Shown piece by piece: positions 1-34,929 of a DNA stretch of 34,929 nucleotides. How positions within the stretch are numbered: the stretch's first letter is position 1; every line of letters begins with the position of its first letter. The stretch spans positions 1-34,929 of the forward strand of contig CAIXKO010000639.1 of NCBI GenBank assembly GCA_903919925.1, written 5' to 3'. Under the pieces are notes generated by a model, which was given only the letters and a program-made list of their open reading frames with translations, ran no database searches and had not been told where the DNA came from. Both the position numbers and the translations under genes were made by a program. This stretch comes from an uncultured Bacteroidota bacterium (GTDB lineage: Bacteria; Bacteroidota; Bacteroidia; Bacteroidales; UBA12481).

Positions 1-1126
1 CACACCGCACCGAGAGTCCAAAGTTGCGGAAGTTGACGCTCCGGAACACGCCGGCAACCTCATAGCCCATGTAATGGTACCTGGCGAGAGTCCCAACACC
101 CTCAGTGGAAGTCCAAAAGTAACCGTATTTGCCTTGGTTGCCGAAATCGCCGAATGCGTTCCGATATCCACCCGGAAGCGCAGTAAAACCGGTAGAGTTG
201 TTTGCCCCTTCGTTTTTGCTTTGCCAGTGTGTGGTTCCGGATTCTTTCAATTTGCCACCAACATCGCCGGATGCACTATAACTATCTACCCTTGCGAGGT
301 CTTCTTCACTCATGCCCAGGTATTTCTCCAAAACCTTCCATTCCTCCTGGGATGGCAAATGCCAGCCTTCCGGACAAGCCTTCCTTGCAGCTTCCCAATT
401 ATATAAAACTCCAAAAGTGATATAATTTGCGGTACCCTTGGCGGCAGCAACTATTTTACCCTTAAAATCATAAACATAGTAGCAGGGACTTTTTTGGGAT
501 CCATCTGTTGAAGGACTCACAGCCGGCAACCAGGCCAGGTTAGCGGCCATCCATTTTTGGGTACCGATTATTTTGAAAGGATAGTTGTTCCCGTCCCGGA
601 GATCAGTAAAATGACCATCGGGAGCATTTGCAGGAGTAGCAGTTTTTGGGGTCACAGTTTCCGGAGTTGCGGTGTTTGGCGAATTGGTATTTGGTGAAAT
701 GGTTTTTGAAGGAGTGGCTTTTGAAGCAGCGGTTTTTGGAGGAGCGGTTTTTGTTGTAACGGGTACCGGAGTAATGGTTTCCACTTTGGTTTCGGCAACA
801 AGAATCGTTGTTGTATCTGTATGAGTAAGTCCACCAGCGTCTTTCACTTCCAACACCACCGTGTAGTTACCCGCTTTTGAATAAAGGTGCGTAGCAGTTT
901 TGGATTCGGAGTAAGGAGTCCAGCTGCCACTATTATCCAAGTCCCACCTCACCTGCAACTGATCGGTAGTTGTTTGTGCATCCAAACTTCCTGATGCATC
1001 GAAAAGAAACTCTGTTTCCGTATTGCCGGACGATGTGTTAACCAGGAATGAAGCGGTTGGCGGACTATTTCTTTTGCATGAAAATGCAACTGCAAAAAGT
1101 AAAAAAAGAAAGATAATTTTTTTCAT
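1..1126 (-). CDS. FISUMP-domain lipoprotein with PKD domain (3' end cut off by the window)
   Basis: The reverse strand reads open from an ATG at 1126 to the window edge (375 codons, no stop). Residues 1-17 form a lipoprotein signal ending in AFSC, so Cys17 is the likely lipidated residue. Residues about 20-112 look like a PKD/Ig-like domain (ASFLVNTSSG, FDASGS, YSKAGNYTVVLEV). A Thr/Pro/Lys/Ala-rich linker of short KTATP/NTNSP repeats follows to about residue 160. The rest is a Fibrobacter succinogenes major paralogous (FISUMP) domain: FTDLRDGNNY, IGTQKWMAANL, CPEGWHLPSQEEW, GGKLKESG, STGFTALPGGYR, FWTSTEG, and SVRC at the edge. FISUMP domains normally end just after SVRC, so only a few residues are missing. 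It is probably an outer-membrane lipoprotein; the molecular role is unknown. It is divergent from the gene starting at 1320, across a 193-bp gap. Confidence 0.85.
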   Translation of the reverse strand, partial: MKKIIFLFLLFAVAFSCKRNSPPTASFLVNTSSGNTETEFLFDASGSLDAQTTTDQLQVRWDLDNSGSWTPYSESKTATHLYSKAGNYTVVLEVKDAGGLTHTDTTTILVAETKVETITPVPVTTKTAPPKTAASKATPSKTISPNTNSPNTATPETVTPKTATPANAPDGHFTDLRDGNNYPFKIIGTQKWMAANLAWLPAVSPSTDGSQKSPCYYVYDFKGKIVAAAKGTANYITFGVLYNWEAARKACPEGWHLPSQEEWKVLEKYLGMSEEDLARVDSYSASGDVGGKLKESGTTHWQSKNEGANNSTGFTALPGGYRNAFGDFGNQGKYGYFWTSTEGVGTLARYHYMGYEVAGVFRSVNFRNFGLSVRC

Positions 1127-1319
1127 GGCACTCAAATTTTGGTCAATACTTATATGCTTGGTTGAATAAGGCTAATCGATTCGCTTTCATTACCGTTCCT
1201 TCCCAAAGTTAATGAAAATAACGCACCCAATTCTTCCTTTTTTCAAAATTCCGGTCACACAAACGGCAAGGTGCCGGCCGATTAAAAGATATCCTATCTT
1301 TAGTGTTTTTACCTGAAGT

Positions 1320-3572
1320 ATGATTGGGAAATACAAGCGTTTTGCATGGAATCTGCCGGTTTGCCTGATATTTCTGGCGGCCAGTACCATAGGGTGTGTC
1401 AATAAAAACTATGATAATCTCCAGTCAGGTTTTTTAAAATTGCCTTTAGAGAAGCGGCTTTCCATGCCACTGTTCTGGCAGCATGGCGAGGATGATTCAA
1501 CACTCAAAACTTATGTCGACCGGATACTGGAGAGTGGAAACGGCAGTTTTGTCATTGAGTCGCGGCCGCACCCAAATTGGCTTGGCCCTGAATGGTTTGC
1601 TGATTGCAAGGTAATTCTTGATTATGCCGCAACAAAAGGGATGAAGGGGTGGATCTTTGACGAGAAGTGGTGGCCCAGTTTTCTTGTTGACGGGAAGGTG
1701 CCACCTGAGTATTATCCTAAGAAACTCGAATGTACGGCTGTGGACCAGACTGGCCCGGCGATATGGGAAACCAGCGGCCACTTTGGTGACAATTATATCA
1801 GGACTATCGCAGGACAAGTGGTTAATGGTGAAATTGATGCTGCCACGCTGACTGATCTCTCTCCATTTATCTCCGGCGGGCAGGTATATTGGAACGTGCC
1901 GGAAGGAACCTGGAAAATCATGAAGTTTACATGGGGATTTCAGGAAGGGGCCCGGCAGGTTGACCTGGCGACACCTGCTGCAGTTGATTGGTTTATCAAC
2001 AATGTTATTCAGCCTCATTATTTTCATTTAGGTGAGGAAAATATCGCCGGGTTTTTCTATGATGAGCCGCAATGGTCGGGAGGGTGGGGTATCGGAATGG
2101 AAAATGACTCTCCGTATTGGAAAGAAATGATGACAAGCCGGTTTTTCAATCTCGCCGGAGGAGAACAATCGAAGGCAGATTACACCTATTGGGAAACGCT
2201 GATTGAGAGAATCGGGCGGGTTGGATTTGGCACCTACCGGAATTATGTGAATTCCAGGGGAGGCAAACTTACCGGCCATTTTATCGAGGAAGATGCCTGG
2301 CACAATAATGGGGCGGGACTCACCCTTCGGTATGGAAATGGAGGTGCACTGAACATCATGGAGCTGGAAAAGCATAATGACCTGCCGGCCATGGACCTGA
2401 TCGGCTATTACGGCATGATGGACAACCGCGGTGTAAAAAAGGATTGGTCAACCTACCAGCTTCCCAAACTGATAGGCTCCATAGCGATTACAAACGATGT
2501 TCCCGGACATCTGGCAATGTGCGAAATATTTGGTGCTGCAGGATGGAATCTCACTTACGACGACATGAAATGGTGGGGCGACTGGTGCCAGGTTCACGGG
2601 GTGAATGTGATGGACCCGCACTCGTTCAATCCCAAGGGGAACCGCGCGGATTCTGATACGGATTGTCCACCCTATTTCTACTATTCCGGAGATGAAGCCA
2701 ACTGGACGAAATATAAGGATTGGTGTGAACGACAGAACCGGCTTGCCTATATGTTAACCGGTAACGATGGAGAAAATTACAGCGTTGCGCCCGTGGCGAT
2801 GCTCTGGACCGGGTATTCAAAATATGCGGAGGAGCCGGTGAACAACGATTATAAAAATGAGTATCCCTACAGTATGCAATCGGCGCTCGACAGGGTGCAT
2901 TATGATCATAACCTGATAACCTTCAGTCGGTTCGATAGCACAGCTCGGTTGAATGAATCTACCCGGGAGATTGAGCTTTACCGGTCACGATATAAGGTAC
3001 TCATCATGCCGCCGGTTAGTATTATTCCGTTTGAGGTCATGAAAAAAGTAAAGCGATTTTACGATGTGGGCGGTACGGTAATCGCCTGGCAGCGGGTGCC
3101 ATCCAGATCGGCCAGGTTTGGGAATACTGATGGTGAGGTCTCCGATCTCTCCATATCGCTTTGGAAATCCCTAAGTCCGCAGACAGGTGATCTGCCGTTC
3201 AATACCAATACCAAAGGAGGGAAGGCCTATTTTATCTCTGCAACAGATGAAGACGGAATTACCGGTCACCTGCAGCGTATAATCAGCAACTCCGGTATCG
3301 AATCAGATTTCAAGGTAATCAGCGGGGATTTTGAGCAATGGACACATTACAATCACCGCGTTCGTATGGGAATGGATGTTTTCATGTTGTGGAACGGAGC
3401 TGCAAAACCTGCCAGCCTGGTAGCCCGGTTTAAGGCAAAGGGAAAACCGGAAATGTGGAACCCCGGCACGCTGGAAGTAACCCCTCTAAAGTATACCTCG
3501 CCTGGTTCGGGTGAAGTTGATGTTACATTGACTATCCCGGCAAATGAAAGCGTTTTGGTTGTTTTTAAATAG
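1320..3572 (+). CDS. GH106-like (alpha-L-rhamnosidase-related) glycoside hydrolase lipoprotein
   Basis: 750 residues. The N-terminus is a lipoprotein signal (FLAASTIGC, Cys about residue 26), suggesting an envelope-anchored enzyme. The body matches the pattern of GH106-type proteins from Bacteroidota polysaccharide-utilisation loci: IAGFFYDEPQW near residues 243-253, then FGAAGWNLTYDDMKWW with WCQVHGVNVMDPHSF just after, and CPPYFYYSG. A beta-rich C-terminal part ends in ANESVLVVFK. The acidic residues in FYDEP and around the central barrel are candidate catalytic residues; I cannot assign them without an alignment. The substrate is probably a rhamnose-containing glycan, which is family inference. 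The next gene follows 57 bp downstream on the same strand, so the two were probably co-transcribed. No SusC/SusD pair is visible, so the locus is either partial or orphan. Confidence 0.7.
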   Translation: MIGKYKRFAWNLPVCLIFLAASTIGCVNKNYDNLQSGFLKLPLEKRLSMPLFWQHGEDDSTLKTYVDRILESGNGSFVIESRPHPNWLGPEWFADCKVILDYAATKGMKGWIFDEKWWPSFLVDGKVPPEYYPKKLECTAVDQTGPAIWETSGHFGDNYIRTIAGQVVNGEIDAATLTDLSPFISGGQVYWNVPEGTWKIMKFTWGFQEGARQVDLATPAAVDWFINNVIQPHYFHLGEENIAGFFYDEPQWSGGWGIGMENDSPYWKEMMTSRFFNLAGGEQSKADYTYWETLIERIGRVGFGTYRNYVNSRGGKLTGHFIEEDAWHNNGAGLTLRYGNGGALNIMELEKHNDLPAMDLIGYYGMMDNRGVKKDWSTYQLPKLIGSIAITNDVPGHLAMCEIFGAAGWNLTYDDMKWWGDWCQVHGVNVMDPHSFNPKGNRADSDTDCPPYFYYSGDEANWTKYKDWCERQNRLAYMLTGNDGENYSVAPVAMLWTGYSKYAEEPVNNDYKNEYPYSMQSALDRVHYDHNLITFSRFDSTARLNESTREIELYRSRYKVLIMPPVSIIPFEVMKKVKRFYDVGGTVIAWQRVPSRSARFGNTDGEVSDLSISLWKSLSPQTGDLPFNTNTKGGKAYFISATDEDGITGHLQRIISNSGIESDFKVISGDFEQWTHYNHRVRMGMDVFMLWNGAAKPASLVARFKAKGKPEMWNPGTLEVTPLKYTSPGSGEVDVTLTIPANESVLVVFK

Positions 3573-3629
3573 GTTTTGGGAGAATTGTACGCTAAAAATT
3601 TGCATTGCTTACCGTTAAAATCGTGTCTT

Positions 3630-4511
3630 ATGAAAAGGAACCTGATTGTTTTTCTGCTGCTGATTTATACCGTTACTGCTTTTTCTCAAATCAGTTACAT
3701 CAACCTGGCCAGTGACAGTTTAAATAAACAAAAAAGCATTGCCATTAAATATGGTAATCAAACGATTAATATAAAACCGGAATTAACCCGCTTTGATCCG
3801 ATTAGCCAGAAAAGGGAGTCTGGCTATGTTAACAGCGAGCTGCCCGGACTCCGTATAAAAGTCTTATCTGAGCTGTTTTATCACGATAATCATGCGGTAT
3901 TACAACATGTTATCGAGCTATCCGGCTTTAAGAAACTGGAAAAGGATCTGACGATTTATTTTCCGGTTAACACTCTTAATCATTTCGATAAAGTTCTGAT
4001 GCCGCTTAAAAGTGGAATCATCTATCAATCGGATAATGTAACAGATACAAAAATAGCCAGTTACCGATGCGCCGGGAAACCGGAGAAATACGCAAATGAT
4101 ATCGCCCTGCCAATGATTGTTTGCACTACCGGTAAACAGGGAACAGCGGTAATGACTGACCCGTATTTCACCTCGCTATACGATAAGGGGGTTATTCGCT
4201 GGACCTATCCAAAAGAAGTTGGGTTGGAAGACCTGGTTGAGAGGCGTACGATTATCGAAGCAGAAGGGGTTTCCGATCTGGATGAGGGGATGAGCATGTA
4301 TTATCAGACGATCCTTAAAGAGGTTCCTGCCGGCCCGGCCTGGATGAAGAATATCGCCATGATCAGTTATGATTATATGAGTGATAATGGTAAAGGCTGG
4401 TTCCGTGATATTGACACGCTGTCAACACTGATTCCTATAGCCGACCGCAGGAAAGTTGCGCTTTGCCTGCATGGCTGGTACGATATTGTTGGCAGGTATT
4501 GTTTTAAATGA
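3630..4511 (+). CDS. Truncated secreted protein next to the glycosidase; likely decayed enzyme
   Basis: The ORF is open from 3576, but the ATG at 3630 starts a clean signal peptide (MKRNLIVFLLLIYTVTAFSQ), so I prefer 3630 (293 residues). The mature part is soluble and beta-rich, then has PAWMKNIAMISYDYM and RKVALCLHGWYDIVGRY, a pattern like the start of a catalytic domain. The reading then stops at once (FK, TGA). A shifted frame stays open for about 30 more codons (EYPQSCTYDNTSYLVGKAWS) and ends in a TGA at 4597-4599 that overlaps the first copy of the repeat starting at 4598. I therefore see it as the N-terminal remnant of a larger protein, damaged by a frameshift and cut by repeat DNA. I do not recognise the family with confidence; position suggests a glycan-related role. 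Confidence 0.6.
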   Translation: MKRNLIVFLLLIYTVTAFSQISYINLASDSLNKQKSIAIKYGNQTINIKPELTRFDPISQKRESGYVNSELPGLRIKVLSELFYHDNHAVLQHVIELSGFKKLEKDLTIYFPVNTLNHFDKVLMPLKSGIIYQSDNVTDTKIASYRCAGKPEKYANDIALPMIVCTTGKQGTAVMTDPYFTSLYDKGVIRWTYPKEVGLEDLVERRTIIEAEGVSDLDEGMSMYYQTILKEVPAGPAWMKNIAMISYDYMSDNGKGWFRDIDTLSTLIPIADRRKVALCLHGWYDIVGRYCFK

Positions 4512-4597
4512 ATATCCGCAATCATGCACCTACGATAATACTTCGTACCTTGTGGGAAAAGCCTGGTCACAAACGTTGCGAGCCGGTTCCTGCTATT

Positions 4598-4667
4598 GAT
4601 CGAAGTTGTACCCACCCCTGGATCGAAGTTGTACCCACCCTTGGGATCGAAGTTGTACCCACCCCTT
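4598..4667 (+). repeat. Three tandem copies of a 23-bp unit
   Basis: The copies are 4598-4620, 4621-4643 and 4645-4667, each beginning gatcgaagttgtaccc and ending in a C-rich run. They sit at the outer edge of the left inverted-repeat arm, while the right arm has only one copy of the sequence. The first copy supplies a stop codon (4597-4599) to the shifted reading frame of the truncated upstream gene. Confidence 0.85.
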
Positions 4668-4758
4668 CCCCTCCCTAAAATAGGGAGGGGTGGAGCACCT
4701 GGCAGACTATTGTATTTAATTGTCCTTAAAGCTCTTGCCGGATTTATTTTCTGATTTT

Positions 4759-5021
4759 CTATGGGTTGTTGAGAGCAGCGAAGATCTTTTCCAAAACAGC
4801 AGGCATGTTGAAGAGCTCTTCATTTTGGATCCGCAGAACCCTTAGTCCTAAACTGTTGATGATCTGATCCCGGTTATAGTCACATAATAAAAACATTCCT
4901 GGTCGACTACCAGGTAAACGATCAGGTGCTGCCGGAGAAACCTGAATCCGAAAAGTTTCTTGCCTTTAAGGTTTTGCCAAAGTGCCATTTCAGAAAGTGT
5001 TATAAACAACATAATCACCAT
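4759..5021 (-). pseudogene. Decayed DUF559 (restriction-endonuclease-like) gene
   Basis: On the minus strand one frame reads LWQNLKGKKLFGFRFLRQHL, close to the DUF559 N-terminal pattern (LW..LR.R.L.G.KFRRQHPI..YIVDF). This frame hits a stop near 4848. A different frame continues with RDQIINSLGLRVLRIQNEEL and ends at a TAG (4759-4761), matching the usual DUF559 C-terminus (..R...L...G..VLRF.N.E). The central catalytic stretch between YIVDFYC and EIDG is missing or scrambled, so there is at least a frameshift plus an internal deletion. DUF559 proteins belong to the Vsr/restriction-endonuclease-like fold. The gene lies wholly between the 50-bp inverted repeats, which suggests it once belonged to the element. 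The start at 5021 is approximate. Confidence 0.7.
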
Positions 5022-5093
5022 ATTATCAACCAATTTGGCAAGAGCTCCACCCCTCCCTATTTTAGGGAGGGGAAGGGGTGGGTACAACTTCGA

Positions 5094-5364
5094 AATTTCT
5101 ACCGATTGGCAGCATTGGTATACGAATACGGATAATCAATTAAAACTATTCTCTTCTGCATTTGCCGGATGATTATTTGGTCCTAATGTTACTTGCACAA
5201 CGCGCGTTTTAACCACGGAATCTTCTTCAAGTGGTGACGAACAGAAAGCAATTACGCGCTTACCCATGAATTTCGTCCGTTCGTCAAACGGAATTTTGCA
5301 AAGATGATTCGTTCACCACTGGTTGACGAGTGTTCATCAAAGTAACCGGGAATACCTGCAAACG
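5094..5364. other. Intergenic stretch with no confident gene
   Basis: A plus-strand frame crossing out of the right arm reads STDWQHWYTNTDNQLKLFSS and ends in a TGA near 5172. It could be a remnant of a gene broken by the element, or chance. From 5173 to the promoter I see only loose inverted similarity (ttcaagtggtgacgaa against gattcgttcaccact) and no ORF or RNA gene. Confidence 0.4.
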
Positions 5365-5399
5365 CTTGATTATTCGCCACTCCAGGCGCCATATCTTTG
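5365..5399 (+). promoter_or_regulatory. Bacteroidota-type promoter for the first DUF4402 gene
   Basis: TATCTTTG at 5392-5399 is a perfect match to the Bacteroidota -7 consensus TAnnTTTG. A CTTG at 5365-5368 could be the -33 element, although the gap of 23 bp is slightly long. The start codon at 5437 lies about 37 bp downstream, after an unusually purine-rich leader with aaaggaag as a possible ribosome binding site. Confidence 0.55.
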
Positions 5400-5436
5400 A
5401 CACGAAAGAAACGAAAACGCACGAAAGGAAGACAAA

Positions 5437-5958
5437 ATGAAAAACTTAATTATAACAGCAGCGGTGGTAGCTTCCTTCTTCGCTTTGTCATTTGGGAGAG
5501 TTAATGCACAAGCAACAGCAACTGGTCATATTTCAGCCGAAGTTATTGAAGCTTTGACAGTTGGTGAATCCTCTTCCATGAATTTCGGCCGTTTCTCCGC
5601 TGGTGATCAGGGTGGCAGTTTAATTATCCCGGTAAAAGGTGCTGCAGTTTCAACCTCAACTGTAACTACCGCCGACAGCAACATCAACCCGGCAACTTTT
5701 TCAGTATCCGGATCAAAAAATGCCACTTTTTCGGTTACCCTTCCACAAGGACCAACTACTCTTACCAGTATCTCCGGTGAAGGCACCATGATGGTAACCG
5801 ACTGGAACGCATCTTCACTCCAGGGTACCGATGCTTACGTACTCACCGGAGGCACCCAAACCGTTTCAGTAGGAGCAACCCTGAAAGTTGGCACCGCAAA
5901 CGAAAATCCTACAGGAATCTATACCGGTTCATACCAGGTAACTTTCGCCTACAACTAG
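5437..5958 (+). CDS. DUF4402 secreted subunit 1 (candidate fibre subunit)
   Basis: 173 residues. A signal peptide with probable cleavage at Ala24/Gln25 (NAQ) is followed by one DUF4402 beta-sandwich domain: SMNFGRFSAGDQGG (about residues 47-60), a central TFSVSGSKNATFSV hairpin, TMMVTDW, and VSVGATLKVG. The C-terminus reads PTGIYTGSYQVTFAYN, with glycine at -14, alternating Y/Y/V/F and a penultimate tyrosine. That is the signature of chaperone-usher pilins, where it forms the strand bound by the chaperone. Family function is not firmly established; assembly into a surface fibre is my inference from this motif and from the nearby chaperone and usher-like genes. A candidate Shine-Dalgarno (aaaggaag) lies 7 bp before the ATG, which is rare in this phylum and may mean high expression. 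Closest relative here is the gene at 7357. Confidence 0.85.
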   Translation: MKNLIITAAVVASFFALSFGRVNAQATATGHISAEVIEALTVGESSSMNFGRFSAGDQGGSLIIPVKGAAVSTSTVTTADSNINPATFSVSGSKNATFSVTLPQGPTTLTSISGEGTMMVTDWNASSLQGTDAYVLTGGTQTVSVGATLKVGTANENPTGIYTGSYQVTFAYN

Positions 5959-5999
5959 GCATCTTAACTCCTCGGCCTTAAATTTCTGATTGATAGGTA

Positions 6000-6020
6000 A
6001 TTCCATATTGTGGAATTTTT
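6000..6020 (+). terminator. Weak candidate terminator after the first DUF4402 gene
   Basis: A 6-bp stem attcca/tggaat with a 5-nt loop is followed by a short T run, about 40 bp after the stop codon. The stem is short and AT-rich, so this is tentative. Confidence 0.3.
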
Positions 6021-6058
6021 GTGTTGTGGGAATAGATGAAGAGGGAGCCAGGCAAGAG

Positions 6059-6428
6059 CATAGCCGTCAACAATAGGAATTCCGGGATCTGAGATGTACC
6101 CACCCCGCCCTCCCTGAAAAAGGGAGGGAGTCTGCATTGGCGAATCCTTAGTACGCAACTAAGCCGGAATGCCATACAAACAGTTTTACATGCAATAGTT
6201 ATCGTGAAGAAGGTTGCTTGGTTGGCATCCTGTTAATAATCTGATCATTGAAAATGATTGCTTCTCTGTTTTGTCTGAATTTCTATTTCCCTCTCTGAAG
6301 CCGGAAGAGAAATTGTGCTTTTGTTTGGTTGCGCTGAGAGGTAGCAACAAAGCAGACTCCCTCCCTGTTTCAGGGAGGGTCGGGGTGGGTACAACTGAGA
6401 TCCCGGAGCCCTCAGGTTGACGGCTATG
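6059..6428. mobile_element. Repeat element related to the DUF559 element but without an endonuclease gene
   Basis: Nested inverted arms bound this 370-bp block. Outermost are catagccgtcaac (6059-6071) and gttgacggctatg (6416-6428), then ccgggatct and its complement, then about 50 bp that pair imperfectly and hold gtacccaccccg and agggagggagtctgc. Each side contains a GC-rich hairpin: ccctccct/agggaggg at 6108-6128 and ccctccctg/cagggaggg at 6359-6379. The same gtaccc and ccctccct modules occur in the element at 4598-5093. The 6137-6350 interior has no recognisable gene. It resembles a non-autonomous (MITE-like) derivative; a degenerate extra end, ttaagttgagggcttt, lies just outside at 6484. 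Confidence 0.6.
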
Positions 6429-6537
6429 AGGGTAGGTCCCGAGGTTGATCGCGCAAAAGGCATCCTGGCAGAGTAAAAAATCTTTAAGTTGAGGGCTTTA
6501 CCTACCCCTCCAAACAACCTATAAATTCCACTTTCCG

Positions 6538-6582
6538 TTCCAAATTTTGCCCCAAATTTCCATAATGTGGAACGATTTGGAA
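6538..6582 (+). promoter_or_regulatory. Nested hairpins upstream of the second DUF4402 gene
   Basis: An outer stem ttccaaat (6538-6545) / atttggaa (6575-6582) encloses an inner stem ttcca/tggaa (6558-6572). It lies 124 bp before the start codon at 6706 and could be a terminator or leader structure. No clear -7 element was found between it and the gene. Confidence 0.3.
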
Positions 6583-6705
6583 TTGTGCCAAACTCCTAAA
6601 AGTCACAATATGAGCAAATTAACGTCTATATGCCAAAGTGGTATACTTCTTGACTGTAATCCATCAGAAACGAATTAAAAAAACAAATAATTAAAATTTT
6701 AAGTC

Positions 6706-7230
6706 ATGAAAACTTCAATTAAACTCTTCGCCCTCGGAATCGTAATCGCCGGATTCGGTATTAATGCAAACGCTCAGCAGTCTGTAACAGGAACCGGAGC
6801 AACCAATGCTACCATTATTACTCCTCTTACAATTGTAAAAGCAACAGATGCTGACATGAATTTCGGAGTTGTTGCTGTTAGTGCAACCACAGCAGGAACG
6901 GTTATTCTCACACCTGCAAGCGCACGCTCAGTTACTGGTGGAGTTACTCTGCCTTCAGTTACCGGAACAGTTGGTGCTGCAGTATTTAATGTAGCAGGTG
7001 ATGGCAATAGAGTATTTACAATTTCTTTGCCTTCCTCTATTACATTAACTGGATCTGTATCTGGGACTATGACTGTCAACACATTCACTAGCACTCCTTC
7101 AGGAACAGGTACACTTTCGACCGGAACAGCCACTGTAAGAGTAGGTGCAACTTTAGTTGTTGGTGCAGCTCAGGCTCCAGGAGAATACACTAATGCTGCC
7201 GACTTAGCTGTAACGATTAATTATAACTAA
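6706..7230 (+). CDS. DUF4402 secreted subunit 2 (candidate fibre subunit)
   Basis: 174 residues with a signal peptide likely cut at Ala23/Gln24 (NANAQ). The mature chain is Thr/Ser/Ala/Gly-rich and has the DUF4402 pattern: DMNFGVVAV, a VFNVAGDGNRVFTISLP hairpin, GTMTVNTF, VRVGATLVVG, then APGEYTNAADLAVTINYN. The end has a penultimate tyrosine with alternating L/V/I/Y, as in chaperone-usher pilins, but the preceding glycine sits at -16 rather than -14. It has no cysteine. It diverges from subunits 1 and 3 and could be the major subunit, a guess based on its strong terminator and simple composition. The leader is AT-rich (aaaaaacaaataattaaaa) without a Shine-Dalgarno, typical of Bacteroidota. 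Confidence 0.85.
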   Translation: MKTSIKLFALGIVIAGFGINANAQQSVTGTGATNATIITPLTIVKATDADMNFGVVAVSATTAGTVILTPASARSVTGGVTLPSVTGTVGAAVFNVAGDGNRVFTISLPSSITLTGSVSGTMTVNTFTSTPSGTGTLSTGTATVRVGATLVVGAAQAPGEYTNAADLAVTINYN

Positions 7231-7248
7231 TTATCCCTCGGGAACATG

Positions 7249-7276
7249 AAAAGTGCTGCTTTAAGGCAGCGCTTTT
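7249..7276 (+). terminator. Rho-independent terminator after DUF4402 subunit 2
   Basis: The stem aaaagtgctgc (7249-7259) / gcagcgctttt (7266-7276) has one G-T pair, a short loop and a following T-rich stretch, 19 bp past the stop codon. It could limit read-through so that subunit 2 is made in excess over downstream genes. Confidence 0.7.
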
Positions 7277-7356
7277 CGTGTTTATAATTGTTTGTAATTC
7301 TTTAAGGTTTTTTATCTCAGCCCATTTTAGTTTTATTAAGAATTGTTGATCAAAAA

Positions 7357-7881
7357 ATGAAAAAGCTTTTCCTGATATTTGTTTCTATCTCTTTTCTTCT
7401 GGGAGTTCAATGCCAACGGGCGTTATCTCAGGAAAGAGTAAGTGCTTATGCTCAGGTATCAGCATCAGTCATTATTCCGATAGCCGCTACGGAAACATCC
7501 CAGTTGAATTTTGGACGTTTTTACCCGGGCACTTCGGGTGGAACTATTTCCATCAGTCCTGATGGTTATGTTATGACTTCCTCTACAGTTGTGGCAGATG
7601 CCAGTCCGAGGAGTCCGGGAAGTTTTTTGGTTTCTGGTCAGGGGGATGCAACTTATGCGATAGATTTTCAGGAAGGTTCAGCCACACTTATAAATTCTGA
7701 ATCCAAAACAATGGAGGTGAGTGACTGGGTTACCATACCTGAAACCAGTGATAGTTGTATGAAACTTGCTGGAGGTAGCCAAACGGTTATGGTAGGGGCA
7801 ACTCTTAAAGTTGGCTCGTTGGACGAAAATCCCAAGGGAATATATACTGGTTCTTACCAAATCACGTTCGCTTATAATTAG
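7357..7881 (+). CDS. DUF4402 secreted subunit 3 (candidate fibre subunit)
   Basis: 174 residues with a signal peptide probably cut after Ser24 (ALSQ). The DUF4402 landmarks are QLNFGRFYPGTSGG, SFLVSGQGDATYAI, TMEVSDW, VMVGATLKVG, and the terminal PKGIYTGSYQITFAYN with glycine at -14 and penultimate tyrosine. It is clearly a paralogue of the protein at 5437; the last 30 residues differ at only a few positions. It lies after the terminator of subunit 2, so it needs its own promoter. TTTG at 7291-7294 followed 18 bp later by TATCTCAG (7313-7320) is a weak candidate. The chaperone gene follows 129 bp downstream. Being next to the chaperone, it may be a minor or adaptor subunit (inference). Confidence 0.83.
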   Translation: MKKLFLIFVSISFLLGVQCQRALSQERVSAYAQVSASVIIPIAATETSQLNFGRFYPGTSGGTISISPDGYVMTSSTVVADASPRSPGSFLVSGQGDATYAIDFQEGSATLINSESKTMEVSDWVTIPETSDSCMKLAGGSQTVMVGATLKVGSLDENPKGIYTGSYQITFAYN

Positions 7882-7941
7882 GTTTTTCAAAAGGTTTTTT
7901 TTAAAGAATTGTACTGTACATGCACACTGTTATAATATTTT

Positions 7942-7949
7942 TATATTTG
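7942..7949 (+). promoter_or_regulatory. -7 promoter element before the chaperone gene
   Basis: TATATTTG is a perfect TAnnTTTG match. No convincing -33 element is present at the right distance. It lies upstream of the ATG at 8011 with a leader of about 55 nt and overlaps the alternative ATG at 7951, which supports 8011 as the start. Confidence 0.45.
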
Positions 7950-8010
7950 TGTGTGTTTTTTTAAACTGTACAACATGTTTACATCGAAAGCCTTTTGGTC
8001 AGAAAAAGTT

Positions 8011-8856
8011 ATGAAACAAATCGTAACATCTGTTCTTTTGTTTTTTGGGTTGATTCTTTTGCCTGTAATAGCCTCATCAGGTGTCATGGCACAAGGAAAC
8101 CTACTGATCACTCCGCGACGCGTTGTATTTGAAGGGAATAAGAAAACCGAGGAGCTTAATCTTGCTAATACTGGTGCAGATTCGGCAACTTACAATGTTT
8201 CTTTCGTTCAGTACCGGATGAAGGAAGATGGCTCATTTGAAGAGATCAAAGTACCGGACCCTGGCCAGAATTTTGCAGACAAAAATATTCGATTTTTTCC
8301 GAGAACGGTTACTCTGGCACCCAATGAGTCACAGGTTGTGAAAATGCAGGTGTTCCGAACCACTGAACTACCTGCTGGCGAATATCGTTCTCACGTTTAT
8401 TTCAGGGCTTTACCCAAGCAAACTGCTCTTGGGGAAGCTGATGCGCCCAAAGACTCCTCCGCATTATCTGTAAAATTGGTTCCAATATTTGGAATAACCA
8501 TCCCTGTGATTATTCGGACAGGTACTACATCCGCAGAAGTTACTCTTTCAGATCTGTCTTTTCAAGTTCTTAATGATACACTGCCCAGGCTGAATCTGAC
8601 TTTCAACCGGACCGGCAACAAATCGGTTTATGGTGATATTGATGTTAGTCATGTGTCAGTAGCAGGTAAGATAACTCAGGTTGGCTCCATACGTGGGATT
8701 GCAGTTTATACTCCGAACCTGATCCGGCGGGTAAAAATGGATCTTTTGCGGATTCCGGGTGTAGATTTCAAAATCGGAAAGCTTCAAGTGACTTATTCTG
8801 GCGAAGTTGAAGCCAAACAGGTAAAGTATGCAGATACCGAGTTGCTACTCAAGTAG
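8011..8856 (+). CDS. PapD-like periplasmic chaperone
   Basis: 281 residues from the ATG at 8011; the longer start at 7951 would put 20 odd residues before a clean signal peptide (cleavage near Ala27/Gln28, VMAQ). The N-terminal Ig domain (about 29-150) reads like FimC/PapD chaperones: LLITPRRVVFEG with Arg36/Arg37 where PapD has Arg8, RFFPRTVTLAPNESQVVKMQV with Lys111 near PapD Lys112, and PAGEYRSHVYF. The Arg/Lys pair anchors the subunit C-terminus in the known family. The G1 region, LSVKLVPIFGITIPVII, has alternating hydrophobic residues suitable for donor-strand complementation. A second beta domain follows to residue 281. Expected role: fold and cap the DUF4402 subunits in the periplasm before hand-over to the usher-like protein. 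Residue equivalences were made by eye. Confidence 0.82.
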   Translation: MKQIVTSVLLFFGLILLPVIASSGVMAQGNLLITPRRVVFEGNKKTEELNLANTGADSATYNVSFVQYRMKEDGSFEEIKVPDPGQNFADKNIRFFPRTVTLAPNESQVVKMQVFRTTELPAGEYRSHVYFRALPKQTALGEADAPKDSSALSVKLVPIFGITIPVIIRTGTTSAEVTLSDLSFQVLNDTLPRLNLTFNRTGNKSVYGDIDVSHVSVAGKITQVGSIRGIAVYTPNLIRRVKMDLLRIPGVDFKIGKLQVTYSGEVEAKQVKYADTELLLK

Positions 8857-9344
8857 CGACAAAACTTACGCCACTACCTGATGTATTGTTTTGCAAAGAT
8901 TTTTAAAATGGGCTGCTCCTTTTATACATCATTTTCTGAATGGTTTTGAACGGTCTTTACTTCACAATATGTTTTTGCGTAATTGGTGTATTGTAAAGGG
9001 TTAGATCCTCCCCCTTCATCATAACCTGATTCTTTTCATTCGGAATTCGGAATACTTCATCAGAATCTCCGATGGATCGGGATGATTTTTGGCATAATCG
9101 CGAAGGATGGTTGTTGATTGGTTGAACGGTTGATCAGTTGATAGGTTTAAACTCATCAGCACCTCTACCAATAAACCTTTCAACCACTCAACTTCAACTG
9201 TTCAACCTCTCAACTCATCAACCAATTTCCCCTTTTTCCACTATTCAGAATGTTATCTGAACAACGGAAAGTTTTTGAATTTAGAGAATTTGAAAATCAC
9301 TGAATCATAACGTTATAACCTGAGCGGCTCGATTTTTGCTGGGA
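8857..9344. other. Gene-free intergenic region between chaperone and giant adhesin
   Basis: I see no ORF with coding character. The notable content is the long imperfect hairpin at 9111-9226. The remainder (8857-9060 and 9227-9344) is AT-rich with no clear RNA gene or terminator; a promoter for the giant gene follows at 9345. Confidence 0.5.
9111..9226. repeat. Long imperfect inverted repeat of GTTGA/TCAAC units
   Basis: The left arm 9111-9148 is built from repeated gttga-type units (gattggttgaacggttgatc) and the right arm 9173-9226 from repeated tcaac-type units (ttcaactgttcaacctctca). The arms can pair in several registers over about 35 bp with a loop of about 24 nt. It may be an intergenic repeat family member or an mRNA structure between the chaperone and giant genes. 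Confidence 0.55.
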
Positions 9345-9379
9345 TTGTTCTCTTTATTTATATTGTATAGTTATATTTG
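9345..9379 (+). promoter_or_regulatory. Bacteroidota-type promoter for the giant adhesin
   Basis: TATATTTG at 9372-9379 is a perfect -7 match, with TTGTT at 9345-9349 as a possible -33 element. The leader to the start codon is about 100 nt (or about 195 nt to the alternative ATG at 9581). It probably also drives the two downstream genes, which are tightly spaced. Confidence 0.5.
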
Positions 9380-9487
9380 TAAAAGTAAAAAGGAAGAAAC
9401 AAAAGCTGGTGTTTGGTGCTTTAAAAAGCAAGGTTAGACACTGGTAAATGTTCCTACCTTTTTTGACCCAAAAGATCAGGCAGCCTA

Positions 9488-12400
9488 ATGTTTTATATTT
9501 CTAAATATGAGTATTATCCGGCACAAGGATCGGCCGAAACTGTGGGAGCTTCCGCATGCAGTATCGGAAATGGCTGTGGAATGGGGTCAAGGGTAAGGTA
9601 TTTTAGCAGGTCAGGAAAATTTCTCCTATTCCTTTTTTTGTCTACATGCCTATTTTTATCAGCAAATAGTTCGTTCGGACAAATTAGCACCTTGAATGGG
9701 TGGACCAATTTGTACCATGGAACCTCTACTGCTGCTCAAAATTTCACCTATACTGTACCTGCCGGGAGCAATTCACGGCGCATTCTGGTGATCGCAATTG
9801 CTTCATCAAGAACTGACGTTGGTGCACGATCAGTAACGCTTACTTATGGTGGACAAACTCTGATACCGGTCAATGGGGATATGGCCCTTGCTACACAGCG
9901 GCACCATACGCAACTTTACTATTTAAATGAGGCGGGGCTGGATGCAGCAACCAATTCTACGCTTGCGGTTACAGTAAGCGGTGCATCCACCCGCGCAACC
10001 GATGTTTTTGCTTCCGTTTACGATAACATTGATCAGAATAATCCGGTTACTGACTCTCGTACATATACCAGTGGAACAAGCAACACCACTAACCCGCTTT
10101 TTTCTCCGGCATTAACCGTAAATGCCAGCGACCTGGCAGTGGAGGTGATCAGTTGTTTTCGCGTTAATAGTACTTCTCTGAGAAACATAACATATGCTGC
10201 CAACTGGAGCATGGTTAATCAGCAAACAACTGCCTCAACAGATGCAGTAAGGAATGCTGTAGCCTACCGAAGTGTACCGGTCACGAATACAACAGATGCT
10301 TCTTCCACAACCTTTAGTGGTAATGCACTCGGATCCATGACGGCTATGAGTCTTAAAGAAGCCCCCAGGTATTTTCTTAGCGCAGCTTCAGGCAACTGGA
10401 ACAGTACTTCAACCTGGCAGGAATCCTATGATAATGCCACCTGGCAGCCAGCAACGGAAGTGCCTACCAACATAAGTTTGCTGACTACTATTCAATCCGG
10501 GCATACGGTAACACTTACCGCAGCTGCTGCAGCTACCGATTTAACGATTGAAGGTGTCCTGGACGTGAGCACCTTTACGTTAACCGGTTCCGGAAACTTA
10601 AACGTTTCCTCAACAGGAGATCTGCTAATAGGAGGAGCCTCTAATTTTCCGGCAGGATTTCCCTCAACCACTTTAAGCTCCGGAAGTACCGTAAACTATG
10701 ACAATGCCGGCAGTCAAAACGTTGCAACTTTCGCCTATAGCAATCTCATCCTTTCCATCAGCGGAGCAAAATCAATATCTACCGGAACTTCCGTTGCCGG
10801 AAATTTGTCCATTAGTGGTGCCACGGCCAGTGTGGGTGCCGGGTTGAATATTGCAGTAGGAAGTCTTACTCTCGGAGGTATAAATCGAATTAACGGAACA
10901 TGGGGATCAACCACTGCAACATCAGCCACCTATCATGATAATACTTATTTTTCTGCAACAACCGGATATTTAACAGTAAGCACGGACACCAGAACTTCAC
11001 CCGATCTGGTTGTTTCAACTGCAAGTCAAAGCATTTGCTCTGGATTTTCAAGCATTACCCTTAGTGGAACAGTAAGTGCAGGCGGACCTCTATATCCAAC
11101 CAATGGGGAAACTGTTGCGGTTACCATTAACGGAATCACACAAAATGCCTCGATTTCAGGAGGTGCCGGCGGGTTTTCCATCAATTATACTACCTCGGCG
11201 ATTCCAGCAAATGGAACTCCTTACACCATTACTTACGCTTATGCCGGCAATACCATTCTAGCAGCGGCAAGCAACACCGGAACAACGTTGACCGTGAATT
11301 CTACTATCGGGAATAATTTTCCTGACTTTGCTTACGGTGCTCATGGAACTATTTGCGGTACAGCCATTGAAAACGGCAATGCCACTTTAACCGCTCCATC
11401 AGGTACCGTGTTTATCAATGTTGGCTTTTCGAGTTACGGCACACCAGGCGGATCTTGCTTGTCGTATACACTGAGCAGTTGCAATTCTTTAACTAGTCAG
11501 TCGGTTACCGAAGGATATTTATTGGGCAACAATACTGCAACCATTCCGGCAACAAATGCTGTTTTTGGAGATCCATGCGTAGGTACACAAAAAAGATTAT
11601 ATGTTCAGGCAACCTATACTGAACCGGTTTGTGCCGGAGTAGCTCCCGGAACCATCACCGGATCATTACCATCGGGAGGCAATGGAGTATACACCTATTT
11701 ATGGGAAAGCAGCACAACCAGTTCCTCAACCGGTTTTTCGGCTGCTGCAGGTACCAATGATTTACAGGATTATACGCCAGGAGTATTATCGCAATCTACC
11801 TGGTATAGAAGAACGGTATATTCCGGAGGATGCGCAAATTCCATATCGCCAGTTATTTTGATTAAGATAACACCAGTCATTGCTGGAAACGCAGTTAGTT
11901 CAGCCCAGACCATTTGTACCGGATCATCCCCGGCTGCTTTATCCGGAACTATACCAACGGGTGGCAGTGGTACATTTGTTTATCTTTGGGAAAGCAGCAC
12001 CACAAGCGCAGCTACCGGTTTTTCTGCAGCTACAGGTACAAACAATACTCAGAATTATTCGCCTGCAGCGTTGACTCAGACCACCTGGTACCGTAGAACA
12101 GTGACCTCGGGAGGCTGTTCCAGCACTTCCACGGCCATTCAGGTAACCGTAAATGTGGCATCGGTTGGCGGAACGGTAGCATCGGCTCAAACAATTTGCT
12201 CAGGCACATCACCAGCTGATCTTACTTTGAGTGGAAACACCGGATCGGTGGTTCGTTGGGAGAAATCCACAAATGCAGCTTTTACCGCTCTAACCATCAT
12301 TGCCGGAACGACTACCACATTGTCCAGCGCGACCATTGGGAGCCTCACGGCAAATACTTATTTCAGGGCAGTGGTTCAGGGCGGAACTTGTGCGGAAGCA

Positions 12401-15400
12401 AATTCGGCTTCTGCTCTGATCACGGTGAAGCCTACCCCAACAGCTACGATAAGCGGCACCGCCACGGTTTGTCAGAATGCGGCTTCCCCAAATATCACGT
12501 TTACGAATCCGCAAACCTTACCGGTTACGGTTACTTATAATATTAATGGTGCAAACCAAACGACCATCAATGTTGGAGCGAGCACCACCGCTAATCTCGC
12601 AGGATTAACTACCACCACAGGAACTTTTGTATACAACTTAGTGAGTGTTGTTTATCAAAGCGCTCCCACCTGTTCAAACAGCATAACAGGATCGGCAACA
12701 GTTACGGTAGCGGCAACGGTGGGAACACCGGTTTTCGCATCAGGAGCCACTTCCACCCGATGCCAGGGTGCCGGAACGCTGACATACACCGCCACCGCAG
12801 CAAACAGCACGAGTGTAACTTACGCGCTGGATGCAACTTCCATTGCAGGAGGCAACAGCATTGTTGCAGGCACCGGAGTGGTGACTTACGCAGCAGGATG
12901 GAGCGGGACCAGTGTGATCACCGCGAGTGCAGCTGGTTGCAATGGACCCACAACGGCCAGCCATACTGTGACTGTTACTCCAACAGTGGGCACACCCTCC
13001 TTTACGTTGGGTGCCACGTCATCGCGTTGTAAGGGAGCAGGAACGGTAACTTACACGGCTACAGCCACCAACAATACCGGCCTGACTTACAGTTTAGATG
13101 CAACTTCAGTAACCGGGGGTAACAGCATTGCAGCCGGCACCGGAGTGGTTACCTATGCAGCAGGCTGGAGCGGCACGAGCACCATTACGGTGAGTGCGGC
13201 AGGATGTGGCGGACCCAAAACCGCTACCCATGCGGTAACGATTAGTCCAACATCGGTTGGTGGAACCTTAGCTTCGGCTCAAACAATCTGCTCAGGTACC
13301 TCACCGTCCGATCTTACCTTGAGTGGAAACACCGGATCGGTAGTCCGTTGGGAAAAAGCCACTGATGTAGCTTTTGCTTCTCCAACCACGATCGCCGGAA
13401 CGACTACCACATTGTCCAGTGCAACCATTGGGACCCTATCGGCAAATACTTATTTCCGGGCAGTGGTTCAGAGCGGAACTTGTGCGGAAGCTGGTTCCTC
13501 CACGGTATTGATCACCGTTCGGCCAACCCCGACAGCCACGATCAGCGGCACCACCACAGTTTGTCAGAATGCTACTTCCCCAAACATTACCTTTACTAAT
13601 CCGCAAACCTTACCGGTCACGGTAACCTATAATATAAATGGTGCCAATCAAACCACCATAAACGTTGGAGCCGGCACCACCGCTACGCTGGCAGCACCCA
13701 CTACCACAGCGGGAACTTTTGTATACAACCTGGTGAGTGTTGTTTATCAAACCGCACCCACCTGTTCAAGCAGCATTACCGGATCGGCAACGGTAACGGT
13801 AACAGCCACGGTGGGCACTCCGGTATTTACTTTAGGGTCAACGTCATCGCGTTGTAAGGGAGCGGGAACGGTGACTTACACGGCCACAGCTGCCAACAAT
13901 ACCAGTCTTACTTACAGTTTAGATGCAACTTCTGTGACCGGCGGTAACAGCATTGTTGCGGGTACCGGAGTGGTTACCTATGCAGCAGGCTGGAGCGGCA
14001 CGAGCACCATTACAGTGAGTGCTGCAGGTTGTGGGGGACCTGTTACTGCCTCCCATACGGTAACCATAAATCCAACATCGGTTGGTGGAGCGATAGCATC
14101 GGCCCAAACGATTTGCTCAGGGAGTTCTCCCGCGGACCTTATTTTAAGCGGAAACACAGGATCAGTAGTTCGTTGGGAGAAATCCACCGATGCAGCTTTT
14201 CCTACTCCAACAACTATCTCCGGAACAACTACCACATTGTCCGGTGCCACCATTGGGAGCCTATCGGCAAATACTTATTTCAGGGCAATTGTTAAAAGCG
14301 GTACTTGTGCTGAAGCTGGTTCGGCAACGGTATTGATCACGGTGAGGCCTACCCCAACGGCTACGATCAGCGGCACTACTGCAGTTTGTCAGAATGCCAC
14401 TTCCCCAAACATCACTTTTACCAATCCGCAAACCTTACCTGTAACGGTTACCTATAATATTAATGGTGCCAATCAAACCACGATCAACGTAGGAGCCAGC
14501 ACCGCCGCTACCCTTGCAGCACCCACTACCACCGCAGGAACTTTTGTATATAACTTATTGAGTGTGGTTTATCAGACCGCACCCACTTGTTCAAGCAGCA
14601 TTACCGGATCGGCAACGGTTTCAGTATCGGCAACAGTTGGTACTCCGGTTTTTGCATCAGGAGCCACCTCCACGCGATGCCAGGGAGCCGGCTCGGTGAC
14701 TTACGCCGCAACAGCATCCGGAAGTACAGGCATTACCTACAGTTTGGATGCCACCTCAATAGCGGGAGGTAACAGCATTGTGGCTGGCACCGGAGTAGTG
14801 ACCTACGTGGCAGGATGGAGCGGGACGAGCATTATTACAGTGAGTGCAGCCGGTTGCAACGGACCCACTACTTCAACTCATACAGTAACCATAACTCCAA
14901 CGGTTGGCACACCGGTATTTACATTGGGATCCACCTCCACCCGTTGTCAGGGTGCCGGAACGGTTACCTACACTGCTACCGCCAACAATAGCACAAGCCT
15001 CAACTATAGTCTGGATGCTTCTTCAACAGCGGGTGGCAACAGCATTGCTTTTAGTACCGGAGTTATTACCTACGTGGCAGGATGGAGCGGCACCAGTATT
15101 ATCACGGTGAGTGCGGCAGGTTGTAACGGACCTAAAACAGCAACCCACACGGTAACTATTACCCCAACAGTGGGCACTCCTGTTTTTTCATCAGGAGCTA
15201 CTTCCACCCGTTGTCAGGGCGCCGGAACGGTAACTTATACTGCCACCGCAACCAACAACTCAGGCCTCATGTATAGTTTAGATGCAACATCCACAACAGG
15301 TGGCAACAGCATTGTTTCAGGCACCGGGGCAGTAACTTTTGTTGCAGGTTGGAGTGGAACCAGTATTATCACCGTTAGTGCTGCAGGTTGCAGTGGGCCC

Positions 15401-18400
15401 AAAACTGCAACCCATACTGTTACAATAAACCCGGCATCAGTTGGAGGGACTTTGGCATCGGCTCAATCAATCTGTGCGGCCACTTCTCCTGCCGATCTTA
15501 CTTTGACTGGGAATACCGGTTCCGTTTTGCATTGGCAGAAATCTTCAGATCTGTCTTTTACCACGCCAACAGACATTCCCGGAACCACAACAACTTTATT
15601 GGGTGCAACCATCGGAAGCCTGGCTGCTAATACTTATTTCAGGGCAGTGGTTCAAAGCGGAGTTTGCCCGGAGGCGTATTCTTCAACAGTATTGATTACC
15701 GTTAAACCAGCTCCAACGGCAACGATCAGCGGAACCACCACGGTTTGTCAGAATACCACCTCGCCAAACATCACGTTTACCAATCCGCAAACCTTACCGG
15801 TTACGGTTACTTATAATATAAATGGTGCCAACCAAACAACTATCAATGTTGGGGCAAGTACTTCAGCAACTCTGGCTATTCCCACCACCACGGCAGGGAC
15901 CTATATCTACAACCTGGTTAGTGTGGCTTATCAAACAGCACCTGCTTGTTCCAATACCATCACCGGATCAGCAACCATCACGGTTTCTGCTACGGTAGGA
16001 ACGCCAACTGTAATAACCATTTCCGCAGGAAGTGAACCCACTTGCCAGCCAACCAATGGAACCACTACAACAACCTATGCTACTACTGCTTCATCCAGTA
16101 CTGGTTTTAACTGGACGTTAAGCAATGGGTCAGCAGGTTCCATAGGAGCAACAACCGGGGTTATGACCTGGGCTTTAGGGTTTTCAGGAAGTGTTAATAT
16201 TCAGGTAACGGCAAATGGTTGTAATGGCCCTTCATCACAGGTAGTCAGAACGGTAACCATAAATCCAACTGTTGGCAGCCCATCAACGCCAACCCCTTCC
16301 GCGACAACAATTTGCCAGGGGAGCTCCAATACCACTTATACTACAACCGCCACTAATGCAACCAGTTACAGCTGGACCGTTTCGGGTACCGGGAATACTA
16401 TTTCCGGTACGGGAACAACGGGTACCGTAACCTGGTCCCCTGCCTTTTCCGGTACAGCAACGGTAAGCGTTACCGCTAACGGATGTAATGGGCCTTCGGC
16501 TGCAGCATCCACCACTGTTACCGTTAGTGCCACATCGGTATCTCCTACACTTGGCTCATCATCTCCGGTAGCGGGAAGTGTTATTTGTTCCGGGTATAAT
16601 TCAGGTTCAGCCACTTTCACAGGCGGATCCGGATCGGGTGCCAATGAATATCAGTATAGTATTGATGGTGGTTTAAACTGGGCCACTTATACCAATAGTG
16701 CAACTATTACCACAACCGGTGGTGTTACCTCGGTTCAGGTAAGAGCCCGTCGCAGCGGAGGAGTCTGTGCGGCAGCTGCTTATAATACTTTTACTATCTG
16801 GACCTATGGTGTTGCACCGGTTTCTCCTACATTAAATTCAGCATCTCCCATTGGCGGAACTACTATTTGTGCCGGCTTTAACACCGGTATTGTCACCGGA
16901 ACCGGAGGCTCAGGGGGATCAACCGGAGCTACCAATGAGTATCAGGTGAGCATCAACGGAGGGAGCACCTACGGTGCGTATACCAGCGGTGCCGCGGTAA
17001 TCACAACCGGGGCAACTGGAAGTATTATTGTGCAGGCACGCAGAAACGGCGGTTCTTATGGTTGTTCAAGTACGGCATGGACCACAATCAATACCTGGAA
17101 TTTAAGTTCAGCAACTGTTAACCCATCATTGAATGTAGCTACACCAGCAAATGGTACTTCATTTTGTGCAGGCTTTAGCCCAAGCGCTACCATTACAGCA
17201 GGTTCAGGCGGATCAACAGGATCTGTGGATACCTATCAATATAGCATCGATAACGGCTCAAACTGGCTGGTATATGTTTCCGGAACTGCCATTGCCACAG
17301 CAGGAGCAACCGGAAATGTACTGATCAGGGCCAGCCGCTCAGCAGGTAGTTACGGATGCAGTGCCACCGGACCTGCCACTATTGTTACCTGGCCGGTATC
17401 ACAAACGCCTGTAGCACCTACATTGGGTTCCGCCGTTCCAGCAGACGGAAGCGTTATTTGTCCTGCATTTAACACCGGCACCGTAACAGGCTCTGCAGGT
17501 TCGGGCGGGTCAGGTACGGCTGCCGATGAGTATCAGGTTAGCATTGACGGTGGCACTACGTTCAGTTCCTATACCAGCGGAGCGAGTATCACTACCACCG
17601 GTGCAACCGGAAGTGTTATTGTTCAGGCACGCCGCACAGGCGGATCCGTTTGTGCCAATACCTCCTGGAGCACTATTTGTACATGGGTGGTTTCCTCGCC
17701 AACAATAATCCCGGCATTAGATGTGGCAACACCGGCAAGCGGCACGGCAATTTGTGCAGGGTTTAGTGTAAGTGCAACTATTACGGCGGGCTCAGGCGGG
17801 TCGGCGGGTGCTGCTGATTTGTATGAATATAGTATTAACAACGGAGTGGCCTGGTTGGCATATACTTCAGGCGCTTCAATAAATACTGCTACCGCAACTG
17901 GTAATGTTCTCATCAGGGTGAGCCGTTCAGCAGGAAGTTATGGCTGCAGTTCAACAGGACCTTCAATCATTGCAACCTGGCCAGTTTCATCAGCCACTGT
18001 TAACCCGGTATTGCTGGCAGCCACTCCGGCAAATGGAATTTCAATCTGCCCGGGTTATTCGGTGAGTGCTACCATAACTCCTGGTTCAGGAGGATCAGCA
18101 GGTGCAGCCGATTATTATGATTACAGCATAGATAACGGAGCATCCTGGTTTGTTTATGTCTCCGGATCTGCCATTAATACCACCACAGCAACCGGGAATG
18201 TTCTGATTCGTACCAGCCGTTCAGCCGGGAGCAGCGGTTGCAGTGCAACCGGACCTGCGGTGATTGTAAACTGGCCTGTCTCCTCTGCCACGGTGTCGCC
18301 AACCTTAGGATCGGCAAATCCAGCTAACGGAAGTGTGATTTGCACAGGCTTTAACACCGGTAGTGTTAACGGAACCGGTGGTACAGGTGGTTCAACCGGA

Positions 18401-21400
18401 GCGGCAAATGAGTATCAGGTCAGTATCAATGGAGGAGGTGCCTTTTCTGCCTACACAAGTGGGGCCGCAATAAACACAGCAGGAGCATCCGGAAGTGTAA
18501 TTGTTCAAGCCCGAAGAACCGGAGGAAGTTACGGATGTACTTCAACCTCCTGGGCAACCATTTGTGCCTGGACGATCGGTACCACTCCGTTGGCGCCTTC
18601 ATTGGGCTCAGCATCACCGGGGAACGGCAGTTCCATTTGCGCCGGATTTAATACCGGAACAGTTACCGGGACCGGTGGATCAGGAGGTTCTTCCGGAGCA
18701 GCAAACGAATATCAGGTCAGCATTGGTGGTGCATACACTGCTTATGTATCAGGCACCGCCATAAACACATTTGGTGCAACCGGGAACGTTATTGTGCAGG
18801 CCCGCAGAACAGGTGGAAGCTACGGGTGTTCCAGCACCGCCTGGGTTACTATTTGCACCTGGTCTGTATCGTCAGCAACTGTTAATCCAATCTTAAATGT
18901 GGCAACACCAGCCAGCGGTTCCACTATTTGCGAGGGATATAGTACATCAGCAACCATAACCGCAGGCTCTGGTGGCTCCATTGGTGCCGCCGATACTTAT
19001 GAATATAGCATCAATAGTGGTGTTACCTGGTTCACTTATACCTCAGGATCATCAATCAATACTACAGGCGCAACCGGAAATGTCATGATACGGGCCAGCC
19101 GGTCCGGTGGCAGCTACGGCTGCAGTGGTTCGGGCCCTGCAACAATTGCTACCTGGCCAGTTGCATCGGCGGCGGTGGCACCCACTTTGGGTTCAGCAAG
19201 TCCGGCAAGCGGAAGCACAATCTGTGCAGGTTCCAATACCGGAACGGTTACCGCAACGGGTGGTTCCGGTGGCTCATCAGGTTCAGCCAATGAGTACCAG
19301 TTCAGCATCAATAACGGGGCATCTTATAATTCATATGTTAATGGTGCTGCAATCAGTACAACCGGTGCTACAGGAAGTGTTATAGTTCAGGCACGACGGA
19401 CGGGTGGCAGCTACGGTTGCAGCTCAACCTCCTGGACAACTCTCTGTACCTGGACCGTTAATCCACAGCCTACCATAACCTTAGGGTCAAATCCAGTGTT
19501 AAACAGAGGAACAACGATAGCCAATCTATTGTATTCCGCCACTACCTCTAGCCCCAATCAGTACAGCATAGATTATAATGCTACGGCAAATACAGCCGGA
19601 TTTATTGATGTGGCCAATGCCGCGCTCACTGCTAGTCCCATTGTTTTGGTTGTTCCGGCAGCACCCGCATTGGCTACCTATAATGCAATCCTTACTGTAA
19701 GAAACTCAACCACCGGCTGCGTCAGCATTAATTACCCGATAACTGTAACAGTTGGTCAGAATATTTTAACTGCCTCCTTGTTGAACTCATCTCAAAAGAG
19801 CGTGAAAGAAACGGGCACCATGGTAGTTACCGTACAGCTATCAGCAGTCAGCGCTAGTCAGGTAACGGTACCATTTACCATAAACGGTGGAAGTACTGCA
19901 ACGGGAGGAGGCACGGACTACGCGGTTACGGCAAGTCCGTTAACCATAGCTGCCGGCAGCACTACTGCAGGCATTGTTATTACGATTACCAGTGAGGCTT
20001 TGGATGAGAACGATGAAACGGTTATCGTAAACCTGGGTACACCCACCAATGCCATTCTGGGGCCGATTATTACTCATACCGCTACCATTACCGATGATGA
20101 TCCTTATCCAACCGGTTCAATTGCAGTGAACCGTGCAGGAATCTCCACTGATGCTACTTCCCTGGTCAATGGAGTGCTGTTGAAAGGATGTGTTACCGCC
20201 AGTAATGTTGTGTTCCGGGGGAACGCAGCCCAGATCGGCCATTTTTTAAAAGGATCGTCTGCATTTCCGCTATCTGAAGGTGTTTTACTTTCTACAGGGA
20301 ATGTAGCTAACGCCGAAGGACCAAACAAGGATTTTGGAACGACCACTCAATATGCGGGTGCAGGTGATGCAAATATTAATACGATTACCGGTGGAACCTC
20401 TTATGATGCTGCCGTTCTTGAATTTGACTTTGTTCCTGCCGGGAACATTCTGCAGTTTAACTATGTTTTTGCATCGGAAGAATATGCTGAGTATGTTGGT
20501 GCTGCATCAAACGACGCATTTGCATTTTTGCTGAGCGGGCCGGGAATTACAGGCACTGTAAATATTGCGTTGATTCCTTCTACTTCAACACCGGTTTCTA
20601 TCAATACTGTTCACGGCCAAGGTAATACACTAGGCACTACTTTCCCTGCTGAATTACTGAATTTAATGCCCTATCCAACTAATTTCGGGCAACCCTGGAC
20701 CCGGGTAACCGATGATGCAATTGGCGCTTTCGGAACAGCTCCTTCCCGTTATTACTACCGGATTACTCCAACCAACAACAATACATATCCTCCGTTAAAC
20801 GCTTCCTATTATGTTGATAACGGACAGTTTTATGATCGGAACCTCTTTGCAACCAGTGGGCGCAAGCAACTTGAATATGTAAACGGGAACGGAGTATCGG
20901 ACATGGAATTTGATGGCAGGACTACCGTACTTACAGCCTCTCATTCTGTTACCGCCTGCCAGACTTACCATATTAAAATGGTGGTAGCTGACGTAAGTGA
21001 CCAAAAATGGGACTCCGGAGTATTTTTGGAAGCTAAGAGTTTTTCTTCTAACGAGATTTTGATCTCTAGTCATATTGGCGCAATCATCGGCGAGGCTGAT
21101 AATATGTTTGAAGGATGCGATGGTAGTTTTATCCGCTTTCAACGCACCACCGGAGCCGATAACAGTCAGCCATTTACTTTCCCGATTTTAATATCCGGTA
21201 CTGCAGTAAACGGGGTAGATTATGTATATACAGACCAGGCCGAAAACATAATCGGTGACGGGAAATTCCCTGCAACCGGTACGGTGGCAGCGGGCTCCAA
21301 TTATGTTGATTATTATTATAAAGCACTGTCAGACGGACTCATTGAGGGTAACGAAACCATTATTTTTAAGGTAAACAACAGCTGCCTCTGTAGCCCAACC

Positions 21401-24400
21401 CCATCTTACCTGGAGAAAATGGTAACTATTGTTGATGTACCACAAATTCAAACCTCCAGTGTATCTGTTATAAAATGTTCAACGAGCGGGTACCCGGTTG
21501 CCACTATTACCGTAAATTTAGACGGAGGATTGGACCCAACAGAATATTTATACAGTTTGGACGGTGGAACTTTCCAAGCCAGTAACCAATTTACCATACC
21601 GAGCGCGGTGGCGGATGGGTCCGATATTTTTGGCACTAGTCATACAGTTACCGTAAAAGACTTTTACTCGTGTAATTCTGTAACTGAAAACAATATCATC
21701 ATTCCTGATATTTCGCCTTTTGCTGCGGAGGCTGGTTCAAATATTGAGATGTGTGCGGGTCAAACCGGAGTTCAGTTAAATGCATCAGGAGGAATTTATT
21801 ATTCGTGGACTTCCGATACTGGCCTTGTGTATCTGTCGAATCCCAGTATTGCAAATCCTGCAGTGAGAAGCGACATCCCGGTTGGCACCTATATTTTCAC
21901 GGTGACTGCTCAGGATCAGGAGGGTTTGGCGCCAACATGCAGCGGGACTGATAATATGACGCTGACCGTAAAACCAAGGCCGGCCCTTACGGTTACTTCA
22001 AATTCTTATTCTGTTTGCAACGGAATGCCCATTCAGTTAACTGCCACAGAAACAAATGGGGTTGCCATCAGTTCCTGGTTCTGGAATCCCGAAACCAATT
22101 TGAGCAGCCCAACAATAAGTAATCCTGTTTATACTCCGGTTGTCAGTTCTTATCTGGCGCAATCGTTTTCAGTAACGGCTACGGCAACAAATGGTTGTAC
22201 AGTAAGTGGTTACTCTGCTGTGGTTGAAGCGTTTCCTGCACCGGTCATTACCACAGGTGCCATTGTGAATGCAGGCTGCGGACTGAGTAATGGATCAGCT
22301 ACTGTATCAGCAACTTCACCCGGGACATTACCACCTCCTACGTTTACCTATTTATGGAATACCTCTCCTGCCAAAACAACTGCCTCGGCTACCGGGCTTG
22401 CGGCTGGAACCTATACCGTTACGGTGACTGATGCAACGCATGGATGTTCGAGCTCGAAATCGGTAACCGTAGGCACTTTAGCGGATGTTACACCGCCCAC
22501 CACAGGGTGCAAAATCCCATTCACCGTTTATTTAGATGGAACAGGTAACGCTGCTATTACCGTTTCCCAAATCAATAATCCTGCTGTTACAGCCGACAAT
22601 TGCACGGCTACCGGAAACCTGGTTATGTCGTTAAGCAAATCCACTTTCAACGCCAGCAACCTGGGCGCCAATACGGTGACACTTTCGGTAATGGATGCCT
22701 CTGGAAATGTTGGAACCTGCACTACTGTTGTAACAGTTGCATATCCAACAACCTGTATCATCACCGGGTCGAGAACTATTTATAAAGAAAGTTTTGATGC
22801 CGGATCGGTTAACGGAGGTTATTCTATTTCTGCCGGTTCAGCCTATAACATAAATAGCTCGGCAATGCGAGTTACCAAAAACACCACAGTCGATAATTTC
22901 TTTATTTCCAGGTTTATTAATGTTTTGAGCTATACCCATTTGAATATTTCGGTTAGTACTCCTGCAACACAAACAGGTTTAAATAGTTCCGATTATATTC
23001 AATTCTGGTATTCTGTGGATGGGGGGGCCAATTATGTACAATTTGCCAATAACGGGCGCATGACTGGAACCACAACCGGGACTGCATGCTCCAATATTCC
23101 AAATGCCGAAAGTGTCCGGATTAAAATATTAAGCTACCAGAACGGTAACTCAGAGTGGCGCGACTTTGATGATGTTCATCTGACCGGAGACCCGGCCTTG
23201 CAGATAGCCGCTACGCTAACGCATGTTACTTGTTATGGCCAATCGAACGGACAAATTGTGGCCAGTGCTACCGGAGGAGCATCCTCATCTTATCAATATA
23301 AGCTAAATGCTGTTCCATATACCGCTTATCAGGTAAGTGGCACTTTTACCGGTTTATCAGCCGGAACCTATATCATAACTTCAAAAGATGCAAATAATGT
23401 TGAAAATACGAAAGAGGTAATTATTACCCAACCTGCCAATCCTGCAAATAGCGCAGGGCTCGCAGTTTCTGATGCTTCAGTTTGCAACCCTTCGGCCGGT
23501 AATGTGGTTTTTACCATCACCAATGCATTGAGCGGGGTTAATTATGAATTAAAAACATTAGCTGACGTTTCCCTTAGCCCTGCTGTTACGGGCACCGGAT
23601 CCGGAACGAATCTGGCTTTAACTATTCTGCAAGCCAATCTTCCAACTTCAACCACCACTTATAAGGTTGTTGCATCCACCGCAAGCGGTTGCCAAACAAC
23701 TGACCTCACCGATCGGCCTACCCTCAACATTACTCCAAAGCCTGCTGGATCCGCCAGTCAGAGTTTTTGCAGCACGAATTCACATAAAATCAGTGATCTC
23801 TCAGTTACTGGCACCGGTATTATCTGGTACAATGCTTCAACCGGGGGATCGGTTCTGGCACCGGCAACCAACCTGGTTAACGGTCTTACCTATTATGCCA
23901 GCCAGACCATCGGAGGTTGTGAGTCGGCTACCCGGCTAGCCGTTACCGCCAGTGTTACTTTGCCTCCAACAATCCTCAGTGTAACTCATGGAGCGATTTG
24001 CGGTTCCGGAACCGTTACTCTGCAGGCTACGGCAAGTGCCGGAGTGATTAATTGGTATTCCGGCCAAACCGGGGGAGCATCTATTGGTACTGGTACCAGT
24101 TTTACTACTCCAAATATCAGTTCAACAACCTCCTATTGGGTTGAATCCACAAACAATGGGTGTGCTACCTCACCACGTTCGCAGGTTATCGCCAATGTTT
24201 ATGCGCTTCCAACTATTTCATTGGGCGCCAATCCAGCGGTTTGCATCGGGGCCGGGTCTGCCGGTTTAACTTATAGCGCTACCACCGGAGGTGCTAATCA
24301 GTACAGTATTAACTTTGACGCCACAGCTGAAGCTGCCGGATTTATCGATTTGGCATTCCGGACTTTGCCTGTGAGCCCAATAGCAGTTGTAGTGCCCGGT

Positions 24401-27400
24401 ACTGCTACTGTGGGGACCTATAAGGCAACCCTGATGGTGAAAAATAGTTTGAATAGTTGTGCCAGTACTCCTGATTCTATCACTTTTACCATTAATCCCA
24501 CTACTGCAATCACCAGCCAGTCAATGGGAGCCCAGGAAACCTGCATCGGACAATCGTTCTCTCCAATCTCAGTATCTGCCGTTGGAGTGGGCTTAACCTA
24601 TCAATGGTATAGTGATGTGAGTGGAAGTACCAGTGGGGGCACCTCTCTGGGATCTGCTAACGGAGCGCAAACAGCTACTTATACTCCACAAGCCACGCAA
24701 GCGGGTACTTTGTTTTATTATTGTACAGTTATCGGAACCTGTGGAAGTGCAATATCTTCTATATCAGGAGCGTTTGTCGTAAATGCAATACCTACAGCAA
24801 CCATCTCGTACCTGGGTTCACCATTCTGTAAGTCGGTTAGTGTACCGCAATCCGTTTCATTAAGCGGTACAGGAGCTTACAGTGGAGGAATATACAGCTC
24901 AACCACCGGATTGACAATTAATCCTTCAAATGGGGAGATTGCTCCGGCAACCAGTATTGCAGGTGTTTATACGGTAACCTACACCATTCCGGCATCAGGC
25001 GGCTGTAGTGAAGAAACAGCAACTACCTCTGTTACTATTACACAAGTTCCGGTAGCGACTTTTAATTATTCACCGGAGCCTTACTGTTCCAATGCGTCCA
25101 ATCCATTGCCGGTATTTACCGGTGGAGGAACAGCCGGGACTTTTTCCTCCGCAACAGGTTTGATTTTTGTGAGCACCTCAACCGGAGAGGTTAATTTATC
25201 GGCAAGTACGCCAGGTACTTACACTGTTATTAATACGATTGCCCCATCGGGTGGCTGCGATGAAGTATCAGCAACAGCTACCATAACCATTACCGCTTTG
25301 CCAACGGCGGCTATCTCCTATATCGGTACTCCTTTCTGCAAATCTTCTGAACCAGTTAGTGTTACCCTGAACGGAACCGCAGGCGGGGTTTACTCATCAA
25401 CGGCCGGATTAACCATTGATTCCGGTACCGGTGCCATTACTCCGGCCTCCAGTACAGGAGGAACATACACGGTAACTTACACCATAGCAGCGGCAGCAGG
25501 CTGCCAATCGGTTACTGCAACCACATCGGTAATTATTACTGCTATTCCGGTTGGCGGATTTAGCTATACCGGAACCCCATATTGCATTAATGGAACAAAC
25601 CCTTCACCAACTTTTGTTCAAGGGGGAGTGGCGGGTACTTTTTCCTCAACAGCCGGGTTGGTGTTTGTTAGTAATTTAACGGGACAAGTAAATTTATCAG
25701 CCAGCACCCCGGGTTCCTATACCGTTACCAATACCATTGCCGGTAATGGCGGTTGTGGAGTAGTTACCGCAACCAGCTCGATTACTATTTCAGCCATACC
25801 AGCTGCAACGATATCCTATTCGGGGGCGCCATTCTGTAAAAATATTCTGATCCCTCAGCAGGTTACCCGAACCGGAACAGCCGGGGGTACTTACTCCGCG
25901 TTGCCGGCAGGGTTAACAATCGATTTAAATACTGGGGCGATTGTTCCCTCTACCAGCACGGCCGGAACCTATACCGTAACTTATACTATGCTGGCAGGAG
26001 GTTGTGCTCCGGTGTTGTCAACCACTTCGGTTACCATTAATAGTGAATTAACTGCTGGCATCAGTGGCGGAACTACCCCGGTATGCTATAACAGTTCACC
26101 CGGAACGCTTACTGCAACCGGATCTGGCGGAACAGGCTCCTACACTTATTTATGGTATAAAGATGGTATCACAACCGGAGTTACCACGCAAACATATTCT
26201 CCGGGTAATTTAATCCAAACTTCCGTATTTTACTGTGCCATAACCAGCGGATCATGCGGAACCGTGAACACCCCTACCTCAACGATCACGGTTACCGAAG
26301 TGCCAACCGGAACAATCAGCTACGCAGGTTCACCTTTCTGCATCGACCTTAGCGCTGAGCAGCCTGTTACTTTATCGGGTACCGGCGCTTATACCGGAGG
26401 AACCTATAGTTCTTCAGCGGGATTATCCATTAATACGGTAACGGGTGCCATAACTCCAAACCTAAGCACAGCGGGCAGCTATACGGTTACTTATATCATA
26501 CCTGCTTCAGGAGGCTGTTCCAACGTACCGGTAACTACCTCGGTAACTATTACCCTGGTTCCATCAGTAACCCTAACCTATGCAGGCTCTCCATTCTGTA
26601 TGTCGGATAATAGCAGCCAGCCGGTTACCCTGACAAATGGTATCGGAGCCTATACCGGAGGAACCTATAGTTCAACCGAGGGCTTGAGCATCAATGCTGC
26701 AACGGGCGAAATTATCCCGGGTTCCAGTATTGCAGGAACCTATACGGTATCTTATAGCATACCTGAATCCGGAGGGTGTGGGGGAGTAGTGGTCACCACC
26801 AGTGTTACCATTACGGCAGTACCCACTGTTGCGATCTCCTATTCCGGTGCGCCTTTCTGTAAGTCGCAGGTTACTCCACAAGCAGTAACTTTAAGCGGAA
26901 CTGGAGCTTATGAAGGGGGAACTTACACTGCCTCCCCGTCGGGATTGTCTATCAATTCAGGTTCCGGTGATATTACGCCTGTTACCAGCACTCCGGGTTC
27001 TTATACGGTGACTTATACCACCCCTGCCTCCGGAGGGTGCAGTGCCGTAGTGGCAACCCTTGAGGTTGCCATAACACCAATACCCACGGCCACTATCAGC
27101 TATAGCGGCACCCCATTCTGTAAATCGGTCAATACTCCTCAAGCGGCAACATTATCCGGGACCGGAGCTTATGAAGGGGGTACTTACACCGCTATGCCGG
27201 CCGGACTAAGCATTAATTCATCAACCGGTGATATAACACCTGGTACCAGTGAACCCGGTACCTATACAGTTACTTACACCATTCCGGCATCAGGAGGCTG
27301 CAGCAGCGTTACCACAACCTCAACGGTAATTATTACTGCGGTGCCAACTGCCAGCATTGTATACGGCGGTTCCCCTTTCTGCAATACTTTAGTTACTCCT

Positions 27401-30250
27401 CAACAAGTTACTTTAACCGGGACCGGGGCTTATACAGGTGGTACATACACAGTTTCGCCAGTTGGTTTGACTATCAATGCCTTAACGGGCGATATTTTAC
27501 CAGCCAGCAGTACGGCTGGAGCGTATACCGTTACCTATACGGTTCCTGCATCAGGCGGTTGCGATCCCGTAGGGGTAACCCTTGTGGTTACCCTAACTGC
27601 CTTACCCGTTGGAACTTTCACCTACACAAATTCTCCTTATTGCGCTAACTCTGTCAATCCACTTCCCACATTCTCCGGTGGTGGGGTTGCCGGGGTTTTC
27701 TCATCAACCTCGGGTCTTATTTTTGTCAGCAATACAACTGGAGAAGTAAATCTATCGGCTAGCACACCAGGTACGTATATGGTCACCAATACTATTGCTG
27801 CTGCAGGTGGATGCGCCCAGGTTACAGAAACTGCCAGCATCACCATCACTGAATTACCAACTGCCGTGATCAGTTACCCTGACGAAGCATACTGTAAATC
27901 TGTCGTTACCGCTCAATCAATCAGTCTAAGCGGTACTGCGGCATACACAGGTGGTGTTTTTTCAGCAGCTCCGGCAGGGTTATCCATTAATGCGGTTACC
28001 GGTGCAATAACTCCGGGTTCAAGCAGTGCAGGTACCTACACGGTTTCTTACGCTATACCTTCAGCAGGCGGGTGTACCCCTGAGGCGGTAACCACCTCAG
28101 TTACCATAACGGCGATACCTTATGCGGAGATTTTTTACACCGGATCGCCATTCTGCTGGTGGCTTACCGATCCGCAAATTGTTACTTTCACAGGCACCAG
28201 CGGTGGTACCTATACTGCCTCGCCAGCAGGATTATCCATCAATCCAACTTCAGGAGCTATAATACCAAACGCCAGTACTACCGGAACTTATACGGTTACC
28301 TACACGGTTGCACCGGCCGGTGGTTGTGATTTATTCTCTACCACTACATCAGTAACCATTATTGACGATTTGGTATGGACCGGAAATATGAGCACCGATT
28401 GGAATGTTCCGGCCAACTGGTCGTGCCTGGTGGTACCCGATATAAATACCAACGTAAGGATACCGCTTTTGGCTAATCAACCGGTTTTAAGTAATGGAAC
28501 AGGTTTTATTCCGGTTACGGGAGCTGCAAAAAATATTGTGCTCGAAAATGGATCCTCCTTAACGGTAACTGGAAATACTATTCAAATTGGTGGGACCATC
28601 AGCAACAGCGGAACTTTTACTGCCACAGAGGGAACGGTGGAAATGAAAGGAAACTCAGCTCAAATCATTGGTGCAGATGTTTTTGCTACCAACACGATTA
28701 TGAATCTCACAATCAATAATTCCAATAGTGTTGTATTGGAGGGAACACTCAATATCACCGGGATTTTAAATGCAGCCATTGGAAATCTGGCGGCGGGTGA
28801 CTTTTTAACTTTGATTTCTACGGCTACACAAACAGCTTTGATCGATGGAACCGGAACGGGCGAAGTTCTTGGAAATGTTACCATGCAGCGATACCTTCCA
28901 TCCACTTTTGGGTACAAATATTTCAGTTCCCCATTCAGGGCCGCTACTGTTAATGAATTTGGCGATGATATGAATTTAAGTGCAGTGTTTCCAACTTTTT
29001 ACCGGTATAATGAAAACCATTTTACTCCGGCGGGAGTCGAGATGTCGGGTTGGACTACCTACACTGATCCGGGCGGGTTACTGAACCCGTTAGAGGGATA
29101 CGCTGTGAACTTTGGACCTCTTTCCACACCGAAAACTGCCGACATAACGGGTACGGTCACCAATGGGCAGGTTCAGGTTGAACTTTTGAACCATAAACGA
29201 CTTTACACCAAGGGATTTAATTTGGTTGGAAACCCATATCCTTCACCGATCGATTGGAACAACGAAGGCTGGACCAAGAATAACATTGACAACGCACTTT
29301 ATTTTTTCAATGCCAGTAACCCCACCGGAGATCCGTTGGCAAATGATTCCATACAATATCAGGGTGTTTACAGCAGTTATGTTAATGGAGCAGCAACAGG
29401 AAACGGATCCAATATCATTGCTTCGATGCAAGGATTTTTCGTACATGTAACAGAAGGTCCGGGCACGGTTACCGGAACACTGGGAACGACCAATCCGGTT
29501 AGAACCAACGATTTAAATCCGCAATTCAAGAAAACTTATATTGATCACCGGGAGATCCTTAGGTTTACTGCAAATTTTGAAACGACCAATGCAATGGAGG
29601 ACATGGCGGTGGTTTACTTTGACCGCAACGCCAAGCCTGCATTTGATTCTGACATGGATGCATTGAAATTAACGAATACTGACCCAATGGTTCCCAACCT
29701 GTATTCGTTTTCACTCGAATCCAGGCAGCTTTCGATTAATGGATTACCCATACTTACCGATAGTATAACCGAGATACCGCTAGGATTAAATTTACTCAAC
29801 ACCGGGTGGGTTACCTTTAAAGCAAAAGACATTTCACAGTTACCTTTTAACCTGCACCTCTATCTTTTGGATGGCGATCTGGGAATTATCCAGGATTTGC
29901 AACGCAACCCCGAGTATCGTTTTAATTTGAAAAACGGAGAATACAATGAACGGTTTTCATTGGTTTTTTCACTATCCGAAATAACAGATCCTGCAGCAGT
30001 TACTGAAAACCTCTTTAAGGTATTACGCTCTGGTAATCTGTTAATCGCCAGGGTAACACTTCCTTACAGCACACGAGGCACACTTATGGTAACCAACATG
30101 GCAGGCCAGGTAGTACTTCGCAAGGAGGTTTTAGGCTCCGAAATGGTTGAAATAAATCCAAATTCGTCAGCAGGAATTTATATTGTAACTTTGGTCTCTG
30201 GTAAGAGAGCCCAATCAGAGAAACTTTTAATGCGATTAGATTATGAATAG
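9488..30250 (+). CDS. Giant multidomain surface adhesin (6920 aa) with T9SS C-terminal sorting domain
   Basis: One uninterrupted 20.8-kb ORF. A hydrophobic signal (FLLFLFLSTCLFLSANSSFGQ) lies at about residues 44-65 after an unusually long leader; an ATG at 9581 (Met32) would give a normal signal peptide. Order of parts: N-terminal beta domain (about 66-300); a WNSTSTWQES/G8-like segment (to about 500); Ig-like domains; A/B array (891-2348); ten C repeats (2349-3327); Calx-beta domain (about 3426-3540, ending TATITDDD); choice-of-anchor-L-type domain (about 3546-3850, YVFASEEYAEYVGAASNDAF); PKD and SprB-like repeats; a jelly-roll-like segment; thirteen D repeats (5101-6290); then typical T9SS-cargo C-terminal regions. 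The last about 80 residues (LMVTNMAGQVVLRKEV, GIYIVTLVSG, SEKLLM) form a type A T9SS sorting domain. Expected role: cell-surface adhesion or gliding, after export by T9SS. It overlaps the next gene by 8 nt. Confidence 0.92.
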   Translation: MFYISKYEYYPAQGSAETVGASACSIGNGCGMGSRVRYFSRSGKFLLFLFLSTCLFLSANSSFGQISTLNGWTNLYHGTSTAAQNFTYTVPAGSNSRRILVIAIASSRTDVGARSVTLTYGGQTLIPVNGDMALATQRHHTQLYYLNEAGLDAATNSTLAVTVSGASTRATDVFASVYDNIDQNNPVTDSRTYTSGTSNTTNPLFSPALTVNASDLAVEVISCFRVNSTSLRNITYAANWSMVNQQTTASTDAVRNAVAYRSVPVTNTTDASSTTFSGNALGSMTAMSLKEAPRYFLSAASGNWNSTSTWQESYDNATWQPATEVPTNISLLTTIQSGHTVTLTAAAAATDLTIEGVLDVSTFTLTGSGNLNVSSTGDLLIGGASNFPAGFPSTTLSSGSTVNYDNAGSQNVATFAYSNLILSISGAKSISTGTSVAGNLSISGATASVGAGLNIAVGSLTLGGINRINGTWGSTTATSATYHDNTYFSATTGYLTVSTDTRTSPDLVVSTASQSICSGFSSITLSGTVSAGGPLYPTNGETVAVTINGITQNASISGGAGGFSINYTTSAIPANGTPYTITYAYAGNTILAAASNTGTTLTVNSTIGNNFPDFAYGAHGTICGTAIENGNATLTAPSGTVFINVGFSSYGTPGGSCLSYTLSSCNSLTSQSVTEGYLLGNNTATIPATNAVFGDPCVGTQKRLYVQATYTEPVCAGVAPGTITGSLPSGGNGVYTYLWESSTTSSSTGFSAAAGTNDLQDYTPGVLSQSTWYRRTVYSGGCANSISPVILIKITPVIAGNAVSSAQTICTGSSPAALSGTIPTGGSGTFVYLWESSTTSAATGFSAATGTNNTQNYSPAALTQTTWYRRTVTSGGCSSTSTAIQVTVNVASVGGTVASAQTICSGTSPADLTLSGNTGSVVRWEKSTNAAFTALTIIAGTTTTLSSATIGSLTANTYFRAVVQGGTCAEANSASALITVKPTPTATISGTATVCQNAASPNITFTNPQTLPVTVTYNINGANQTTINVGASTTANLAGLTTTTGTFVYNLVSVVYQSAPTCSNSITGSATVTVAATVGTPVFASGATSTRCQGAGTLTYTATAANSTSVTYALDATSIAGGNSIVAGTGVVTYAAGWSGTSVITASAAGCNGPTTASHTVTVTPTVGTPSFTLGATSSRCKGAGTVTYTATATNNTGLTYSLDATSVTGGNSIAAGTGVVTYAAGWSGTSTITVSAAGCGGPKTATHAVTISPTSVGGTLASAQTICSGTSPSDLTLSGNTGSVVRWEKATDVAFASPTTIAGTTTTLSSATIGTLSANTYFRAVVQSGTCAEAGSSTVLITVRPTPTATISGTTTVCQNATSPNITFTNPQTLPVTVTYNINGANQTTINVGAGTTATLAAPTTTAGTFVYNLVSVVYQTAPTCSSSITGSATVTVTATVGTPVFTLGSTSSRCKGAGTVTYTATAANNTSLTYSLDATSVTGGNSIVAGTGVVTYAAGWSGTSTITVSAAGCGGPVTASHTVTINPTSVGGAIASAQTICSGSSPADLILSGNTGSVVRWEKSTDAAFPTPTTISGTTTTLSGATIGSLSANTYFRAIVKSGTCAEAGSATVLITVRPTPTATISGTTAVCQNATSPNITFTNPQTLPVTVTYNINGANQTTINVGASTAATLAAPTTTAGTFVYNLLSVVYQTAPTCSSSITGSATVSVSATVGTPVFASGATSTRCQGAGSVTYAATASGSTGITYSLDATSIAGGNSIVAGTGVVTYVAGWSGTSIITVSAAGCNGPTTSTHTVTITPTVGTPVFTLGSTSTRCQGAGTVTYTATANNSTSLNYSLDASSTAGGNSIAFSTGVITYVAGWSGTSIITVSAAGCNGPKTATHTVTITPTVGTPVFSSGATSTRCQGAGTVTYTATATNNSGLMYSLDATSTTGGNSIVSGTGAVTFVAGWSGTSIITVSAAGCSGPKTATHTVTINPASVGGTLASAQSICAATSPADLTLTGNTGSVLHWQKSSDLSFTTPTDIPGTTTTLLGATIGSLAANTYFRAVVQSGVCPEAYSSTVLITVKPAPTATISGTTTVCQNTTSPNITFTNPQTLPVTVTYNINGANQTTINVGASTSATLAIPTTTAGTYIYNLVSVAYQTAPACSNTITGSATITVSATVGTPTVITISAGSEPTCQPTNGTTTTTYATTASSSTGFNWTLSNGSAGSIGATTGVMTWALGFSGSVNIQVTANGCNGPSSQVVRTVTINPTVGSPSTPTPSATTICQGSSNTTYTTTATNATSYSWTVSGTGNTISGTGTTGTVTWSPAFSGTATVSVTANGCNGPSAAASTTVTVSATSVSPTLGSSSPVAGSVICSGYNSGSATFTGGSGSGANEYQYSIDGGLNWATYTNSATITTTGGVTSVQVRARRSGGVCAAAAYNTFTIWTYGVAPVSPTLNSASPIGGTTICAGFNTGIVTGTGGSGGSTGATNEYQVSINGGSTYGAYTSGAAVITTGATGSIIVQARRNGGSYGCSSTAWTTINTWNLSSATVNPSLNVATPANGTSFCAGFSPSATITAGSGGSTGSVDTYQYSIDNGSNWLVYVSGTAIATAGATGNVLIRASRSAGSYGCSATGPATIVTWPVSQTPVAPTLGSAVPADGSVICPAFNTGTVTGSAGSGGSGTAADEYQVSIDGGTTFSSYTSGASITTTGATGSVIVQARRTGGSVCANTSWSTICTWVVSSPTIIPALDVATPASGTAICAGFSVSATITAGSGGSAGAADLYEYSINNGVAWLAYTSGASINTATATGNVLIRVSRSAGSYGCSSTGPSIIATWPVSSATVNPVLLAATPANGISICPGYSVSATITPGSGGSAGAADYYDYSIDNGASWFVYVSGSAINTTTATGNVLIRTSRSAGSSGCSATGPAVIVNWPVSSATVSPTLGSANPANGSVICTGFNTGSVNGTGGTGGSTGAANEYQVSINGGGAFSAYTSGAAINTAGASGSVIVQARRTGGSYGCTSTSWATICAWTIGTTPLAPSLGSASPGNGSSICAGFNTGTVTGTGGSGGSSGAANEYQVSIGGAYTAYVSGTAINTFGATGNVIVQARRTGGSYGCSSTAWVTICTWSVSSATVNPILNVATPASGSTICEGYSTSATITAGSGGSIGAADTYEYSINSGVTWFTYTSGSSINTTGATGNVMIRASRSGGSYGCSGSGPATIATWPVASAAVAPTLGSASPASGSTICAGSNTGTVTATGGSGGSSGSANEYQFSINNGASYNSYVNGAAISTTGATGSVIVQARRTGGSYGCSSTSWTTLCTWTVNPQPTITLGSNPVLNRGTTIANLLYSATTSSPNQYSIDYNATANTAGFIDVANAALTASPIVLVVPAAPALATYNAILTVRNSTTGCVSINYPITVTVGQNILTASLLNSSQKSVKETGTMVVTVQLSAVSASQVTVPFTINGGSTATGGGTDYAVTASPLTIAAGSTTAGIVITITSEALDENDETVIVNLGTPTNAILGPIITHTATITDDDPYPTGSIAVNRAGISTDATSLVNGVLLKGCVTASNVVFRGNAAQIGHFLKGSSAFPLSEGVLLSTGNVANAEGPNKDFGTTTQYAGAGDANINTITGGTSYDAAVLEFDFVPAGNILQFNYVFASEEYAEYVGAASNDAFAFLLSGPGITGTVNIALIPSTSTPVSINTVHGQGNTLGTTFPAELLNLMPYPTNFGQPWTRVTDDAIGAFGTAPSRYYYRITPTNNNTYPPLNASYYVDNGQFYDRNLFATSGRKQLEYVNGNGVSDMEFDGRTTVLTASHSVTACQTYHIKMVVADVSDQKWDSGVFLEAKSFSSNEILISSHIGAIIGEADNMFEGCDGSFIRFQRTTGADNSQPFTFPILISGTAVNGVDYVYTDQAENIIGDGKFPATGTVAAGSNYVDYYYKALSDGLIEGNETIIFKVNNSCLCSPTPSYLEKMVTIVDVPQIQTSSVSVIKCSTSGYPVATITVNLDGGLDPTEYLYSLDGGTFQASNQFTIPSAVADGSDIFGTSHTVTVKDFYSCNSVTENNIIIPDISPFAAEAGSNIEMCAGQTGVQLNASGGIYYSWTSDTGLVYLSNPSIANPAVRSDIPVGTYIFTVTAQDQEGLAPTCSGTDNMTLTVKPRPALTVTSNSYSVCNGMPIQLTATETNGVAISSWFWNPETNLSSPTISNPVYTPVVSSYLAQSFSVTATATNGCTVSGYSAVVEAFPAPVITTGAIVNAGCGLSNGSATVSATSPGTLPPPTFTYLWNTSPAKTTASATGLAAGTYTVTVTDATHGCSSSKSVTVGTLADVTPPTTGCKIPFTVYLDGTGNAAITVSQINNPAVTADNCTATGNLVMSLSKSTFNASNLGANTVTLSVMDASGNVGTCTTVVTVAYPTTCIITGSRTIYKESFDAGSVNGGYSISAGSAYNINSSAMRVTKNTTVDNFFISRFINVLSYTHLNISVSTPATQTGLNSSDYIQFWYSVDGGANYVQFANNGRMTGTTTGTACSNIPNAESVRIKILSYQNGNSEWRDFDDVHLTGDPALQIAATLTHVTCYGQSNGQIVASATGGASSSYQYKLNAVPYTAYQVSGTFTGLSAGTYIITSKDANNVENTKEVIITQPANPANSAGLAVSDASVCNPSAGNVVFTITNALSGVNYELKTLADVSLSPAVTGTGSGTNLALTILQANLPTSTTTYKVVASTASGCQTTDLTDRPTLNITPKPAGSASQSFCSTNSHKISDLSVTGTGIIWYNASTGGSVLAPATNLVNGLTYYASQTIGGCESATRLAVTASVTLPPTILSVTHGAICGSGTVTLQATASAGVINWYSGQTGGASIGTGTSFTTPNISSTTSYWVESTNNGCATSPRSQVIANVYALPTISLGANPAVCIGAGSAGLTYSATTGGANQYSINFDATAEAAGFIDLAFRTLPVSPIAVVVPGTATVGTYKATLMVKNSLNSCASTPDSITFTINPTTAITSQSMGAQETCIGQSFSPISVSAVGVGLTYQWYSDVSGSTSGGTSLGSANGAQTATYTPQATQAGTLFYYCTVIGTCGSAISSISGAFVVNAIPTATISYLGSPFCKSVSVPQSVSLSGTGAYSGGIYSSTTGLTINPSNGEIAPATSIAGVYTVTYTIPASGGCSEETATTSVTITQVPVATFNYSPEPYCSNASNPLPVFTGGGTAGTFSSATGLIFVSTSTGEVNLSASTPGTYTVINTIAPSGGCDEVSATATITITALPTAAISYIGTPFCKSSEPVSVTLNGTAGGVYSSTAGLTIDSGTGAITPASSTGGTYTVTYTIAAAAGCQSVTATTSVIITAIPVGGFSYTGTPYCINGTNPSPTFVQGGVAGTFSSTAGLVFVSNLTGQVNLSASTPGSYTVTNTIAGNGGCGVVTATSSITISAIPAATISYSGAPFCKNILIPQQVTRTGTAGGTYSALPAGLTIDLNTGAIVPSTSTAGTYTVTYTMLAGGCAPVLSTTSVTINSELTAGISGGTTPVCYNSSPGTLTATGSGGTGSYTYLWYKDGITTGVTTQTYSPGNLIQTSVFYCAITSGSCGTVNTPTSTITVTEVPTGTISYAGSPFCIDLSAEQPVTLSGTGAYTGGTYSSSAGLSINTVTGAITPNLSTAGSYTVTYIIPASGGCSNVPVTTSVTITLVPSVTLTYAGSPFCMSDNSSQPVTLTNGIGAYTGGTYSSTEGLSINAATGEIIPGSSIAGTYTVSYSIPESGGCGGVVVTTSVTITAVPTVAISYSGAPFCKSQVTPQAVTLSGTGAYEGGTYTASPSGLSINSGSGDITPVTSTPGSYTVTYTTPASGGCSAVVATLEVAITPIPTATISYSGTPFCKSVNTPQAATLSGTGAYEGGTYTAMPAGLSINSSTGDITPGTSEPGTYTVTYTIPASGGCSSVTTTSTVIITAVPTASIVYGGSPFCNTLVTPQQVTLTGTGAYTGGTYTVSPVGLTINALTGDILPASSTAGAYTVTYTVPASGGCDPVGVTLVVTLTALPVGTFTYTNSPYCANSVNPLPTFSGGGVAGVFSSTSGLIFVSNTTGEVNLSASTPGTYMVTNTIAAAGGCAQVTETASITITELPTAVISYPDEAYCKSVVTAQSISLSGTAAYTGGVFSAAPAGLSINAVTGAITPGSSSAGTYTVSYAIPSAGGCTPEAVTTSVTITAIPYAEIFYTGSPFCWWLTDPQIVTFTGTSGGTYTASPAGLSINPTSGAIIPNASTTGTYTVTYTVAPAGGCDLFSTTTSVTIIDDLVWTGNMSTDWNVPANWSCLVVPDINTNVRIPLLANQPVLSNGTGFIPVTGAAKNIVLENGSSLTVTGNTIQIGGTISNSGTFTATEGTVEMKGNSAQIIGADVFATNTIMNLTINNSNSVVLEGTLNITGILNAAIGNLAAGDFLTLISTATQTALIDGTGTGEVLGNVTMQRYLPSTFGYKYFSSPFRAATVNEFGDDMNLSAVFPTFYRYNENHFTPAGVEMSGWTTYTDPGGLLNPLEGYAVNFGPLSTPKTADITGTVTNGQVQVELLNHKRLYTKGFNLVGNPYPSPIDWNNEGWTKNNIDNALYFFNASNPTGDPLANDSIQYQGVYSSYVNGAATGNGSNIIASMQGFFVHVTEGPGTVTGTLGTTNPVRTNDLNPQFKKTYIDHREILRFTANFETTNAMEDMAVVYFDRNAKPAFDSDMDALKLTNTDPMVPNLYSFSLESRQLSINGLPILTDSITEIPLGLNLLNTGWVTFKAKDISQLPFNLHLYLLDGDLGIIQDLQRNPEYRFNLKNGEYNERFSLVFSLSEITDPAAVTENLFKVLRSGNLLIARVTLPYSTRGTLMVTNMAGQVVLRKEVLGSEMVEINPNSSAGIYIVTLVSGKRAQSEKLLMRLDYE
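12161..16531 (+). repeat. A/B module array inside the giant adhesin
   Basis: Module A (558 bp, 186 aa, begins SVGGTxASAQTICSG) starts at 12161, 13253, 14078 and 15437. Module B (267 bp, 89 aa, begins VGTPxFxxGxTSxRC) follows A two, one and three times respectively; the fourth A is followed by two diverged B-like modules to about 16531. The start-to-start spacings (1092, 825 and 1359 bp) equal 558 plus 2, 1 and 3 times 267 exactly. The copies are very similar in sequence, which points to recent duplication or ongoing recombination. Confidence 0.9.
16534..19468 (+). repeat. Ten tandem C repeats of about 97 aa in the giant adhesin
   Basis: Approximate starts are 16534, 16818, 17108, 17407, 17698, 17995, 18289, 18589, 18876 and 19171. 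Two subtypes are seen. One has PTLGSASP, NEYQVSINGG and VIVQARRTGGSYGC; the other has NVATPA or similar, SATITAGSGGS, YEYSINNG and NVLIRASRSAGSYGC. Each repeat carries a cysteine early (TICAGF) and one late (YGCS), a likely intradomain disulphide. Confidence 0.85.
24791..28368 (+). repeat. Thirteen D repeats of about 85 aa in the giant adhesin
   Basis: The consensus begins PTATISYxGSPFCKS, has GAYxGGTYSS and GLSINxxTGxITP in the middle, and ends GTYTVTYTIPASGGC followed by a TTSVTIT strand. One unrelated Ig-like domain (TAGISGGTTPVCYN) interrupts the array near 26050. Two conserved cysteines per repeat suggest a disulphide. A minority type (PxGxFxYTxxPYCxN) appears at about 25050, 25547 and 27605. 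Confidence 0.85.
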
Positions 30251-30758
30251 ATCTAAACATCCATTCTTGTTTAGGATGCTTTATTTGTCATTCCTGGTAA
30301 TGTTATTTGCTTTTGTCTTCGATGTATCGGTTCAGGCCCAGCAAAAGCCACCCAAACCGATTACCGTTACCGTAGCCAAAATGTATAATCTGGATTTTGG
30401 ATCTTTTTGTGCAGGTAACGGGATAGGGACCAATGTGATCGTAGATGCTTACGGCAATCGCACAAAAACGGGTAATATCATTCTTTTGGGTAGTTTTTCT
30501 TCCGCTGCGCTTTTCATTATTACTGCAATCCCCGGAACGTTTATCAGTATTTTAGACTTGGGTGATACCATCTTAACAGGTCCGGGTGGAGCAACTCTGA
30601 CTTTACGGATGGGAGATTCCTATCCTCCTTCTCCTTTTATTGCAACCGGAGATTACACCCCTGTTTCGATCGGTGGCCGGCTGATGGTTCCTTCAGCTCA
30701 AGCAACGCCGGGAGGTGTTTATAATGGTGATTTGAATGTGATTTTTATTCAGGAATAA
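30243..30758 (+). CDS. DUF4402 secreted subunit 4 (candidate specialised subunit)
   Basis: 171 residues. The ATG overlaps the last codons of the giant gene by 8 nt, implying translational coupling. The signal peptide is likely cut at Ala32/Gln33 (VQAQ). DUF4402 landmarks: NLDFGSFCAG, ALFIITAIPGTFISI, TLTLRMGD, VSIGGRLMV, then GGVYNGDLNVIFIQE. Glycine is kept at -14 and hydrophobics alternate, but the end is IFIQE: the penultimate tyrosine of the other three subunits is absent. In the mature chain it also has a Cys in NLDFGSFC. Its placement between giant adhesin and usher-like gene, away from the other subunits, suggests a distinct job such as tip, base or link to the giant (inference). The next gene starts 39 bp downstream. 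Confidence 0.8.
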   Translation: MNRSKHPFLFRMLYLSFLVMLFAFVFDVSVQAQQKPPKPITVTVAKMYNLDFGSFCAGNGIGTNVIVDAYGNRTKTGNIILLGSFSSAALFIITAIPGTFISILDLGDTILTGPGGATLTLRMGDSYPPSPFIATGDYTPVSIGGRLMVPSAQATPGGVYNGDLNVIFIQE

Positions 30759-30797
30759 GTAACATCCTTATTGAAAAATCTAGATGGAGATTATTCA

Positions 30798-33700
30798 ATG
30801 AAAGTTTGGCGATATGCATGGTGCGTTTCGCTATTCATTTTGTTTTCCTTTTTCAAACTTGAAGCTCAAAACGAACCGGAATACGAGGAAATCTCTGTAT
30901 TTTTAATGGTTCAACGGGTAGGTGGATTCGACATTCCTGCCGTTTACTCTTACTCAAATCAGCAGGTTTACCTACCGGTCCAGGATATTTTTAATTTTCT
31001 GAAAATCAAGAATACTCCATCTCCAACTTTAGATTCTGTGTATGGCTTTTTTATCAATCCGGAAAATAAATATGTGGTCGATAAATTGCATGATCGGATT
31101 GTATTTGCAAATAAAGTATATGCCATTAAATCCGTTGATATTATTCGGACAGAGACCAACCTTTATCTCCGGTCAAACTTTTTTGGAGAGGTTTTCGGAT
31201 TGGATTGTGTATACAATTTCCGAAACCAAATGGTGACACTTAATACTAAAATCGACCTGCCTGTAATTCGCGACATGCGATTGGAATTTGTTAGAAAGAA
31301 CTTATCCGGAATGAAAGGTGAAGCAAAGGCGGACACAACTATCGGTCGCTCCAATCCACTATTTCATTTTGGAGCAGCCGACTGGTCTGTTATGTCTAAC
31401 CAGGAAATTGTGGTAAATAACCTGAACAATAAGGATACTATTGAAGTGAACAAGCAGAGCAGGTTAAATTTTGGATTAGGAGGAATCATTGCTGGCGGTG
31501 AAGCAAAGGTTGTACTCCAATACTATACAGGACAGCCATTTGTTGAAAAGCAGCAGCAATATCTCTGGAGGCTTGTGAATAATGATCGCAAGATTTTCCG
31601 CCAAATAAATATCGGGAAAATTCCCACTCAATCAACCTCTACTTTGCTAAATCCGGTTTTGGGTGTTCAGTTTACCAATGCACCAACCACTTATCGCAGG
31701 TCATTTGGTTCATATACTTTGAGCGATTATACTGAGCCTGACTGGGCTGTGGAATTGTATGTAAACAATGTACTGGTGGATTTTAAAAAAGCTGATGCCT
31801 CAGGGTTTTTCACTTTCGAAGTACCATTAATGTATGGAATAACCATTGTTTTACTCAGGTTTTATGGCCCTTATGGTGAGGAACGGTCCAAACAGCAAAA
31901 TATAAATATCCCATACAGTTTCCTGCCGGCAAAAGAATTTCAGTATGCTGTTAGTGCAGGAATGGTACAGGATACTATAAATAGTTTGTTTTCAAGGGCC
32001 ACTGTTAATTATGGTATTAACAGGTTTGTTGCAGTTGGTGGCGGGTTGGAATATCTCTCAACTGTGGCATCGGGCTCTTTTATGCCCTTTGTTAATACTT
32101 CCGTAAGATTAGGTTCAAATTTATTGTTTTCGGGAGAGTATACTTACGGCGTCAAGGGCAAGGGTATATTGAATTTCCGTACAGCTAAAAATTTTCAGGT
32201 AGAGCTAAATTATACTCGTTTTGATCCAAATCAAACGGCTATTAAATATAGCTTTCTTGAAGAACGAAGAGCAACCTTTTCATTTCCGATTAAGACGCGC
32301 AGATTTACAGCCTTTTCACGTTTTGCTTTAACGCAGAACATTATGGTTTCATCACAATTTTCTACTGCTGAATGGTTGCTTTCCGGTGCTTTGTTTGGTG
32401 TAAGTACCAATTTCACAACCTATGCCATGCTGGCTGATATCTCCCGCCCCTATTTATATAGTAATCTGGCTTTAGGATTCAGATTGCCAGGGAAATTTCT
32501 TATACGACCGCAGGCACAGTTTGAGTATTCAACAAACCGATTGGTTTTAATTAAGGTGGAATTGGAAAAACAGTTTATGAAGCTTGGATTTCTTAACTTT
32601 TCGTATGAGAATAATTTCAAAAGTAGTTTGCAAAATATTCAATTCGGCTGCCGGTTTGACCTGGGCATCGCCCAAACAGCCTTAACCTATCGCAGAAGCA
32701 ATAATATTAACATGTTAATTGAATCGGCTAGCGGTAGCCTGTTGGTTGATCGTAAAACAAAATTTGCCGGTTTATCAAATAGAACAAGTATTGGGAAAGG
32801 AGGAATTGTTGTCATGCCTTTTATTGATAACAATGGAAATGGCAGGTTTGATAAGGGAGAGCCGAAAGTGTCAGGTCTTCAAATTAATATTAACGGAGGA
32901 AGGGTGGAATACAATAAACGGGATTCGGTGATCCGGATTTTCGAATTAGAGCCCTATATGAGTTATTTGATAGAGCTTAACAAGTTTAGCTTCGATAACA
33001 TTGCCTGGCAAATGCGATTGAAGAATGTAAGTGTTATGGTGGATCCTGACCAATTTAAATTAGTGGAAGTTCCCATAACAGTGATGGGCGAAGCTGCTGG
33101 TACAGTTACCTTTCGTTCATCCGTTGGTGAAAAAGGGTTGGGCAGAGTTACAATTTGCTTTTACAAGACTACCGGAGCCTATTTTGCCAAAACCCTAAGT
33201 GAAACCGATGGCTATTACAGTTTCATGGGCCTGCCTTCGGGTTCGTATTTTGCACGGATTGACCCGGAACAGATGAGAAAACTGAACATGACTGCCACTC
33301 CGGATAGCATTCCTTTTAGCATGCGGGGTGGAAGCGAGGGTGATTATAAGGATGGACTAGATTTTGTCATTAAATCAAATATTGAAGAGATACCACAGGA
33401 GCAAAAAGCTATTTCAATAAAGGATCAGGCAGCGGAGCTCAAAAAGGAGCAGGTAGTGGTACAAAAGAAGGAGCCCGAGCCTGTACCCAGTAAGGAATCA
33501 CTCATGATTGGTGAACCAAAAATCCAGAATCCAAAAGCTGCAGGGAAGGCAGGAGAAACCTTATCGGCCAAAGAAAAGGTTACCGTGTTTGCTATTCAGG
33601 TGGCGGCATCCAAAGTATTTTATGAGCCGGAGTTCTACCGTAACAAGTTCAAAATTGCTGATTCAGTGTGGTACATTGAAAAGGATGGATGGTTCAAGTA

Positions 33701-34379
33701 TTTTACGGGCAAATATGCCACCTCGCGACAAGCCAGTGCTGATTTAACCAAATTGAAGATTAATGGATTTGTTGCTTCAGTACTCATTAGTAAGGAAGAC
33801 GTGAAGAAGACGGGAGAGGACGTAAAGAAGACGGGAGAGGACGTAAAGAAGATGGGAGAGGACGTGAAGAAGATGAGTGAGATCGTGAAGACGGTGGACG
33901 TGAAGAAAACGGAAGAGAAGAAGGATACGGTGATGCCGGCGCCACAAAAGAAAGATACTGTGTTAACACAAAAGAAAGATACCGTTTTTCCAGCTAAGAA
34001 AGATACTGAGATACCCGTTAAGAAGGATACTGTGTTGCCAGTGAAGAAAGGCACCGAGATGCTAGTGAAGAAAGATACCGTATTACCAGTAAAAAAGGAT
34101 ACCGTATTGCCTGTAAAACCTGATGTTCCGCCAGCTGTGAAAGAAGTTGTCATGGTTTACACTATCCAGATTGCAGCCGACAAAACCCTTATTGATCCCG
34201 CCTTCTTCAAGAAAAACCTCAAACTTACCGGCGATGTCCTCTACTTCCAAAAGGACGGCTGGTATAAGTTCGTCACCGGCCAGTATGCCACCAAACTAGA
34301 AGCCCAATCCATGTTAAAGCAACTAAAAATCAGCGGCTTCGTAACCTCCGTCGACAAATCCCAGCTCAAACTCCGCTAA
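30798..34379 (+). CDS. Usher-like outer-membrane protein with two C-terminal SPOR domains
   Basis: 1193 residues from the ATG at 30798 (ggaga 8 bp upstream; a TTG at 30771 is in frame but lies before the signal). Signal peptide cut at Ala23/Gln24. Residues about 27-150 resemble an usher N-terminal domain (YEEISVFLMVQRVGGFDIP, VYLPVQDIFNFLKI). About 150-670 is rich in alternating beta-strands as in a 24-strand barrel. Residues about 297-392 carry the usher signature: RRSFGSYTLSDYTEPDWAVE, ELYVNNVLVD, GFFTFEVPL, NIPYSFLPAKEFQYAVSAGM. Then come two beta domains (about 673-760, FIDNNGNGRFDKGEP, SdrD-B-like; about 761-850, TDGYYSFMGLPSGSYFARI) where ushers have periplasmic C-terminal domains. A Lys-rich linker leads to SPOR 1 (about 927-998) and, after tandem repeats, SPOR 2 (about 1117-1193). 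SPOR domains bind denuded peptidoglycan. Divergence from known ushers is large, so the fold needs modelling. Confidence 0.72.
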   Translation: MKVWRYAWCVSLFILFSFFKLEAQNEPEYEEISVFLMVQRVGGFDIPAVYSYSNQQVYLPVQDIFNFLKIKNTPSPTLDSVYGFFINPENKYVVDKLHDRIVFANKVYAIKSVDIIRTETNLYLRSNFFGEVFGLDCVYNFRNQMVTLNTKIDLPVIRDMRLEFVRKNLSGMKGEAKADTTIGRSNPLFHFGAADWSVMSNQEIVVNNLNNKDTIEVNKQSRLNFGLGGIIAGGEAKVVLQYYTGQPFVEKQQQYLWRLVNNDRKIFRQINIGKIPTQSTSTLLNPVLGVQFTNAPTTYRRSFGSYTLSDYTEPDWAVELYVNNVLVDFKKADASGFFTFEVPLMYGITIVLLRFYGPYGEERSKQQNINIPYSFLPAKEFQYAVSAGMVQDTINSLFSRATVNYGINRFVAVGGGLEYLSTVASGSFMPFVNTSVRLGSNLLFSGEYTYGVKGKGILNFRTAKNFQVELNYTRFDPNQTAIKYSFLEERRATFSFPIKTRRFTAFSRFALTQNIMVSSQFSTAEWLLSGALFGVSTNFTTYAMLADISRPYLYSNLALGFRLPGKFLIRPQAQFEYSTNRLVLIKVELEKQFMKLGFLNFSYENNFKSSLQNIQFGCRFDLGIAQTALTYRRSNNINMLIESASGSLLVDRKTKFAGLSNRTSIGKGGIVVMPFIDNNGNGRFDKGEPKVSGLQININGGRVEYNKRDSVIRIFELEPYMSYLIELNKFSFDNIAWQMRLKNVSVMVDPDQFKLVEVPITVMGEAAGTVTFRSSVGEKGLGRVTICFYKTTGAYFAKTLSETDGYYSFMGLPSGSYFARIDPEQMRKLNMTATPDSIPFSMRGGSEGDYKDGLDFVIKSNIEEIPQEQKAISIKDQAAELKKEQVVVQKKEPEPVPSKESLMIGEPKIQNPKAAGKAGETLSAKEKVTVFAIQVAASKVFYEPEFYRNKFKIADSVWYIEKDGWFKYFTGKYATSRQASADLTKLKINGFVASVLISKEDVKKTGEDVKKTGEDVKKMGEDVKKMSEIVKTVDVKKTEEKKDTVMPAPQKKDTVLTQKKDTVFPAKKDTEIPVKKDTVLPVKKGTEMLVKKDTVLPVKKDTVLPVKPDVPPAVKEVVMVYTIQIAADKTLIDPAFFKKNLKLTGDVLYFQKDGWYKFVTGQYATKLEAQSMLKQLKISGFVTSVDKSQLKLR
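33795..33878 (+). repeat. Four 21-bp tandem repeats (EDVKKTG/M) in the usher-like gene
   Basis: Copies at 33795-33815, 33816-33836, 33837-33857 and 33858-33878 encode the 7-residue unit EDVKKTG or EDVKKMG/S in frame. The unit length is a multiple of 3, so gain or loss of copies would keep the frame. It lies directly after the first SPOR domain. Confidence 0.9.
33918..34120 (+). repeat. Eight KKDTVLPV-type repeats between the two SPOR domains
   Basis: About 24-bp units encode KKDTVMPAPQ, KKDTVLTQ, KKDTVFPA, KKDTEIPV, KKDTVLPV, KKGTEMLV and two more KKDTVLPV. Lys/Pro/Thr-rich, probably extended and positively charged, as in periplasmic spacers that cross or bind the cell wall. Confidence 0.9.
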
Positions 34380-34420
34380 CCCCCGGTCGCCAGTCCCCCC
34401 AACCCCACACCCCAACAACC

Positions 34421-34763
34421 CATAGCCGTTAACCTAGGGTGATGGCTACGTGGACGCAATTATGCGTCCCTACAGAGCACGCATAATGATTGATGCCGGA
34501 CGCAAATATGCGTCCGAACGGCGCGTTGAATAAGGAACTTTGCATTCATTGCCCGGTCACATTTATGCCACCGAGGCCATCGTTTGGACGCATATTTGCG
34601 TCCGGATTCCCCCCCCCGCGATGCTCTGTAGGGACGCATATTTGCGTCCACCGACCTCCATCCTACACACCAATGCGATCATGCGGAAGCTTTGAATTTT
34701 CCTCAACCGCCCATCTGCTACTCGCATAGAATCAAGCTCCAATTCCTTAAGTTGACGGCTATG
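34421..34763. repeat. Intergenic element with nested REP-like palindromes
   Basis: The ends are catagccgttaac (34421-34433) and gttgacggctatg (34751-34763), the same end motif as the element at 6059-6428. Inside are four palindromes of the type ggacgcaaatatgcgtcc: 34452-34469, 34498-34515, 34586-34603 and 34632-34649. The first and last are inverted copies with the shared flank ctacagagca/tgctctgtag; the middle two are also inverted. A 15-bp direct repeat aaccccacaccccaa lies outside both ends (34401-34415 and 34783-34797). No convincing gene is inside. Confidence 0.7.
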
Positions 34764-34807
34764 CCCCACCCCCCACCCCCCAAACCCCACACCCCAAACC
34801 CTCTTCC

Positions 34808-34863
34808 ATTAGCATATTAGCACATTAGCATATTAGCACATTAGCACATTAGCACATTGTCAC
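34808..34863. repeat. Seven 8-bp tandem units (attagcat/attagcac)
   Basis: Units run attagcat, attagcac, attagcat, attagcac, attagcac, attagcac and a variant attgtcac. The array contains the apparent stop codon of the minus-strand frame entering from the right edge. Confidence 0.85.
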
Positions 34864-34929
34864 ATTCTCCTCCCCCAGCTCCAACGGATACACCCCAAAC
34901 TCTCTCACCAGCTTCACCACGTAATCATA
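34849..34929 (-). CDS. Possible C-terminus of a minus-strand gene entering from the right edge
   Basis: The minus strand is open from the window edge to a TAA whose complement is at 34849-34851, giving 26 codons reading YDYVVKLVREFGVYPLELGE and a few more. The composition is protein-like (not low complexity until the tandem repeat), but the stretch is too short to assign a family. It would be convergent with the usher-like gene. Confidence 0.4.
   Translation of the reverse strand, partial: YDYVVKLVREFGVYPLELGEENVTMC

Follow-up and report, generated by a model that had tools for sequence, protein, structure and literature searches.

A decayed DUF559 nuclease gene between inverted hairpin arms, and a proposed DUF559-palindrome element

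RESULTS

The window contains a dead DUF559 gene between perfect inverted arms

The window, by which we mean the whole 34,929-nt stretch of DNA that was analyzed, contains a decayed gene for a DUF559 protein enclosed by inverted hairpin arms (element 1). Its features are as follows.

4598..4667, plus strand: three tandem units of about 23 nt, GATCGAAGTTGTACCCACCCC, the third of which coincides with the outer portion of the left arm
4647..4704, plus strand: left arm of element 1, perfect over 4647-4696, with long or full-length copies elsewhere in the genome
4668..4690, no strand: hairpin CCCCTCCCTAAAATAGGGAGGGG in the left arm, 10-bp stem
4765..4905, minus strand: DUF559 remnant, profile positions 74-112 (profile hit L040, converted to window coordinates)
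4872..5018, minus strand: DUF559 remnant, profile positions 18-53, in another frame (PF04480 and our own profile)
5036..5093, minus strand: right arm of element 1, perfect over 5044-5093
5050..5072, no strand: hairpin CCCCTCCCTATTTTAGGGAGGGG in the right arm, 10-bp stem, from the palindrome search

Comparing the window sequence with itself, we found that 4647-4696 is the exact reverse complement of 5044-5093 over 50 nt and that the pair extends to 4647-4704 and 5036-5093 at 95% identity over 58 nt. These are the sole exact inverted 25-mers no more than 1.5 kb apart in the entire window. Both arms contain a CCCCTCCCT-loop-AGGGAGGGG hairpin, and the window has four such palindromes versus 0.00 expected from 100 shuffles. 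The tandem repetition of the outer end of the arm is also present in congeners.

On the minus strand, the interior gives a PF04480 match above the curated cutoff (E 2.3e-5; 26.7 bits versus 20.6). To read the remnant, we used a DUF559 profile built in this analysis beside PF04480. It resolved two pieces in different frames, with model positions 54-73 missing between them; the frameshift and the deletion are therefore real. Profile residues D59, E70, and D72 are invariant in 10 aligned relatives and are expected within the missing stretch. Thus, the acidic residues of the catalytic core are absent from the window remnant and intact in the relatives. The sequence-only reading of this DNA had described perfect 50-bp inverted arms, a hairpin in each, and a DUF559 gene dead by frameshift and deletion, and all of this is borne out. 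The ORF adjoining the element (3576-4508) had no match in 11 relatives, an uninformative result, and no empty site could therefore be located for the window copy. We think that element 1 is probably a dead member of the kind of DUF559-palindrome element proposed below, a judgment made jointly with the whole as the best explanation.

A larger outer repeat encloses element 1 and has spread in the genome

Element 1 lies entirely within a repeat of about 630 bp (4509-5138) that has ends of its own, TGAATATCCG.../...CGGATAATCA.

4509..5138, no strand: outer MITE-like repeat containing element 1, with 10 strong left-part copies in its own genome
4509-4523 (TGAATATCCGCAATC) and 5124-5138 (GAATACGGATAATCA), no strand: terminal inverted repeats of the outer repeat, 15-nt ends

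With terminal inverted repeats, several dispersed copies, and no transposase gene, it is MITE-like in structure. Its copies have A+T-rich flanks without a clear target site duplication in those that were read. In the genome to which the window belongs (G000; 7.0 Mb in 916 contigs), the 60-nt arm has 47 matches; 10 span 47 to 60 nt, and the rest are shorter. Thus, the arm is not unique to this site; uniqueness had been named in advance as an outcome that would refute a link between DUF559 and the repeats. On contig C406, we found an interior with the same deletion and frame change as the window copy (contig C639); the two interiors align without gaps, and their surroundings differ. Contig C628 has a further shortened copy of the dead interior. 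Because the C406 and window copies share the deletion and the frame change in different surroundings, the gene died before the copies spread. A PF04480 search found two remnants and no live DUF559 gene in this genome. The sequence-only reading took the perfect arms to suggest recent movement, gene conversion, or selection on the arms. As a correction to it, the recent spread of the dead copy in this genome is better explained by the larger outer repeat, which is the likely vehicle of the dead copies.

Two arm copies, at 75-100 of L009 (contig C406) and about 1530-1560 of L012 (contig C653), are broken inside the hairpin, and both are joined to TAATGGTGCTAACTTAAA, which looks like an insertion sequence inserting into the palindrome.

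A second decayed element and gene-less dimers in the same genome

A second inverted pair with CCCTCCCT hairpins, at about 6059-6428, had been overlooked in the sequence-only reading, as had the tandem units at 4598-4667 and the outer repeat.

6059..6139, plus strand: left arm of element 2 (GATGTACCCACCCCG-CCCTCCCTGAAAAAGGGAGGG-AGTCTGC), 80% identity over 85 nt to the left arm of L037
6061: outer inverted sequence TAGCCGTCAAC of the element 2 left arm
6199..6287, no strand: interior piece of element 2, 74% identity to L037 1582-1669, inside the DUF559 gene at 1486-1848
6348..6428, minus strand: right arm of element 2, with a hairpin at 6359-6379 and outer inverted sequence GTTGACGGCTA at 6416-6426

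The arms of element 2 are 80 to 88% identical to those of intact DUF559 elements in two relatives (L037 in G005 and L043 in G006), and 89 nt of its interior align within the DUF559 genes of these elements at 72 to 74% identity; a reversed-query control gave no match for this piece. The DUF559 profile scan of the region found nothing above noise. Judged by DNA alignment to L037 and L043, in which alone the remnant is visible, element 2 is a second decayed DUF559 element.

The genome also contains dispersed gene-less dimers of about 110 nt with GTACCCACC...GGTGGGTAC ends. Both hairpins are present in 12 of 16 loci read, a count in which L023 and L024 are one place. It has many hairpin dimers and only remnants of DUF559, which counts against a DUF559 element.

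Two other features of the window were seen. At the contig end (34400-34929), inverted sequence of the TAGCCGT(C/T)AAC type, as at the outer ends of element 2 (6061, 6416), surrounds direct and inverted GGACGCATATTTGCGTCC repeats, which are another repeat family. Four DUF4402 proteins (5437-8856 and 30243-30758) lie near a 6,920-aa ORF (9488-30250) whose domains are of the lectin, PKD, Calx-beta, and Ig-like types; a 1,202-aa SPOR/SdrD_B protein comes next. This is a giant surface protein locus.

DUF559 genes are flanked by inverted arms in relatives and in other phyla

PF04480 matched in 10 of 21 relatives, the window's own genome included. In seven loci of the same genus or family (L031, L032, L033, L036, L037, L043, and L046), intact genes are bracketed by mirror-image C-rich hairpins, and most intact congener genes have such arms when read by eye; L038 has a palindrome of this type on one side only. 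The congener arms end in motifs such as GATCCACCTCACCCC or GTTGTACCCACCCC. One end motif was found in 4 of the 21 genomes (4 to 19 copies) and the other in 6 (1 to 27 copies); neither occurred in reversed-pattern controls or in 13 genomes outside the genus. One genome (G007) has seven copies of one motif and no DUF559, which is evidence against a DUF559 element. Short, Vsr-like PF04480 matches (L039, L044, and L047) have no arms; the score limit excluded them from the counts that follow.

We scored arms as the best local alignment between the 400 nt upstream of each gene (450-nt flanks for the plasmid collection) and the reverse complement of the same length downstream. Controls were windows offset from the same loci, by 1,400 nt for Bacteroidota. 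Among Bacteroidota DUF559 loci, inverted C-rich arms scored at least 15 in 65/104 (controls, 5/152) and at least 20 in 34/104 (controls, 0/152). This sample comprised hits above 60 bits, without 13 loci refetched with longer flanks and without 5 of 109 dropped for short flanks (L041, L046, L063, L083, and L137). The genome-collection scan of other phyla gave 31/82 versus 2/291 in controls. It had 85 domain hits in 80 loci; three were dropped for short flanks (L271, L274, and L284), L265 is counted three times, and L235, L248, and L257 are counted twice. The two sets overlap: the query's own locus (L074) recurs as L208, and L092 apparently recurs as L217. Among named plasmid-collection records, 9/16 (6/10 and 3/6) had arms versus 1/32 controls. 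Thus, the second outcome that was to refute the link, DUF559 genes not being enriched near arm copies, did not materialize in any of the three sets; enrichment was strong, and the link holds as an association.

Clear armed cases came from Desulfobacterota (L233 and L261), Chloroflexota (L251), Nitrospirota (L262), Zixibacteria (L276), Acinetobacter (L260 and L263), and Seleniivibrio (L272). The armed plasmid records are those of Pseudanabaena, Sinorhizobium, two Deinococcus, Azospirillum lipoferum, two Sphingomonas, Qipengyuania, and Novosphingobium. The same anatomy, in which inverted palindromes flank the gene as in a REPtron, recurs in several phyla. Evidence against a DUF559 element comes from the loci without arms at score 15, namely, 39/104 in Bacteroidota and 51/82 in the genome collection. 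No arm pair reached this score at the N. gonorrhoeae (L361) and E. coli (L362) DUF559 loci.

In a Sphingomonas parapaucimobilis plasmid (L363, 1992-2402), an armed DUF559 gene separates sufB from sufC in an iron-sulfur cluster operon. In a Photobacterium plasmid (L356), CCTCCCCCTTGAAAAGGGGGAGG palindromes do not bracket the DUF559 match but follow it, with at least three copies at regular intervals of about 149 nt on its downstream side. Matches to the Sinorhizobium DUF559 arm occur in 171 plasmid-collection records, mostly from Rhizobiaceae.

CCTCTCC hairpins are found at DUF559 loci more often than at RAYT loci

Palindromes of the REP type are widespread in bacterial genomes; to our knowledge, a partner enzyme is known only for those associated with RAYTs. 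We counted CCTCTCC-loop-GGAGAGG hairpins across 296 genomes. Among genomes with at least 10 of them, 19/22 have DUF559 (E <1e-15) versus 125/296 overall (odds ratio, 10). This test is uncorrected for ancestry, and the counts include hairpins flanking DUF559 itself. Against a DUF559 element, G021, G106, and G145 are hairpin rich without DUF559, and neither of the two DUF559 loci tested in G123 (20 hairpins) has arms of the CCTCTCC type.

In G281, we found gene-less dimers of about 85 to 90 nt, GCCTCACC...CCTCTCC-loop-GGAGAGG...GGTGAGGC, whose arms match those of the DUF559 embedded in icmF in the same genome. Dispersed gene-less dimers, the second mark of a REPtron, are present in G281, G069, and the window's own genome. 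The third mark, a Y1 HUH transposase gene between the palindromes, was not found; the enclosed gene is DUF559. The REP/RAYT parallel drawn in the sequence-only reading thus holds in anatomy, with a gene within inverted palindromes, gene-less dimers, and separate RAYTs coexisting.

These data bear on the possibility that a RAYT or another transposase moves the palindromes and that DUF559 is chance cargo inside them. Y1_Tnp genes are indeed present in 20/23 genomes searched (22 of the 23 being hairpin rich), and the hairpin-rich genomes without DUF559 fit this explanation as well. We found, in contrast, that RAYT loci carry palindromes of another sequence in 21/29 cases (score of at least 15). 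CCTCTCC hairpins are found no farther than 600 bp from only 2/29 RAYT loci, both in G314, versus 10/19 DUF559 loci of the same genomes. (L339 was too short, leaving 29 of 30 RAYT loci; the Fisher test of RAYT versus DUF559 was entered as 2/30.) Furthermore, G222 has CCTCTCC hairpins and armed DUF559 without Y1_Tnp, G021 and G145 are hairpin rich with neither gene, and cargo status alone would not hold one small gene family in arms across phyla. The DUF559 elements are thus separate from RAYTs, and we regard movement by a transposase as unlikely. RAYTs in particular, considered as the mover of the DUF559 arms, are not favored, since those of the same genomes carry other palindromes.

DUF559 units are inserted in frame in host genes

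Among long open frames around DUF559, 35/38 contain a recognized host protein (frames scanned); a few of the 35, methyltransferase-like, rest on matches below the curated cutoff. The hosts are LeuRS (two sites), MetH, RecG, IcmF, RecB-like helicases, HsdR, HsdM, and other methyltransferases, and end fusions were found with PurQ, HutG, RNase HI, and one other protein. Most units lie outside genes, with 65/104 Bacteroidota units in open frames of <250 aa. The arms are translated as linkers beside the DUF559 domain, giving peptides such as PSPSPxEKG, LSLGEGQGE, or LTPALSKGEGGE, often on both sides; in RecG, they are barely recognizable. The host proteins remain open and of full length, which means that the insert is either tolerated or excised once the protein has been made.

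Empty sites occur within the same genus. In genus g25, the leuS insert is present in G069 and absent from G206 (90% identity, matched N-terminal part), and the former has 14 CCTCTCC hairpins and the latter none. The recG insert is present in 4/17 genomes searched and absent from 13, and the distribution within genus g19 is patchy.

The DUF559 gene is under purifying selection and has a Vsr-like fold

We found that dN/dS between DUF559 pairs was 0.05 to 0.34 (8 of 12 pairs were computable), with values of 0.067 for the LeuRS-embedded and 0.116 for the RecG-embedded domain. The gene is therefore under purifying selection. Vsr is a mismatch repair nicking enzyme, and the predicted DUF559 structure (pLDDT, 91.8) matches Vsr (Z 10.2), NGO0050 (Z 15.6), and I-Bth0305I (Z 11.5), in agreement with the earlier assignment to Vsr-like nucleases. 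I-Bth0305I also matches DUF559 in sequence (E 4e-8), and the model has the catalytic-domain fold of EDxHD enzymes. A TnsA match (Z 7.2) is in the uninformative range, and the absence of other folds from the VIA match list is no evidence. PADLOC gave weak matches to restriction and defense models only (best, 2.8e-8, to DpdF), which does not support a defense role.

DUF559 might instead be a host maintenance or defense nuclease that keeps hairpin-prone repeats in check by trimming or policing them, with the arms as regulatory or target sites and the pair immobile. Purifying selection, the Vsr fold, the weak PADLOC matches, and the fusions within hsdR, hsdM, and methyltransferases are all in line with this. 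We nonetheless consider it improbable, since in-frame inserts that include the arms, in unrelated metabolic genes with same-genus empty sites, have the look of a mobile unit, as do the dispersed gene-less dimers.

In a tree of 108 DUF559 domains, nearly all housekeeping-embedded units fall in one clade of 23 (support, 0.92) that spans leuS, metH, recG, icmF, and recB hosts; restriction gene hosts fall elsewhere. This suggests a lineage moving from one housekeeping gene site to another. A homing-type selfish gene that cuts empty alleles (e.g., of leuS or recG) and is copied by repair, with the arms as scars or linkers, is very doubtful: the nearest solved structures include the homing endonuclease I-Bth0305I, the inserts in recG, metH, and icmF cluster by host site in each case (weakly for metH, 0.09, and icmF, 0.51), and the distribution in g19 is patchy, but the leuS-site inserts do not form one clade, most units lie outside genes, and the arms also exist as gene-less dimers.

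DISCUSSION

A proposed DUF559-palindrome element

With moderate confidence, we propose that the loci described here belong to a DUF559-palindrome element, a gene for a small Vsr/EDxHD-like nuclease within inverted C-rich hairpin arms, with gene-less dimers as its nonautonomous offspring. That the nuclease moves the repeats is inferred and has not been demonstrated. DUF559 would recognize the hairpin arms, as a single strand or a cruciform, an inference made without enzyme data, and might nick or break DNA at the arm or at the target. A PD-(D/E)XK nuclease is unable to join strands; therefore, the model needs host repair, which would bridge the break by copying the element into it and would leave no target duplication. 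An insertion preserving the frame in a protein loop would survive within an essential gene. In the window's own genome, by further inference, no live gene would be left, and the relic would have multiplied as cargo of the outer MITE-like repeat. Repair-based copying is consistent with the tandem outer-end units and with the absence of a clear target duplication but is not proved by them. Against the model, we observed no movement of DUF559 elements and detected neither a target duplication nor an excision product.

Whether these elements amount to an unrecognized class of mobile element in several phyla, in which a nuclease replaces the transposase and seeds REP-like dimers and some lineages insert in frame in essential genes, is to us evenly balanced. 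Tying a large palindrome set to another enzyme family provides a testable partner candidate. If the nuclease moves the palindromes, mobility would be achieved here with neither a transposase nor a strand-joining enzyme. Housekeeping enzymes of several Bacteroidota contain an inserted nuclease domain; this has consequences for annotation and raises the question of how it is tolerated; if our reading is true, leucyl-tRNA synthetase, methionine synthase, or RecG carries a nuclease domain flanked by hairpin-derived peptides.

Comparison with known systems

Rhizobial palindromic mosaic repeats (RIME) are, we presume, a possible comparison for the Sinorhizobium DUF559 arm; no published sequence was compared. 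We did not find the pairing of DUF559 with palindromes in the open literature searched, including the accessible part of PMC12907096; subscription journals and preprints were mostly not covered. In Legionella, repeated segments containing a transposase together with a DUF559 nuclease are recombination hot spots, according to the part of PMC12308824 that was available.

As far as the available part of PMC3733652 (Di Nocera 2013) goes, the DUF559 element resembles REP/RAYT systems (REPtrons and REPINs) in having a nuclease-type gene within inverted palindromes, dispersed gene-less dimers, occurrence in several phyla, and no obvious target duplication; intragenic REPs are also reported there, and the CGTC REP superfamily as a whole is apparently without a RAYT. 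The DUF559 element differs in that its enzyme is a Vsr/EDxHD-like nuclease and not a Y1 HUH transposase, its arms are C rich, unlike RAYT arms in the same genomes, and complete gene-carrying units lie in frame within essential genes.

DUF559 has a fold in common with Vsr (PDB 1cw0 and 1vsr) and NGO0050 (3hrl) and shares the catalytic-domain fold of I-Bth0305I (PDB 3r3p). Unlike I-Bth0305I, DUF559 is about 115 to 150 aa, without the extra DNA-binding region described for the EDxHD enzyme in the available part of PMC3943268, and it is bracketed by palindromic arms, with no intron or intein location as far as seen. Rickettsia palindromic elements are likewise palindromic inserts in frame in unrelated genes; at about 150 bp, they are too short for a nuclease gene (both points from the accessible part of PMC10969869). 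The DUF559 insert, in contrast, is a whole nuclease domain under selection.

Follow-up and report, generated by a model that had tools for sequence, protein, structure and literature searches.

The window analysed here, 34,929 nucleotides long, is the whole contig C639 of an uncultured Bacteroidota bacterium, whose assembly amounts to 7.0 Mb in 916 contigs. On its plus strand lie three genes for DUF4402 proteins (5437..5958, 6706..7230 and 7357..7881; Pfam PF14352 with E 9e-23 and 81.7 bits, E 1e-28 and 100.6 bits, and E 4e-25 and 89.5 bits, respectively), followed by a gene for a putative PapD-like periplasmic chaperone (8011..8856), whose reading frame is open from 7951 and has the conserved start MKQIVTS at 8011. 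A giant gene of 20.8 kb (9488..30250), coding for a surface protein of 6920 amino acids, comes next, then a fourth DUF4402 gene (30243..30758; Pfam E 2e-14, 54.7 bits), and finally the gene for a protein of 1193 amino acids (30798..34379), read below as an outer-membrane usher. The frame of the latter (30771-34379) opens with TTG, and the ATG at 30798 gives the length of 1193 residues. A preliminary description had placed these seven genes on a single strand with nothing unrelated between them, and the reading frames are as it claimed: the intergenic gaps hold short open reading frames only and no credible additional gene. The frequency of the Bacteroidota-type promoter pattern was not above chance, and none was found upstream of the operon.

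Two further elements were noted at this end of the cluster. Intergenic repeats at 4643-4704, 5036-5093, 6081-6162 and 6325-6407 flank the first DUF4402 gene; their inverted arms of 30-60 nt surround CCCACCCC..CCTCCCT, and their appearance suggests a dispersed palindromic element. A GH106 (alpha-L-rhamnosidase-like) gene, at 1320-3572, is situated just upstream of the cluster.

The 1193-aa protein was modelled with AlphaFold2 as an 864-residue stretch lacking the signal peptide and the SPOR tail (73 sequences, mean pLDDT 84.5). When this model was compared with the PDB by Foldseek, FimD and PapC chains took all of the first 18 places (E 3e-25 to 1e-12), the next match having E 6e-9. VIA-align scored FimD at Z 21.1 over 536 residues and the PapC pore at Z 20.8 over 387 residues (4.1 A), the best unrelated, non-usher barrel reaching 15.8; identification as a TonB receptor or a porin was set aside on this difference. 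In DSSP order, the model consists of six barrel strands, a beta insert at about residues 277-350 and 18 more strands, 24 in total, with the last strand ending at residue 628, which is also the end of the PapC pore alignment. The insert, in which pLDDT is 56-70, lies between strands 6 and 7, at the position of the usher plug, and carries the conserved motif VELYINNVLVDY..ADASG.Y.F.VPLVYG; its assignment as a plug rests on the model, because hhalign is collinear outside this region but misaligns the plug itself. Ordered domains were predicted at 1-130 and 679-837. The two C-terminal domains align with FimD at 6.8 A, and the N-domain was aligned only in a loose full-length superposition (3rfz, rmsd 20 A), being weaker in this respect than the C-terminal ones. 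The structural case for an usher is strong, and the usher-like nature that the preliminary description had proposed for this protein was borne out by the model.

Structures of chaperone-usher systems were reached by fold comparison only, and not by PDB sequence searches. The window protein was not recognised as an usher by Pfam (where SdrD_B and two SPOR domains were found), NCBIfam or PDB sequence searches; Pfam Usher (PF00577) gave no match to it, and none above the cut-off in 22 genomes, two distant family members touching this model below the cut-off (best E 7e-4). PDB profile searches with the usher alignment and with the chaperone alignment returned no significant chaperone-usher structure, single-protein PDB sequence searches of the cluster proteins returned no such structure either, and NCBIfam gave nothing useful on the six small proteins of the cluster. 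In agreement with the fold, comparison by hhalign of the usher family with six Escherichia coli K-12 ushers yielded E 2.3e-6 over 452 columns. The missed Pfam Usher match reflects a limit of the sequence model and not a biological feature.

A peculiar property of this usher family is its C-terminal tail. SPOR-like repeats follow the C-terminal domains in 60 of 81 ushers, usually one to three of them, and were confirmed by Pfam in the window usher, in the usher of locus L063 and in Pseudoalteromonas; in Pseudoalteromonas xiamenensis a separate SPOR gene is located after the usher gene. SPOR domains bind peptidoglycan stripped of its side chains, so that the usher may be fixed to the cell wall through its tail. 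The extreme case is the 1853-aa usher of L138, with eight SPOR repeats. At the other end of the protein, the N-terminal domain of the 1328-aa L060 usher is tandemly repeated, in three extra copies ahead of the barrel.

The Pfam model PapD_N matched the window chaperone weakly, with E of about 0.004-0.005, below the cut-off. It was matched by 18 of 28 chaperone orthologues (best E 2.6e-5), that of Polaromonas being above the cut-off, and hhalign of the chaperone family with seven E. coli K-12 chaperones gave 91.5% and E 8.5e-7. The orthologues and hhalign support the PapD-like chaperone of the preliminary description. An arginine of the first strand, invariant in 28 chaperones, was aligned by eye with PapD Arg8. 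As other conserved features, the G1 strand FGITIPVIIR has an alternating pattern, a GEYR motif is nearly invariant, and Arg200 and Tyr233 are invariant. The GEYR arginine, Arg200 and Tyr233 could correspond to the anchor residues of CsuC, Arg89, Arg174 and Tyr196 (PMC4654587). Overall, the case from sequence for a remotely PapD-like chaperone of the two-domain Ig type is moderate.

A representative of the putative subunits, the second DUF4402 protein, was modelled with AlphaFold2 at pLDDT 91.8, with residues 1-18 in no strand. Chaperone-usher pilins or pilin domains make up 35 of the 50 VIA-align rows for this model, at Z 5-7, with Z 7.1 for PapG, 6.5 for FimG and 6.2 for CsuA/B, every match being under Z 8. 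In Foldseek the Csu pilus took rank 1 with E 0.04, all E values being above 0.001. Such scores fall under the range that proves kinship and may reflect no more than an Ig-like arrangement in common. The case for a chaperone-usher-pilin-like fold is thus suggestive, and it is strengthened by genetic linkage; the proposal that DUF4402 proteins are the subunits agrees with a model that is most like chaperone-usher pilins, though at Z below 8. In Pfam, the four putative subunits match only DUF4402, and neither spore-coat-U nor WxL.

The termini of these proteins, all of which are single-domain and without an attached lectin, divide them into two classes. In the relatives, class A genes mostly precede the chaperone gene; the stretch ahead of the FG motif has a median length of 25 residues, and 40 of the 45 proteins close with an aromatic residue and Asn. 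Class B is encoded beside the usher; here the median length ahead of the FG motif is 19 residues, a PPxP motif is usually present at the start, and the protein mostly closes with QE or QQ. In the window, the first protein (class A2) has the N-terminal extension QATATGHISAEVIEAL and the C-terminus GSYQVTFAYN; the second (class A1, a candidate major subunit) has an N-terminal extension of alternating small residues and the C-terminus VTINYN; and the third was assigned to class A2 from its termini. The fourth, placed in class B like the usher-adjacent proteins of the relatives, begins with QQKPPKPITV, without a donor-strand-like extension, and ends with IFIQE. Read most simply, these termini mean that a donor strand is present in class A and missing from class B. 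A subunit without a donor extension could only come first in a fibre, at its tip, and the class B protein beside the usher looks like such a tip subunit.

A separate observation concerns two orphan copies of the first DUF4402 gene in the same genome, at C487:3798-4319 (L067) and C710:5424-5984 (L068). They share 91-92% identity with it along 730-912 bp, a stretch that takes in some 200 bp of upstream sequence, and their flanks are otherwise different. They might be copies of a pilin gene able to recombine, or assembly variants.

The arrangement of the cluster is not confined to this contig. Matches to the usher core were obtained in 30 of the 198 genomes of the order, and 345 stretches of the GTDB collection, scanned with the closer usher set since the 27-sequence usher alignment was too diverse, encode relatives; among the 80 matches listed, nearly all bear Bacteroidota names and none bears a name from outside the phylum. 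The order DUF4402, chaperone, optional large gene, DUF4402, usher is repeated in about 30 loci, and the same order is found in the GTDB loci, within the limits set by contig ends and a 10-kb flank; the two sets share a few loci, and the order is seen in about 100 related loci overall. In 72 of the 80 GTDB loci listed of the 345, the gene immediately before the usher encodes DUF4402. Among 296 sampled Bacteroidota genomes, 60 have the usher, which is present in 38 of the 39 chaperone-bearing and in all 32 DUF4402-bearing genomes (Fisher p of 4e-31 and 1e-26, respectively, values that overstate independence, the genomes being mutually related). The arrangement is far above chance, and DUF4402, chaperone and usher are linked across Bacteroidota, as the system proposed at the outset would have them. 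Of the outcomes that the preliminary description named as refuting it, a model lacking the plug or the 24-strand barrel and a lack of conserved co-occurrence, neither was seen. Against the chaperone-usher reading stand, besides the missing Pfam Usher and PDB profile matches, the low scores of the DUF4402 model and the low confidence of the plug region, some loci that have no chaperone beside the usher; the chaperone was found elsewhere in the genome in eight of ten cases tested and nowhere in two. In a sub-group (L084, L096, L097, L102, L109, L110, L114 and L142), DUF4402 and usher genes are together and the chaperone is at a separate locus; these pairs are often near a conserved divergent reading frame of about 985 aa.

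The chaperone was also detected on seven proteobacterial plasmids, five of which have an usher match with E<=0.01, clustered with DUF4402 genes. The hosts of this trio are Polaromonas, Sphingopyxis, Novosphingobium and Pseudoalteromonas. The plasmid ushers are annotated as carboxypeptidase-regulatory-like, SdrD-like or hypothetical proteins, their role being unrecognised. Cultured carriers of the usher, i.e. Chitinophaga, Niastella, Pedobacter and Daejeonella, make the system directly testable.

Considering the usher fold, the remote homology of the chaperone, the conserved gene set, the T9SS signal described below and the SPOR tails, all of which were computed, we regard it as highly probable that the locus encodes a divergent chaperone-usher secretion system, building a surface fibre from DUF4402 pilins. 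How it would act, from donor-strand exchange and the role of the tip to fibre formation, adhesion and function, we infer as follows. The DUF4402 pilins would reach the periplasm by Sec, where each would be capped by the PapD-like chaperone, which would donate its G1 strand FGITIPVIIR and hold the C-terminus of the pilin in its cleft. The usher would then put the N-terminal extension of the following pilin in place of the chaperone strand and thread the fibre through the plugged 24-strand pore. The class B protein, having no extension, would be placed at the tip, and class A pilins would form the shaft. The SPOR repeats on the periplasmic tail of the usher would tether it to peptidoglycan, and the giant protein, leaving by the type IX system instead of the usher, would act alongside as an adhesin.

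The product need not be a rod pilus. The DUF4402 proteins exported by an usher-type pore might cover the surface as a coat or form thin filaments, in the manner of the capsule-like chaperone-usher systems of the Caf1 kind; the single-domain, lectin-free build of the DUF4402 proteins suits this form, and the class A extensions would permit polymerisation in it as well. Nothing specific speaks against it, the computed data separating neither thin fibre, coat nor rod, and we give it a real, if minor, share of the probability.

A separate problem is the giant protein, which the preliminary description had taken for an adhesin belonging to the usher-built fibre. Besides Ig-like and Calx-beta domains, Pfam finds in it a SUEL (rhamnose/galactose-binding) lectin domain, at residues 642-708. 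Its C-terminus holds a type A sorting domain of the type IX secretion system (T9SS; 30053..30229, plus strand, found in both the protein and the genome search), scoring 30.5 bits with TIGR04183 against a cut-off of 23, and such a domain is above the cut-off in five of six homologous neighbours tested. The genome also encodes SprA of the T9SS, in two contig fragments, and 149 type A sorting domains. Since the protein has this sorting domain, and the genome SprA and so many domains of the same kind, its export by the type IX route is the likelier one, and the giant protein is probably a type IX cargo rather than an usher subunit. Large reading frames hold the same position in many relatives, and several otherwise complete GTDB loci are without any; being missing from a number of loci, the large gene would be an optional partner. 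The stop of the large gene and the start of the class B gene, which overlap in the window, have 4 or 8 bases in common in 35 of 49 loci, which suggests that the two are translationally coupled.

The two routes might even meet in a single organelle, in which the proline-rich DUF4402 protein at the tip of the usher fibre holds the giant adhesin exported by the T9SS, the usher being anchored to peptidoglycan by its SPOR tail; this is a speculative and rather unlikely arrangement, which, if true, would be the first appendage assembled jointly by an usher and the T9SS. Less likely still is the original view that the giant protein is itself the tip adhesin or a subunit of the usher-built fibre, its T9SS-like C-terminus being merely an Ig-like domain. 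The place of its gene inside the operon, the overlap with the class B gene in most loci and the similarly placed large frames of many relatives agree with this view, whereas the TIGR04183 scores of the protein and its neighbours, the T9SS equipment of the genome, the absence of any Pfam DUF4402 match in the giant protein and the complete loci devoid of a large frame argue against it, and we consider it improbable.

The least probable reading, a WxL-like display in which the chaperone is a WxLIP-like partner, DUF4402 its wall- or membrane-bound counterpart and the barrel a plain anchor, draws on a better match of the chaperone profile to Enterococcus faecium WxLIP structures (E 2e-4) than to PapD, and was set aside, as the barrel is specifically usher-like, with a plug and C-terminal domains, DUF4402 is not recognised as WxL by Pfam, and WxL systems come from monoderms and, to our knowledge, have no usher. 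The DUF4402 model also matches a WxLIP structure, weakly (Z 5.1), and a deep link between WxL and chaperone-usher systems is possible.

The cluster, read as a chaperone-usher system, is a new and divergent branch of this pathway and belongs to a large, unannotated family widespread in Bacteroidota. Proteobacteria, Spirochaetes, Cyanobacteria and Deinococcus-Thermus are named as usher carriers in published surveys, and Bacteroidota are not (PMC4827864, PMC4654587). In the open-access literature, subscription journals being outside the scope of the search, we found no usher system in Bacteroidota and no paper naming DUF4402. With 60 of 296 sampled genomes, about a fifth, carrying it, such a divergent usher family in Bacteroidota would assign a function to DUF4402, and ushers in this phylum would alter the view of where the chaperone-usher pathway arose and spread. 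The question is also raised of how ushers work alongside the type IX system.

Among known systems, type V (FimA/Mfa1) pili are alike in being surface pili of Bacteroidota made of beta-sandwich pilins. Their pilins are lipoproteins, polymerised after protease cleavage, and we know of no usher in their assembly. In contrast, the locus described here has an usher and a chaperone, and none of its four DUF4402 proteins has a Pfam match to the FimA/Mfa1 family; this identity was set aside.

With classical chaperone-usher pili (type 1 Fim, P Pap), the system would share the usher architecture (an N-domain, a plugged 24-strand barrel and a pair of C-terminal domains), a PapD-like chaperone with an arginine aligned to PapD Arg8, and pilins with a penultimate aromatic residue. 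It differs in having no Pfam Usher or pilin-family match, no lysine at the PapD Lys112 position of the chaperone (as read from the alignment), an usher with a SPOR tail, a single-domain DUF4402 protein as tip candidate, and a giant protein in the operon that is probably exported by the T9SS. Archaic (sigma) systems such as Csu are resembled by the DUF4402 model, with CsuA/B as noted above, and possibly by the chaperone, through the residues that may be equivalent to the CsuC anchor. Archaic subunits, however, are of the spore-coat-U family and not DUF4402, archaic chaperones lack the Arg8-type residue (PMC4654587), which is retained here according to the alignment by eye, and their published host range does not take in Bacteroidota. 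The two marks of the archaic clade, spore-coat-U subunits and a lost Arg8-type anchor, are thus both absent from the window system.

The proteobacterial plasmid clusters, on which we found no studies in the open-access literature, have no T9SS giant protein, and their ushers are merely 20-28% identical to ours over parts of their length. They have the same gene trio in the same order, with chaperones 28-38% identical, and in the Pseudoalteromonas cluster SPOR is likewise found on or beside the usher.

Follow-up and report, generated by a model that had tools for sequence, protein, structure and literature searches.

An operon of an uncultured Bacteroidota bacterium that very probably encodes a chaperone-usher pilus with DUF4402 pilins

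Introduction

The type V (FimA/Mfa1) pili of Porphyromonas are composed of lipoprotein subunits that are matured by protease, and are made without chaperone and usher. Donor-strand complementation is proposed for Mfa4 in the title of PMC4789730. Archaic chaperone-usher systems are given for proteobacteria, Cyanobacteria and Deinococcus-Thermus in the available part of one paper, where Bacteroidota are not among the groups named (PMC4654587); another, also available in part, places such systems in a wide range of phyla (PMC9452303). The CupB system of Pseudomonas aeruginosa encodes, according to the accessible part of PMC5022761, a large protein that is not of the chaperone-usher type, CupB5. 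Among open-licence papers we found none on DUF4402, nor did any title or opening of an abstract deal with chaperone-usher pili of Bacteroidota.

Here we analyse a stretch of 34,929 nucleotides from an uncultured Bacteroidota bacterium (contig CAIXKO010000639.1), referred to throughout as the window. We conclude that it very probably carries a chaperone-usher pilus operon of which DUF4402 is the pilin family.

Organisation of the locus

The operon comprises, in order and all on the forward strand, three DUF4402 genes, a chaperone-like gene, an ORF of 6920 residues, a fourth DUF4402 gene and an ORF of 1202 residues (Table 1). Upstream of it, at 1320-3572, lies an ORF that matches alpha-L-rhamnosidase (GH106; E 1.3e-15). 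Repeats of about 36 bp occupy intergenic positions 4655-4690, 5050-5085, 6096-6128 and 6359-6392 in both orientations, and are also found on another contig of the genome (L067). The pilin 1 region has copies at or near the ends of two further contigs in this assembly (L067:3593-4503, 92% DNA identity; L068:5422-6151, 91%); these are either paralogues or the product of a strain mixture, the assembly having a contamination of 5.36%.

Table 1. Features of the operon, their positions in the window and the evidence for each
Feature	Position	Strand	Evidence
DUF4402 pilin 1	5437..5958	+	173 aa; signal peptide, then donor extension (starting near residue 25) and pilin domain; PF14352 E 9.3e-23, strict motif
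Donor strand predicted at the N-terminus of mature pilin 1, QATATGHISAEVIE	5509..5550	+	alternation across 22 in-register proteins; predicted cleavage before Q
C-terminal strand GIYTGSYQVTFAYN of pilin 1	5914..5955	+	ORF end, motif
DUF4402 pilin 2	6706..7230	+	174 aa, Gly -16; PF14352 E 1.4e-28; loose motif only
DUF4402 pilin 3	7357..7881	+	174 aa; PF14352 E 3.8e-25; AlphaFold2 model of mature form, pLDDT 93.4; pilin fold matches
C-terminal strand GIYTGSYQITFAYN of pilin 3	7837..7878	+	ORF end; strand 145-149 of model
Putative PapD-like periplasmic chaperone	7951..8856	+	PapD_N in family; Pro117 25/25
Giant adhesin, predicted type IX secretion cargo	9488..30250	+	6920 aa; SUEL_Lectin, Calx-beta, Ig_7 domains; TIGR04183 at C-terminus
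T9SS type A sorting domain of giant adhesin	30053..30229	+	TIGR04183 E 1.3e-7, 31.5 bits, cut-off 23
DUF4402 subunit 4, probable tip without donor extension	30243..30758	+	PF14352 E 2.2e-14; short N-terminus in alignment
Mature N-terminus of subunit 4, proline-rich (QQKPPKP)	30339..30359	+	alignment column and Pro counts
Predicted outer-membrane usher	30771..34379	+	1202 aa; model pLDDT 84.0; FimD best fold match, E 2.4e-26
SPOR domain at C-terminus of usher	34158..34340	+	PF05036 E 2.3e-10

The C-terminal strand of the DUF4402 proteins

Pilins 1, 2 and 3 end in GIYTGSYQVTFAYN, GEYTNAADLAVTINYN and GIYTGSYQITFAYN, respectively. The sequence-only reading of this DNA had described the first and third ends as being of the type GIYTGSYQxTFAYN, with glycine at -14, alternating hydrophobic residues and tyrosine at -2, and the second as having its glycine at -16, and had likened them to the C-terminus of FimA-type pilins. 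The ORFs bear this out: hydrophobic residues alternate in pilins 1 and 3, pilin 2 is a variant, and Tyr -2 is present in all three. The same Gly -14 and Tyr -2 are found in all five type 1 pilins of E. coli K-12 (FimA, FimI, FimF, FimG and FimH).

As a strict motif we took Gly at -14, an aromatic residue at -2 and hydrophobic residues at -4, -6 and -8, with a looser form that takes in pilin 2. In 199 DUF4402 proteins from related loci, a set from which duplicates and proteins below 120 or above 260 residues had been dropped, the strict motif occurs 82 times, against once in 727 control ORFs from outside the family; its frequency is 1/313 among control ORFs that have an N-terminal hydrophobic core, and 0.10% among shuffled ends. 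The loose form is found in 122/199 and 12/727, respectively. When the proteins are divided by position, 69 of the 123 encoded away from the usher carry the strict motif, compared with only 13 of the 76 that are usher-adjacent. Subunit 4 of the present operon, which ends in VIFIQE, fits neither form.

Fold and N-terminal extension of the pilins

The AlphaFold2 model of mature pilin 3, built with 107 relatives (pTM 0.83), has no strand in residues 1-18, and its last strand comprises residues 145-149. Every one of the first 27 Foldseek rows for this model is a chaperone-usher subunit (best E 2.1e-3, none below 1e-3), and among the 50 matches listed by VIA 49 are chaperone-usher pilins or pilin domains, the sole exception being 8k2j; the PDB, it should be said, is rich in pilins. 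CsuA/B and CupE appear among the fold matches. The best VIA Z score, 7.6 (rmsd 3.6, 109 residues aligned), is middling on the tool's own scale, and the weight therefore rests on the consistency of the matches and on the operon. An incomplete Ig fold lacking strand G had been expected from the sequence, and the model, which is confident and of pilin type, agrees: pilin 3 is predicted to be an incomplete Ig fold that ends in strand F.

Because 41 of the 50 listed VIA alignments begin at residues 11-18 of the model, the N-terminal extension of pilin 3 appears to be left free. Twenty-two proteins lie in one register, the FG strand being preceded by 25 residues; in these, mean hydropathy is positive at mature positions 2, 4, 6, 8, 10 and 12 and negative at 1, 3, 5, 7, 9 and 11, an unbroken alternation of polar with hydrophobic or small residues over positions 1-12. 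Free in the model and alternating in pattern, the extension resembles a donor strand.

Searches with known pilin profiles gave single weak matches only, SCPU (PF05229; E 0.047) and Fimbrial_CS1 each matching 1 of 43 DUF4402 members; Mfa_like_1 likewise matches 1 of 43 weakly. SCPU had no match in the window's own genome, where a control search gave no signal either. No sequence link was seen between the DUF4402 profile and FimF. Searched against PDB sequences, the DUF4402, chaperone and usher profiles turned up no informative match to a pilin or an usher, and against single E. coli proteins all three gave weak results.

The putative chaperone

The likelier start of the putative chaperone is the ATG at 8011 rather than the GTG at 7951. 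PapD_N matches 16 of 25 members of the family at E <= 0.1 (best 1.2e-6), the window's own chaperone scoring 17.2 bits, below the cut-off of 23. Pro117, kept in all 25, is taken to be the proline that is called invariant for the chaperone superfamily in the available part of PMC4654587. The family profile aligns with FimC over domain 1 (E 0.0017, probability just 16%) and weakly matches CfaA among PDB sequences (E 0.028). The predicted strand G1 is LSVKLVPIFGITIPV.

Arg36/37 and Lys111 had been put forward in the sequence-only reading as contacts for the subunit C-terminus. Both are doubtful as anchors. Arg37 (counting from the ATG at 8011) is arginine in 15 of 16 chaperones from the window's lineage but in none of the 9 from the other lineage; the Lys111 site has a basic residue in 24 of 25, but its aligned counterpart in FimC is the arginine of TLRI and not a strand G1 lysine. 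Better candidates for a family-wide anchor are Arg126, Arg200 and Tyr233 in the same numbering, found in 16/16, 16/16 and 15/16 chaperones of the window's lineage. In ORF numbering, 24 of the 25 chaperones carry an arginine one or three residues past Tyr145, Arg220 is present in 16/16 of the window's lineage and 5/9 of the other, and Tyr253 in 24 of 25. If structural equivalence is assumed, the three candidates recall Arg89, Arg174 and Tyr196, given as the anchor of archaic chaperones in the available part of PMC4654587.

The usher

The 1202-residue protein was modelled from an alignment of 26 sequences (pTM 0.61). The first 18 rows of its fold matches are all FimD or PapC, with TM scores by target of 0.42-0.59, and it is predicted to adopt the outer-membrane usher fold, a barrel with plug and periplasmic domains. 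No Usher profile matched this protein, a PF00577 search of the window's genome was also empty, and PF00577 matches 1 of 26 members of the family (E 0.01). The failure of the standard usher profile to recognise this protein would account for systems of this type going uncounted.

Usher tails were compared in a set of 59, made up of the window's and 58 others of at least 60 residues, drawn from the 73 complete ushers in the 80 loci described below. A tie between usher and peptidoglycan is suggested because 39 of these 59 tails contain a SPOR domain, and it is probably this domain that provides it.

Conservation across Bacteroidota

From 367 confirmed Bacteroidota loci, found by usher alone, the best 80 were retained. 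DUF4402 genes are present in 74 of these 80. Within the flank covered, 29 also have a chaperone, 45 more have none, and 6 loci have neither DUF4402 nor chaperone; many of the loci without a chaperone are truncated by the end of a contig or by a giant ORF. When loci were selected by DUF4402 instead, with a flank of about 1.5 kb, 21 of 29 contained a chaperone or an usher. DUF4402 is present in 47 of 296 Bacteroidota genomes. One cultured carrier is Chitinophaga ginsengisegetis (L120). Many Bacteroidota bacteria seem able to make this pilus, and the operon frequently includes the gene of a giant adhesin exported by another route.

In a second class of loci (L094, L095, L099, L101, L103-L106, L112, L133 and L161) the usher is preceded by one short DUF4402 gene, with a mature start QV[VT]VTGH, and the flank holds no chaperone. 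DUF4402 proteins of 306-339 residues, seemingly without a donor extension, precede the chaperone at L073:1677-2696 and L074:9720-10640; they may be two-domain tip adhesins from a different lineage.

Subunit 4 and the giant adhesin

Subunit 4 has 19 residues before its first conserved strand, compared with 25-29 in pilins 1-3. Filters for maturation and 85% identity left 172 of the 199 DUF4402 proteins, and 108 of these entered the folded alignment, in which the median number of residues before the FG strand is 19 for usher-adjacent proteins (29 rows) and 26 for the others (79 rows; Mann-Whitney p 1.3e-10), with the proline-rich tips L129 and L132 counted among the others and L060, L099 and L104, which belong to other classes, counted as usher-adjacent. 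The shortest usher-adjacent N-termini have 10-11 residues, and the residual N-terminus of this group starts approximately where the pilin-domain alignments start. A measure of N-terminal length taken from the hydrophobic core gave p 0.0497 only, was misled by false FG matches and was replaced by the alignment column. We place subunit 4 at the tip, as its sequence makes probable, because it would accept a strand but could not donate one.

TIGR04183 is found in all 47 tails of the ORFs of at least 300 residues that lie directly upstream of a usher-adjacent DUF4402 gene, the window's included; the Pfam model of the sorting domain matches 35 of the 47, the window's giant ORF not among them. SprA is encoded in the window's genome, split into two pieces that lie on separate contigs. 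The giant protein is accordingly named here as predicted T9SS type A cargo. All 47 tips with a giant T9SS neighbour have at least 3 prolines in the first 14 mature residues, and of the 12 tips with a chaperone directly upstream and no giant gene, one (L141) has two.

Proposed assembly and alternative interpretations

The pilin-like fold, the free and alternating N-terminal extension, the pilin-type C-terminal strand, the putative PapD-like chaperone gene and the usher fold, each read from sequence or model, are the features on which our interpretation is built. By analogy with the established pathway, each exported DUF4402 subunit would have its open groove filled by a strand of the chaperone, presumably G1, and its C-terminus bound by the chaperone; the N-terminal extension of the incoming subunit would then displace the chaperone strand at the usher, and pilins 1-3 would polymerise. 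Subunit 4, without an extension, would enter first, at the tip, and the SPOR domain would probably hold the usher to peptidoglycan. The earlier suggestion that DUF4402 proteins are donor-strand-exchange subunits is in this way supported by the pilin 3 fold, the motif enrichment, the chaperone gene and the usher fold.

It is very improbable, in our judgement, that DUF4402 is instead an ordinary secreted beta-sandwich with a generic amphipathic C-terminal strand, lying beside an unrelated export system. Such a protein could give middling fold-match scores and a weak sequence link to pilins, but the strict motif is present in just 1 of 727 control ORFs, almost all the fold matches are pilins (49/50), and a usher fold is adjacent in a co-location that is conserved (74/80; 21/29). 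Within a chaperone-usher pilus, subunit 4 might resemble PapH or FimI and act as base or terminator, a role suggested by its odd C-terminus (FIQE, in a usher-adjacent class where just 13/76 have the strict motif) and by a gene that adjoins the usher gene. A terminator would nevertheless have to provide a donor strand for the final rod subunit, yet the donor extension is absent from the usher-adjacent class; we consider this role unlikely and retain subunit 4 as the probable tip.

The proline-rich arm of this donor-less tip could, more tentatively, capture the giant T9SS adhesin, giving a hybrid organelle in which two export routes meet at one fibre. We give an even chance to the view that the proline-rich N-terminus and the giant gene are co-inherited by descent, the two proteins making no contact. 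On a usher tree of 56 of the 76 usher-adjacent rows (left out were the contig-edge L011, L107, L127, L149 and L152, the VTGH class and L060, L063 and L065; L110, which has a giant neighbour and PTPRP, fell out unintentionally through the class filter), the two characters change together 5 times. Only 2 of these joint changes are forced by well-supported branches, and the paired test (p 0.5) cannot reach significance, which speaks for descent. Against it, none of the 56 rows is discordant under the tree criterion, PP[RKP], which was widened after the rows had been viewed to admit PTPRP and LPGDP; under the first criterion, at least 2 prolines in 14 residues, L141 is discordant (1/12). Docking of the adhesin on the tip is offered as a proposal because only 2 joint changes are forced and shared descent is as likely as not.

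Comparison with known systems

The interpretation of the locus as a chaperone-usher pilus operon offers a function for DUF4402, a Pfam family of unknown function, and places such a system in a phylum that the available part of PMC4654587 does not list. The conserved pairing with T9SS cargo makes the cooperation of two secretion routes a directly testable question.

Like the FimA/Mfa1 (type V) pili of Porphyromonas, the predicted structures are fimbriae of Bacteroidota. With the type 1 (Fim) pili of E. coli the locus shares the operon logic of pilins, chaperone and usher, the Gly -14/Tyr -2 signature and FimD as best usher fold match; it differs in that the putative tip is a single domain without a lectin domain and that the operon carries the gene of an unrelated giant adhesin. 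CupB provides a precedent for a large foreign adhesin in such an operon, although CupB5 is related to two-partner secretion substrates (PMC5022761, available part), whereas the adhesin here is predicted T9SS type A cargo. The archaic (sigma) pili, such as Csu of Acinetobacter and CupE of Pseudomonas, have in common with it single-domain pilins with an alternating N-terminal donor strand, predicted here, and, as proposed from sequence, chaperones with the proline of the superfamily, an arginine that is conserved within the GEYR segment, and both an arginine and a tyrosine in domain 2. In contrast to the archaic pili, the pilins of this operon are DUF4402 and not SCPU proteins, there is no two-domain tip adhesin in the window, and the usher is SPOR-tailed and of a kind that PF00577 does not recognise.
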